A stretch of DNA of 64,000 nucleotides, from contig CP092870.1 of assembly GCA_030710605.1 (NCBI GenBank), forward strand, positions 12,957,991 to 13,021,990, written 5' to 3'. Position 1 is the stretch's first letter. The number at the start of each line of letters is the position of its first letter. Below are positions 1 through 64,000 of the stretch, one piece after another. The stretch comes from Cordylochernes scorpioides. Lineage: Eukaryota > Arthropoda > Arachnida > Pseudoscorpiones > Chernetidae. The position numbers were made by a program, and so were the translations under genes. The notes beneath the pieces were generated by a model. That model did no database searches. It was not told the origin of the DNA and saw only the letters and a program-made list of their open reading frames with translations.

Positions 1-1055
1 TATAGGCCGTAAAGAATAGTCATATGATTATTTTTTCGTATTTAATTGTATACGACTTCGTATACTGTCCTTTAGAAAGTCTCTTCGTGTTGGAGGGCGC
101 TCACATCTCTATCAACACGGAAAGTCAGACTGGAACTGTACAATCAGGGCCCTCGTTACTCAAAGGCGGCTTCGATGGGGCTTGACGGGCAAATCTGGGA
201 GAGTTCTGGTAGAAACATCCGTTGCCTTTTAAAGAGAAGAGCTTGCCGATATGTTTGCAATAAAAATGGTTCTACAATGGGAGGTAGAGAGAGTTATATC
301 AGGGGATCATACTAAAGATCTCGCCAGCAAAAAAAAAAATATTGATAAAACGCATTTAAATATTTGTAAATTGAATTCCGCAATTGTCTATTATTTGTAA
401 AGAGAAAGTAATTTTTCTTTAAGATTCAGCCAATTAAATCTAATTTATCATTAAGTAAAACCCAATGGTATTTCCATTTGCTGCAAAAAGAAGGGCAGAG
501 AGGTAACAAAATAAGATTTTAATTCTGATAGAGATTAATTTTAGATTATTGGGTCGATGGAAAGGTTTGGAAATGGAATGGACAGTCTTCCTTCTTTCTG
601 GTGATTCGTAGTGCATTTGATAACTAGCCTGCGACTTGGAGAGCTATCTGCGAATGATATGTAAATAAATAAAAGCATGCACAATTTACCTTTATATTGC
701 TGATTGTTTTATTTCGTAAATAAGTCAAATAGTTGTTTTTATGTAATAAAAATATAAATTAAAGATTCAAAAATATCAACTAAAAAGAAATAATGCGACA
801 GTTCAATTACAATAATGTTTATTGAGAAATTAGCTGTAAATTCTCTTCTTGAAAAATTTAGTATAACTGTGTATTTTATAATATAATATAATGCGGCTTG
901 TGATTGTAAAACGACATTTGAAAATTATACCGCATGTGTTTCTTTTCAACGAAAAATCAAAATTCATTTCAAGGAGAAATAACGATTATTTGTAACATTT
1001 AGGATGAGGTATTGAAGGGTGAATTGTGAAGAGTAATGATAAACGGAAAAATAAA
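1..1055. other. AT-rich DNA, no gene seen
   Basis: No ORF of convincing composition, RNA gene or repeat unit is visible. The stretch is AT-rich with scattered A/T runs. Confidence 0.5.
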
Positions 1056-1059
1056 AGTA

Positions 1060-1131
1060 TCCAGGGATGGGAATCAAATCCACAGTGTTCTGCTTACCGG
1101 GCAGATGCCATGTCCACTAGGCTACCTTGGA
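1060..1131 (-). pseudogene. tRNA-like relic
   Basis: The reverse complement folds roughly as a tRNA. The 7-bp acceptor stem has one mismatch. The anticodon stem is 5 bp (TCTGC/GCAGA) with loop CCGGTAA, so the nominal anticodon is GGT. The T-arm is weak with B-box-like GGATTTGATTCC. Position 33 is C instead of the near-universal U, and the T-stem has a mismatch, so it is probably a pseudogene or tRNA-derived repeat. Outside the acceptor, AACGGAAA-type sequence is repeated in inverted form on both sides and could extend the stem. Confidence 0.45.
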
Positions 1132-1235
1132 CATATATTTCCGTTCGTAAATAATACGAATAGTGTATTTTATGTTGTATTAAATGCGTAATTAAACATA
1201 AGGTATTATGGGAATTTCGTTTTAGTAGTTATGAA

Positions 1236-1375
1236 ACCAGCGGTTTCGCCACTGGGAGAGTTCACCACTGATGAGCCAGGCCCTCCTATTAATTTTTCCA
1301 TTGCAGTAAGGGCAGTAGAAATTGTTTAATTTCAAAAATAATCTTACGCCTCTAAAATAGTTCTTATTTCATAGT
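1236..1375 (+). repeat. Fragment of fold-back family A
   Basis: Carries the family core: a GTTCACCACTGATGAGCCAG segment, then a TTTTTCCATTGCAGTAAGG segment, then GTAGAAATTGTTTAATTTC. The same succession occurs near 17.6 kb and, inverted, near 17.4, 18.1 and 26.1 kb. The upstream GAAACC box is locally rearranged here (GAAACCAGCGGTTTC). The AGATGGCGC terminus found in complete copies is missing, so this is a decayed single-arm copy. Confidence 0.6.
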
Positions 1376-1689
1376 TTATATTATTATTATTGAGGTGAAA
1401 ATAATGATTGTATCAATAAATATTAAAAATATTTTAACAGAAAGATTCTATAACGGAACTAAGTTTATAAATCGGCTTTGACACGTCATTAGCTTGTTCA
1501 AAAAACAAACAAAAAAGGGATAACGAACCAAATATTATACAATCATAGAAACAAGTATATAATCTATATGTTAACTCTTTATATATATTAAAATAAATAA
1601 TTCATATATATATTATATTTAATAAAGATTTTTTGCTGTTTTGAGATTAATTACTTGTAGAGGAATTATTGGTCATTTGCTTGCTTTTG

Positions 1690-1990
1690 GTATGCAGTCG
1701 TGGAAGAGATTATAATAAAATTAGTCATCAAAAATAGCTTTAATTGCGCTAAAGGAATATATGAAAAACATTGTTTGATAAAAGTACTGCCTGGCTTAAG
1801 GCGTAAGAATAAAAAAAAATGAAAAGCTTATTTACATAAAGTACAAAGGTTTTGAGCCGGCCAGCCGGAAAGAATAACAACGAGATTTTATAGGGGAAGC
1901 ATGACCTCTGACGGTCGATTTAACAGAGTATTTGGATCTATGAAATATAATTTTAAATAGAATAATATTTTAATATAACATTTATATAAA
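1690..1990 (+). repeat. Dispersed repeat, copy 1
   Basis: About 300 bp are closely matched at 36430-36725 in the same orientation. Shared landmarks are GCAGTCGTGG, TCAAAAATAGCTTTAATTG, GCCTGGCTTAAGGCG, ATAGGGGAAGCATGA and GGATCTATGAAATATAATTT. Neither copy has a usable ORF. The family is unknown to me. Confidence 0.65.
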
Positions 1991-2517
1991 TTAATAAAAA
2001 TTAACAATTAAGGTATCTTATTTCTTGAGAAAGGCAAGCTGTCGAACTACGAGACTCTTCTACTGGCGTATCAATCTCATGTTGAGAAATACTGACTATA
2101 AAAATCGAATATTTACCTGCACACGCGTTGGCGTGCCATAACGAAATTAATACAATTAAATACATTTATAAAACCCATTATTTTATGTATTTGCATTTTA
2201 AAATATTATCATATAATTAGAAATTATAGGTTACATGTACATATAAATACATTTTATAGATTTTGTTACGACGCTTCTCAGCCGTCGATGTTTACGTAAG
2301 GTTTCTAAAAAAAACAATGTGGGTTCGTTGTGGATACAGCTTAGAACGATATCATTTATTACAAGAATTTCTAAACAAAATTGCGAGCGGCACGAGACGC
2401 TGAAAATGCAACCCGAAGAGCTCTCTTTCGGATAGCTTGTTATACAGAAAGGAGGGGAGTATCCATTTTACAATATATTACATTAGCAGATGTAAAAATA
2501 GCTTGTATGTTTCAGTG

Positions 2518-2518
<1 letters not shown>
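1991..2518. other. AT-rich DNA, no gene seen
   Basis: Nothing beyond short chance ORFs. It lies between the dispersed repeat and the TA tract into which the LTR element inserted. Confidence 0.4.

Positions 2519-2550
<32 letters not shown>
2519..2550. repeat. (TA)n microsatellite, LTR insertion site
   Basis: An uninterrupted TA run ends exactly where the 5' LTR begins. The right flank of the 3' LTR resumes with TATATATATG, so the element inserted into a TA tract and its short target duplication is hidden in the repeat. Confidence 0.8.
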
Positions 2551-2553
<3 letters not shown>

Positions 2554-3398
2554 TAATTTAAACCAACAACCCCATACTGTCTATATAACTTGTAATAAGA
2601 TTGCCATGTTGTATATAGAAACACATCTATAAATAATTATGCGCATGATTAATCTGTGTCATTGCATCACCTATGTAACGTTATTTGTACAAAGTGGATA
2701 AATAAATAAAATCTGTAATAGATTTAAAAGTTGAGCTAAAGCAGAGATCGAGCATAGTATTGCCAAAACAACAGAGTCTAAATATGGAAGTCATAAATCA
2801 GGTAGATTCACAATTCCCACGACAGGCCACCCACACTGTCACATGTGGTGGAATGCAGAGACCCCTCTCACACCTGGACAGGTAAAGGCGCCCTTTCTCA
2901 AACGCCCCTGTCACATAAGGTCCCCCCCCGTCTTTAACCTATAAATACATCACCTGACAGTGGCTTGACAGTTCAGTTCAGTTCAGTTCAGTTTTGTTTA
3001 GTTCACCCTTAGTGCAAGCCGCGTCGGTCGTATGTTATGTCGATCTCATCCAACATGTAGTTAGGAAGAACTCGTCTATATCCATCTTTTCGCTCCTAGC
3101 TCAGCTTTTATCTGTTAACGGAACTTTCTTAGTGCAACTGTGTCTTCGTTTTTTGTGTATGGATATCCCAAGCTTTTCCACTCTGCCTCGACCACGACTG
3201 CCTGCATTTTGTGAGAACTTTTAAAGGTCTTCCAAGGTGCAGAGAGGTACTGGAAAACTCTACACAAGGCTTACCAGGACTTCAACATTATTTCAGTAGT
3301 CGACAGGATCTCTACAAAAGCTACTGGAATTCCCATCTCTTATTACATGAGTCGACAGGATCTCATCACAGATAAGTCGACAGCAACTCATCATCACA
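2551..3398 (+). repeat. 5' LTR
   Basis: 848 bp, TG...CA termini, nearly identical to 7145-7994. It contains a C-run, a TATA box, repeated CAGTT pentamers and a GTCGACAGGATCTC motif repeated near the 3' end. AATAAATAAAA at about 2700 resembles a polyadenylation signal. Confidence 0.88.
2940..2990 (+). promoter_or_regulatory. LTR core promoter
   Basis: TATAAATA at 2940-2947 is followed about 33 bp later by tandem TCAGTT, which matches the arthropod initiator consensus. The same arrangement is kept in the 3' LTR (TATAAATA at 7536-7543). This supports transcription on the plus strand. Confidence 0.6.
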
Positions 3399-3428
3399 TT
3401 TAAGCCGACAGGATGACCAAAACGAAGG

Positions 3429-3707
3429 ATGACACATCGAAGAGGTAAGAAGACCGTTCAGATAGGAAGCGAGAACAAGCGAAGATGGAGGAACAAACCG
3501 ACCATTCGAACGAAACGACCAAGCAATCTCTCCCCCAAGATATTTACGGAAGAAACGCCGCCCCAAGGGACCTCCGCAGACCCGCTACAGATCGCCAACG
3601 CCGGGAGCAAGCTGACCGCGCCAACGACAGCCCCGAAATTCACGCAAGTCATGGAAACCGAGCAGAATGATGCAAACCCTGTGACAAGTTCTCCACCTTC
3701 GACTTGA
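3429..3707 (+). CDS. Hypothetical 92-residue ORF, possible gag remnant
   Basis: Lies 30 bp inside the 5' LTR, where gag would begin. The product is basic at the N-terminus (MTHRRGKKTVQ...) and rich in Thr, Pro and Lys, with no zinc knuckle or recognisable capsid motif. Overlapping ORFs in other frames have similar length, so coding is unproven. It could be a gag stub or chance. Confidence 0.2.
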   Translation: MTHRRGKKTVQIGSENKRRWRNKPTIRTKRPSNLSPKIFTEETPPQGTSADPLQIANAGSKLTAPTTAPKFTQVMETEQNDANPVTSSPPST

Positions 3708-6537
3708 CATCATCGAGACAATGATCAAGGCGACAAACCGCAATCAACGTTGGAGAAACTACAAGCTTCTACAAGCCCTGCATGGAGCGCTTTCCACGTC
3801 AGCAGGAAAACAACCAAAGATCAAGTGTCCTGACTGAACTATCTTCAAAACTGTAAGTTTTAAAATCTTACATAACTTTATCGTCAAGTTCAAAACTTGA
3901 TTTCCTATAAATTTTGTATTTATATTTTCACTTTAAGCATTTAAAATCAATTTTTACCTTTTTATATCATTTTTTATTGAATTTTTAAAACTTTCATACT
4001 CTCATTTATCAAATTTACTTTAATTTTTAATCAAATTATAAATTTCAAGTTATTACTCTCAATTTTACTCATAAAAAAAAAAAATTGCGCCCATCACGCA
4101 TTTTTACCAATTTACTAATTTTACATGTCTATCCAAAATTTATCTAAAATGGTACTACCCAAAGCTACGACTTGAAAAAAAATCATTATTATTATTATTT
4201 TTTTAATCTCATTCATCATAATTCTCAACTTATTTTTGTTTTACTTATTAGTTATCTTTATACAAAAGACCAATATCTTTATCAATTCTTAAAATTTGGT
4301 AATGTTCACCATTTTAAGTAAGCGCCCAATTTAAATTATTTGTAACTCTCACGACATTGCCCTTTTACAAGAATCATTTTAACGCTACCATAATCAACGA
4401 TTTGAAAAATATATTCAAATCTTAAATGTAAATTAGCATAGGTGAAACGCATTTTTTTTAATTGCAAAAATCGGAAGATACAATATCTTCAAAAACGCCA
4501 CTAGGGAAAACAACTATCTTTCCCAAAACAAGTTAAAAATAAAGATTCACTCCAATTCACCGCCAGTAGCTAATTTAAGTCACAGCCTTCCAAAACGATT
4601 ACAATCGTTAATATTCGAGGATAAATACACTCCCTCGTCTTTTCCTTTTACATGCATGATATTGGTCATAAACACATTTCTTTCAAAAAACCTTACAACA
4701 CTCACACATCACTTTATCCAATTGGCAACAATTTGTAGTGCGCGACTTAACACACAAATCCAAATTTCGAGTCACACAAGCGCCACTTAGCTCTATATCG
4801 TCGCCACAATAAAATAATTTCGCATTAAACATGCCACATCCATAACAATCTAAAAATGCTCAATATGTGTTCGTACAACCACCCCCCATGACTTTAGTAA
4901 ATTTGTTATTCATGGTGAAACAGTTTAGATTCTGTACGAAACAACGACTTCACGGGACACCTTTTCATTCACAATTTTTCACTTCGTGTCATAGCGCTAC
5001 ACCACAAAACCTTTTCACTTTTCAGGCCAAAGACGCCTTCATGCCTATGACATCTCACCTCAAAGCGTGTCCACGTCGAAAGTCATATCTTTCACTCACT
5101 TCTAGGATGAAATCATCGTATAACATTTTTACTAAGTCTTAACAACTACGAACACCGAGAAAATCATATCTTTCAATTATAGCAGAAAATTGCCAACTCA
5201 ACAAAAGGAGAAAGTCAGTTTCAAGTAAATCTCAAACCTAGAAAACCATCCCACATGTGTGACCACCCCAAAAAAAGAATTTCCGTGAAAAAAAGGAAGT
5301 GGACGCCCTTTATGACGTCACTGCTATCTTTGGACATCTCCTCTCTCCCCCCTCACAAGGCAGATCTTCTTGACCGCTAGCTTCATGATCGCCATTTTAA
5401 ACAAATGTTTCAAACCAACCATTTAGATTTCCTCGAGAATCTCACAAATCTCACCAACGAGATATCACAACACAACATACATTAAACATTTTACATGTTA
5501 AATTGATAACACCAATTAAAACAATTTGGTTAAGTCTTATATAGACTTTATAACGCGAAAGAGAAATCATTCTCTACATACCAGCCTTGTGGACAAACGA
5601 AGGGATCATTTCACATATTCCCAGTTTCAGAGAGTCATAAAAACACCAATGTTTACCAATGGGATATGATCTACACACAACAATTGTAACTTTTCTTCAA
5701 AAGAGACAATATTGTTCAATTTCCCACTACTTAACATTTATCTAATCATTATAATAATCTTTAATTATATTGTTATTTGTATAAAATCTTGAATAATTAT
5801 TCTTATTTTTACCTTTCAATTATATAAACAAATTTTTAATCCAACGTTGAACAAAAAAAAAAAAAAACTTTAATCAAATTTACTTTTATTTTTCATGATA
5901 TTATTTTAGTATTGTAAAACATCGATTTGTTTCAAAAATTATTTTTATTTTATTATTTATTATATATTTTATATATTACAGGTTAAATTTTGTCCACTTA
6001 CATTTTTTGTACCCGCAATCATATTTCTATATTTTTATTCACTATTTAATGAATGAAAGGAATAAAACTTCACTATATTTTATATTTGCTTAAATACCTT
6101 TATTATCTGACAATGTTTATCATCCACTATCGGGCATCTACAACAATCATATGCTTTAACCAATTCCCTATATTTTTCATCACTATCTTTCCAGTCATTG
6201 CGTCACATCAACGTAGGAAAACGACAGCACTGCTTGACAATTTATTTTTTTGATTTCGTAATTCAACAAACTCCTTGAACACAGTTCCCCAGACTTACAA
6301 ATCCAAACTTCTAGTCTGAACACGCTTCAAGAGTTTATTTCATTTCATCCGCAGAGCAAATCACCAACGCATACACAAAGCGTTCACTTTTTTCAACTTT
6401 CAACTTTTTTTTTCAGCTCTAGTGGACCACATTCAACCTTTGATTTCGAGTCAAGTCAAACCACCTACTGCCGCTACAATTCTACTTATCGCATGGCTCT
6501 ATTTCACTCCTTTCTCAATCATATTAATAAGCAACTT

Positions 6538-6876
6538 TTCTTCAACAACTTTTAACCCAATAATCCTAAAATTGTGACAAACACTGTAACCCTTATATAG
6601 GATCGCAAGTGAAACATTGCCAAGGAAGACAGCTCAAGTCTATATCCTCGCTTTGCACCTGGATCTGAGTATTTGGTTTACATGTGCACTTCTAACAATT
6701 GCATATTCTTCAACAACTTTTCAACCCCATAACACTACAATTGTGACAAAGCACTGGTACCCTATACAGGATCACAGGTGAAACATTGCCTAGGAAGACA
6801 CTCAAGTCCATATCCTCGCTTTGCACCTGGACCTAAGTATTTGATTGCATGTGTAAATCTCACAATTGCTTATTCT
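6538..6876 (+). repeat. Two-copy 168-bp tandem duplication inside the LTR element
   Basis: TTCAACAACTTTT starts at 6541 and again at 6709. Both copies then share AAACATTGCC, AGGAAGACA and ATATCCTCGCTTTGCACCTG in the same order. The copies are diverged, so this is older than the LTR insertion or was inherited from the parent element. Confidence 0.75.
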
Positions 6877-7144
6877 TTAACTACTAACCCTGTCCAACGC
6901 CCACCAATATTCTCTTAGAATGTGAATTTTTTGTCATCATTTTATTTTAATCATCTTTTTTGTTAATCAAACAGAATGTCATTTTTATTTCACTTTTATA
7001 TATCCAACAAATATCATCTTGTTATAGCCCTTTTAAACCCTCACAGTTTAAATTAATTAAAAGAAATTTTAATTACTTACCTGTGTTAGAGAGGCTTTAC
7101 CCGCCTAAACCCGGATAAACCCTTTCACTCCCGGGGCCCATCTA

Positions 7145-7994
7145 TGGTAATTTAAACCAACAACCCCATACTGTCTATATAACTTGTAATAAGATTGCCA
7201 TGTTGTATATAGAAACACATCTATAAATAATTATGCGCATGATTAATCTGTGTCATTGCATCACCTATGTAACGTTATTTGTACAAAGTGGATAAATAAA
7301 TAAAATCTGTAATAGATTTAAAAGTTGAGCTAAAGCAGAGATCGAGCATAGTATTGCCAAAACAACAGAGTCTAAATATGGAAGTCATAAATCAGGTAGA
7401 TTCACAATTCCCACGACAGGCCACCCACACTGTCACATGTGGTGGAATGCAGAGACCCCTCTCACACCTGGACAGGTAAAGGCGCCCTTTCTCAAACGTC
7501 CCTGTCACATAAGGTCCCCCCCCCCGTCTTTAAGCTATAAATACATCACCTGACAGTGGCTTGACAGTTCAGTTTAGTTCAGTTCAGTTTAGTTTAGTTC
7601 ATCCTTAGTGCAAGCCGCGTCGGTCGTATGTTATGTCGATCTCATCCAACATGTAGTTAGGAAGAACTCGTCTATCTCCATCTTTTCGCTCCTAGCTCAG
7701 CTTTTATCTGTTAACGGAACTTTCTTAGTGCAACTGTGTCTTCGTTTTTTGTGTATGGATATCCCAAGCTTTTCCACTCTGCCTCGACCACGACTGCCTG
7801 TATTTTGTGAGAACTTTTAAAGGTCTTCCAAGGTGCAGAGAGGTACTGGAAAACTCTACACAAGGCTTACCAGGACTTCAACATTATTTCAGTAGTCGAC
7901 AGGATCTCTACAAAAGCTACTGGAATTCCCATCTCTTATTACATGAGTCGACAGGATCTCATCACAGATAAGTCGACAGCAACTCATCATCACA
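7145..7994 (+). repeat. 3' LTR
   Basis: 850 bp, almost identical to 2551-3398; the 2-bp length difference lies in the C-run. It ends in ...ATCACA before TATATATATG. Confidence 0.88.
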
Positions 7995-9079
7995 TATATA
8001 TATGTTCAAATAGATATAAACTCTGTAGACATATATCTCAAATTAATTGTTAATACTATATATTGCAATATTTGGATAGAAAGGATTCCAGAAGTAATCT
8101 TTGGAAATTTCGTATGCTATTCTGTCAATGGCGTCTAACGTCTGACGTATTGAAAATGTGGCTGGTTACGCAGGGGGATATATCATTGAACGTAGGTCTT
8201 TTTCCTTTTTGTTTCTCTTATGTTTATTAATTATGATTTGAATGGATCTTCTGTGTTTTCACATATGTAGATATGTGGCATCGAATTTTTGAGATTCAAA
8301 GGAGTAAACTGCGTTGGGTTTCTGATTTGAATTCTTTCTTCGCATATATATGTATATGAAACCGGATATATCATGCAAATCATAATTAATGAACATAATA
8401 GAAACATATGTGGACAAAATACCTATGGTCTTTGACATACCTGTGAAGATTATATACCTACGTTATTCACAAACCGGCCATAATCTCAATATATCAAACG
8501 TCAGATGCCAATATCAAAATATCACACGAAAATAACAAGGTTTTCTTCTGGGGGATCCTTTCTATTCAAAGTATTCCTTCTAAACAAAATTGATTTGTCT
8601 TTAGTGCTCAAATCTATTAAAAGAAAATATTCCTCAATATCAAAAATCAATTTATATGTACAATAAACACATATATATAATTTGTATATAACAATATTTT
8701 AAAAATGTGTAAATACATAATAACGAGAGTTTTGGTGCAGGTAAACATTCGAATTTTGCAAAACAGTCGGTATTCATCAACTTATATAAACAGAATGCTC
8801 GGAATATTGATTTGAAAAAATAAGAAACCTGATTGCATATAAATGTTTATTAATTCCTAAATAAATATTAACAATATTACGTAATTTACATTTTTTATGG
8901 TTCTAATAATAAGTATAATATAAATTAATTTTAAAAAGGAATTTCGACCAAGAAAATGGTGATGTATGACATGGGATTGATTACGGTGAAATATGGAAGC
9001 TGAGATCATTGCTGATTTCCCTACAGGCTTCAGTAGCTGAGTGGTCCCTCGACGGCGCTGAATGGCTTTCAATAAATGA
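7995..9079. other. AT-rich DNA, no gene seen
   Basis: No supported gene. Some imperfect inverted similarity exists between about 8085 and 8560 (GGATAGAAAGGATTCCAGAAG against the reverse complement near 8560), which may be an old fold-back relic. Confidence 0.4.
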
Positions 9080-10897
9080 TCTTAATGGGGCTAGAGAAAT
9101 TAAGTCTTCGTCTCCTACTGTAGATGCAGGGCTAGGGAAAATAAGCTTCGTTCTGAAGTAGATACAGCGCTAAAGATATCAGTTCTTCGTCCTACAGAGA
9201 TGCAAGGCTAGGAAAATTAAGTCTTCGTCTCCTACTGCAGATGCAGGGTTAGAGAAATTAAGTCTTTGTCTCCTACTGTAGATGCAGGGCTAGGGAAAAT
9301 AAGCTTCGTTCTGATATAGATACAGCGCTAAGGATATCAGTTCTTCGTCCTACAGTAGATGCAAGGCTAGGGAAATTAAGTCTTCGTCTCCTACTGTAGA
9401 TGCAGGATTAGAGAAATTAAGTCTTTGTCTCCTACTGTAGATGCAGGGCTAGGGAAATTAAGCTTCGTTCTGAAGTAGATACAGCGCTAAGGATATCAGT
9501 TCTTCGTCCTACAGTAGATGCAAGGCTAGGGAAATTAAGTCTTCGTCTCCTACTGTAGATGCAGGGTTAGGGAAATTAAGTCTTTGTCTCCTACTGTTGA
9601 TGCAGGGCTAGGGAAATTAAGCTTCGTTCTGAAGTAGATACAGAGCTAAGGATATCAGTTCTTCGTCCTACAGTAGATGCAAGGCTAGGGATATTAAGCC
9701 TATCTACAGATACAGGGTTAGGGAAATCAAGTCTTTGTCCTAAGGTAGATGCAAGGCTAGGGAAATTAATCTTCGTTCTACAGTAGATGCAGGATGAAAG
9801 AAATCACAAAACAAATCTTCGTCCTACAGAGATGCAGGGTTAGGAAAATAATCCGCCCTACAGTATATGCAGGGTTAGAAAAATTAATCCGTCCTACAGT
9901 AAATGCAGGGTTAGAAAAATTAATCCGTCCTACAGTAGATGCAGGGTTAGAAAAATTAATCCGTCCTACAGTAGATGCAGGGCTAGAGGTATTAAACTCC
10001 GTTCTTCAGTAGATGCAGGATAAGGGAAATCACACAACAAATCTTCGTCCTACAGTAGATGCAGGGTTAGGAAAATTAATCCGTCCTACAGTAGATGCAG
10101 GGTTAGAAAAATTAATCCGTCCTACAGTAGATGCAGGGCTAGAGGTATTAAACTCCGTTCTTCAGTAGATGCAGGATAAGGGAAATCACACAACAAATCT
10201 TCGTCCTACAGTAGATGCAGGGTTAGGAAAATTAATCCGTCCTACAGTAGATGCAGGGTTAGGAAAATTAATCCGTCCTACAGTAGATGCAGGGCTAGAG
10301 GTATTAAACTCCGTTCTTCAGTAGATGCAGGATAAGGGAAATCACACAACAAATCTTCGTCCTACAGTAGATGCAGGGTTAGGAAAATTAATCCGTCCTA
10401 CAGTAGATGCAGGGCTAGAGGTATTAAACTCCGTTCTTCAGTAGATGCAGGATAAGGGAAATCACACAACAAATCTTCGTCCTACAGTAGATGCAGGGTT
10501 AGGAAAATTAATCCGTCCTACAGTAGATGCAGGGTTAGGAAAATTAATCTGTCCTACAGTGGATGCAGGGCTAGAGGTATTAAACCCCGTTCTTCAGTAG
10601 ATGCAGGATAAGGGAAATCACACAACAAATCTTCGTCCTACAGTAGATGCAGGATAAGGGAAATCACACAACAAATCTTCGTCCTACAGTAGATGCAGGG
10701 TTAGGAAAATTAATCCGTCCTACAGTAGATGCAGGGCTAGAGGTATTAAACTCCGTTCTTCAGTAGATACAGGATAAGGAAAATCACACAACAAATCTTC
10801 GTCCTACAGTAGTGCAGGGCTAGGGAAATAAAGCTCCATTCTAAATTAGATGCAGAATTAGGGGAATTAAATCTCCGTGATACAGTAGATACAGTGT
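9080..10897. repeat. 36-bp minisatellite with higher-order structure
   Basis: The array is built from diverged monomers around TAGATGCAGGGTTAGGAAA and CCGTCCTACAG; the main monomer is 36 bp. In the right half a GGCTAGAGGTATTAAA variant recurs at about 9981, 10137, 10293, 10413, 10569 and 10735. The spacings are 156, 156, 120, 156 and 166 bp, mostly 120 or 120+36, so blocks expand by whole monomers. The left half has longer 43-45 bp variants with CTTCGTCTCCTACTG. The 72-codon ORF at 9794-10012 is a product of the repeat. Confidence 0.9.
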
Positions 10898-11704
10898 TTA
10901 TTGAAAACCATTAAATATTATATCAGAATAGCAATCTATGTTTGAAAAAATATCAAAAATGGGGAACAAAACCTTTTGAAAAAAAAAAAAGACAGGACAG
11001 AGCGGAGAGTTCAGCCAGCTGAAACGAATACCCCATCCAACAGTCTCGAGTTTATTGGCAGCTCGACTCCTGCCTCTACATTATCATGGAAATTAGAAGC
11101 CCAATTTAAATCAGAACGCCTTAATTGAGGAATTGTTAATTAAAACTTTTCTCTTGGAAGGCCCATTTCCCTTGCAGAAGGACTTGAGGGTCCCTAGTGG
11201 TTAGTTGCTTTGCCATAAAGATTGCATGGGGTGCGTGATTGGCATTTCTACATAAACTCTTAAGCATTAAAGAATAGAGCTAGACTTAGGGAATCATATA
11301 TCATACAGATTAGAATAGATAAATCTAAATAAACACTTTGAAAATAAAAAAATATGGGTGCATTTACAGGTTGATATTTGGTACTATGCAATATTGAATA
11401 AGTCTTCATAAGATGCTTCTAGGCGCTACTTTGCATATCCAATATTTGTCCAAGAGGTATTCACCCGGAATGTCATTAGCTGATACCTATCTATGCACAT
11501 TTTATGGTATATGCAGTGGAGAGTAGGGGCAGACTATATATATATATATGATAGACCTCATTATTTTTTATCCTTTAATATTTTAAGATATTTAACTTAT
11601 TATGATTGTAACTTTTATAATAATGTTTTCATGCACAAATTCCCCCCACCTACTTTGTATTTTAAAATTTATTTCAACTGTGATATTATAACACTATGCG
11701 GCGC
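10898..11704. other. AT-rich DNA, no gene seen
   Basis: No gene or clear repeat. A short TA tract lies near 11536. Confidence 0.4.
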
Positions 11705-11820
11705 TAAGTTTGTGTATACAAAAATGTAATGCCTTGATAAAGGTTTGGCGTTCAGCCAACCGAAATATTGGAAAACAAATCTTTTATTAAATACAGTATA
11801 TGCCTTTTAATTATCTAATA
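11705..11820 (+). repeat. Single-arm copy of fold-back family E
   Basis: Shares ACAAAAATGTAATGCCTTGA, a GGTTTGGCGTTCAGCCAACC hairpin and GAAATATTGG with the palindromic copy at 39508-39718. The order (TTGATAA, hairpin, GAAA) resembles a degenerate hammerhead-like motif found at PLE ends, with C3 and G8 of the core altered. Confidence 0.6.
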
Positions 11821-11851
11821 TATTTATGCGAAAAAAATAATGAAAAAGGTT

Positions 11852-12377
11852 GTAGAGCTTGTGTCCTTTAAAGAAAAGTGTTTTCTTACTGGAAAGAAGC
11901 TACAGTTGAACCACTCTCTAAAAAACAACATCTAGTTGTAGAGCCAATGTGTCCTTTAAAGAAAAGTGTTTTCTTACTGGAAAGAAGCTACAGTTGAACC
12001 ACTCTCTAAAAGACAACATCTAGTTGTAGAGCCAATGTGTCCTTTAGAGAAAAGTGTTTTCTTACTGGAAAGAAGCTACAGTTGAACCACTCTCTAAAAG
12101 ACAACATCTAGTTGTAGAGCCTGTGTACTTTAGAGAAAAGTGTTTTCTTACTGGAAAGAAGCTACAGTTGAACCACTCTCTAAAAGACAACATCTAGTTG
12201 TAGAGCCTGTGTACTTTAGAGAAAAGTGTTTTCTTACTGGAAAGAAGCTACAGTTGAACCACTCTCTAAAAGACAACATCTAGTTGTAGAGCCTGTGTAC
12301 TTTAGAGAAAAGTGTTTTCTTACTGGAAAGAAGCTACAGTTGAACCACTCTCTAAAACACAACACCTAGTTGTAGAG
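11852..12377 (+). repeat. 86-88 bp tandem array, six units
   Basis: Unit starts (GAGCY) fall at about 11855, 11941, 12029, 12117, 12203, 12289 and 12375. The first units carry GCCAATGTGTCC and later ones GCCTGTGTAC. Adjacent units are almost identical, indicating recent expansion. No coding role is visible. Confidence 0.9.
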
Positions 12378-12784
12378 ATTGTGTCCTTTAGCGCGCGCTC
12401 ACGAGTGTGGAACAAGTTCTTTTCGAAGCTTACATGCACAACGCTTGCGCACTTCCATTCGACCACGACGCATACGACATTTATTTTTTCACACATATAT
12501 ATATAGACTGTAATATTTTCATATATTTTAAAGTCGAATAAATCTCACGTTATCATATTCAGATTGGCGTGGAATATTTCCTACAGTTACCTTTACTAGG
12601 GCTGTAATACCTACATAGCATCTATGATAGAGAAATTAGCGTAGATATCTCGATGTCGAAAGATCTACCGACACAATACCATCTCAACCATCAGCAGTTT
12701 TAGAACCATGAAATGCCTAGTTGTAAATGTTATCCCTTTATCCCATACAATACCACTTTGTGTGCCATATATAAATCACTAGCC
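12378..12784. other. Unassigned spacer
   Basis: No gene is supported. The first 100 bp continue weakly from the 86-bp array and are GC-richer than the flanks. Confidence 0.3.
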
Positions 12785-13136
12785 AAAGACCCGGGCAACG
12801 TGCGGATTTTACCCGATCAAATGTTTTTATTCAAATACTATTCGTTACAATTATAAATCGGAGCCGTGGATGTCACTCTTGTGAAACGTCCCGCTCCAAA
12901 CTTTACATGTACATTAGGCCAGCTGGTATTACCCCCCATTTTCACCGCTAGAGGCGCGAGCGAAAGAGCAAATTTGCAAATAACCAACGGATATTCGGGA
13001 TAGAGACCTGAAATTTTCACTAAGAGTTTTTCCAAATTCTACTTTAAATACGAGTACTGTTAAAATTTCAGTCAGATTAGTTAAGTATTGTGGACGTGTA
13101 TAGTTGACAAACATACATACATACATACCCTGACTT
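12785..13136 (+). repeat. Candidate retroelement ending in (CATA)n
   Basis: A segment starting AGACCCGGGCAACG, with higher GC than its flanks, ends in a CATACATACATACATAC microsatellite tail. A microsatellite 3' tail is typical of RTE-type non-LTR elements and their SINEs. No coding sequence or clear target duplication was found, so this is tentative. Confidence 0.3.
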
Positions 13137-13627
13137 TTATATATACACTGGTTCTACAGGTAAACTCCGTATAATTAGTATAAAAGTATGCCGAATCTAA
13201 AGTTTTGCGGAGGAGCCTCTTTTATTATACTTTTGCAAGCTTTCGAACCTTTCGGTTCTTCCACAGGCGTGGCTAGTATGACTACACTAACAGGGTATAA
13301 GCGCGCTTGAGCCATTATATACAACATATAAATTTACATGCGGAGTGATATTTCAAACGTAATAAAATAGAAATAGGAACTATGACTATAAAAATAAAAC
13401 TATGTAAATGAACTTATAGATTTTTAAAATTTAGATGAAATTATGGCAAAAACTTTTAAATGCGATAAAAGTTAAGTAAAATAATGATATTCACTGTATG
13501 TAAGCCGTGTGACACTTTAAAATTTCGTAACATTTAAAACCAGTAAAATTTTAAAACATCTCAACACAGAAAAACCAAGCTGGGGTCCACCCCTCCCGAC
13601 CACACACCCGAGTGTATCACGGTGTAA

Positions 13628-13705
13628 CTATTGAGATATTATATGATATATTTCCGGTAGATCTATTTTCCTATTTATGCTGTTTGTTTGTGTTGATTGG
13701 TACTG
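13628..13705 (-). pseudogene. C-terminal PLE fragment, left arm
   Basis: Mirror of the right-arm fragment; the stop codon is at 13628-13630 on the minus strand. It reads the same terminal SINRK and LPEIYHIISQ residues and is truncated at the palindrome centre. Confidence 0.6.
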
Positions 13706-13786
13706 GAATCCATCATATCAACACAAACAAACAGCATAAATAGGAAAATGGATCTACCGGAAATATATCATATAATATCTCAATAG
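13706..13786 (+). pseudogene. C-terminal PLE fragment, right arm
   Basis: Twenty-six codons plus stop read ESIISTQTNSINRKMDLPEI followed by YHIISQ. They align with the C-terminus of the intact PLE protein at 18781-21123 (LESIVSTKLKSINRKIEIPE, YDIFVSS). It is therefore the 3' tip of a different PLE family, 5'-truncated at the palindrome junction. Confidence 0.7.
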
Positions 13787-14086
13787 TTACACCGTGATAC
13801 ACTCGGGTGTGTGGTCGGGAGGGGTGGACCCCAGCTTGGTTTTTCTGTGTTGAGATGTTTTAAAATTTTACTGGTTTTAAATGTTACGAAATTTTAAAGT
13901 GTCACACGGCTTACATACAGTGAATATCATTATTTTACTTAACTTTTATCGCATTTAAAAGTTTTTGCCATAATTTCATCTAAATTTTAAAAATCTATAA
14001 GTTCATTTACATAGTTTTATTTTTATAGTCATAGTTCCTATTTCTATTTTATTACGTTTGAAATATCACTCCGCATGTAAATTTAT

Positions 14087-14136
14087 GATGTACTAGAGCG
14101 CCATCTGTTATCAAATTATATTAAATTAGTTTTATA
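14087..14136 (-). mobile_element. 50-bp 5'-truncated family A insertion
   Basis: Flanked by perfect 12-bp duplications ATGTAAATTTAT (14075-14086 and 14137-14148). The opposite palindrome arm, near 13330, has this 12-mer once and no insert, so it shows the empty site. The insert, read on the minus strand, carries TTGATAACAGATGGCGCT and ends 11 nt later, matching the 3' terminus of family A copies at 17310 and 26037. Confidence 0.85.
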
Positions 14137-14299
14137 ATGTAAATTTATATGTTGTATATAATGGCTCAAGCGCGCTTATACCCTGTTAGTGTAGTCATAC
14201 TAGCCACGCCTGTGGAAGAACCGAAAGGTTCGAAAGCTTGCAAAAGTATAATAAAAGAGGCTCCTCCGCAAAACTTTAGATTCGTCATACTTTTATATA

Positions 14300-15792
14300 C
14301 ACTGGTGTCCAAAAAATAAGAAACTTTTGTTTTTTAATGATATGTTTTAAAATATACAACGCTAAAAGCTGAAAAGTAATTTAATTAGGTTTTTTAAGTA
14401 GTAGAATTTATTTATCGCAACCATTCGATTCGGTAAAATTGAAAATATGCAATTTTTTGCTTGTCTTTATAAGTGTGTTATTTTGCGTGTCGTTTACCCC
14501 ATCTAAGAATTATCCAATTATTATTTTATTTAATCCTTAGTTAATTATGAGTTTACGAAAAATGTTAGCAGATGATTTAAAATGGAGAGCTGTTGGAAGA
14601 ATGGAGGCAGGGCAATCACAAGTTGAAGTAGCAAAATGGCTAAATGTGAATAAATCTGTGGTCAGCAAAATATGGAAACAGTTCATTGAGACAGGAACCA
14701 TCAAAAGAAAAGAAGGTTCTGCTAGAAAAAGAAAAACAGCTACCTCTGAAGACCGTTATCTGGTCGTAACTGCCAAGCGCCATAGGGAGATGACAGCTAT
14801 TCAACTCTCTAATGAACTCTCAAGTGCTACTGGAACGAGAATTTCAAGACAAACTGTTTACCGAAGGCTTCACGAAGGTGCTCTTTATGCAAGACGACCA
14901 ATGGTCTGTATCCCTTTAACCTCTGCTCACAGCAGAGCCCGCTTGAATTGGTGCTTGGAACATCACGCCTGGACTCATGATCAGTGGGCCAATTTTCTCT
15001 TCAGTGACGAGTCAAGATTTAGTTTAAACACAGATTCTCGACGAATTTTCATCTGGAGGGAGCCTGGAACCCGCTATCATCCCAGTAACATCAGGGAAAT
15101 AGACAGTTTTAGAGGGGGCAGTCTCTTAGTCTGGGCTGGCATCAGTTCTAGCAGACGCACACCCCTCCACATTTTTTCTGGGGGCACTTTAACTGCATAA
15201 AGGTACAGGGACGAGATCCTTGAGCCCTATCTAAGACCTTATAGATATCAAATTAGTCACAATTTAATTTTTATGGACGATAATGCTCGTTTGCATAGGG
15301 CTAGGCTAGTCAATGAATATCTCCAGAGTGAGAATATTCGAAGGATGGATTGCCCAGCCAGATCTCCGGACCTGAATCCATTAGAGAATGTGTGGGATGC
15401 TCTAGGGAGGCGTATTGGAGCTCGTCACCCCTCTCCCAGAACCTTCGTTGAGCTAAGAACTGCTCTATTGGAGGAGTGGGGTTTACTACCTCTGGACCTC
15501 CTCCAAAGCCTGGTAAACAGTATGAGGGCTCGCTGGGAGACCTTGATAGCTGTTAGAGGTGATCATACTCCCTATTGATATCTTATTTCTTTAAGATCTG
15601 GAACCTTAGCTTTGAGTATGTTGATAATAATTTGCATATTTCATAATTTCAATTTTTTAAATTTATTTTCATATAGCTAGTCAATTTCTCCATAGTTTAA
15701 ACTATTTGTATACTAAATTTTATATTTGTTAATAAATTAGCTTTTGAGAAATTTCAATATTGGTTAAGTTTCTTATTTTTTGGACACCAGTG
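14300..15792 (+). mobile_element. Tc1-like DNA transposon, complete
   Basis: 1493 bp with terminal inverted repeats CACTGGTGTCCAAAAAATAA at the left and the exact reverse complement at the right. TA target duplications are at 14298-14299 and 15793-15794. It contains one transposase gene broken by a single stop. It inserted at the outer end of the PLE fold-back right arm, so it is the younger of the two. Confidence 0.93.
14547..15578 (+). pseudogene. Tc1 transposase, one premature stop
   Basis: A 344-codon frame encodes a cut-and-paste transposase of the Tc1/mariner superfamily. Residues 1-110 hold two helix-turn-helix units (QSQVEVAKWLNVNKSVVSKI; SRQTVYRRLHEG) joined by a basic GRPR-like linker (SARKRKT). 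The catalytic triad is visible: D in FSDESRF, D in FMDDNARLHRA, and E in SPDLNPLENVW with 34 residues between the last two, hence DD34E. The reading frame is interrupted only by TAA at 15198-15200, where many relatives carry glutamine, so one C-to-T change explains it. Translation from 15273 continues in the same frame. The element is probably non-autonomous now unless the stop is read through. Confidence 0.92.
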
Positions 15793-15834
15793 TATATAGG
15801 GATAATAATATAAATGATTTTTAAAAATTAAAAT

Positions 15835-15839
15835 AAAAA
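15835..15839 (-). terminator. Pol III terminator for the tRNA at 15840
   Basis: Five A on the plus strand give TTTTT directly after the discriminator base on the minus strand. Confidence 0.6.
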
Positions 15840-15910
15840 TGCATCGGCCGGGAATCGAACCCGGGCCGCCCGCGTAGCAGGCGAGCATTCTACCACTGAA
15901 CCACCGATAC
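15840..15910 (-). tRNA. tRNA with glycine-type body and GCT (Ser) anticodon
   Basis: 71 nt including discriminator A. The body matches animal tRNA-Gly(GCC) nearly throughout: GGTTCAGTGGTAGAATGCTC, the CTCGC/GCGGG anticodon stem, and T-arm GGTTCGATTCC. The anticodon loop is CTGCTAC, giving anticodon GCT, which reads serine AGY codons, instead of GCC. The other difference noted is a U-G wobble at acceptor pair 2-71. A TTTTT terminator follows. It may be a chimeric-identity tRNA or a recent pseudogene. It lacks the long variable arm of a true tRNA-Ser. Confidence 0.85.
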
Positions 15911-16124
15911 TTATAAGAAATGGCCATATTTGGGTATTTATTCCATTCACAAAAGCAAACGGTGACAGAATTGATTGATGACTCTGATAAATATAATGTT
16001 AGATTATGTTAGCATAATGAATTAGTCAGTATTCCCATGGTCTCCAGCGAAGAGGTGTGAATTGACCTTTTGAAAATATACATAATTATAAAGATAGAAA
16101 CTTCTATAGAAATAACTAAAAAAA

Positions 16125-16197
16125 GCCGAAATAGCTCAGTTTGGAGAGCGTTAGACTGAAGATCTAAAGGTCCTTGGTTCGATCCCGGGTTTCGTCA
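16125..16197 (+). tRNA. tRNA-Phe (GAA), slightly degenerate
   Basis: 73 nt with a GAA anticodon in loop CTGAAGA, and A- and B-boxes present (AGCTCAGTTTGGAGAGC, GGTTCGATCCC). It matches canonical tRNA-Phe apart from three changes: TTTGG in the D-loop, an extra wobble pair in the T-stem, and a C-T mismatch at acceptor pair 2-71. It is probably a decaying copy. It lies about 215 bp from the other tRNA on the opposite strand. Confidence 0.8.
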
Positions 16198-16199
16198 TC

Positions 16200-16208
16200 T
16201 TTTTTTTT
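16200..16208 (+). terminator. Pol III terminator for tRNA-Phe
   Basis: A run of nine T starts two bases after the tRNA 3' end. Confidence 0.7.
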
Positions 16209-16686
16209 AAATTTTTAAATGTTTACTTACCGTAACTTGACACGTGACTTAACGTGACAGAATTGATTGATGACTCTGACACTTGTATATTTTAATGGTT
16301 TATACAGGGTGAGGTTTGTCTGAAATTACCAAATACACTGTTGTAGCTCAATCTTTATAATTTCCAATGAGTTATGTACTGGGATGATGAACGAAATGAA
16401 TTGTTTCATTGCTATATACGTAGAAAATAGAATTTATCGATTAAATAAATCAATGCTGCATGAACATGACAAGAATCCCTAAGTTACACTGTTCAGTAAA
16501 TTAGATCAAATTCAATAATTTCTACTCAGTGAGATAGTTCAGTTTTATTCCAAGATTATAAATACAAACTTCACAATACAAATAAGCCTTTTGATTTATT
16601 TATCAATTTATTCTAAAATAATTTCTTACATTTTTACAGACTAAATTAAATATACTCGAATTTTATCTATAAATGGATTTTATATT

Positions 16687-16922
16687 TCAAGATTACGAAC
16701 AGGACATCTTAGAATGCTCAAATTTAATTGAAATATCAAAACATTCCCGAAATGCCCCAAATGCGATTCCCAACCAGCCAGTCCTGAACATCTATTGAAT
16801 TATATCAAATCCTCCAAAAAAGACCTCTGGGAAAACCTCAGGACTATAATAGAAAAACTGAGACAATGGAACCTAATGGAGATTGTTTAAACGACTGAGG
16901 AATAAACAACAACAACAAAAAC
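16687..16922 (+). pseudogene. Non-LTR retrotransposon 3' end
   Basis: One frame reads RTGHLRMLKF, a stop, then FPKCPKCDSQPASPEHLLNY and a terminal stop at 16888-16890. This resembles the C-terminal zinc-knuckle region (CX2CX9H with the last Cys replaced by Tyr) found after the RNase H domain in I/Jockey/R1-type elements. An AACAACAACAACAAAAAC tail follows, a typical microsatellite 3' end. It is strongly 5'-truncated with an internal stop. Confidence 0.6.
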
Positions 16923-17245
16923 ATATTTATTCTTTAAATTTAGAAATATCTATAAAATATTGGTAAAATACTTACTAACAAGAAATAATAAAAACGACTA
17001 TGGAGTTGTTTTAAAAATCAGTTATTGGTGTAAAAATTAGTGAAGATTTATTCCAAAAATAGAGATGAAAAAATGAATATTAATAAGTTTAAATAAGTGA
17101 CAAGGGAAATTTAATATCTCTAGAGGGTAGGACGTAATCAAAAACCTTTAAAAGATGTTAAAATGTTAATATTTACTTTTTAATTTTAGGTTGTAGAGGT
17201 ATTTGGTTAATATATGTTTATACTTTGTAATTATAACATCCGTTT
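16923..17245. other. AT-rich spacer, no gene seen
   Basis: Nothing supported between the non-LTR tail and the first divergent 83-bp unit. Confidence 0.4.
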
Positions 17246-17249
17246 ATTT

Positions 17250-17309
17250 TATAATTGTTCCGAAAGATACCGTAAAGCCATCTTTGTAACGTTCAGTTAT
17301 ACAAACTAG
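17250..17309 (+). repeat. Divergent 83-bp array unit
   Basis: TTCCGAAAGATACCG, CATCTTTGTAA and ATACAAACTAG appear in the same order as in the 83-bp units at 18232 and 22851. The unit is interrupted by the fold-back element at 17310. Confidence 0.6.
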
Positions 17310-17766
17310 TTGTGAAAATTAGAAACTATTATAGACGCGTAAGATTCTTTTTGAAATTAAACAATTTCTACTGCCCTTACTGCAATGGAAAAATTAATGG
17401 GAGGGCCTGGCTCATCAGTGGTGAACCCTCCCTGCGGTTTCGCCAGTTTAATCTACCATACCGCTGTTATATTGCATTTTTTTATCTTCCTTTTATAGTG
17501 ATATTGTTGCTAGACTCTTGGAATGGGTATTTTAGATGAACTATGGACATAAGTTTAGATCATAAGATCGGAAAATGCAATATAACAGCGGTATGGTAGA
17601 TTAAAATGGCGAAACCGCTGAGAGGGTTCACCAGTGATGAGCCAGCCCTTCCCATTAATTTTTCCATTGCAGTAAGGGTAGTAGAAATTGTTTAATTTCA
17701 AAAAGAATCTTACACGTCAAAAATAGTTTCTAATTTTGATAACAGATGACGCGCTAGTGCATCGTA
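17310..17766. mobile_element. Fold-back element, family A
   Basis: 457 bp flanked by perfect 11-bp duplications ATACAAACTAG (17299-17309 and 17767-17777), inserted in an 83-bp-array unit. Two inverted arms share TAGAAACTATT, ATTGCAGTAAGG and GGCGAAACCGC blocks around a short centre. The right arm is complete, ending TTTTGATAACAGATGACGCG plus 18 nt; the left arm lacks that tip. Each arm holds a hammerhead-like core in permuted order (GAAACC before CTGATGAGCC). No ORF is credible. Confidence 0.8.
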
Positions 17767-18074
17767 ATACAAACTAGGTGTATTCATGTTAAACTTGTGA
17801 AATCAATAGATCAATTTTATAGGTTCTGGTTGCCCTAAAAACCTAAATAGATATATCCCATAACATTGTTAAATTCCATTTCAATTTTAAAGTTTCAGTT
17901 GTAAATATCCACGCTGCGCGTGTATGTATTTGTAAATATTTCTTGTAAGATATAGTCGATTTTTTTAAAGATCGTTGAAGAGTGATTATCGCTTGAAAGC
18001 TAGCATTTTAAAATAAAATAAAAAGTCATTGTGGGAAAATACATTTTTTTTATTTTTAAATAAACTAGGCGTAT

Positions 18075-18207
18075 GAAAATTCTAAACTATTATAGACGCG
18101 TATGATTCTTTTAAAAATTAAACAATTCTCTCTACTGCCCTTACTGCAATGAAAATATTAATGGGAGGGCCTGGTTCATCAGTGGTGAACCCTCCCAGCG
18201 GTTTCGC
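18075..18207 (-). mobile_element. Single-arm family A copy
   Basis: On the minus strand it begins exactly at GGCGAAACCGC and runs to AATAGTTTAGAA. Near-matching 10-bp flanks CTAGGYGTAT occur at 18065-18074 and 18208-18217. It is inserted at the edge of the 83-bp array. Confidence 0.6.
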
Positions 18208-18492
18208 CTAGGTGTATATCATAGTTATAATACTCTGATAATTATTCCGAAAGATACCGCAAAAACATCTTTATAATTCAGCTATACAAACTAGGTGTAT
18301 ATCATAGTTATAGCACTCTGATAATTATTCCGAAAGATACCGCAAACTCATCTTTATAATTCAGCTATACAAACTAGGTGTATATCATAGTTATAATACT
18401 CTGATAATTATTCCGAAAGATACCGCAAAGTCATCTTTATAATTCAGCTATACAAACTAGGTGTATATCATAGTTATAGCACTCTGATAATT
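18208..18492 (+). repeat. 83-bp tandem array, left part
   Basis: Units start ACTCTGATAA at 18232, 18315, 18398 and 18481, exactly 83 bp apart. The last is cut after ACTCTGATAATT by the PLE and resumes at 22851. Confidence 0.92.
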
Positions 18493-18574
18493 GTAAAAAA
18501 CTTAAAACTCTTCCGGTGTATAGCTTATGAAAAACGTATCATTAATTGGAAGATAGGTATCTTTTATTTGTAAA

Positions 18575-18610
18575 CGTTACGAGCTTTCGGGCAAACGCCC
18601 TTCTACAGGT
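18575..18610 (-). ncRNA. Hammerhead-like motif in PLE end
   Basis: On the minus strand CTGTAGA is followed by an AGGGC-GTTT-GCCC hairpin, then GAAAGCTC. AGCT would be a self-complementary stem III and C the cleavage base. The canonical CUGANGA core has U in place of A6, and no good stem I is seen, so activity is doubtful. Identical copies are at 21241-21276 (minus) and 22766-22800 (plus). Confidence 0.5.
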
Positions 18611-18780
18611 TTGACAGAAATTAAGGCGAGAGACCGACCTAAATACAAGGGATGATTTACATATTAAACAATTTTTATAACTTAGCAGTAAGAATTTTTA
18701 ATTTTTAATAAGTAACTATTGTATTGATATGGTAATAAGATGTTGTATACTAGATTTTAACTATGTAAAAAAGGAATAGA

Positions 18781-21123
18781 TTAACTTGAAACAAAGATAT
18801 CATAAATTTCAGGAATTTCTATTTTTCTATTTATGCTTTTAAGTTTGGTGGATACTATGGATTCTAACATTAATCTTTGGTGTAGGTTGGGTATGTTACG
18901 GTAATGGATAGTGGGGTGGTTGGTATTAAAAGAGTGGCCAGTGGATGCAACATGCTGATAGATGAGGGAACGTGGGTCTTTGTTATTAATGTTTCGGGTG
19001 TGTTCTGACATTCTAATGGCGACGGTTCTACCTGTCTCACCCACATAAGTGGCGGAACAATGTTCGCATGAGACAGAGTAGACCGCCCCAGAAGAATCCA
19101 GAGGACTGAGTTGGGTACTAGTTTTTGTAATGGGGTGTCGGAGAAGTGAGTGGATACTGGGGGTATTAATGAAAAAGGTGCGAATGCCAAATGGCCTGAT
19201 GAGACGGGAGATACTAACTGTTAAAGGAGAATAGGGCAACATGCAGGTAGTCCTGAAGACTGGGGGAGGATTGGAGGGGGCGGGAGAATAGGTATGTTTA
19301 TTAATGAATGTTAGTGGATAGGAGGCGGCGGTGAGATGGGAGATGATACGGGCTTTTTCTGTGGTTTTAAAGATGGGTAGAGAGCAGTGTGTGTGAAGGC
19401 GCCTGGTGAGTGTTTTAACGATGTTAATTTTGTGTACTATGGGGCAGAAGGAGTAGAAATGGGTGTAGGTGGGGGTACTGCTATTCTTGTAGTATACTGT
19501 GGTGTGGAATGATGCCGGGGTACGTATGATTAAGATGTCTAGGAAGGGAATGATGTGTCCCTGTTCTTTTTCCATGGTGAACGAGAGGTTAGGGTTGTAA
19601 CTGTTGAGGGTGGACAGGATGGTTTCTTCAAGGTCGGTTTTACATATGCAAAGGATATCATCGACATATCGTCGCCAGAAAAGAATGTCATCGCAATGGA
19701 GGTTGCAGACCCATTTATCTATTCTGGTCATAACCAGCTCAGCAGCTATGGAGGAGAGGGGGCTTCCCATAGGCGATCCCCTTATCTGTTTGAAATGGAT
19801 ATGGTCAAAGGTAAAGGTGCTCATGTTTAAGCATATCTGTGAGAGGGATGTGATAGAGTTGGTCTTGACGGGATCTGTGTTGATGGAAACCAAAAATTGG
19901 TTGAGGCTGTCAATTATCAGGTGATGGGGGAGACTGAGGTATAGGGATGAAACGTCAAATGAACACATGTTGAAGTTTTGGGGGGGGTGTAGGCCGGTTA
20001 TTTCTTGAATGAGTGTGGGGGTGCTGGAAACTGTGAGATTACTTCTATTGTTTTTTAAAAGAGGTGAGAGATAATTTGAGAGGTACTTAGCTAGGGGGTA
20101 GGCGGGAGAGAGGTGATACGCAATGATAGGGCGCAGAGGGACAGAAGGTTTGTGGACCTTGGGAAGGCCGTAGATGTAGGTACCATTGGGGAGATTAGTG
20201 GTAAAGGATTTGTGTTCCTCCGTTGAGATGAGACTGGTTCTTTTCATTCGGTTGAGAGAGGACTTGAAGGTTTTTAGTGCTATTGTGCTCTCTTGTGCGG
20301 AAATTTGAGAAAAAGTGGCTGTGTCCTGCAATATTTCCAAGATTTTGGCGTGGTACGAAGATCGGTCTAGGATTACGGTGTCAGTGCCCTTATCTGATCT
20401 GCTGATGACAATTGAACGTTGTTTCATTAGTCTGCGGAGGGCCTTGGATTCAGTTTGGGAATTTGGGGGTGGGGGGAGAGGTCTCTGGAGTACCCGGGAT
20501 ACATGGTTTCTGATGGCGCATCTGTCTTGATGGTTATGATTCTTAACGGAGGCCTCTATTCCACTGATGATCTTGGGTATATCGGGTTTGGCGGGAAGTC
20601 GATATTTGAGGCCTTTAGAGAGGAGACTGTTTTCAGCAGGGGTGAGGGTTACGCTAGACAGATTGATGATGTTGTTTGAAGCCTCGGGGTTGGCATACTT
20701 GTGATCGAGTGGGAAGGAGTATTTTTGGGACCAGAACGCTAGCTTTTTATCGTGTCTAAGCTGTATACTTCGGTCTTGTACCTTAATATCTGAGGTGGTT
20801 CTTTCTATGAGAGCTGTGAGATCAGATTCATGAACGTTTTGGGAGGTTAGGCATATCAGCCCTTTGATTGATTTGGTGAGGAATCTAATTTGGGAAAGGC
20901 AACCTTTAGTTCTTGCCCGTAAGAGTTGCCATTGGATTCTTCTTATAAGTTCTGCTGAGAAGGGGTTTCCAACAGGATCCTTTACACGGAGGGATGGAGG
21001 GATAAACACTAGCCGTTCACATAGCTGGTTGAACTTTAAATGGCAACGCCATTTGGCGAGTTGAAGAGATTTCTTGTGGATGAGGAACTTGTATCTGTCG
21101 ATTTCGCCTCTAGGAAGAGCCAT
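18781..21123 (-). CDS. Penelope-like RT / GIY-YIG endonuclease, 780 aa, intact
   Basis: This is the polyprotein of an animal endonuclease-bearing PLE; it nicks target DNA and primes reverse transcription there. The N-terminal ~300 residues are basic and PLE-specific. Reverse transcriptase motifs follow: YGLPKVHKPSVPLRPI (about 318-333), motif A SFDVSSLY (about 388), motif B QIRGSPMGSPLSS (about 446) and motif C RRYVDDIL (about 485, catalytic YVDD). The C-terminal GIY-YIG domain starts at GAVYSVSCEHC (about 679) with YVGETGR (about 693-699, catalytic Arg) and RMSEH (Glu about 708). A Cys-rich stretch CEHC precedes YVGETGR as in other Penelopes. There is no frameshift or stop. ATG 21121-21123 begins MALPRGEIDRY, 35 bp after the pseudo-LTR, which probably supplies the promoter. 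It is likely to be active or recently active. Confidence 0.95.
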   Translation of the reverse strand: MALPRGEIDRYKFLIHKKSLQLAKWRCHLKFNQLCERLVFIPPSLRVKDPVGNPFSAELIRRIQWQLLRARTKGCLSQIRFLTKSIKGLICLTSQNVHESDLTALIERTTSDIKVQDRSIQLRHDKKLAFWSQKYSFPLDHKYANPEASNNIINLSSVTLTPAENSLLSKGLKYRLPAKPDIPKIISGIEASVKNHNHQDRCAIRNHVSRVLQRPLPPPPNSQTESKALRRLMKQRSIVISRSDKGTDTVILDRSSYHAKILEILQDTATFSQISAQESTIALKTFKSSLNRMKRTSLISTEEHKSFTTNLPNGTYIYGLPKVHKPSVPLRPIIAYHLSPAYPLAKYLSNYLSPLLKNNRSNLTVSSTPTLIQEITGLHPPQNFNMCSFDVSSLYLSLPHHLIIDSLNQFLVSINTDPVKTNSITSLSQICLNMSTFTFDHIHFKQIRGSPMGSPLSSIAAELVMTRIDKWVCNLHCDDILFWRRYVDDILCICKTDLEETILSTLNSYNPNLSFTMEKEQGHIIPFLDILIIRTPASFHTTVYYKNSSTPTYTHFYSFCPIVHKINIVKTLTRRLHTHCSLPIFKTTEKARIISHLTAASYPLTFINKHTYSPAPSNPPPVFRTTCMLPYSPLTVSISRLIRPFGIRTFFINTPSIHSLLRHPITKTSTQLSPLDSSGAVYSVSCEHCSATYVGETGRTVAIRMSEHTRNINNKDPRSLIYQHVASTGHSFNTNHPTIHYRNIPNLHQRLMLESIVSTKLKSINRKIEIPEIYDIFVSS

Positions 21124-21446
21124 AATAAATACGAAGAATTAAACTCAATTGATTAATAGTAAAAAACTTAAAACTCTTCCGGTGTATAGCTTATGAAAAA
21201 CGTATCATTAATTGGAAGATAGGTATCTTTTATTTGTAAACGTTACGAGCTTTCGGGCAAACGCCCTTCTACAGGTTTGACAGAAATTAAGGCGAGAGAC
21301 CGACCTAAATACAAGGGATGATTTACATATTAAACAATTTTTATAACTTAGCAGTAAGAATTTTTAATTTTTAATAAGTAACTATTGTATTGATATGGTA
21401 ATAAGATGTTGTATACTAGATTTTAACTATGTAAAAAAGGAATAGA

Positions 21447-22040
21447 TTAACTTGAAACAAAGATATCATAAATTTCAGGAATTTCTATTTTTCTATTTAT
21501 GCTTTTAAGTTTGGTGGATACTATGGATTCTAACATTAATCTTTGGTGTAGGTTGGGTATGTTACGGTAATGGATAGTGGGGTGGTTGGTATTAAAAGAG
21601 TGGCCAGTGGATGCAACATGCTGATAGATGAGGGAACGTGGGTCTTTGTTATTATTGTTTCGGGTGTGTTCTGACATTCTAATGACGACGGTTCTACCTG
21701 TCTCACCCACATAAGTGGCGGAACAATGTTCGCATGAGACAGAGTAGACCGCCCCAGAAGAATCCAGAGGACTGAGTTGGGTACTAGTTTTTGTAATGGG
21801 GTGTCGGAGAAGTGAGTGGATACTGGGGGTATTAATGAAAAAGGTGCGAATGCCAAATGGCCTGATGAGACGGGAGATACTAACTGTTAAAGGAGAATAG
21901 GGCAACATGCAGGTAGTCCTGAAGACTGGGGGAGGATTGGAGGGGGCGGGAGAATAGGTATGTTTATTAATGAATGTTAGTGGATAGGAGGCGGCGGTGA
22001 GATGGGAGATGATACGGGCTTTTTCTGTGGTTTTAAAGAT
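21447..22040 (-). pseudogene. PLE ORF, 5'-truncated tandem copy
   Basis: Encodes the last ~197 residues including the full GIY-YIG domain, nearly identical to the intact copy (A-to-V and I-to-N changes noted). It is cut at 22040, where the inverted copy starts. It lacks the reverse transcriptase. Confidence 0.9.
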
Positions 22041-22594
22041 TCACCGCCGCCTCCTATCCACTAACATTCATTAATAAACATACCTATTCTCCCGCCCCCT
22101 CCAATCCTCCCCCAGTCTTCAGGACTACCTGCATGTTGCCCTATTCTCCTTTAACAGTTAGTATCTCCCGTCTCATCAGGCCATTTGGCATTCGCACCTT
22201 TTTCATTAATACCCCCAGTATCCACTCACTTCTCCGACACCCCATTACAAAAACTAGTACCCAACTCAGTCCTCTGGATTCTTCTGGGGCGGTCTACTCT
22301 GTCTCATGCGAACATTGTTCCGCCACTTATGTGGGTGAGACAGGTAGAACCGTCGCCATTAGAATGTCAGAACACACCAGAAACATTAATAACAAAGACC
22401 CACGTTCCCTCATCTATCAGCATGTTGCATCCACTGGCCACTCTTTTAATACCAACCACCCCACTATCCATTACCGTAACATACCCAACCTACACCAAAG
22501 ATTAATGTTAGAATCCATAGTATCCACCAAACTTAAAAGCATAAATAGAAAAATAGAAATTCCTGAAATTTATGATATCTTTGTTTCAAGTTAA
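22041..22594 (+). pseudogene. PLE ORF, 5'-truncated inverted copy
   Basis: Encodes the C-terminal ~184 residues with GIY-YIG on the plus strand. It pairs with 21447-22001 as a long palindrome around a 39-nt centre. Its stop is followed by the PLE 3' end to 22850. Confidence 0.9.
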
Positions 22595-22850
22595 TCTATT
22601 CCTTTTTTACATAGTTAAAATCTAGTATACAACATCTTATTACCATATCAATACAATAGTTACTTATTAAAAATTAAAAATTCTTACTGCTAAGTTATAA
22701 AAATTGTTTAATATGTAAATCATCCCTTGTATTTAGGTCGGTCTCTCGCCTTAATTTCTGTCAAACCTGTAGAAGGGCGTTTGCCCGAAAGCTCGTAACG
22801 TTTACAAATAAAAGATACCTATCTTCCAATTAATGATACGTTTTTCATAA

Positions 22851-23110
22851 ACTCTGATAATTATTCCGAAAGATACCGCAAACTCATCTTTATAATTCAG
22901 CTATACAAACTAGGTGTATATCATAGTTATAATACTCTGATAATTATTCCGAAAGATACCGCAAAGTCATCTTTATAATTCAGCTATACAAACTAGGTGT
23001 ATATCATAGTTATAATACTCTGATAATTATTCCGAAAGATACCGCAAACTCATCTTTATAATTCAGCTATACAAACTAGGTGTATATCATAGTTATAGCA
23101 CTCTGATCTT
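22851..23110 (+). repeat. 83-bp tandem array, right part
   Basis: Units at 22851, 22934, 23017 and a partial at 23100 continue the array interrupted by the PLE. Confidence 0.92.
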
Positions 23111-25089
23111 TTTTGAAATATTTATACAAATTTATTTTGAATAATAGCGATCAAATTCGAATAAAGCACATTCGAATAAAGTATTTGTGTGATTTTAGAA
23201 GTCACTTTTTTTAAACATTAACGAATGAATTAAAATTAAATAGAAGAGGAATTTACAGATGAAAAAAAGCCTTGTAGTCAAGTGAGATTTCAGATCCTAA
23301 ACCTCTAATGTTCTAAATATCTTAAAGTTAAAGAAAAATTGGAATACATAGAATATGAAATAAACGTTAAAAATCCACAATATGTTTGAATTACATCTTA
23401 TAGAATCAAATGGAATATTATTATCTACTTTGAATGCTATGATGATGTTTCCAAATGGTTTAGATTCCTTGTAAAACAAATAAAACCTTTGAATCCTTGC
23501 CCTAGTTCAGAAGCGAAAATAGACAAAAGAAATAGAATTCCAGAAGATGAGCGAACAACCTGAGAGCTTTAAAAAATAGAATCTGTGTCAGGGGATTGAA
23601 TCCCGTGGGGGAAACTCGGATCCAGGCGGTGAGGGGAAATACATTACTTCCCACTAGGGACTTGTGGTTGGGGGGTCGTTTCCAAAAGACTAGCGGTCCA
23701 TAGGCAGAACTGGACTTTTTCCTTTCAGAACTTCAATATATTACGTGGGAGGTAAAATCTCCCTCAATTACCCATGTAAATAATTCGTTTCCTCTTTTTT
23801 TTTATCTGAGCCCAAATAGCTCCTGTTAAGAAAATTGTTAAATTGCTGAGCAAACTTTGCCAAATACCTACCTAATAACACGTAACAAAATACGAAGAAA
23901 CAGTGATTGTCATTTGCATATTCGTATATATTTATATTCATATTTGGAATATATTAGAATAGTATTTCCATATACATAAATAAATATAATGAAAATACAT
24001 ATATAAATATATATATATGATAGTTATACACACGTGTATATACATATATACATAAAGCAATTGAATTTCGACAATTTGGCAGAAAATTGCGTTTTCGTGT
24101 AATGAAAAGTTAAAACATTCAAAAAGCAATACATGTATCTTAAATAAGAGATGCCTCACAGTTTAACATAGTGGGCCTGTTATAGGAGGATCTCTAGAAT
24201 GTTCTCAATCCTAGATATGTTTTTATGTTTTGAATATATTTTAGATTTTTTTTAAATTATAAATAGAACTTCAAATGGCTATGTATAGGGAAGAAACAGC
24301 TACATTAGACTTCCCAAGACCACAGCATATCGAAGTGGTCCTTCACTGGTCCTGTGAAGAAAGCTATGAATACATAAGAATACCGTCATTCACGAATCTA
24401 TTACTAAATGGGAAGAAGTAAATATATTCAACCTCAAACTACGACAGTCTTTCACCCAAGTGACATTTGAAAGATATGCCTGGTGAGGATCCTATGTATT
24501 ATAATATTGGAATTGAATAAAAGACACCCATGATAGCAAACACGCAAGTGATTGAACTTCGAGATCTCTGTGAGGAGCAAATCCTTCAAGGTATTGATAA
24601 AAATGAAGAAGGCCCAAGCTCTTCTATGCTTGAAGGGCCAATAGCACTTTTAGTTCGGGAATTTAACAAAATTCGATTTAGTTAAGAGCTTCCTGAAATA
24701 TGCAAATATCCCGACAACTCATTCAAGCTAAACATGGTCAAATTATTATATTTGGCATATGACATTTAGCCCATTATGCGAGAGATGCGTTGAGGTTGTC
24801 ACCTTTTATTGAATAGTGAAAGGACAATGATCCAAAGGTAGACTGAAGAAAGTATTTACGTTTAAAAAAAGCTTTATATTCTACCATATCCAAAGGTTTA
24901 ATATTGAAATAGATCAAACTTATGAGAAAATATATGTAAATTTGGCATAGAAAACCTTTTATATTTGACTAAAAACGTGAGCTGTCAACTTTGATGAATG
25001 TCCTCGAGAAGTCGACCTCTTATTTACATAATGTCACCCATGAGACTGTGATGTGGGATGGAAGAACCATTGAGACGGTTATGAATTCG
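23111..25089. other. Mostly AT-rich DNA, no confident gene
   Basis: No large ORF. A 51-codon ORF at 24530-24685 (MIANTQVIELRDLCEEQILQ...) has protein-like composition but no recognised domain and could be an exon or chance. GC-richer 23590-23720 contains a B-box-like GGATTGAATCCC without a tRNA fold. A TA-rich stretch lies at 24000-24050. Confidence 0.4.
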
Positions 25090-25101
25090 ACATTCACACC
25101 G

Positions 25102-25417
25102 TCGGTCGGTGGAAGGGTGGTCTGAACCGTTGGTTTTCGACCGCTACGACCCGGGTTCAAATTCCCGCATTAGGCACTTTTTTCTTATATAAAAAAATGC
25201 TCTAATTGCCCCCGATTCTTTCAAAGGTTCAACCCCACCAGCGAGTGCAAGTAACCAAACTGAATACTGGCACATTTTAAAGTGCAAATTCGAACTTCAT
25301 ATGTGTAGACATGTGTTGCACTTACAGTAAAAGCAGTCCCCTACTTCTACCCAACATTATTATCATGGCCTCTTGTACTGATAGTGTAGGATAAGAAAGC
25401 AAAAAAAAAAAAAAAAA
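25102..25417 (+). mobile_element. tRNA-derived SINE with poly(A) and target duplication
   Basis: About 316 bp flanked by 12-bp duplications ACATTCACACCG (25090-25101 and 25418-25429). The 5' ~75 bp have A-box-like GGTGGTCTGAACC and B-box GGGTTCAAATTCC with a tRNA-like layout. They are followed by T-rich sequence, an unrelated body and an 18-A tail. This is a standard Pol III SINE moved by a poly(A)-recognising LINE. The parent tRNA is unclear. Confidence 0.85.
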
Positions 25418-25758
25418 ACATTCACACCGATTTTAATGAGAACATAGCAGAACTCGAGAAGAACTTTTATAAATTTGAGTTAATAATATGAATAATTGAA
25501 GCAAGTATGCAAATAAGAAGCTGTTTTTAAAGCATAGGATAATATTCTATTCTTAATCATTTATCACAAGACAGGCCATATATAGACGAGAATTGAAGCT
25601 CTGCGTGAATTACACTATACTTCTCTGGTAACTCCAATATATTCTAATAATACAATTATTATTTTCTTGATATTAATAACACGTGGACCAATCTCTAATG
25701 CTTTCCTGCTCTATTATGGAACCAACACTCTCTCAAGTTGAAACCATGGTTCTCTGCA

Positions 25759-25940
25759 TCGCTTCTCAGCCTTTTGGATGAGATCAAGGTGTAGGATTTT
25801 CCCGGGCTCATCTACAACCGAGCCTTGGCGAGATGACCACTCTAGATCTGGAGGAAATGCCGATCCGAAGAAAGATTAGATGATCTTCCTACAGGAAGAC
25901 TTTTCGCCTGGATCAGGACCTAAAAAATAACTCTTTTTTT
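25759..25940 (+). pseudogene. U2 snRNA 5'-end chimera
   Basis: 25759-25795 matches the first ~36 nt of U2 snRNA: ATCGCTTCTCAGCCTTTTGG, then GAGATCAAGGTGTAG. There are three substitutions and one inserted G. After that the sequence departs from U2 into ~140 bp with paired segments, ending before a T-run at 25931. It could be a U2-headed SINE or a chimeric retrotranscript. It lacks the Sm and branch-point-pairing regions, so it is not a functional U2 gene. Confidence 0.6.
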
Positions 25941-26036
25941 TTTTTTGAAAAATTTTCTAACAATTATTCACTTTAACTTTAATTGTATATACCTTATAAT
26001 ATTGTTTTTAATATCCTCTATGTTAAAGATATATCT

Positions 26037-26383
26037 AAATACGAAACTATTATAGACGCGTATAATTCTTTTCAAAATAAAACAATTTCTACTGTCCTTA
26101 CTGCAATGGAAAAATTGATGGGAGGGTCTGGCTCATCAGTGGTGTACCCTCCCAGCGGTTTCGCCAGTTTAATCTACCATACCGCTGTTATATTGCATTT
26201 TTGGAACTTCCTTTTATAGTGATACTGATGCTAGACTCTTTGAATGGGTATTTTAGATGAACTATGGACATAAGTTTTTTCCATTGCAGTAAGGGCAGTA
26301 GAAATTGTTTTATTTTGAAAAGAATCATACGAGTCTATAATAGTTTCGTATTTTGATAACAGATAGCGCTAATGCATCTTAAT
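26037..26383. mobile_element. Fold-back element, family A
   Basis: 347 bp between 12-bp duplications AAAGATATATCT (26025-26036 and 26384-26395). The left inverted arm starts AAATACGAAACTATT. The right arm ends with TTTTGATAACAGATAGCGCT plus 13 nt. The permuted core on the minus strand uses CTGGC (26163-26167) and GCCAG (26128-26132). Confidence 0.82.
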
Positions 26384-26395
26384 AAAGATATATCT

Positions 26396-26605
26396 ATGAA
26401 AAAAGGCATCTCCTTATCGTGCAACTGAATATTGCTGATGGCTTGCGCCATCTATCAGAATAAATATAAACTATTCTCGTTGATTTTTAATTATTCCAGA
26501 ATTGGCCAAATACCCATTCTTGATTAATCAAGAAAAGCTAACCACGGACGCGTTTCGGGCTGTTGGCCCTCATCAGCGTGGTGCAAGCTGTATCTCAGCG
26601 ACCAA
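26396..26605 (-). mobile_element. Retrozyme-like element with hammerhead ribozyme
   Basis: 210 bp flanked by perfect AAAGATATATCT (26384-26395 and 26606-26617). On the minus strand it carries a canonical hammerhead near the 5' end and AGATGGCGC 49 nt from the 3' end. No ORF is credible. It resembles non-autonomous, hammerhead-bearing retrozymes associated with PLEs in animals. It shares its left duplication with the family A element beside it. Confidence 0.8.
26536..26589 (-). ncRNA. Type I hammerhead ribozyme, canonical
   Basis: Minus strand: stem I ACCACG (26582-26577) pairs with CGTGGT (26546-26541), plus an outer AGCT/AGCT helix across a TGC/T internal loop. The core is CTGATGA (26576-26570). 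Stem II is GGGC-CAACA-GCCC, followed by GAA. Stem III ACGCGT (26553-26548) is self-complementary, then C17 at 26547. Predicted cleavage is between 26547 and 26546. All core residues are consensus. The palindromic stem III implies a dimeric hammerhead, as known in PLEs and retrozymes. Confidence 0.88.
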
Positions 26606-26617
26606 AAAGATATATCT

Positions 26618-28889
26618 GTTGAATCCGTCCACTAAAATGTTTTATATCTGTTCTCCATGCATGGTTCCTGCATGTGCTAAGCTAGCCGTAAATGCTTTAA
26701 TAAAGAAATCAAGTGTTCTAAGTAATATTATCAATATTTGCCCATTTGATAAACTAGAATGGCGAATGGTTTTGATAAAATTACATATTATACCAAGCTT
26801 TACTACTATGTGTACATTCTTTTAAATAAATAATTTTTAATGAAGATAACAGATTTATCCATGATCTCGTTTTTCTTCAAAATTTATTATCAATTTCTAA
26901 AATAAACGATGGGAGAACCAAAATTTGAGGAAATTAAAAATCTGAGCAAAATAAATAGGGCTTCATCGTTTCCATTAGCAACCTGATGAACGATTATTAA
27001 GTAATCAAATATTAATTACCTAATTAATAAGGATATAATTAATTAAAATTTTATAAAGGGATCATTAAAGATATTTATTTAATAAATTTCCTGGCCAAGA
27101 AAATAGCGGGCGGGAGAGATAATGGTTTTATAGAAGAAGGATATCATTTGTCAATTTATTTTTGTCGGTTGGGTTTCTTTTCCCTTGGTTTCATACCAGC
27201 TTTACACTCGAACGATTTTTGCCATTTTTCAACCCTGACACAATCCTGCTCCTTCAAATTTATCTAGGGATTATAAAAAATACGTTTATTAAGATTGTTG
27301 AAGTGATAAAATGTGAGTCCTCTCCTATAAAAGGTGCAAAATAAATGGCTATTGTGTGTGACCAAAATAAACAAAATTTCAAATATTATTATTCCAAGAT
27401 ATTGAAAAATTATCCAAACTCAAATTTTAATACATCTGGAAAACATAACGAAGGCATGTATATCTTGATATTATTTTGAATCATTCGAATTATTATAGAG
27501 GCAACCTGCAACATGTATTTTTCCTAATTAGAAAATGTAATTTTGACAGGGTTGCACTCGCGTGAAAAGATTTCAGCGTTGTACGGTCTGTATAAGCGTG
27601 TGAATACATATATACATGCCCATCTCTAATATCTCACAGTTTTCTAGCATTTTTTTCAAAAACTCTGTAGTACTCGAGAAATGTTTGAATTGAAAAATGT
27701 TGCCCCTACCATTTAGTACAAGTTACCAAATAGACTCGGGCGCATTTCTAAGTGCTAAAGTCGAACTGCTTTCTAAGTGTGTTGAAATTGAAGTAATGAT
27801 CATGATTAATATGATCTGTATTTGGGACTGGTAAAATGCTGTGGGTGAAAATGCTTTCGTTCATTTTTTGGAGTGAAACGGATGTTCTTGTAGAAGTCGC
27901 GCAGAGGGGTATCAAAGAATTATCACACTCAAGGACAAAAAACTTAAACAAGTTTCATATTTTAATGTCGTCTATATTTTTTAAGGAAACAGAAGCATTT
28001 TTGTTTAAACTTGGTTATCTTGTCTTCAATAAAGGTCACTGTGTATCAAATATCTATCAGAGTTATTGACTAAATCCCAATATACATGCTGAAAGGTATA
28101 ACTTCTTTAAGTTTTGAGTGTATATGCGGTTTTCATTCCTATACATGGGAAACAATCTCTAACAAATACAATATATTTTTTCCTTGTGTGGCTTTGTCGA
28201 AATATCAATTCTGATGTGTTATGTATAAGGACTAAAATAACGACGGTTTCTAGCTCCATGCAGCTAGAATCTGAGGGTAACATTTAAACAGGGAAAATAA
28301 GCCATTTAATGAGAAAAATTTCACAAACAAATCTCCAAATTTAATCCTTTTTAATATACTTCCTCTTCAGAGAATAATTCCTTCTCTCTTTCACGGAAAA
28401 CACTTAATAAAATAATAAATATTTTAAAAAATAAAAAACTCTACTTCTATAATGAATTGTTTCTTGAACTCGGAGAAAAACTAAATTTAAATTAGACAGG
28501 CTCGGAACTTTTTCTTAATTGTTGAAAAGAGCAAGATGGTATTTTCTTGATTAAATTTCCTGTTTGTTTATACTTTTTTCTCACCTTTTTTTTTACATAT
28601 TTATTCGCTCTATTTATTCCTACCCAAGAGTGAATGTGTGTGCGAACAGGTTGAAATCTGTAGAGTCTATATTTACTCCCGTGTTATCTGAAATTCCATT
28701 TAGAGATTTGCTTCTTGAAATGTAATGATAATTTATATGGCAACGAATGATTTATCCTCTGAGACAATGCCTTTTTTATTTATTTATTAATCAATCATGC
28801 GCGATATTGAAATATTTGCGCCTATTACAAAGGAAAATAACAAAACAACAAACAAATTAAAACTTAGAATTAAATATTTACAAATTTAC
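26618..28889. other. AT-rich DNA, no gene seen
   Basis: Only short chance ORFs. A homeodomain-site-like cluster (TTAATTACC, TAATTAATAAGG, TAATTAATTAAAA) lies at 27010-27055, but composition alone could produce it. Confidence 0.35.
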
Positions 28890-29110
28890 CTATATTAATC
28901 GACAGACTTCATAAAATTTATAAAGACAAAGTAGCTGATGTAAGAGAGTTAAATCATTCAGATCAGAGAACAATCGATGTCTCATTTCAGCAAAGTTCGG
29001 ACAGTCATAGATAAGGTGAAGAGATGTTTGTTCAGTTTCTCTGCAGGAACAATTTGGTGTTTCTGGTAGATCTATTTTGTTTTTACTAAGTCAATGTTTG
29101 GGCATAAGTA
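28890..29110 (-). pseudogene. Non-LTR retrotransposon C-terminal fragment
   Basis: The minus-strand frame reads DLPETPNCSCRETEQTSLHL, then IYDCPNFAEMRHRL and about 26 further codons to a TAG at 28890-28892. This is the cysteine/histidine motif after RNase H in I/Jockey/R1-type elements. Stops upstream (near 29095) and loss of the rest show it is a relic. Confidence 0.6.
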
Positions 29111-29944
29111 AGAACTCTTGCTCTCCTTTCTATCGACATTTGGTTTCAAAATCGAACCTTTCTAAACCTATATAGTTTGATACATCAATTGTAAACGTTT
29201 TTTAGTAAATTCGATTCAAATTTTATACTGTTGGAATCCAGATATTCCCGCAGCGTTCATACACATGACGACTATATGAACTTGAAAACTATATTCTTAG
29301 CAGACTTAAAGGCACAGAAACAAGAATACGAATAAACAAACGACCTAAATCAAATTATATGAAACTAGAAGATATTTTATATAGGATAGAATATTAAATT
29401 TGTAAGACAATATTCATAAAAATAACTTCAGATAGAATAAAAGAACACAAATAAAGGATAATGGGAATAGGGAACCCTACAAAAATAGGTCTACATATAT
29501 TGGATCATAATCATAGCACCGACTTGGACCGAACACAGATGCTACCTATGGAAACTCAAAATTATTTTGAAAGACTATTTCTGGACGGATAGTAGTCTTA
29601 GAAAACAAAAGGAAATTTTGGCTACATGAATATATAAACCAAAAAGAATGAATGGCTAATAAAATGTCAAGAAAAGAAATGTTCAACAATTTTTATGAAA
29701 TTCATTTGAAACCACTTTGATATTTGTTTATATTTCCTTGTGTTTGGAGTGTCGACGCGCTGCACGATCTTCGAATTTTAATATCAGACCCTTTAGAATT
29801 TGGATACAAGAAAATAATAGAAAATAGTTTTCTTAAAATGTACGACAACGGGGGTCGCCGAAGCGTTAGAAATAAAATATAAAAAAGGTTGACATGAATC
29901 ATTTATGACTTAATTATAAAAGCAGCCTTCAAAATTCCTTTTAC
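29111..29944. other. AT-rich DNA, no gene seen
   Basis: May include more of the decayed non-LTR element on the minus strand, but no frame is readable. Confidence 0.3.
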
Positions 29945-29955
29945 ATATTTTGAAA

Positions 29956-30476
29956 TAGATGGAAAATTTTCCGGGAGGAAATTAATCCATAGAAGCAATG
30001 GGCGCTTCTCCCGTCAAAATAAACGTCAGAATCTGACGCCATCTATTGACCGTCTCCGCAACTAGTCACCGACCCGATGCCGCTAGTTGCGGCGACGGTC
30101 AATAGATGGCGTCAGATTCTGACGTTTATTTTGACGGGAGAAGCGCCCTTTGCTTCTATGGATTAATTTCCTCCCGGCAATTTTTCCATCTATGTTCTAG
30201 TCATAGATTTGGCCCAGCCACATTGCCAGCAAAACACCTCTTTGGTAGATTGTGAGGATTCCATTAGATCCCGTGTGGATCTCATGGAATAAAGTCCGCC
30301 CTAGACTGACGAGGGCTATTAGCCCGAAACCATGGTCTCTAGGTGGACGCTTATCAGTTTTCCAAAGCTGGTGTTATGGCTTTGTCACCGACCCGATGCC
30401 GCTAGTTGCCGCGACGGTCAATAGATGGCGTCAGATTCTGACGTTTATTTTGACGGGAGAAGCGCCCATTGCTTCT
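29956..30476 (+). mobile_element. Retrozyme-like element, family C, with hammerhead
   Basis: 521 bp flanked by perfect 11-bp duplications ATATTTTGAAA (29945-29955 and 30477-30487). It contains an inverted 3' end (29956-30060), a direct 3' end (about 30065-30185), a unique part with a canonical hammerhead, then a second direct 3' end (30384-30476). The two direct copies of GTCACCGACCCGATGCC lie about 320 bp apart, so the element is a partial dimer with one ribozyme per unit. ATAGATGGCGTCAG lies about 46 nt from the 3' end. No ORF. Confidence 0.85.
30294..30348 (+). ncRNA. Type I hammerhead ribozyme, canonical
   Basis: Stem I CCTAGA (30300-30305) pairs with TCTAGG (30338-30343). An outer GTCC/GGAC helix follows across a GC/T internal loop, the same shape as in the ribozyme at 26536. 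The core is CTGACGA (30306-30312). Stem II is GGGCT-ATT-AGCCC, then GAA. Stem III ACCATGGT (30329-30336) is self-complementary, then C17 at 30337. Predicted cleavage is between 30337 and 30338. All core positions fit the CUGANGA...GAAA...UH consensus. Confidence 0.9.
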
Positions 30477-30487
30477 ATATTTTGAAA

Positions 30488-32824
30488 CGTAATTTGAACA
30501 GGAATGCACTCGTCTTGACAGATTTAGAGTTGTAATTTCAACAAGACTGCACTCGTTTGAAGGGATAGATGAAATGTCCCCTGACATATTCACTCACTAT
30601 GTGCTGATTCACTCACGTGTCTACAAGATTCGAGGGGAATGGTGTACCTATTCCCAGAGAAAAAATTAAATGGTGGCACTGCTAAGTAGAAATTTCTCAG
30701 CGACGTACCCATAATTCGAATTTATATAAAATCATACAACAGAATGTTATCTTCAATAGACCTAGAGCGCTTTCAAGTAAATGCAATTCCTGTATTTGTT
30801 GGAATTTAATCAACATTCGTGACACGTCAATGTTGTTATAACCTTATAACACTTTACGATAAAAAAAGGAAAGCAATTGACTATCGTTGCTATATGAAGG
30901 AATTTATTTATAAAGGTGGAAAGTGAATATATATATATGATATTAAATTTGAATTTATATTTGTATGTTCTCATTTCTTGTTAGTTTGCTCCATATATAT
31001 ATCCACTAATGAATAAAAATAAAGGAAGTTGAATCTTCAGCATATATATCGGGATTCAGACAATAACTTTAAAGGTATTTGATGCACACATTATTGAAGA
31101 CACACGAGATAGCCAAGTGTGAACAAAATTGTCAATCTCTCCTTATAAATAGACGACCCGCGATATAAAAATATGAAACTACCTTAAAATTTGCCCATGA
31201 CTAGTCCATCAAGCTATGATTTCTAGAGTTTAACTTCGGCAATAGTGAAGCTATACGAATACTATAGTAAAAAATATATGGACCATGTTCTTCCTTCCAT
31301 GGTGGAAGCCGTCTCATTTGGCAAAGCTCCGAGCTAGCATAGATTATCGGGTAAAATTTGAACAATGGGAGAACAGAAGAATGGGTTTGGAATGCTCGTC
31401 TAGCACAGTGTAAGGTTAGATAGTTGGAGTATTTAGATTCTGTTTTAAAGATTAACTTCTGACATCAATAAAGAGTGAAACCATCTTTGACTTTATCTCC
31501 AAAATTCGTGAAATAGTTCTAAAATTGTTAACTTCTGACATAATTCTTGATACATGAGGGTGACACCCATATTTGACTTTTCGAATATTCGTAATAGAGT
31601 TTGAAATTTGATGAAAAATGAGAGCTCTGCTTGCTCTATAATGTTTTATCAGCTTTTGTGAAAAGAGATGAATACACTTGAAGTAACAGATCTGAGGAGG
31701 GTCCATGGAAACCTCAAACTTATTTATTCCTTGAAGATAATTCAACACGACTCCTCTAGTTCTCTACCTTTTTCTTGGATTACCTACCCAACTATCTCAA
31801 TTATATCAACATTATAATATAACATTGTATAATGATATCATATCGATATTACAAAATTGATGAAATGCTCTTTTCTAGCAGGCAATTCGCCAGCAAATAG
31901 GACGATCTATACGCAAAGATGAAAAATAATCAATACAACCTATAAGTAAAAATAACTTTCAACATCACAATCATCCTATTGCTGACACAATTCAAAATTT
32001 CTACAATATTTTAAAACAAATAAAGTAGTAGCAATTATAAAATATCTAAAAACCTCACGCAATATGTTTATTTATTACAAAAAATTGTTAAAAAGAAAAT
32101 TATTGCGTTATGTTTTTAGGTATTTCCTAAAAGTGTATTCCAATTTTCTTAATTCTGAGTAGTATTTATAACGGTCCTAAAAAGAAAATCAATGAGGACG
32201 ACCCAATAGGTAAAAGGATGGTTCTACCAATGACCAGAAGATACATCTCTTCAAGTATGTTTCAGGACAGGATTTAATAGGGAATACAATATACGTTTTT
32301 TGATTTGAATTCTTCACTGTTATTATGTTTAGAAAAAAAAAATTGGGATTGCAAATAATTTTCCTCTTAGATTTTCTGTGGTGTTGTTTATAAAAAAATT
32401 AAATTGAATTACCGAATGAATGAGTAAAATATTGTAAAATATACATTTAAAAATTTGAATAGCCTATGTGTTTGTCACACTCAATGCATATCAAATGATA
32501 TAATATCTGTGAATTCTTTTGATTGATTCAGTGTTTGCGCCTATTATGTAAATTTTGTTACTTTATTTTTATATGCAAATTTTAATTATAAAAACTGAAG
32601 CTGGACAAATAAAACCAGTATTTTGTAGTCAGTCTTCGAATTAGTCTAGTTCTTTGAGTCTGTGCCCCAATTAACTAGCGTTAGGAGATTCACCTAGTCG
32701 AAGAGGGTTGATGTTGCTCATGTAGTCAGAATGTTTTATAAAGGATCGAATGGCTCTAATTCAAGGGTAATATTCAGCTGAAAGGGTCTGGCCTATCTAG
32801 ATTCAGTCCACGCTCTGCCAAACC
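30488..32824. other. AT-rich DNA, no gene seen
   Basis: A short diverged direct repeat (TGCACTCGTYTGA) occurs at 30500-30565, with a third relative near 27548. 31020-31140 is an old copy of sequence near 38340-38440, sharing ATTGAAGACACACGA. No coding evidence. Confidence 0.4.
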
Positions 32825-32837
32825 AAAACTTAAAGTA

Positions 32838-33318
32838 AATTAACACAAAGAAATAACGCGCCATCTATATATATAAGTATGGACAGAAGAAGTTCGTTTT
32901 ATGTATAAAATAAACATTCGCGCTTTTAAATCCTTTTATTTTACATATATAGATGGCGCGTTATTGCTTTGTGTTAATTTAAGCCTAGCTGGCCTTGTCT
33001 TTATAGTTTGCTGGGGAACATTGCTCGAAGCAAATATTTGAATGTAATTCTACTGTCCTATAAGCTTATGTCCATAGTTTACTTGAAAACCATTTCTAGA
33101 TTCCATCCTTCAGTGTAGCATATAAAAGCAGAATGATCCAATACAGTATTAGAGCTCTGAGAAGCGGTCTGGTGGATCAAATTGGCGAAACCGCTGGGAG
33201 GGTTCACCACTGATGAGCCAAGCCCTCCCAATATATTTTTTCATCGCAGTATGAACAGTAGAAGTTCGTTTTATGTATAAAAGAAACATTCGCGCTTTTG
33301 AATCCTTTTATTTTATAT
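32838..33318. mobile_element. Fold-back element, family B
   Basis: 481 bp between perfect 13-bp duplications AAAACTTAAAGTA (32825-32837 and 33319-33331). It starts with an inverted 3' tip (ACGCGCCATCTATATATA). A complete 3' end follows, containing ATATAGATGGCGCGTTATTG. The body then carries a permuted hammerhead-like core (TTGGC 33182-33186, GAAA, CTGATGA 33210-33216, GCCAA 33217-33221), and a second 3' end truncated before the AGATGGCGC tip. Confidence 0.82.
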
Positions 33319-33331
33319 AAAACTTAAAGTA

Positions 33332-34099
33332 CTAACCAGGCTTATGAACAAAGGAAGTGGCAAGGATTCCTAGGTATCGCTGCTAGGCCCTCGTCCATTA
33401 AGAATTTTTTGTTTTATTCCAACACGCTCTATTTCTATGTAAAATGAATAACCGGTGAAATATTGGTGACTATGGAATCCACAATTGCATATGAGAGTGG
33501 AGAACTATCATCGTTTTCTGCGGTCTTCAGCATTTCGTTGCGAGATACCGTTCAGAAATTTTCATAATAATGTGTATTTCTCCAATCTATTAATGTAATA
33601 TGTGATATATTTTGAGAATATTGAATCTCGAATTTTTAAATTTACAAATTTCTAAATATATATTCAAAAAGAAGAAAATAATGGAAGCCACATTTGAATT
33701 ACAGATATTAACAATGTTAATAAGGAAGCTTTAAGACAATAGAAGCGCCAGGGGCTCAATGGGTATTTGTTTAAGAAAATCCAATTGTCTAATAGATATA
33801 ATAACACTAATGAAGTGAGAAGAGACAAGGTTAAAAGCAGGGTGGTCTAATTGTTCAAATGAGATATAAAAAGTTTGGATAAATTGAGGATAAACAAGTG
33901 AGAGGAGTGATAAAAACTCGGCATAATTATTTCGAACCTTTCATTTCGCCCAGAGCGTTTGTGTGCAACTAATAATTAATAATAAAGATTAATTAGCCAT
34001 GATAATTATGCTGACATTGATTAATGAGCTTTTTGTCAGAGTGTTTTGTTCCTCTGGCTGCCGGTGGTATTGAAGGCTCGGAGAATCCCTGTCAACTCT
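33332..34099. other. No gene seen
   Basis: AT-rich, with a GC-richer patch near 33350-33410. The start of the 32-bp array is gradual. Confidence 0.35.
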
Positions 34100-35205
34100 G
34101 TCCGTGGGTCAATATCTGTCCGTGTCCGTGGTACAATGTCAGTCTTGGGTGCGAGGGTCAGTCTCGTTCTATCCTCTTAGGCATGTGTATTAATGTAGGT
34201 ACGTTTTGTTAGGTACCTGGGCTAATCTCGGTCTGTGTTCCGTTGGTCAATAAAGTCCGTGTTTCGTGGGTCATTATCGGTCTGCCCTGTTAAGAACCTG
34301 GGTCAAGGTCGGTCCGTGGAACATGGATCAATGTCGGTCCGTCCTGTTGACTCCGTAGGTCAATGTCGGTCCGTCCTGTTAACTCCGTAGGTCAATATAG
34401 GTCTATGGAACGTGGGTCAATGTCGGTCCGTCCCTTTAGGTACCTGGGTCAATGTCGGTAATCTTGTTAACAAAAAGGGGCAATCTCAGTCCGTGGAACA
34501 TGGATCAATTTCGATCCGTCCTGTTAACTATGTGGGTCAATGAACGGAAGGTCCGTGGAACATGGATCAATTTCGGTCCGTCCTGTTAGCTACGTGGGTC
34601 AATGTCGGTCCGTCTTGTTAGGTACCTCAATCAATGTCGGCTCGTCCTGTTAGCTAAAATGGTTAATGCCATTCCCTCCTGTTACGTGGGTCAATGTCGG
34701 TCCGTTCTGTTAACAACGAGGGTCAATGTCAGTCCGTGGAGCATGGATCAATGTCGATCCGTCCTGTTAACAACGAGGGTCAATATCAGTTCGTGGAGCA
34801 CAGGTCAATGTCGGTCCGTCCCTTAAGGTACCTGGGTCAATGTCGGTCCGTCCCTTGAGGTACCTGGGTCAATGTCGGTCCGTCCTGTTAACAACGAGGG
34901 TCAATGTCAGTCCGTGGAGCATGGGTCAATGTCGGTCCTGTCTACTACGTGAGTTATTGTCGGTAATCCCGTTAACTACGTGGGTTAATGTCAGTCCGTC
35001 TTGTTAGATACATCAATCAATGTCGGCTCGTCCTGTTAGCTAAAATGGCCAATGACATTCCTTCCTGTTACGTGGGTCAATGTCGGTCCGTCCCGTTAGG
35101 TACCCGGTTCAATACCGGTCCATCCTGTTAACAACGAGAGTCAAAGTCTTCTGTCCTGATAGGTACCTGGGTCGATGCCGGTTCGTCCTGTTAGATACGT
35201 GAGAG
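34100..35205 (+). repeat. 32-bp minisatellite
   Basis: Monomers around GGTCAATGTCGGTCCGTCCT plus GTTAACTCCGTA, 32 bp. Variants carry GTTAGGTACCTG or GTTAACAACGAG endings, and a shorter form carries GTGGAACATG. Edges are diverged and the centre is more regular. No coding role. Confidence 0.88.
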
Positions 35206-35284
35206 TCTCCGATATGTATAGTAAATCATTTATACCTCAATTAAAACATCTTATATGAAAATGAATCTGACACTGCAATTTTAA

Positions 35285-35590
35285 ATGTACCAGAGCCCCG
35301 TTTGGGTACTTGCAATCCTTCTTGTGGTTGGATTTTTGCAAGAATCGGAGGCCTTTGGAGCATTTTTTAAATTAAAAAAGTGTCCAATGTGTCATTCGAT
35401 TCTGGATAGTAGCGGTCAAAAACAACGGTTTAGACCACCTTTCCACCGACCCCCTTTCCTGCAACTCTATGTTATAAGTTTTCTAAGCAAAGGAGTTTTA
35501 TTCACAGATTTTTTATCCTCCAACCTACGAATTTCACGGTTCAAAATTTTCAAATCAGAATCAATAAAGATCTATATTGAATCTCTATAA
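35285..35590 (+). CDS. Possible small secreted peptide, 101 codons
   Basis: Starts MYQSPVWVLAILLVVGFLQE followed by SEA^FGAFF, a textbook signal peptide with a hydrophobic core at residues 6-17 and a plausible cleavage after SEA at 23. Next come a basic CPMC motif and a Pro/Arg/Phe-rich stretch to about residue 61. The tail is less protein-like and may be intron read-through. A partly matching exon start lies at 37939. No family recognised. It sits directly after the 32-bp minisatellite. Coding status is uncertain. Confidence 0.35.
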   Translation: MYQSPVWVLAILLVVGFLQESEAFGAFFKLKKCPMCHSILDSSGQKQRFRPPFHRPPFLQLYVISFLSKGVLFTDFLSSNLRISRFKIFKSESIKIYIESL

Positions 35591-35599
35591 TTTACAATG

Positions 35600-36000
35600 C
35601 TGGTTATTTCAATCGACAAAATGATGGAAGGATGAGTATATTATTTATTTTATTAGCATAATGAGCGTCTCTTATAAAAATAGATAGGTTAAAAATTCAT
35701 TGAGTGAAAGCTCATTGAAGCTTAAGAAAGATCTGATAGAATAGACCAGGGGTCGGAAACCTGCGGCCTCACAAGCCACAAGTGGCTCTTTGGATGTGAA
35801 GCTGCGTCTAGTATTCGCACAAATAAAAACTTTATTTATACAAGTATTCTCTTTGGAATTCCTGTTGAATGAGGTGGTGAGAAACAGAGCTGGAGCGTTT
35901 GCGTTGTTCAAATTTTGGAAGATAGCTGAAGAGAAGGGAAAGCTATATACATAATCTAATTGATGTAAATAAATATATGTAAATAATCTTTGTCAGGATT
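35600..36000. other. No gene seen
   Basis: Short chance ORFs only. Confidence 0.3.
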
Positions 36001-36215
36001 AGAATGACGAATCCTGTATGGGACTTTGATCCCAGTAAAAGGCTTGTTGCTGCTGTTGTATATAGTCACAGTGTAGAAAATACTATACTATACCTACTAA
36101 ATATAGGTTTCTCTCTGTATTCTTAGTTCTCTTCTCTTACTCTGTAAACTGGCGAATCCTTTATAGGACGAGAGGTCCTCAATAAAGACTTTTGTTGTTG
36201 TTGTTGTTGTTATTT
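36001..36215 (+). mobile_element. Two diverged non-LTR 3' tails
   Basis: GGCGAATCCTTTATAGGACG...TCAATAAAGACTTTTGTTG with a (GTT)n tail at 36150-36211 resembles the 3' UTR of an I/Jockey-type element. A diverged relative (GACGAATCCTGTATGGGAC, ...TTGTTGCTGCTGTTG) lies just upstream at 36005-36060. No ORF remains. Confidence 0.4.
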
Positions 36216-36429
36216 ATATGAATATTATTTATTGTTGGCAAGAAAACATTTTTGGCCCTTTAAAACCTTTGAAATCTTCTAAATTTTAATTTTTGACTCT
36301 TTCGACTCAAAAGGTTGCTTAGCCTGGTATAGAGTATTGTTTATGTTTCTTCAAGAGTCAATACATAGAGTACACACAATTGTAGTTAATATATATATAT
36401 TATATAAAGAAAAGAGAATAGAGATATTT

Positions 36430-36725
36430 GTTGAGCAGTCGTGGCAATTATTAAATGAAATTAGTTATCAAAAATAGCTTTAATTGAGCTTATGGAATAT
36501 AAAAAATACACATAATTTGATTAAAGTAGTGCCTGGCTTAAGGCGAACAGAACAAGGAAAAACAAAAGACTATTTACATAATGTACAAAAGATTTGAGCC
36601 AGCCATCGGGGAAGAACAACAACGAGTTTTTATAGGGGAAGCATGAACTTTGGCGGTCGATTTAACAGAGTATTTGGATCTATGAAATATAATTTTAAAT
36701 ATAATAATATTTTAATATAACATAT
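36430..36725 (+). repeat. Dispersed repeat, copy 2
   Basis: Matches 1690-1990 over its length with scattered substitutions and small indels, same orientation. Family unknown. Confidence 0.65.
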
Positions 36726-37244
36726 ACATATATTCCTTTGGTGAGAAGGGTGAATAACTCGGGTCTTTAACCCAATCTCCAGAAAATGGAAGTGATTCAT
36801 CATATGATGTAAGAGAAGAGTTAGAAAAAACACCGATCATTTCAAAATCCTCCGGATTACCTGCTGGTGAGGCGGTAGATAGCTGCTCCCAGTTTTTACA
36901 CAATTCAGTGTTGAATATACTGGGATTACGGCAACATTAGACAACGCCTTTATATCTTTCCTTCTTTGTTCTGAATTTATAATAAAAATAAATATATTTT
37001 TCATTATTTTAGCTATTTTCACAACGCATAAAACCTTTTGTTTCATTAGATTAAAATCTAGAATAGTCTTTATCTCCTTGACCTTTCTCCTTGTATATAG
37101 CCAATTTGTTATGATGTTAGAAATGTATTGAGGCTAATATACCTGAGTTTGGGATATCGCATTATAGGATATTAATCAAGTTACAGAATATAGTAATATT
37201 TATATATATTTAAATGGGAACAGAGATCAACTATATTCCTTATA

Positions 37245-37551
37245 CCAAATGAAAACATTAAGACGTAAGTTGTTCTTCCACCAATAAATCAAACTTCTAT
37301 TGTCCTTTCTGCAATGAAAAATATATCGGAATTCTTCAGAATGATCCAATACAGTATTAGAGCTCTAAAATAGCGGTCTGGTAGATTAAATTGGCGAAAC
37401 CGCTGGGAATTCACAACTGATGAGCCAAGCTCTCCCAATATATATTTTTTACCGCATTAAGGACAGTAGAGGTTTGGTTTATTTGTGAAAGAGACACTCG
37501 CGTCTTAATGTTTTAATTTGTTATATATAGATGACGTGTTATTACTTTGTA
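37245..37551. mobile_element. Fold-back element, family B
   Basis: 307 bp between perfect 13-bp duplications TATATTCCTTATA (37232-37244 and 37552-37564). The left inverted arm (AAAACATTAAGACG...) lacks the terminal motif. The right 3' end has TATAGATGACGTGTTATTAC ending about 15 nt later. The permuted core is TTGGC 37391-37395, GAAA, CTGATGA 37417-37423, GCCAA 37424-37428. Confidence 0.8.
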
Positions 37552-37564
37552 TATATTCCTTATA

Positions 37565-37938
37565 AAGGATGTGACATTAGTTCTTAGCTTTCTATCGATG
37601 CTTCAAACCAAAGCGGTAAGTCCTGCTTAGCAAACATGATAAGAAATATCTTGTGGTATTTGACATGTCCGCCAGCTCGATCTTGCTACAATTTTCAGTA
37701 GTAGGAAGGTCTGATGAAGAACCTGGTGCTGTCGGAAGCTTACGTTTTAGATGAGAAAATCGAAATGTGGTTGTTCTACGTGTTAGATATCGATATAGGA
37801 TAGTACTCTTTATTTACTTATTCTTAGTATACGTGTTATAAGCCATGATAATCATATTGGGTAGTTAGAGACTGTTTTTCACTGAAAGGTTACCTAATTT
37901 TTACACATGGAGAAGGATGTTTAACATTTTCAACTACA
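37565..37938. other. No gene seen; possible PLE-end relic
   Basis: TCTGATGAAGAACC...GGAAGCTTACG at about 37690-37724 resembles the PLE terminal hairpin motif but lacks a matching stem II and has G after GAA. Confidence 0.25.
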
Positions 37939-38010
37939 ATGTGTCAGAGCATTGTTTGGTTACTTGTACTCACTGGTGGACGGGGGCCATCGAAGCATTC
38001 CTTTTTTTCA
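37939..38010 (+). pseudogene. Decayed paralogue of the 35285 signal-peptide exon
   Basis: ATGTGTCAGAGCATTGTTTG and TTACTTG align with the start of the 35285 ORF (ATGTACCAGAGCCCCGTTTG, GTACTTG). The hydrophobic core is then lost (MCQSIVWLLVLTGGRGPSK). It looks like a duplicated, degraded first exon. Confidence 0.3.
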
Positions 38011-38859
38011 AGGAACATTTTCTTAATGCGGGATTCTTTTCCGGGTTGTGATTATCTGAAATCGACGGTTTCATCCACCTACACAAGCTTCTTAAACTTC
38101 TCAACTTTCTCCTGCCCTCTCTACATTCTGGTGTTATGGTTCAGGATCTAGGTGTAAAGTGAAAATAAGTGCAACGCGATACTTTGAAACAAACTACTCG
38201 TCAAATCTGTACATCAGTTCTCCAAACATGCTTTAAAGAACATAATATAGCCTGTTATATTGAGAACCATTGGAAGTTTCTTTCTAAGACTTTTATCTAC
38301 AGTAATATTCATTAATGGAAAAAACTTGAGGTACTTATATCTTTAAGCATGTATATCAGGATTTAGACCCCAACTTGGAGAGATATTTATAATACACAAT
38401 GATATTTATTGAAGACACACGATATAACCAAGGGAGAAAGAAATTTGCTACAGTAATTTCAGAAAAAAAAAAGACAACCAGGGACATAGAAGAATTTCCA
38501 CTTATTTAAGTTTTAACCATGAGTATAGGTACATGGACAATTAGATGACGATGGATAAATAAATTTGGTGTCACGGGTGTTTGTTTGACTGGTCTGGAAG
38601 GAGTTGTTCAAAGGGTTTTCCGTTCATGGTCTTCTAATGTTTGTACTTGGATTGTGGGAGATGAAGTTTGTCTTTTCGGGGTGTGGAGGTAATAAGGTTG
38701 CCAGAAGTAATCATTTTTATTATTTGATTGCAGAAAATGATCCTAAATTTTGAAAAGTGTGAATAAGATTGTAATAATAAATTAATATCTCAAAAAAGGA
38801 GATAGATTAGGGTGAAATCAAATCCCCTGAGGGCGGGCAACCATTTGTCAGTAGGATGA
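38011..38859. other. No gene seen
   Basis: AT-rich; 38340-38440 shares an old repeat with 31020-31140. Confidence 0.35.
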
Positions 38860-39420
38860 AGACATTATCAGTGTGTAGATTCCCGGCTCTGGAGGACCGA
38901 TCCATTCTGGTCGATGTTGAGTTCGTCGTGGCTTACTTTCTCTCTACCACCTCAGGAGAATACGCCTGGAGCCGTGCCGAGTCCAGTGCCCGACTCGCCC
39001 TCTGGCCGGGTAATGGCCATTGATGATGACCATAATAGGACTCGATATGATAGCTGGAGCTGGCGTTTTTCAGTAGTAGACGTTGTTAGAAGGCCTCTTT
39101 AGGCCTCTCTAGAAGTACCGCTGGAGCGTAGCACGCGTTAAGCGTGCAATGGCAGTGGCACAATCGAAGAAATCTCTTACAATCCCCCGTGGTCAGAGTT
39201 CAGGAGTCAGCGGATCTGGAAGCTGTAGGAATCTGTTGTCGCCTCGAAGACGCAGAGACCTTAGCCTGACGGTGTGGAGAACTCGGTAGTTCAACTCAAG
39301 AACGCTGGACCCGGCCTCCCAGAGACTCAGCCGTTTCCTACTCTTCGGTTTTAATCAGATGCCACAATCCGGCGTGGTCGACAAACAAGGTAACCGTTGG
39401 CAGGTGAGACAAAGCTGGCC
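38860..39420. other. GC-rich unassigned segment
   Basis: Clearly higher GC than its surroundings and no stable ORF above about 60 codons. It may be a decayed retroelement or an LTR-like relic. Function unknown. Confidence 0.3.
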
Positions 39421-39507
39421 CCCCATCATTTTCACACCTTCATCTATATATATATATATATATAAATATTTTGAAAATAGACAATCCATATTTAAATCAT
39501 TATATGA

Positions 39508-39718
39508 TAAAAAGGTATATATTGGATTTAATAAAAGATTTATTTGCTAATATTTCGGTTGGCTGAACGCCAAACCTTTATCAAGGCATTACATTTTTGT
39601 ATATATTTTGTATACAAAAATGTAATGCCTTGATAAAGGTTTGGCGTAACAGCCAACCGAAATATTGGCAAATAAATCTTTTATTAAATCCAATATATGC
39701 CTTTTTATTATTTAATAT
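39508..39718. mobile_element. Fold-back element, family E
   Basis: Near-perfect palindrome of about 105-bp arms meeting near 39606. The arms start AAAAAGGTATATATTGG and contain GGTTTGGCG-TTCA/ACA-GCCAACC hairpins followed by GAAATATTGG. A single-arm relative lies at 11705-11820. The hammerhead-like core TTGATAA is degenerate. No clear target duplication was seen. Confidence 0.7.
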
Positions 39719-40705
39719 GTAAAAAGGGTTGTTGATTTTTCAAAAATAAATGTTCGTTTATATTTTAGACATATTTAAATTTATAATATCGTTTGGCAAT
39801 TAAAATTTCAAAAATCAAATTGATATTTTAAACTTAGGCAATATATATGGCATTAATAAACAGGTTGAAAAATCACTATAATAATCACTTACTTGCGATA
39901 CATTGCCGAAAGTCCGAGAAATGATTAACTCAGTTGCATATGCAGGAAGGTTCCTTCTGATGCGATATCTCCCCATCGGAGTTATTTACCTTTATTAGCT
40001 TGTAAGCCCAGCCGAGATCTATGTTTTAATCATTCGCTGTTGGAAACGGAAGAATTATGTCTTTATTTGTCAAGCCAAGATAATTTGAAAACATTCAAAT
40101 ACTTTCTCTCTCTCTCATTATGCATGTTGGGGACAAAACAACACAATAAGCAAGGTCCACACTCAGGTCGGCTTGTAGCTCCTGATCCCGATGTTCCTTC
40201 AGAGAAGTCTAGTGTAAATATTTTCTATATTTATTACAATACTGTATTTTACTTGATTATTTTTTCTGTTGACTAGGTGTCAATAAAGTTGTTAATTGTC
40301 ATTGTCTCTCTCTCTTATAATCCTATATGGACATTGAAATAAGGAAGTTTCAATCTCAATCTCTCTTTTATAATATAATTCTTTCATATTATATTGATGT
40401 TGTTGAAGTAATGTTTAATCAATCTTTTCGGCTCCAAATCCAATTTCATGTTTATATACATATATTATACATATTATATATAATTTTATAGATTTATATC
40501 TTTTCCTTTTTCAATTTAAATATATATTAAAATTTTAAAAAAGACGCTCTATAAAAACTTTGTTATCCACGATCCAAGAATGTTAGTCGGTTTGGAATCT
40601 CTCTTTATCACGATAAAATTTAAATTAATAGATATAAGAAGCCCATTGTATTTATGGTTAATCATTAAGAAGATTATTTTACTTAAAAGCTTTTTTGAGC
40701 CAAAT
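39719..40705. other. AT-rich DNA, no gene seen
   Basis: Short chance ORFs and CTCTCT patches only. Confidence 0.4.
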
Positions 40706-40717
40706 AAATAGAAAATT

Positions 40718-40861
40718 TTACACAAATAAATTTACTGGCAATGCGCTTCTTTTAAATATCATCAATTATTATCTCTACATTTGATATTTAAAAGAAACGC
40801 ATTGCCAGTAAATTTATTTGTGTAAAATTTTAACGATAGATGGCAATTAAATTTAATTTAC
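40718..40861. mobile_element. Small fold-back element, family D
   Basis: 144 bp between perfect 12-bp duplications AAATAGAAAATT (40706-40717 and 40862-40873). Arms of about 48 bp share TTTACTGGCAATGCG and its complement. The right end continues to ACGATAGATGGCAATTAAAT and stops 17 nt after the AGATGGC motif. Confidence 0.8.
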
Positions 40862-41149
40862 AAATAGAAAATTATATAAAAGAAATTAACAATATTGATT
40901 TTAAAAGTGTAAATAACATAAAAAGACACAAGGTCTAAAAAGATATTCAAAATATTTTACAATGGAATAAATTCCAATATTGATTTAAGTATTTTACAAC
41001 AACTCTCTTTATAAAAGTTTTTAGATTAGAACTAAATCACGTGGATACGAGATTCACTCACGCTATGCAGGACCAAAGAAAAATACCATCTAATTGTTTA
41101 CAAACATTTCTATTTGAAATTCAAAATTTAATTTGAAATTACTTCCTAT

Positions 41150-41190
41150 ATTCTTGAAGAAGGGCTATTTACGCCCGAAAGCTCGAAGTG
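41150..41190 (+). repeat. PLE-end-like hairpin relic
   Basis: TTGAAGA-AGGGC-TATTTAC-GCCC-GAAAGCTCG has the order and spacing of PLE terminal hammerhead-like motifs. Position C3 is T, and no adjacent stem I is evident. Confidence 0.4.
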
Positions 41191-41593
41191 CTATTATTTT
41201 TGAAATAAAAGAAACTTATCCTCGGAATTTATTTATGTTTGCTGCTTATTTTACAACATGCAGTTTCATTAATTTGGTATTAGAAAAAAAAGTGCTGCAT
41301 TCAAAAACCCGTCCTATTAGTGATAATAAATATTACTAATACATAAACTATGGAATGTATGCGTGGTATATATTCCATTTTGTCAGATGAACACGCCAAT
41401 TAAAAGTTAAATATGTAAAATTGGACTTTATATTGAACTCATTAATCGAACCTGTGCCAGTATAGGCTGCAAGTATGCCAAAGTTTAATGAAATATTCAA
41501 CCAAACGGCTGCCCCGAATGAATTGTTTAAATTAAAAGCTCTCGTTGTTCTTTCTAAATAGAGGCCATTCATTAAACCAAGGGCTCTCCCGAG

Positions 41594-41735
41594 GTGCTTC
41601 CAGGCGGGAAAACGTACCCTGGGGAGGAGCCCGGTGGATTTCTATTCCGGCTGACGTCTCGGCCCAATCTGGTGGCGGATATTGAATTTGGAGTCCGTCA
41701 TCTGGGACCTGCGGCCTGGAATAAAATACAAATAT
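41594..41735 (+). other. GC-rich exon-like segment, unidentified
   Basis: The + frame reads KTYPGEEPGGFLFRLTSRPN and then LVADIEFGVRHLGPAAWN, with codon composition unlike its AT-rich flanks. No family was recognised and no clear splice sites flank it. It could be an exon or a retroelement relic. Confidence 0.2.
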
Positions 41736-41842
41736 TTTTTATAACTAGGCAACTGGACTATTTACACAAGCCGTGTTCATTGGATAGAGAAATATTTCCT
41801 TTTTCATTTTCTCTAGTACAATACGAAAATAGTAAATTATAG

Positions 41843-43119
41843 GTATAAGACAATTGTGTATTGCGAATTTTTCTTCGAAAACTTGAAATAATTCCTTACT
41901 GTTTTATTGCTATGGAGAATATAGGCTGGCGGGCATGGCTCGACTCAATCTCTAACTGCTTAGACTCGACCTAGTGATAGAAAGATCTACCGTTATATAG
42001 ATGTGAGTAGATTATCCTTTAGAATAAATGATGAACACATCGATTATAGTAGTTGATATAAAAGAGCTTTGCCAATTCACCAGCTAAAAAAAATACAGAT
42101 TCGGTCGATTCTACAACATTCCGTCTTTTAGGATGTTATGAATTTGTTTCCTTCTCAGTACTATGCACGCTTATTTAGTGGTACATATACTAAAATTGTG
42201 GCGATACAGAGATTAGAATGGCCTTTGCACGAAAGTGATACGCAAAATCGTGAAGCATTCCTCAAAACTGGCTAGTTTTATACCTGTAACGGTGGTATAC
42301 TGGTTGGTTTTGTCTGGATTTATCCTAGTTGCCTTTATTTCACAAGTGCTCTTGGAAACTGATAATAGTTGTACTTTAAATATGAAGAGTGACGAAACCA
42401 TGTTTTAGGAATTCAAACTTTGAGATTTTTAAAAATAATGAAGGCTTGAGAGCTGCGATTTCGTGATTTGAAACTGAATGTACCATGTTTAGCCACAGGC
42501 AGGCCAGAATGGCTGCTGCTTATTTCACTCTATTGACTTAATTAGGGCCATCACGGCGGCCATAAAAAATAAAGTGTGAATAGCGGGCGCCACATGAATA
42601 ATGCAGCAGATAATCCTAGGGATTTCCTTCAGCCCTGCTGTGAGGTATCTCTCTTGCAGCAGGTGGTACTGTTTAATGTAGAAACTATATTGGCGATATA
42701 CTGATAAACAAAGTCTTCACTATTACCTCCTGGTAGATCTCTATTAGTTAGGGCCTGAAGTTAAGCTTCCTAATACCTAGTGTCTGATTCCTAAAATAAG
42801 CCGAATGGGTAGGAAGTTTGGACTGATCGTTAGCAATATACGTGATATGGGTTCCTGAAGAATTCTAGAGTTTGTGGAGCAACAGAAGCGACGTTGAATT
42901 TCCACACCACCCACAAGAGTCTGCGAAAAGATACTCACTCGCGTTCGCGCTAGAAGTGTGGAGATTTTCTGGTTTTTGAAACAACACGCAGTTGATGCCG
43001 AATTCGTCAAAAAACAAAGGAGCTGTCACTAAAAAATATCCAAGACATCTGCCTCGTCTTTAGCGCCCGTTGGATTTGGTTTAGCCGTCAGCGCGGCGTC
43101 AGGAGTCATTACCTCTGGG
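41843..43119. other. No gene seen
   Basis: Mixed AT-rich DNA. GC-richer 42480-42660 contains TTAATTAGGGCCATC and other motifs reminiscent of regulatory DNA, without proof. Confidence 0.3.
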
Positions 43120-44310
43120 ATCATGTGTAGGATATATCGCCATATCCACTATCAACATCCGGGATCTTGAGATCCGCGTCATCAACTGCCACCTGTCTCC
43201 CACTCCTGAAGAACGGAATCTCCAACTGCAGGTCATCGCAGAGGAAGCCGTCAGGGAAGATGCGTGGGCCCTCGGCGATTTCAACATTTTCGAGGAGTCT
43301 TCGAGCAACATCGGGTCTGGAGCCGCGGAAGACTTCGTGGAGCACCTGGACTAGGTCGCCCTCGTCGACACCTTCGATTCGGCGCAAATGCCTACGTGGG
43401 TTGCCAGTTACGGAAGACACGTCACGCCGCACGTCTAGATCGATTCCAAATACCATCAAGGCTTTCAGAACGCGTCACCGGTTACTGGACCCTCAATACC
43501 GCTTAATGACCACCGTGCCATCCTTCTCCACAAGAGGGGGATTTCTCTTTACCATCTGAACATTGAGTCTCCTCACTTTTTCCCTCAGAGCTAGTCATTG
43601 AGAGCATTGAAGTGATTCTTGTGAAGGCATCGCAGAAGTTCGGCGATATATCTTCTGGATATCTATAGAGAGAATGGGGAAAACGGGATTAAGACCTGGT
43701 CGAAAAAGTGCCTATCCTTTTCACGCGCTGAAGACGAATACAACGTCGCCAGATCAAGCCGGTTCTTGCCCTCCCGGTTAGAATCGGAGATCGTAGTCGC
43801 TGATTACCCCTGCGTGGGCTTGTGGCTGATTTGCGCGTCCGACAACATCGCTCAGGACTGACGATTAGCATCAACGTCAAGGGGAACCCGTCAAGTTAGG
43901 TGACTGGCGGAAAGAATTCTAGAGGACAGTGACCCGCTTTATCGAGTAAATACCTTCTTGATTGAGATGGAAGCTACCATCAGCCGTCTACTTCAAGTGA
44001 AAGCGGCTGGTTGGGATAGCGTGCTTTGAAAACTTGACAAAGGCTTCGAGGACCTGTCACTGCCATAACGCTACTGATTCTGCAGCGCCATCTGCCATCT
44101 CACCCGAGAAACGTTATCCATCATCGAGCGGCCGCTAAACCTGCAGTCCTGAATCTTATCCGTGGGCCTCGGGTACCACGCCAATACCATCTCCTTAGCG
44201 GTTAAAGTACGCGATCTACGCTTTCTTCGTAGATTTCGAAATGCGTGGTGTCGTTAAAGACCCTCTGGCGATTTTTTAACAGATCAAGAAGCGGTGGAAG
44301 GGGTGCCATG
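43120..44310 (+). pseudogene. Decayed APE-type non-LTR retrotransposon
   Basis: From 43136 one frame reads IRVINCHLSPTPEERN, then AWALGDFNIFE and, after two TAG stops, LNDHRAILLHKRG. These are endonuclease/exonuclease/phosphatase motifs (NCHLSP, GDFN, terminal DHR). Further on, VKAAGWDSVL near 44000 resembles the start of the non-LTR reverse transcriptase (KAxGxDxI), again with stops. The orientation is plus. The N-terminal ORF1 and the catalytic RT core are not recognisable. The high GC contrasts with the flanks. Confidence 0.65.
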
Positions 44311-45805
44311 CACATATATTCTCTGTACATAGAGTATGTATACGAATATTTTAAATCTAACAATCACTATCATTGTGAATTACTAATTATTAATTCCTTA
44401 TTTAGTGCGTACTGTGTACTTTGAAAAGCATTGACAAGAATGTCTATAAAGGTTGTTAATTGTCAATTATTCTGACAGGGTAAAGAAATATCTTTACATT
44501 CTTTCCAGACAGAGTAGTAACAATTGAAAATTAAAATATTTTCGACGCGTTTTCTTATATTGTCAAAGTGCACACACAATCCGCACTAATCAATAAATAA
44601 TATTAGGAGAATATAAATTATGATAATTAAATATATAAAAAATAAGAAATTATGTATATACAATGAATATGGCACCACAACCACCGCTGTTGAGTTCGAT
44701 TGGAATTCGCTAGCGGGTTTCCAGCAACACCAAGTAATTCGCGGTATACGAAGAAAATGTAGATCGCATGCTTGGCCACTCAGAATATGGAGTGGTTCTT
44801 GAGGCCAACCGTGAAAAGCCAGGACTAAAGGTCCGGAGGCCACCTGTTTATGAAGATAGTCTTCGGATGAGAGGACGGAGGCAGTGCAGAAAATGTAGCG
44901 GTGGGCAAGCGACAGGTCGCTGGCGCCGAAGGCGATTTAGACAGAGTGCTCTGAATGAGGCAGGACATGCATGGCTATCCGCAGAGCCATGTCTACCGCA
45001 TGATCCCCGAAAAAGCAACGACGAAAAGATGAATTGATAAAGAACGATGGTTGGTGGAGTTCACGTCGAATACGGCGCTCTGCGCTGGTGATTCCGTGGG
45101 ATAGACACAGCGGCCAGACGGGTGCGCTCCACCATGCAATGCGTAGTGCTGTTGCATATGCGTAGGAATGGCGTGGTCGTCCCGTTGGAAAACTACGCCT
45201 TCCTCCAGGGTCCAGGGTAATCACTCAATTCTTTCAAGACCAATAGCCTCTGGCAGAATAATCCATGGGCCGCTGCGTTCTCGTGAACGTGAGCAGCGTA
45301 ACAGGGTTCGCTAAGTAATGGTACGCACTCCAAACCACCTTGAAGGATCCCGAAGCGAGAGCGTCGCAAGTAACCGCAGACGCCGACAGGGGGCAGGTTC
45401 ATTAGGGTGGAAGTTAACACTCCCGGTGGCTTAGCCCCCAGTTCCAGCAGTCGACAGCGTCCGAGAAGCAGCCAATAACCTTAAGACAGGGCGATATGAT
45501 AGAAACAATGGTTGTTAGTAAGCTCACCAGGATACGATATTTCTCGCAACAACTTTCTAGATCCGAGAATTCGGCAATTTAACTTTCTACACATCAAGAT
45601 CAATTCTGAACAAACATATAAAGATGGAGATGCAAATCAAACCGCGGAAAGATCAGTGAAAATGAGAATTGGCAGATTAAATATAGGCCTCGGAAAATTA
45701 CATCGATTCTAAAAGGTTCAAGAAGAAAGTGATTGTCCTGAGGAACTTACAAGATCTTGGAAAAGTCCAACAATTCATGATCACTCAGGCATAATCACGT
45801 ATTGC
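44311..45805. other. Unassigned, GC-rich from about 44660
   Basis: 44310-44650 is AT-rich. 44660-45480 is GC-rich with overlapping ORFs of 60-95 codons on both strands, none recognisable and none with matching domains. It may be old retroelement or ribosomal-spacer-derived DNA adjoining the satellite. Confidence 0.3.
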
Positions 45806-45894
45806 ATGGAGAGGCCGAGAGATATCTCTGCACTCGCTCCTGACGGGGCCGAGAGATATCTCTGCACTTCCTCCTGACGGGACCGAGAGATATT

Positions 45895-46516
45895 TCCTCA
45901 AACAGGTTGAGTGTGAGACGCGCGATCGCAATAACGCTCCAGTTGCAGTCTAGCGCGACTCGGGAAGGTCTGATCGCGGACCCCACGAGGGAGCCGGCTA
46001 TTCGCACTGCGAAATAACGGGGACACGACAGTATCGTTGCAATCCACTTAGAAGCGTTCAGTCGTAATCCCTCGAATGGTCGCTTCGCGCCATTGGCCGT
46101 TCGACCAAGCGCACGTACCAAATGTCCGTTCCTCTCGTACTGAGCAGGAATACTACGGAAACGACCCACATCAGTAGGGTAAAAGTAACCTGTCACACGA
46201 CGGCTCACGTTACCTGTTGGTGGGTAAACAATCCAACGCTTGGCGAATTCTGCTTCGCAATGATAGAAGGAGCCGACATCGAAGGATCAAAAAGCGACGT
46301 CGCTATGAACGCTTGGCCGCCACAAGCCAGTTATCCATTTGGTAATTTTTCTGACACCTCTTGCTACAAACCCAGAATATCAAAAGGATCGATAGGCCAC
46401 GCTTTCGCGGTCCGTATTCTTACTGGAAATCAAGATCAAGCCAGATTTTGCCCTTTCACTCCACGCGAGTTTCCGTCCTTGCTGAGTTCGCCTTAGGACA
46501 CCTGCGTTACCCTTTG
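45895..46516 (-). rRNA. 28S rRNA 3'-region fragment, pseudogene
   Basis: The minus strand matches the eukaryotic 28S 3' portion in order: AACGCAGGTGTCCTAAGGCG, GATCTTGATT, the peptidyl-transferase-region segment, then the sarcin-ricin loop (plus strand GTTCCTCTCGTACTGAGCAG at 46132). It is not functional. About 11 nt (around TCTAAACCCAG in plus-strand terms) are missing near 46202. About 10 nt next to the sarcin-ricin loop are missing near 46131. The conserved CTGTGG in the peptidyl-transferase region reads ATTTGG at 46337. Both ends are truncated and satellite monomers abut on either side. Confidence 0.88.
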
Positions 46517-49500
46517 TCGCACTCCCTCCTGACGGGGCCAAAAGATATCTCTGCACTCCCTCCTGACAAGGCCGAGAGATATATCTGCACTCACTCCTGA
46601 CGGGGCCGAGAGATATCTCAACACTCCATACTGACGGGGCCGAGAGATATCTCTACACTCCATACTAACGGGGCCGAGAGATATCTCTGCACTCCCTCCT
46701 GACGGGGCCGAGAGATATCTCTACACTCCATACTGACGGGGCCAAGAGATATCTCTACAATCCATACTGACGGGGGCCGAGAGATATATCTGCACTCCCT
46801 CCTGACGGGGCCGAGAGATATCTCTACACTCCATACTGACGGGGCCAAGAGATATCTCTACACTCCATACTAACGGGGCCGAGCGATATCTCTACACTCC
46901 ATACTGACGGGGCCGAGAGATATCTCTACACTCCATACTGACGGAGGCCGAGAGATATCTCTATACTCCATACTGACGGGGCCGAGAGATATCTCTACAC
47001 TCCATACTGACGGGGGCCGAGAGATATCGTTACACTCCATACTGACGGGGCCGAGAGATATCTCTACACTCCATACTGACGGGGCCGAGAGATATCTCTA
47101 CACTCCATACTGACGGGGCCGAGCGATATCTCTACACTCCATACTGACGGGGCCGAGAGATATCTCTACACTCCATACTGACGGGGCCGAGAGATATCTC
47201 TACACTCCATACTGACGGGGCCGAGAGATATCTCTATACTCCATACTGACGGGGCCGAGAGATATCTCTACACTCCATACTGACGGGGCCGAGAGATATC
47301 TCTACACTCCATTCTGACGGGGCCGAGAGATATCTCAATACTCCATACTGACGGGGCCGAGAGATATCTCTACACCCCATACTGACGGGACCGAGAGATA
47401 TCTCTACACTCCATACTGACGGGACCGAGAGATATCTCTACACTCCATACTGACGGGGGCCGAGAGATATCTCTACACTCCATACTGACGGGGGCCGAGA
47501 AATATCTCTACACTCCATACTGACGGGGGCCGAGAGATATCTCTACACTCCATACTGACGGGGGCCGAGAGATATCTCTACACCCCATACTGACGGGACC
47601 GAGAGATATATCTACACTCCATACTGACGGGGGCCGAGAGATATCTCTACACTCCATACTGACGGGACCGAGAGATATCTCTACACTCCATACTGACGGG
47701 GGCCGAGAGATATCTCTACACTCCATACTGACGGGGCCGAGAGATATCTCTACACCCCATACTGACGGGACCGAGAGATATCTCTACACTCCATACTGAC
47801 GGGGGCCGAGAGATATCTCTACACTCCATACTGACGGGGCCGAGCGATATCTCTACACTCCATACTGACGGGGCCGAGAGATATCTCTACACTCCATACT
47901 GACGGGGCCGAGAGATATCTCTACACTCCATACTGACGGGGCCGAGAGATATCTCTATACTCCATACTGACGGGGCCGAAAGATATCTCTACACCCCATA
48001 CTGACGGGGCCGAGAGATATCTCTACACTCCATACTGACGGGGGCGAGAGATATCTCTATACTCCATACTGACGGGGCCGAGAGATATCTCTACACTCCA
48101 TACTGACGGGGCCGAGAGATATCTCTACACCCCATACTGACGGGGCCGAGAGATATCGCTACGTTCCATACTGACGGGGCCGAGAGATATCTCTATACTC
48201 CATACTGACGGGGCCGAGAGATATCTCTACACCCCATACTGACGGGGCCGAGAGATATCGCTACGTTCCATACTGACGGGGGCCGAGAGATATCTCTACA
48301 CTCCATACTGACGGGGCCGAGAGATATCTCTACACTCCATACTGACGGGGCCGAGAGATATCTCTACACTCCATACTGACGGGGCCGAGAGATATCTCTA
48401 CACCCCATACTGACGGGGGCCGAGAGATATCTCTAAACTCCATACTGACGGGGGCCGAGAGATATCTCTATACTCCATACTGACGGGGCCGAGAGATATC
48501 TCTACACTCCATACTGACGGGGGCCGAGAGATATCGTTACACTCCATACTGACGGGGGCCGAGAGATATCTCTACACTCCATACTGACGGGGCCGAGAGA
48601 TATCGCTACATTCCACACTGACGGGGCCGAGAGATATCGCTACATTCCATACTGACGGGGCCGAGAGATATCTCTACACTCCATACTGACGGGGCCGAGA
48701 GATATCGCTACATTCCATACTGACGGGGCCGAGAGATATCGCTTCATTCCATACTGACGGGGCCGAGAGATATCGCTTCATTCCATACTGACGGGGCCGA
48801 GAGATATCGCTACATTCCATACTGAGGGGCCGAGAGATATCGCTACATTCCATACTGACGGGGCCGAGAGATATCGCTTCATTCCATACTGACGGGGCCG
48901 AGAGATATCTCTACACTCCATACTGACGGGGCCGAGAGATATCGCTACATTCCATACTGACGGAGGCCGAGAGATATCTCTACACTCCATACTGACGGGG
49001 CCGAGAGATATCTCTACACTCCATACTGACGGGGCCGAGAGATATCGCTACATTCCATACTGACGGGGGCCGAGAGATATCTCTACACTCCATACTGACG
49101 GGGCCGAGAGATATCTCTACACTCCATACTGACGGGGCCGAGAGATATCTCTACACTCCATACTGACGGGGCCGAGAGATATCTCTTCACTCCATACTGA
49201 CGGGGCCGAGAGATATCTCTACATTCCATACTGACGGGGCCGAGAGATATCTCTTCACTCCATACTGACGGGGCCGAGAGATATCTCTACATTCCATACT
49301 GACGGGGCCGAGAGATATCTCTACACTCCATACTGACGGGGCCGAGAGATATCTCTACACTCCATACTGACGGGGCCGAGAGATATCTCTACACTCCATA
49401 CTGACGGGGCCGAGAGATATCTCTACACTCCATACTGACGGGGGCCGAGAGATATCTCTATACTCCATACTGACGGGGCCGAGAGATATCTCTACACTCC

Positions 49501-52500
49501 ATACTGACGGGGCCGAGAGATATCGCTACATTCCATACTGACGGGGCCGAGAGATATCTCTACACCCCATACTGACGGGGCCGAGAGATATCTCTACACT
49601 CCATACTGACGGGGCCGAGAGATATCTCTACACTCCATACTGACGGGGCCGAGAGATATCGCTACATTCCATACTGACGGGGGCCGAGAGATATCTCTAC
49701 ACTCCATACTGACGGGGCCGAGAGATATCTCTACACTCCATACTTACGGGGCCGAGAGATATCTCTATACTCCATACTGACGGGGCCGAGCGATATCTCT
49801 ACACCCCATACTGACGGGGCCGAGAGATATCTCTACAGTCCATACTAACGGGGCCGAGAAATATCGCTACACTCCATATTGGCGGGAACGAGAGATATCT
49901 CTACACTCCATACTGACGGGGGCCGAGAGATATCTCTATACTCCATACTGACGGGGCCGAGAGATATCTCTACAATCCATACTGACGGGGCCGAGAGATA
50001 TCTCTACACTCCATACTGACGGGGCCGAGAGATATCTCTACACTCCATACTGACGGGGGCCGAGAGATATCTCTATACTCCATACTGACGGGGCCGAGAG
50101 ATATCTCTACAATCCATACTGACGGGGCCGAGAGATATCTCTACACTCCATACTGACGGGGCCGAGAGATATCTCTACACTCCATACTGACGGGGGCCGA
50201 GAGATATCTCTATACTCCATACTGACGGGGCCGAGAGATATCTCTACACTCCATACTGACGGGGCCGAGAGATATCTCTACACTCCATACTGACGGGGCC
50301 GAGCGATATCTCTACACCCCATACTGACGGGGCAGAGAGATATCTCTACAGTCCATACTAACGGGGCCGAGAAATATCGCTACACTCCATATTGGCGGGA
50401 ACGAGAGATATCTCTACACTCCATACTGACGGGGCCGAGAGATATCTCTACACTCCATACTGACGGGGCCGAGAGATATTCTACACTCCATACTGACGGG
50501 GCCGAGAGATATCTCTACACCCCATACTGACGGGGGCCGAGAGATATCTCTATACTCCATACTGACGGGGGCCGAGAGATATCTCTATACTCCATACTGA
50601 CGGGGGCCGAGAGATATCTCTACACTCCATACTGACGGGGCCGAGAGATATCTCTACACTCCATACTGACGGGGCCGAGAAATATCTCTACACTCCATAC
50701 TGACGGGGGCCGAGAGATATCGTTACACTCCATACTGACGGGGGCCGAGAGATATCGTTACACTCCATACTGACCGGGCCGAGAAATATCTCTACACTCC
50801 ATACTGACGGGGCCGAGAGATATCTCTACACTCCATACTGACGGGGCCGAGCGATATCTCTACACTCCATACTGACGGGGCCGAGAGATATCTCTACACT
50901 CCATACTGACGGGGCCGAGATATATCTCTACACCCCATACTGACGGGGCCGAGAGATATCTCTACACTCCATACTGACGGGGCCGAGAGATATCTCTACA
51001 CTCCATACTGACGGGGCCGAGAGATATCTCTACACTCCATACTGACGGGGCCGAGATATATCTCTACACCCCATACTGACGGGGCCGAGAGATATCTCTA
51101 CACTCCATACTGACGGGGCCGAGAGATATCTCTACACTCCATACTGACGGGGCCGAGAGATATCGCTACATTCCATACTGACGGGGGCCGAGAGATATCT
51201 CTACACTCCATACTGACGGGGCCGAGAGATATCTCTACACTCCATACTGACGGGGCCGAGAGATATCTCTATACTCCATACTGACGGGGCCGAGCGATAT
51301 CTCTACACCCCATACTGACGGGGCCGAGAGATATCTCTACAGTCCATACTAACGGGGCCGAGAAATATCGCTACACTCCATATTGGCGGGAACGAGAGAT
51401 ATCTCTACACTCCATACTGACGGGGGCCGAGAGATATCTCTATACTCCATACTGACGGGGCCGAGAGATATCTCTACAATCCATACTGACGGGGCCGAGA
51501 GATATCTCTACACCCCATACTGACGGGGGCCGAGAGATATCTCTATACTCCATACTGACGGGGGCCGAGAGATATCTCTATACTCCATACTGACGGGGGC
51601 CGAGAGATATCTCTACACTCCATACTGACGGGGCCGAGAGATATCTCTACACTCCATACTGACGGGGCCGAGAAATATCTCTACACTCCATACTGACGGG
51701 GGCCGAGAGATATCGTTACACTCCATACTGACGGGGGCCGAGAGATATCGTTACACTCCATACTGACCGGGCCGAGAAATATCTCTACACTCCATACTGA
51801 CGGGGCCGAGAGATATCTCTACACTCCATACTGACGGGGCCGAGCGATATCTCTACACTCCATACTGACGGGGCCGAGAGATATCTCTACACTCCATACT
51901 GACGGGGCCGAGATATATCTCTACACCCCATACTGACGGGGCCGAGAGATATCTCTACACTCCATACTGACGGGGCCGAGAGATATCTCTACACTCCATA
52001 CTGACGGGGCCGAGAGATATCGCTACATTCCATACTGACGGGGGCCGAGAGATATCTCTACACTCCATACTGACGGGGCCGAGAGATATCTCTACACTCC
52101 ATACTGACGGGACCTAGAGATATCGCTACATTCCATACTGACGGGGCCGAGAGATATCTCTACACTCCATACTGACAGGGCCGAGAGATATCTCTACACT
52201 CCATACTGACGGGGCCGAGCGATATCTCTACACCCCATACTGACGGGGCCGAGAGATATCGCTACATTCCATACTGACGGGGCCGAGAGATATCTCTACA
52301 CCCCATACTGACGGGGCCGAGAGATATCTCTACACTCCATACTGACGGGGCCGAGAGATATCTCTACACTCCATACTGACGGGGCCGAGAGATATCGCTA
52401 CATTCCATACTGACGGGGGCCGAGAGATATCTCTACACTCCATACTGACGGGGCCGAGAGATATCTCTACACTCCATACTTACGGGGCCGAGAGATATCT

Positions 52501-54805
52501 CTATACTCCATACTGACGGGGCCGAGCGATATCTCTACACCCATACTGACGGGGCCGAGAGATATCTCTACAGTCCATACTAACGGGGCCGAGAAATATC
52601 GCTACACTCCATATTGGCGGGGAACGAGAGATATCTCTACACTCCATACTGACGGGGGCCGAGAGATATCTCTATACTCCATACTGACGGGGCCGAGAGA
52701 TATCTCTACAATCCATACTGACGGGGCCGAGAGATATCTCTACACTCCATACTGACGGGGCCGAGAGATATCTCTACACTCCATACTGACGGGGGCCGAG
52801 AGATATCTCTATACTCCATACTGACGGGGCCGAGAGATATCTCTACAATCCATACTGACGGGGCCGAGAGATATCTCTACACTCCATACTGACGGGGCCG
52901 AGAGATATCTCTACACTCCATACTGACGGGGGCCGAGAGATATCTCTATACTCCATACTGACGGGGCCGAGAGATATCTCTACACTCCATACTGACGGGG
53001 CCGAGAGATATCTCTACACTCCATACTGACGGGGCCGAGCGATATCTCTACACCCCATACTGACGGGGCAGAGAGATATCTCTACAGTCCATACTAACGG
53101 GGCCGAGAAATATCGCTACACTCCATATTGGCGGGAACGAGAGATATCTCTACACTCCATACTGACGGGGCCGAGAGATATCTCTACACTCCATACTGAC
53201 GGGGCCGAGAGATATTCTACACTCCATACTGACGGGGCCGAGAGATATCTCTACACCCCATACTGACGGGGGCCGAGAGATATCTCTATACTCCATACTG
53301 ACGGGGGCCGAGAGATATCTCTATACTCCATACTGACGGGGGCCGAGAGATATCTCTACACTCCATACTGACGGGGCCGAGAGATATCTCTACACTCCAT
53401 ACTGACGGGGCCGAGAATATCTCTACACTCATACTGACGGGGGCCGAGAGATATCGTTACACTCCATACTGACGGGGGCCGAGAGATATCGTTACACTCC
53501 ATACTGACCGGGCCGAGAAATATCTCTACACTCCATACTGACGGGGCCGAGAGATATCTCTACACTCCATACTGACGGGGCCGAGCGATATCTCTACACT
53601 CCATACTGACGGGGCCGAGAGATATCTCTACACTCCATACTGACGGGGCCGAGATATATCTCTACACCCCATACTGACGGGGCCGAGAGATATCTCTACA
53701 CTCCATACTGACGGGGCCGAGAGATATCTCTACACTCCATACTGACGGGGCCGAGAGATATCGCTACATTCCATACTGACGGGGGCCGAGAGATATCTCT
53801 ACACTCCATACTGACGGGGCCGAGAGATATCTCTACACTCCATACTGACGGGACCTAGAGATATCGCTACATTCCATACTGACGGGGCCGAGAGATATCT
53901 CTACACTCCATACTGACAGGGCCGAGAGATATCTCTACACTCCATACTGACGGGGCCGAGCGATATCTCTACACCCCATACTGACGGGGCAGAGAGATAT
54001 CTCTACAGTCCATACTAACGGGGCCGAGAAATATCGCTACACTCCATATTGGCGGGAACGAGAGATATCTCTACACTCCATACTGACGGGGCCGAGAGAT
54101 ATCTCTACAGTTCATACTAACGGGGCCGAGAAATATCGCTACACTCCATATTGGCGGGAACGAGAGATATCTCTACACTCCATATTGGCGGGAACGAGAG
54201 ATATCTCTACAGTCCATACTGACGGGGCCGAGAGATATCTCTACACTCCATACTGACGGGGCCGAGAGATATCTCTACAGTCCATACTAACGGGGCCGAG
54301 AAATATCGCTACACTCCATATTGGCGGGAACGAGAGATATCTCTACACTCCATATTGGCGGGAACGAGAGATATCTCTACACTCCATATTGGCGGGAACG
54401 AGAGATATCTCTACAGTCCATACTGACCGGGCCGAGAGATATCTCTATACTCCATACTGACGGGGCCGAGAGATATCTCTACACTCCATACTGACGGGGC
54501 CGAGAGATATCTCTACACTCCATACTGACGGGGGCCGAGAGATATCTCTACACCCCATACTGACGGGACCGAGAGATATATCTACACTCCATACTGACGG
54601 GGGCCGAGAGATATCTCTACACTCCATACTGACGGGACCGAGAGATATCTCTACACTCCATACTGACGGGGGCCGAGAGATATCTCTACACTCCATACTG
54701 ACGGGGCCGAGAGATATCTCTACACCCCATACTGACGGGACCGAGAGATATCTCTACACTCCATACTGACGGGGGCCGAGAGATATCTCTACACTCCATA
54801 CTGAC

Positions 54806-54905
54806 NNNNNNNNNNNNNNNNNNNNNNNNNNNNNNNNNNNNNNNNNNNNNNNNNNNNNNNNNNNNNNNNNNNNNNNNNNNNNNNNNNNNNNNNNNNNNNN
54901 NNNNN
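54806..54905. other. Assembly gap, 100 N
   Basis: Exactly 100 N within the satellite, a conventional unknown-size scaffold gap. The following ~1 kb (54960-55930) has many single-base indels in monomers, unlike the rest of the array. Confidence 0.98.
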
Positions 54906-57900
54906 CATACTGACGGGGCCGAGAGATATCTCTACACTCCATACTGACGGGGCCGAGAGATATCTCTACACTCACCCCATACAGACGGGACCGAGAGAAT
55001 ATCTACACTCCATACTGACGGGGGCCGAGAGATATCTCTACACTCCATACTGACGGGACCGAGAGATATCTCTACACTCCATACTGACGGGGGCCGAGAG
55101 ATATCTCTACACTCCATACTGACGGGGCCGAGAGATATCTCTACACACTCCATACTGACGGGACCGAGAGATATCTCTACACTCCATACTGACGGGGCCG
55201 AGAGATATCCTCTACACTCCATACTGACGGGGCCGAGCGATATCTCTACACTCATACTGACGGGGCCGAGAGATATCTCTACACACATACTGCGGGGCCG
55301 AGAGATATCTCTCACTCCATACTGACGGGGCCGAGAGATATCTCTACACCCCATACTGACGGGCCGAGAGATATTCTACACTCCATACTGACGGGGCCGA
55401 GAGATACTGACGGGCCCGAGAAGATATTCTACACCCCATACTGACGGGGGCCGAGAGATATCTCTATATTCCATACTGAAACGGGGGCCGAGAGGATATC
55501 TCTATACTCATACTGACGGGGGGCCGAGAGATTATCTTACACTCCATACTGACGGGCCGAGAGATATCTCTACACCTCCATACTGACGGGGCCGAGAAAT
55601 ATCTTACACTCCATACTGACGGGGGCGAGAGATATCGTTACCACTCCATACTGACGGGGTGCGAGAGATATCGTTACCACTCCATACTGACCGGGCCGAG
55701 AAATATCTCTACACTCCATACTGACGGGGCCGAGAGATATCTCTACACTCCATACTGACGGGGCCCGAGCGATATCTCTACACTCCATACTGTCGGGGCC
55801 GAGAGAATATCTCTACCACTTCCATACTGACGAGGGCCCGAGATATATCTTACACCCCCATACTGACGGGGCGAGAGATTTCTCTACACTCCATACTGAC
55901 GGGGCCCGAGAGATATCTCTACACTCCCATACTGACGGGGCCGAGAGATATCGCTACATTCCATACTGACGGGGGCCGAGAGATATCTCTACACTCCATA
56001 CTGACGGGGCCGAGAGATATCTCTACACTCCATACTGACGGGACCTAGAGATATCGCTACATTCCATACTGACGGGGCCGAGAGATATCTCTACACTCCA
56101 TACTGACAGGGCCGAGAGATATCTCTACACTCCATACTGACGGGGCCGAGCGATATCTCTACACCCCATACTGACGGGGCAGAGAGATATCTCTACAGTC
56201 CATACTAACGGGGCCGAGAAATATCGCTACACTCCATATTGGCGGGAACGAGAGATATCTCTACACTCCATACTGACGGGGCCGAGAGATATCTCTACAG
56301 TTCATACTAACGGGGCCGAGAAATATCGCTACACTCCATATTGGCGGGAACGAGAGATATCTCTACACTCCATATTGGCCGGGAACGAGAGATATCTCTA
56401 CAGTCCATACTGACGGGGCCGAGAGATATCTCTACACTCCATACTGACGGGGCCGAGAGATATCTCTACAGTCCATACTAACGGGGCCGAGAAATATCGC
56501 TACACTCCATATTGGCGGGAACGAGAGATATCTCTACACTCCATATTGGCCGGGAACGAGAGATATCTCTACACTCCATATTGGCGGGAACGAGAGATAT
56601 CTCTACAGTCCATACTGACCGGGCCGAGAGATATCTCTATACTCCATACTGACGGGGCCGAGAGATATCTCTACACTCCATACTGACGGGGCCGAGAGAT
56701 ATCTCTACACTCCATACTGACGGGGGCCGAGAGATATCTCTACACCCATACTGACGGGACCGAGAGATATATCTACCACTCCATACTGACGGGGGCCGAG
56801 AGATATCTCTACACTCCATACTGACGGGACCGAGAGATATCTCTACACTCCATACTGACGGGGGCCGAGAGATATCTCTACACTCCATACTGACGGGGCC
56901 GAGAGATATCTCTACACCCCATACTGACGGGACCGAGAGATATCTCTACACTCCATACTGACGGGGGCCGAGAGATATCTCTACACTCCATACTGACGGG
57001 GCCGAGCGATATCTCTACACTCCATACTGACGGGGCCGAGAGATATCTCTACACTCCATACTGACGGGGCCGAGAGATATCTCTACACTCCATACTGACG
57101 GGGCCGAGCGATATCTCTACACTCCATACTGACGGGGCCGAGAGATATCTCTACACTCCATACTGACGGGGCCGAGAGATATCTCTACACCCCATACTGA
57201 CGGGGCAGAGAGATATCTCTACAGTCCATACTAACGGGGCCGAGAAATATCGCTACACTCCATATTGGCGGGAACGAGAGATATCTCTACACTCCATACT
57301 GACGGGGCCGAGCGATATCTCTACACTCCATACTGACGGGGCCGAGAGATATCTCTACACTCCATACTGACGGGACCTAGAGATATCGCTACATTCCATA
57401 CTGACGGGGCCGAGAGATATCTCTACACTCCATACTGACAGGGCCGAGAGATATCTCTACACTCCATACTGACGGGGCCGAGCGATATCTCTACACCCCA
57501 TACTGACGGGGCAGAGAGATATCTCTACAGTCCATACTAACGGGGCCGAGAAATATCGCTACACTCCATATTGGCGGGAACGAGAGATATCTCTACACTC
57601 CATACTGACGGGGCCGAGAGATATCTCTACAGTTCATACTAACGGGGCCGAGAAATATCGCTACACTCCATATTGGCGGGAACGAGAGATATCTCTACAC
57701 TCCATATTGGCGGGAACGAGAGATATCTCTACAGTCCATACTGACGGGGCCGAGAGATATCTCTACACTCCATACTGACGGGGCCGAGAGATATCTCTAC
57801 AGTCCATACTAACGGGGCCGAGAAATATCGCTACACTCCATATTGGCGGGAACGAGAGATATCTCTACACTCCATATTGGCGGGAACGAGAGATATCTCT

Positions 57901-60900
57901 ACACTCCATATTGGCGGGAACGAGAGATATCTCTACAGTCCATACTGACCGGGCCGAGAGATATCTCTATACTCCATACTGACGGGGCCGAGAGATATCT
58001 CTACACTCCATACTGACGGGGCCGAGAGATATCTCTACACTCCATACTGACGGGGGCCGAGAGATATCTCTACACCCCATACTGACGGGACCGAGAGATA
58101 TATCTACACTCCATACTGACGGGGGCCGAGAGATATCTCTACACTCCATACTGACGGGACCGAGAGATATCTCTACACTCCATACTGACGGGGGCCGAGA
58201 GATATCTCTACACTCCATACTGACGGGGCCGAGAGATATCTCTACACCCCATACTGACGGGACCGAGAGATATCTCTACACTCCATACTGACGGGGGCCG
58301 AGAGATATCTCTACACTCCATACTGACGGGGCCGAGCGATATCTCTACACTCCATACTGACGGGGCCGAGAGATATCTCTACACTCCATACTGACGGGGC
58401 CGAGAGATATCTCTACACTCCATACTGACGGGGCCGAGAGATATCTCTACACCCCATACTGACGGGGCCGAGAGATATTCTACACTCCATACTGACGGGG
58501 CCGAGAGATATCTCTACACCCCATACTGACGGGGGCCGAGAGATATCTCTATACTCCATACTGACGGGGGCCGAGAGATATCTCTATACTCCATACTGAC
58601 GGGGGCCGAGAGATATCTCTACACTCCATACTGACGGGGCCGAGAGATATCTCTACACTCCATACTGACGGGGCCGAGAAATATCTCTACACTCCATACT
58701 GACGGGGGCCGAGAGATATCGTTACACTCCATACTGACGGGGGCCGAGAGATATCGTTACACTCCATACTGACCGGGCCGAGAAATATCTCTACACTCCA
58801 TACTGACGGGGCCGAGAGATATCTCTACACTCCATACTGACGGGGCCGAGCGATATCTCTACACTCCATACTGACGGGGCCGAGAGATATCTCTACACTC
58901 CATACTGACGGGGCCGAGATATATCTCTACACCCCATACTGACGGGGCCGAGAGATATCTCTACACTCCATACTGACGGGGCCGAGAGATATCTCTACAC
59001 TCCATACTGACGGGGCCGAGAGATATCGCTACATTCCATACTGACGGGGGCCGAGAGATATCTCTACACTCCATACTGACGGGGCCGAGAGATATCTCTA
59101 CACTCCATACTGACGGGACCTAGAGATATCGCTACATTCCATACTGACGGGGCCGAGAGATATCTCTACACTCCATACTGACAGGGCCGAGAGATATCTC
59201 TACACTCCATACTGACGGGGCCGAGCGATATCTCTACACCCCATACTGACGGGGCAGAGAGATATCTCTACAGTCCATACTAACGGGGCCGAGAAATATC
59301 GCTACACTCCATATTGGCGGGAACGAGAGATATCTCTACACTCCATACTGACGGGGCCGAGAGATATCTCTACAGTTCATACTAACGGGGCCGAGAAATA
59401 TCGCTACACTCCATATTGGCGGGAACGAGAGATATCTCTACACTCCATATTGGCGGGAACGAGAGATATCTCTACAGTCCATACTGACGGGGCCGAGAGA
59501 TATCTCTACACTCCATACTGACGGGGCCGAGAGATATCTCTACAGTCCATACTAACGGGGCCGAGAAATATCGCTACACTCCATATTGGCGGGAACGAGA
59601 GATATCTCTACACTCCATATTGGCGGGAACGAGAGATATCTCTACACTCCATATTGGCGGGAACGAGAGATATCTCTACAGTCCATACTGACCGGGCCGA
59701 GAGATATCTCTATACTCCATACTGACGGGGCCGAGAGATATCTCTACACTCCATACTGACGGGGCCGAGAGATATCTCTACACTCCATACTGACGGGGGC
59801 CGAGAGATATCTCTACACCCCATACTGACGGGACCGAGAGATATATCTACACTCCATACTGACGGGGGCCGAGAGATATCTCTACACTCCATACTGACGG
59901 GACCGAGAGATATCTCTACACTCCATACTGACGGGGGCCGAGAGATATCTCTACACTCCATACTGACGGGGCCGAGAGATATCTCTACACCCATACTGAC
60001 GGGACCGAGAGATATCTCTACACTCCATACTGACGGGGGCCGAGAGATATCTCTACACTCCATACTGACGGGGCCGAGCGATATCTCTACACTCCATACT
60101 GACGGGGCCGAGAGATATCTCTACACTCCATACTGACGGGGCCGAGAGATATCTCTACACTCCATACTGACGGGGCCGAGAGATATCTCTACACCCCATA
60201 CTGACGGGGCCGAGAGATATCTCTACACCCCATACTGACGGGGCCGAGAGATATCTCTACACTCCATACTGACGGGGGCGAGAGATATCTCTATACTCCA
60301 TACTGACGGGGCCGAGAGATATCTCTACACTCCATACTGACGGGGCCGAGAGATATCTCTACACCCCATACTGACGGGGCCGAGAGATATCGCTACGTTC
60401 CATACTGACGGGGCCGAGAGATATCTCTATACTCCATACTGACGGGGCCGAGAGATATCTCTACACCCCATACTGACAGGGCCGAGAGATATCGCTACGT
60501 TCCATACTGACGGGGGCCGAGAGATATCTCTACACTCCATACTGACGGGGCCGAGAGATATCTCTACACTCCATACTGACGAGGCCGAGAGATATCTCTA
60601 CACTCCATACTGACGGGGCCGAGAGATATCTCTACACCCCATACTGACGGGGGCCGAGAGATATCTCTAAACTCCATACTGACGGGGGCCGAGAGATATC
60701 TCTATACTCCATACTGACGGGGCCGAGAGATATCTCTACACTCCATACTGACGGGGGCCGAGAGATATCGTTACACTCCATACTGACGGGGGCCGAGAGA
60801 TATCGTTACACTCCATACTGACGGGGCCGAGAGATATCTCTACACTCCATACTGACGGGGCCGAGAGATATCGCTACATTCCATACTGACGGGGCCGAGA

Positions 60901-63900
60901 GATATCTCTACACTCCATACTGACGGGGCCGAGAGATATCTCTACACTCCATACTGACGGGGCCGAGAGATATCGCTACATTCCATACTGACGGGGCCGA
61001 GAGATATCGCTACATTCCATACTGACGGGGCCGAGAGATATCTCTACACTCCATACTGACGGGGCCGAGAGATATCGCTACATTCCATACTGACGGGGCC
61101 GAGAGATATCGCTTCATTCCATACTGACGGGGCCGAGAGATATCGCTTCATTCCATACTGACGGGGCCGAGAGATATCGCTACATTCCATACTGACGGGG
61201 CCGAGAGATATCGCTACATTCCATACTGACGGGGCCGAGAGATATCGCTTCATTCCATACTGTCGGGGCCGAGAGATATCTCTACACTCCATACTGACGG
61301 GGCCGAGAGATATCGCTACATTCCATACTGACGGAGGCCGAGAGATATCTCTACACTCCATACTGACGGGGCCGAGAGATATCTCTACACTCCATACTGA
61401 CGGGGCCGAGAGATATCGCTACATTCCATACTGACGGGGGCCGAGAGATATCTCTACACTCCATACTGACGGGGCCGAGAGATATCTCTACACTCCATAC
61501 TGACGGGGCCGAGAGATATCTCTACACTCCATACTGACGGGGCCGAGAGATATCTCTTCACTCCATACTGACGGGGCCGAGAGATATCTCTACATTCCAT
61601 ACTGACGGGGCCGAGAGATATCTCTTCACTCCATACTGACGGGGCCGAGAGATATCTCTACATTCCATACTGACGGGGCCGAGAGATATCTCTACACTCC
61701 ATACTGACGGGGCCGAGAGATATCTCTACACTCCATACTGACGGGGCCGAGAGATATCTCTACACTCCATACTGACGGGGCCGAGAGATATCTCTACACT
61801 CCATACTGACGGGGGCCGAGAGATATCTCTATACTCCATACTGACGGGGCCGAGAGATATCTCTACACTCCATACTGACGGGGCCGAGAGATATCGCTAC
61901 ATTCCATACTGACGGGGCCGAGAGATATCTCTACACCCCATACTGACGGGGCCGAGAGATATCTCTACACTCCATACTGACGGGGCCGAGAGATATCTCT
62001 ACACTCCATACTGACGGGGCCGAGGGATATCGCTACATTCCATACTGACGGGGGCCGAGAGATATCTCTACACTCCATACTGACGGGGCCGAGAGATATC
62101 TCTACACTCCATACTTACGGGGCCGAGAGATATCTCTATACTCCATACTGACGGGGCCGAGCGATATCTCTACACCCCATACTGACGGGGCAGAGAGATA
62201 TCTCTACAGTCCATACTAACGGGGCCGAGAAATATCGCTACACTCCATATTGGCGGGAACGAGAGATATCTCTACACTCCATACTGACGGGGGCCGAGAG
62301 ATATCTCTATACTCCATACTGACGGGGCCGAGAGATATCTCTACAATCCATACTGACGGGGCCGAGAGATATCTCTACACTCCATACTGACGGGGCCGAG
62401 AGATATCTCTACACTCCATACTGACGGGGGCCGAGAGATATCTCTATACTCCATACTGACGGGGCCGAGAGATATCTCTACAATCCATACTGACGGGGCC
62501 GAGAGATATCTCTACACTCCATACTGACGGGGCCGAGAGATATCTCTACACTCCATACTGACGGGGCCGAGAGATATCTCTATACTCCATACTGACGGGG
62601 CCGAGAGATATCTCTACACTCCATACTGACGGGGCCGAGAGATATCTCTACACTCCATACTGACGGGGCCGAGCGATATCTCTACACCCCATACTGACGG
62701 GGCAGAGAGATATCTCTACAGTCCATACTAACGGGGCCGAGAAATATCGCTACACTCCATATTGGCGGGAACGAGAGATATCTCTACACTCCATACTGAC
62801 GGGGCCGAGAGATATCTCTACACTCCATACTGACGGGGCCGAGAGATATTCTACACTCCATACTGACGGGGCCGAGAGATATCTCTACACCCCATACTGA
62901 CGGGGGCCGAGAGATATCTCTATACTCCATACTGACGGGGGCCGAGAGATATCTCTATACTCCATACTGACGGGGGCCGAGAGATATCTCTACACTCCAT
63001 ACTGACGGGGCCGAGAGATATCTCTACACTCCATACTGACGGGGCCGATAAATATCTCTACACTCCATACTGACGGGGGCCGAGAGATATCGTTACACTC
63101 CATACTGACGGGGGCCGAGAGATATCGTTACACTCCATACTGACCGGGCCGAGAAATATCTCTACACTCCATACTGACGGGGCCGAGAGATATCTCTACA
63201 CTCCATACTGACGGGGCCGAGCGATATCTCTACACTCCATACTGACGGGGCCGAGAGATATCTCTACACTCCATACTGACGGGGCCGAGATATATCTCTA
63301 CACCCCATACTGACGGGGCCGAGAGATATCTCTACACTCCATACTGACGGGGCCGAGAGATATCTCTACACTCCATACTGACGGGGCCGAGAGATATCGC
63401 TACATTCCATACTGACGGGGGCCGAGAGATATCTCTACACTCCATACTGACGGGGCCGAGAGATATATCTACACTCCATACTGACGGGACCGAGAGATAT
63501 CGCTACATTCCATACTGACGGGGGCCGAAAGATATCTCTACACTCCATACTGACGGGGCCGAGAGATATCTCTACACTCCATACTGACAGGGCCGAGAGA
63601 TATCTCTACACTCCATACTGACGGGGCCGAGCGATATCTCTACACCCCATACTGACGGGGCAGAGAGATATCTCTACAGTCCATACTAACGGGGCCGAGA
63701 AATATCGCTACACTCCATATTGGCGGGAACGAGAGATATCTCTACACTCCATACTGACGGGGCCGAGAGATATCTCTACAGTTCATACTAACGGGGCCGA
63801 GAAATATCGCTACACTCCATATTGGCGGGAACGAGAGATATCTCTACACTCCATATTGGCGGGAACGAGAGATATCTCTACAGTCCATACTGACGGGGCC

Positions 63901-64000
63901 GAGAGATATCTCTACACTCCATACTGACGGGGCCGAGAGATATCTCTACAGTCCATACTAACGGGGCCGAGAAATATCGCTACACTCCATATTGGCGGGA

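Follow-up and report, generated by a model that had tools for sequence, protein, structure and literature searches.

Foldback hammerhead elements of the pseudoscorpion Cordylochernes scorpioides carry insertion scars of the Penelope-like type

Introduction

The genome of the pseudoscorpion Cordylochernes scorpioides contains tens of thousands of tiny hammerhead elements, some of which have a shuffled block order. As the mobilizer of animal retrozymes, Penelope-like elements (PLEs) have been proposed only, as a strong candidate (Cervera & de la Peña, 2020, PMC7229834). A 64-kb stretch of this genome, the whole of which is referred to here as the window, holds eight short insertions that a first-pass annotation ascribed to one trans-acting machinery, most plausibly of PLE type, for which the motif AGATGGC would be or mark a 3' signal. 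We asked whether the structure of these insertions bears out such a machinery, and whether the motif can be its mark.

Results

Insertions, target duplications and families

All eight short insertions in the window were found to be bounded by exact direct repeats, of 11–14 bp. They had been described as perfect duplications of 11–13 bp, and exactness held for every one of them, although that at 26037 is slightly longer than claimed (14 bp); the 12-bp duplication of the PLE at 18493 was likewise exact. By comparison, at least 11 bp were shared in 8 of ~3000 random pairs of 40/45-bp stretches, a total in which pairs < 100 bp apart were skipped yet counted. For the insertion at 14087 an empty site exists in the same window, namely the opposite arm of its host palindrome, where ATGTAAATTTAT is present once. 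The features are as follows.

13153–14293 (palindrome 13179–14297), minus strand: palindromic PLE fragment, host of the 14087 insertion; 26-nt tail; matches P0015 of another PLE family.
14087–14136, minus strand: main (SGC) retrozyme, 5'-truncated copy comprising the last 50 nt, with GATAACAGATGGCGCTCTAGTACATC; 12-bp duplication, ATGTAAATTTAT on both flanks.
17310–17766, plus strand: main-family foldback retrozyme; a permuted hammerhead in each arm and AGATGAC in the 29-nt tail (17738–17766); 11-bp duplication.
18493–22850, minus strand: resident PLE, one piece of it inverted head to head; AGATGGC absent from the unpaired 3' tail of 32 nt, GCTATACACCGGAAGAGTTTTAAGTTTTTTAC; 12-bp duplication.
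26038–26382, plus strand: main-family foldback retrozyme; AGATAGC in a tail that measures 24 nt by the scan and 28 nt by eye; 14-bp duplication, TAAAGATATATCTA.
26396–26605, minus strand: family 3 type I hammerhead element without foldback; AGATGGC 51 nt before the 3' end; 12-bp duplication; target AAAGATATATCT, common to the adjoining element.
26527–26592, minus strand: canonical type I hammerhead; Rfam Hammerhead_HH9, 26.5 bits, under the gathering score of 52.
29956–30476, minus strand: composite foldback of family 4, in which AGATGGC lies outside the 33-nt minus-strand tail; 11-bp duplication, ATATTTTGAAA.
30300–30343, plus strand: canonical type I hammerhead in the plus-sense half of family 4; CTGACGA...GCCCGAAAC...GTC.
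32838–33318, minus strand: composite of subfamily B (main superfamily), running from an AGATGGC tail on the left to the inner site on the right (ends read by hand, the foldback scan having missed the element); 13-bp duplication.
33163–33229, plus strand: type-SGC (permuted) hammerhead of subfamily B; GUC cleavage triplet, UUGGC/GCCAA stem II.
37245–37551, plus strand: subfamily B foldback element; ~26-nt tail with AGATGAC; permuted hammerhead at 37372–37436; 13-bp duplication.
40718–40861, plus strand: family 2 foldback element; 30-nt tail AACGATAGATGGCAATTAAATTTAATTTAC; 12-bp duplication.

The carriers of the motif had been counted as five unrelated families. This is ruled out, as five of the eight insertions (14087, 17310, 26037, 32838 and 37245) belong to one hammerhead retrozyme superfamily, and the window holds ~3 unrelated families; the element at 40718 is probably a diverged relative of the main superfamily. 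The latter includes tandem 371-bp monomers, which fit the range of animal retrozymes (tandem copies of a 150–450-bp repeat), and the main-family tail has 30,839 matches across the genome. No ORF of ≥ 150 aa was detected in the short elements, so they lack the RT and GIY-YIG ORF that identifies an autonomous PLE.

Foldback architecture

Most insertions consist of a foldback followed by an unpaired 3' tail of ~30 nt (24–33 nt by scan for the elements of the window), and in foldback copies the two oppositely oriented halves start at nearly fixed sites ~30 nt apart. The resident PLE has the same layout. The main family was sampled at the first 30 loci listed, all with an exact tail and all within the first 11 Mb of contig 1; 27 were distinct, of which 7 lay within tandem arrays, 14 were foldbacks and 6 were other copies that were not clear foldbacks. 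Exact repeats of 12–16 bp followed the tail in 14 of 14 foldbacks, these lengths being approximate as the repeats overlap the arm start by up to 8 nt, and the tail measured 27–34 nt in 13 and 43 nt in one; when foldbacks were paired mismatched as a control, ≥ 9 bp occurred in 4 of 182 pairs, with a maximum of 10. In a scan not selected by tail, covering the window plus 80 kb, a repeat of ≥ 9 bp accompanied 14 of 46 inverted-repeat pairs (some of the 14 being simple repeats) versus 3 of 46 when the flanks were shifted. Thus, both hallmarks of PLE-type insertion, an inverted structure with a 3' tail of ~30–40 bp and a target duplication at the boundary, were present in the foldbacks. Foldback elements besides the AGATGGC carriers have different tails. 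Template switching between families was also considered as a sign of shared machinery and rejected: the family 2 piece in locus L039 is a nested insertion with its own 12-bp repeat, and L007 has no clear repeat.

Hammerhead ribozymes

Type I hammerheads are present in the elements at 26396, 29956 and L031; the main family instead has the block order S-G-C (S, cleavage site; G, GAAA; C, CUGAnGA; with stems I–III). This pattern gave 34 matches, representing 7 distinct sequences, in 309 kb of partly overlapping sequence retrieved mostly via the family's own sequence, and none in 1.24 Mb of shuffles. When stem I is drawn with 9 bp, an AAA linker lies between stems I and II, whose outer sides are joined by a GGGAGGG/CCCUCCC helix; this bridging helix and the outer stem I pairs compete for two bases, and stem I contains an A-C mismatch in the common subfamily. 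Both partners had changed at two pairs of stem II and one of stem I, 3 versus 3.1 in shuffles, so that overall covariation does not exceed that of shuffles; 26 of 34 distinct sequences were used, after eight had been dropped for a foreign S block or an insertion of 7 nt. By block order, linker and helix the main-family ribozyme matches the non-circularly permuted type-SGC hammerhead; its cleavage is predicted to follow AGCGGU-A or AGCGGU-C. Rfam called no hammerhead at the permuted copies within the window and, on 14 loci, returned two tRNAs and nothing else; a scan of viral_contigs with the permuted core gave 0 matches. In the L011 monomer the predicted cut precedes the element 3' end by 174 nt, so that this end is not a ribozyme end.

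Abundance and position of AGATGGC

AGATGGC occurs 11 times in the window, against a shuffle mean of 6.3 and with ≥ 11 in 4 of 100 shuffles, so that this count alone is weak evidence of enrichment. Two of the occurrences are at 44087/44094 and one (17277) lies within an 83-bp repeat unit. Across the first 44.5 kb of the window and 80 kb elsewhere there are 32, versus 10.8 expected from dinucleotides (rank 101, zero-based, among 16,285 7-mers) and 25.6 expected from the motif's own 5- and 6-mers; it is thus enriched as a component of repeats and not as an isolated 7-mer. Among the papers listed for the letters AGATGGCGC, none concerns mobile elements, judging by titles and the beginnings of abstracts.

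The motif had been placed 11–50 nt from the 3' end. In the SGC group AGATGGC or a one-base variant (as at 17310, 26037 and 37245) does lie within the tail. In the two type I elements, by contrast, a 3' end or inner site follows ~50 nt further on: the distance to the 3' end is 51 nt at 26396, and at 29956, where the tail-bearing side is the minus strand, the motif is separated from that end by ~80 nt and from the opposite one by 47 nt.

We hypothesize that AGATGGC is the enzyme's recognition mark. It is possible, if rather doubtful, that it is instead a host-protein site with a CTCF-like core, or a promoter element borne by several mobile elements, with no relation to reverse transcription. L031 and L049 carry CCACTAGATGGCACTCTG and CCACCAGATGGCGCTCTG, which fit the CTCF consensus CCASYAGRKGGCRSY, and the distance from motif to 3' end varies between groups; however, the motif begins 6 nt past the inner site in both the main family and family 2, and the family 2 sequence (AGATGGCAATTAAA) is a poor CTCF fit. 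A further reading, which we entertain only tentatively, is that common descent accounts for the shared motif, which would be a short relic, perhaps of the ORF-start region of an ancestral PLE, and not a signal read today. The main family, subfamily B and family 2 look related, one family 2 copy having a C block; moreover, the ORF start in another PLE clade is ATTATGGATTGC, and a PLE-like fragment in the L021 region ends, by eye, shortly past ATTATGGATTGC. Against mere descent, the motif was retained while neighbouring bases diverged, and it is found in elements of different ribozyme order.

Search for a PLE with the motif

As the first-pass annotation had noted, the 3' end of the resident PLE lacks AGATGGC, and this element is unsupported as driver on grounds of tail identity. 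The annotation had looked to a PLE ending in the same motif. Neither the tails nor the 5' junctions that were examined contained AGATGGC; they came from the P0006 family (12 loci, the ORF start being read in all 12), the P0040 family (two 5' and seven 3' stretches, L067 showing no recognizable element end), the P0015-type palindrome and one P0025-family copy. Matches in the P0006 family lay antisense in the ORF or, by our reading, in separate element copies. Eight more PLE 5' regions, of which L070 and L075 have no clear ORF start and L069, L072 and L074 are one family, gave 0 with the motif. Families P0020/P0055, P0024/P0071, P0031, P0033, P0050, P0072 and P0076 lay outside this search, and another PLE family is a possible driver.

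Discussion

We consider it likely that the short elements are non-autonomous hammerhead retrozymes mobilized in trans by Penelope-like (GIY-YIG) enzymes. PLE-type mobilization as such is well supported, because the foldback and tail are shared with the resident PLE and fit two internal start sites (PMC11167929). The proposal of one trans-acting machinery of this type is accordingly strengthened by the foldback, the ~30-nt tail, the repeats in all 14 foldbacks and the resident PLE alike; less can be said for AGATGGC as its 3' signal, given that its position differs between SGC and type I elements, that other foldbacks have other tails and that no examined PLE copy has the motif in its tail or 5' junction.

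The mobilization of the short elements by an APE-type LINE, as SINEs, appears improbable. Duplications of 11–14 bp would suit such a LINE, and family 3 ends with a T run, but head-to-head foldbacks with a ~30-nt unpaired tail match PLE and not LINE insertion, and the main-family foldbacks have no poly-A or simple-repeat end. Even less credible are MITEs moved by a DNA transposase, as despite the long inverted arms the tail is one-sided, the distance from left end to tail ranges from 86 to 1049 nt, the repeats differ in length (11–16 bp), and some copies are truncated or arranged in tandem.

The published PLE enzyme cuts and extends both strands, with internal initiation at two adjacent RNA sites, the tail being the sequence between them; no strand difference in start site was seen and ribozyme mutants left in vitro insertion unchanged (PMC11167929), so that one site per strand and a need for the ribozyme are assumptions. 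For PLE-driven retrozymes, tandem or single copies would be transcribed and the RNA trimmed by hammerheads, of type I in some families and of the non-circularly permuted type SGC in the main family. By analogy with the published enzyme, the PLE protein would then cut both target strands with a stagger of ~11–14 bp, and reverse transcription would start inside the RNA at two sites ~30 nt apart. In the families described, AGATGGC is either part of the tail or no more than ~80 nt away from the end, and it might be what is recognized.

More speculatively, there could be a 'tail code', whereby one PLE lineage recognizes AGATGGC and mobilizes every RNA with it, including permuted-hammerhead retrozymes, while related PLEs use a GAAGAGT-like tail. 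If this were true, the tail sequence would decide which parasite RNA moves, and this would be the first permuted hammerhead to function in a known organism's genome. The insertion scars described here carry a tail that is explained by the two start sites of the PLE enzyme, and such tails offer a concrete test of the RNA feature that this enzyme recognizes; the S-G-C ribozyme of the main family would offer a living host for study.

Among known systems, Penelope-like elements (PMC11167929, PMC3846280) share with the short elements the head-to-head inversion, ~30-nt tail, target duplications and hammerhead motifs; they differ in that the short elements have no long ORF and that AGATGGC is absent from the tails of the PLE copies examined. 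Animal non-LTR retrozymes (PMC7229834) resemble them in their short hammerhead repeats, tandem copies, target duplications of > 4 bp and PLEs in the same genome, whereas the main family here is permuted S-G-C and not type I, and foldback copies with a PLE-type tail are numerous. Finally, type-SGC hammerheads have been reported from environmental sequences, and by their discoverers from the genome of no known organism (Eckert, 2023, PMC10085705). The main family has in common with them the S-G-C order, conserved core, 3-nt stem I/II linker and bridging helix, as well as the 0-nt join to stem III that a few of them show; unlike them, its ribozyme, of predicted cleavage, sits in an animal genome within a retroelement.

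Target duplications and foldback architecture

Eight short insertions (named by their window starts) and a Penelope-like element (PLE) lie in the window, which belongs to a genome of 2.62 Gb in 24 contigs:

14087, 17310, 26037, 32838 and 37245: main family, a type-SGC retrozyme superfamily that includes subfamily B
40718: family 2
26396: family 3
29956: family 4
18493..22850, minus strand: resident PLE

All nine are flanked by exact direct repeats of 11–14 bp; with random same-sized stretches, at least 11 bp was shared in 8 of ∼3000 trials. The eight duplications proposed in the first-pass annotation were thus all exact, although their range is slightly wider than the 11–13 bp it gave. The insertion at 14087 breaks one arm of a palindrome, and the opposite arm, which carries the target once, is its empty site within the window. 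At 26024–26617 two adjacent insertions of opposite orientation are bordered by AAAGATATATCT in three copies, so that a single target was apparently used twice.

An 83-bp tandem repeat (18208–18492 and 22847–23107) is host to the resident PLE, and a copy resembling its unit precedes the 17310 element. The palindrome hit by the 14087 insertion is a PLE fragment, which itself appears to be inserted at the end of a Tc1-like element (14294 to about 15800; transposase ORF of 217 aa). A 34-bp satellite of about 511 copies fills 46520–63999, adjoined by a large-subunit rRNA-like fragment (45937–46569, minus strand).

Genome-wide, the tail shared by 14087, 17310 and 26037 gave 15,240 forward and 15,599 reverse matches (≤2 mismatches), and the reversed tail gave none. 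We took the 30 first-listed matches, a non-random set in which every tail is exact and every locus lies within 11 Mb of the start of contig 1; three duplicated others, and the remaining 27 comprised 14 foldbacks, seven loci within tandem arrays (the tandem monomer at L011 measures 371 bp) and six of neither class. Each of the 14 foldbacks comprises an arm inverted head to head and an unpaired tail (27–34 nt in 13, 43 nt in one) with an exact repeat of 12–16 bp, these lengths being approximate since the repeats overlap the arm start by up to 8 nt. When left flanks were compared with the right flanks of other loci, 9 bp was reached in 4 of 182 pairings, with a maximum of 10. Similar GC-rich sequence occurs within or beside main-family copies at L021 (about 1700–1900) and, downstream of the tail, at L016; Rfam assigned it to no named family at either locus.

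A tail-independent search for inverted repeats bounded by direct repeats, covering the window and 80 kb from arbitrary places, recovered the same architecture with several distinct tails. Flanking repeats of at least 9 bp accompanied 14/46 inverted-repeat pairs, compared with 3/46 for shifted flanks; those in L043 and in an AT-rich L041 repeat are probably spurious. A foldback family with a GAATGCCGCCGGCCAGGCAGCCTCTATC-like tail (L039 8799–8950, also in L006 and L008) suggests a separate tail class. The foldback at window 39499–39716 has a degenerate hammerhead-like core (CCTTGATAAAGG...CCGAAATATTGG) and by eye resembles 5′ regions from another PLE clade, the second one (L068).

Link to Penelope-like elements

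The resident PLE has the same layout, as its head-to-head inverted piece ends 32 nt before the element's 3′ end and its duplication is 12 bp. Together with the 14 of 14 foldbacks carrying tail and repeat, this supports the earlier proposal of one common machinery; there is good support both for the repeats and for a common insertion machinery of PLE type. PMC11167929 describes a PLE enzyme with which both strands are cut and extended, reverse transcription begins at two neighbouring sites inside the RNA, and the genomic tail is the sequence between them. Rotifer PLEs have a 31-bp tail and inverted pLTRs, according to PMC3846280. In the L011 monomer, cleavage by the ribozyme is predicted 174 nt upstream of the 3′ end, which is therefore not ribozyme-made, in line with internal initiation. 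PMC11167929 also reports alike start sites for both strands and in vitro insertion unchanged by ribozyme mutants; for these reasons we infer, rather than observe, how foldbacks form and what purpose the ribozyme serves.

The tails of the resident PLE (ACCGGAAGAGTTTT) and of the P0006 (CTAGAAGAGTCTTT) and P0040 (TATAAGAGAAATTTT) PLE families are alike by eye, and none of the three contains AGATGGC, as had been noted for the resident element. The suggested search for a PLE with this motif at its own 3′ end found none among the PLE families examined. In a second clade (query P0104) the ORFs start with ATTATGGATTGC.

The AGATGGC motif

In 14087, 17310, 26037, 32838, 37245 and 40718 the tail contains AGATGGC or a variant that differs by one base. 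The first-pass annotation had placed it in five unrelated families, 11–50 nt from the 3′ end. Five of these six elements form one superfamily, and the sixth, 40718, is probably related, since a family 2 copy contains a C block. The tail position held for these six; in 26396 the motif precedes the 3′ end by 51 nt, and in 29956 it is about 80 nt from the tail-bearing end (47 nt from the inner site), because the tail-bearing side is the minus-strand GGATTAATTTCCTCCCGGAAAATTTTCCATCTA.

In the first 44.5 kb of the window plus the 80 kb from arbitrary places, the bare 7-mer occurred 32 times, against 10.8 predicted by dinucleotides but 25.6 predicted by the 5- and 6-mers it contains. Of its 21 occurrences in those 80 kb, 7 fell, by reading, in elements of this guild, one without boundaries. 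At L031 and L049 the motif sits in a context resembling the CTCF consensus. AGATGGC is downstream of the type I hammerhead in all five matches described below. We consider it possible, but rather doubtful, that AGATGGC is the machinery's signal.

Type I and permuted hammerhead ribozymes

Canonical type I hammerheads are present in 26396 and 29956. The pattern matched five times in 309 kb (window, two; L007, two; L031, one) and never in 1.24 Mb of shuffles; of those in the window, Rfam detected only 26396, below its gathering threshold. In the main family the core is reordered: AGCGGU-A/C-UGGU..., an AAA linker, C/UUGGC-GAAA-CCGCU, GGGAGGG, ACCA-CUGAUGA-GCCAG/A and CCCUCCC. This permuted pattern gave 34 matches (seven distinct sequences), all in the main family and none in shuffles, a count that is no measure of density as loci partly overlap and were mostly retrieved by the family's own sequence.

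Covariation is thin. It was assessed on 26 of 34 distinct sequences, leaving out eight in which the S block was foreign or an insertion was present. Changes on both sides occurred at stem II pairs 20–59 and 23–56 and one stem I pair, i.e. three pairs against 3.1 in shuffles, in a test limited by the decay of most copies; pairing cells amounted to 87.8 % against 87.3 %. The outer part of stem I competes with the bridging helix for two bases, and stem I of the common subfamily contains an A-C mismatch.

A permuted ribozyme within a PLE-mobilised animal retrozyme, as the sequence would have it, is our most surprising result. PLEs as mobilisers of animal retrozymes were proposed in the 2020 retrozyme paper (PMC7229834). 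In the accessible text of Eckert (2023; PMC10085705), none of the permuted motifs is reported from a known organism's genome, except for one candidate of a type other than SGC, and the authors see no evident fit between the 0-nt join to stem III and the known fold. To judge from titles and the opening of abstracts, the other papers that a literature search gave for non-circularly permuted hammerheads concern structure-comparison tools. Against the type-SGC hammerhead described by Eckert, the main family agrees in block order (S, cleavage site; G, GAAA; C, CUGAnGA), and likewise has a short linker and a helix bridging stems I and II.
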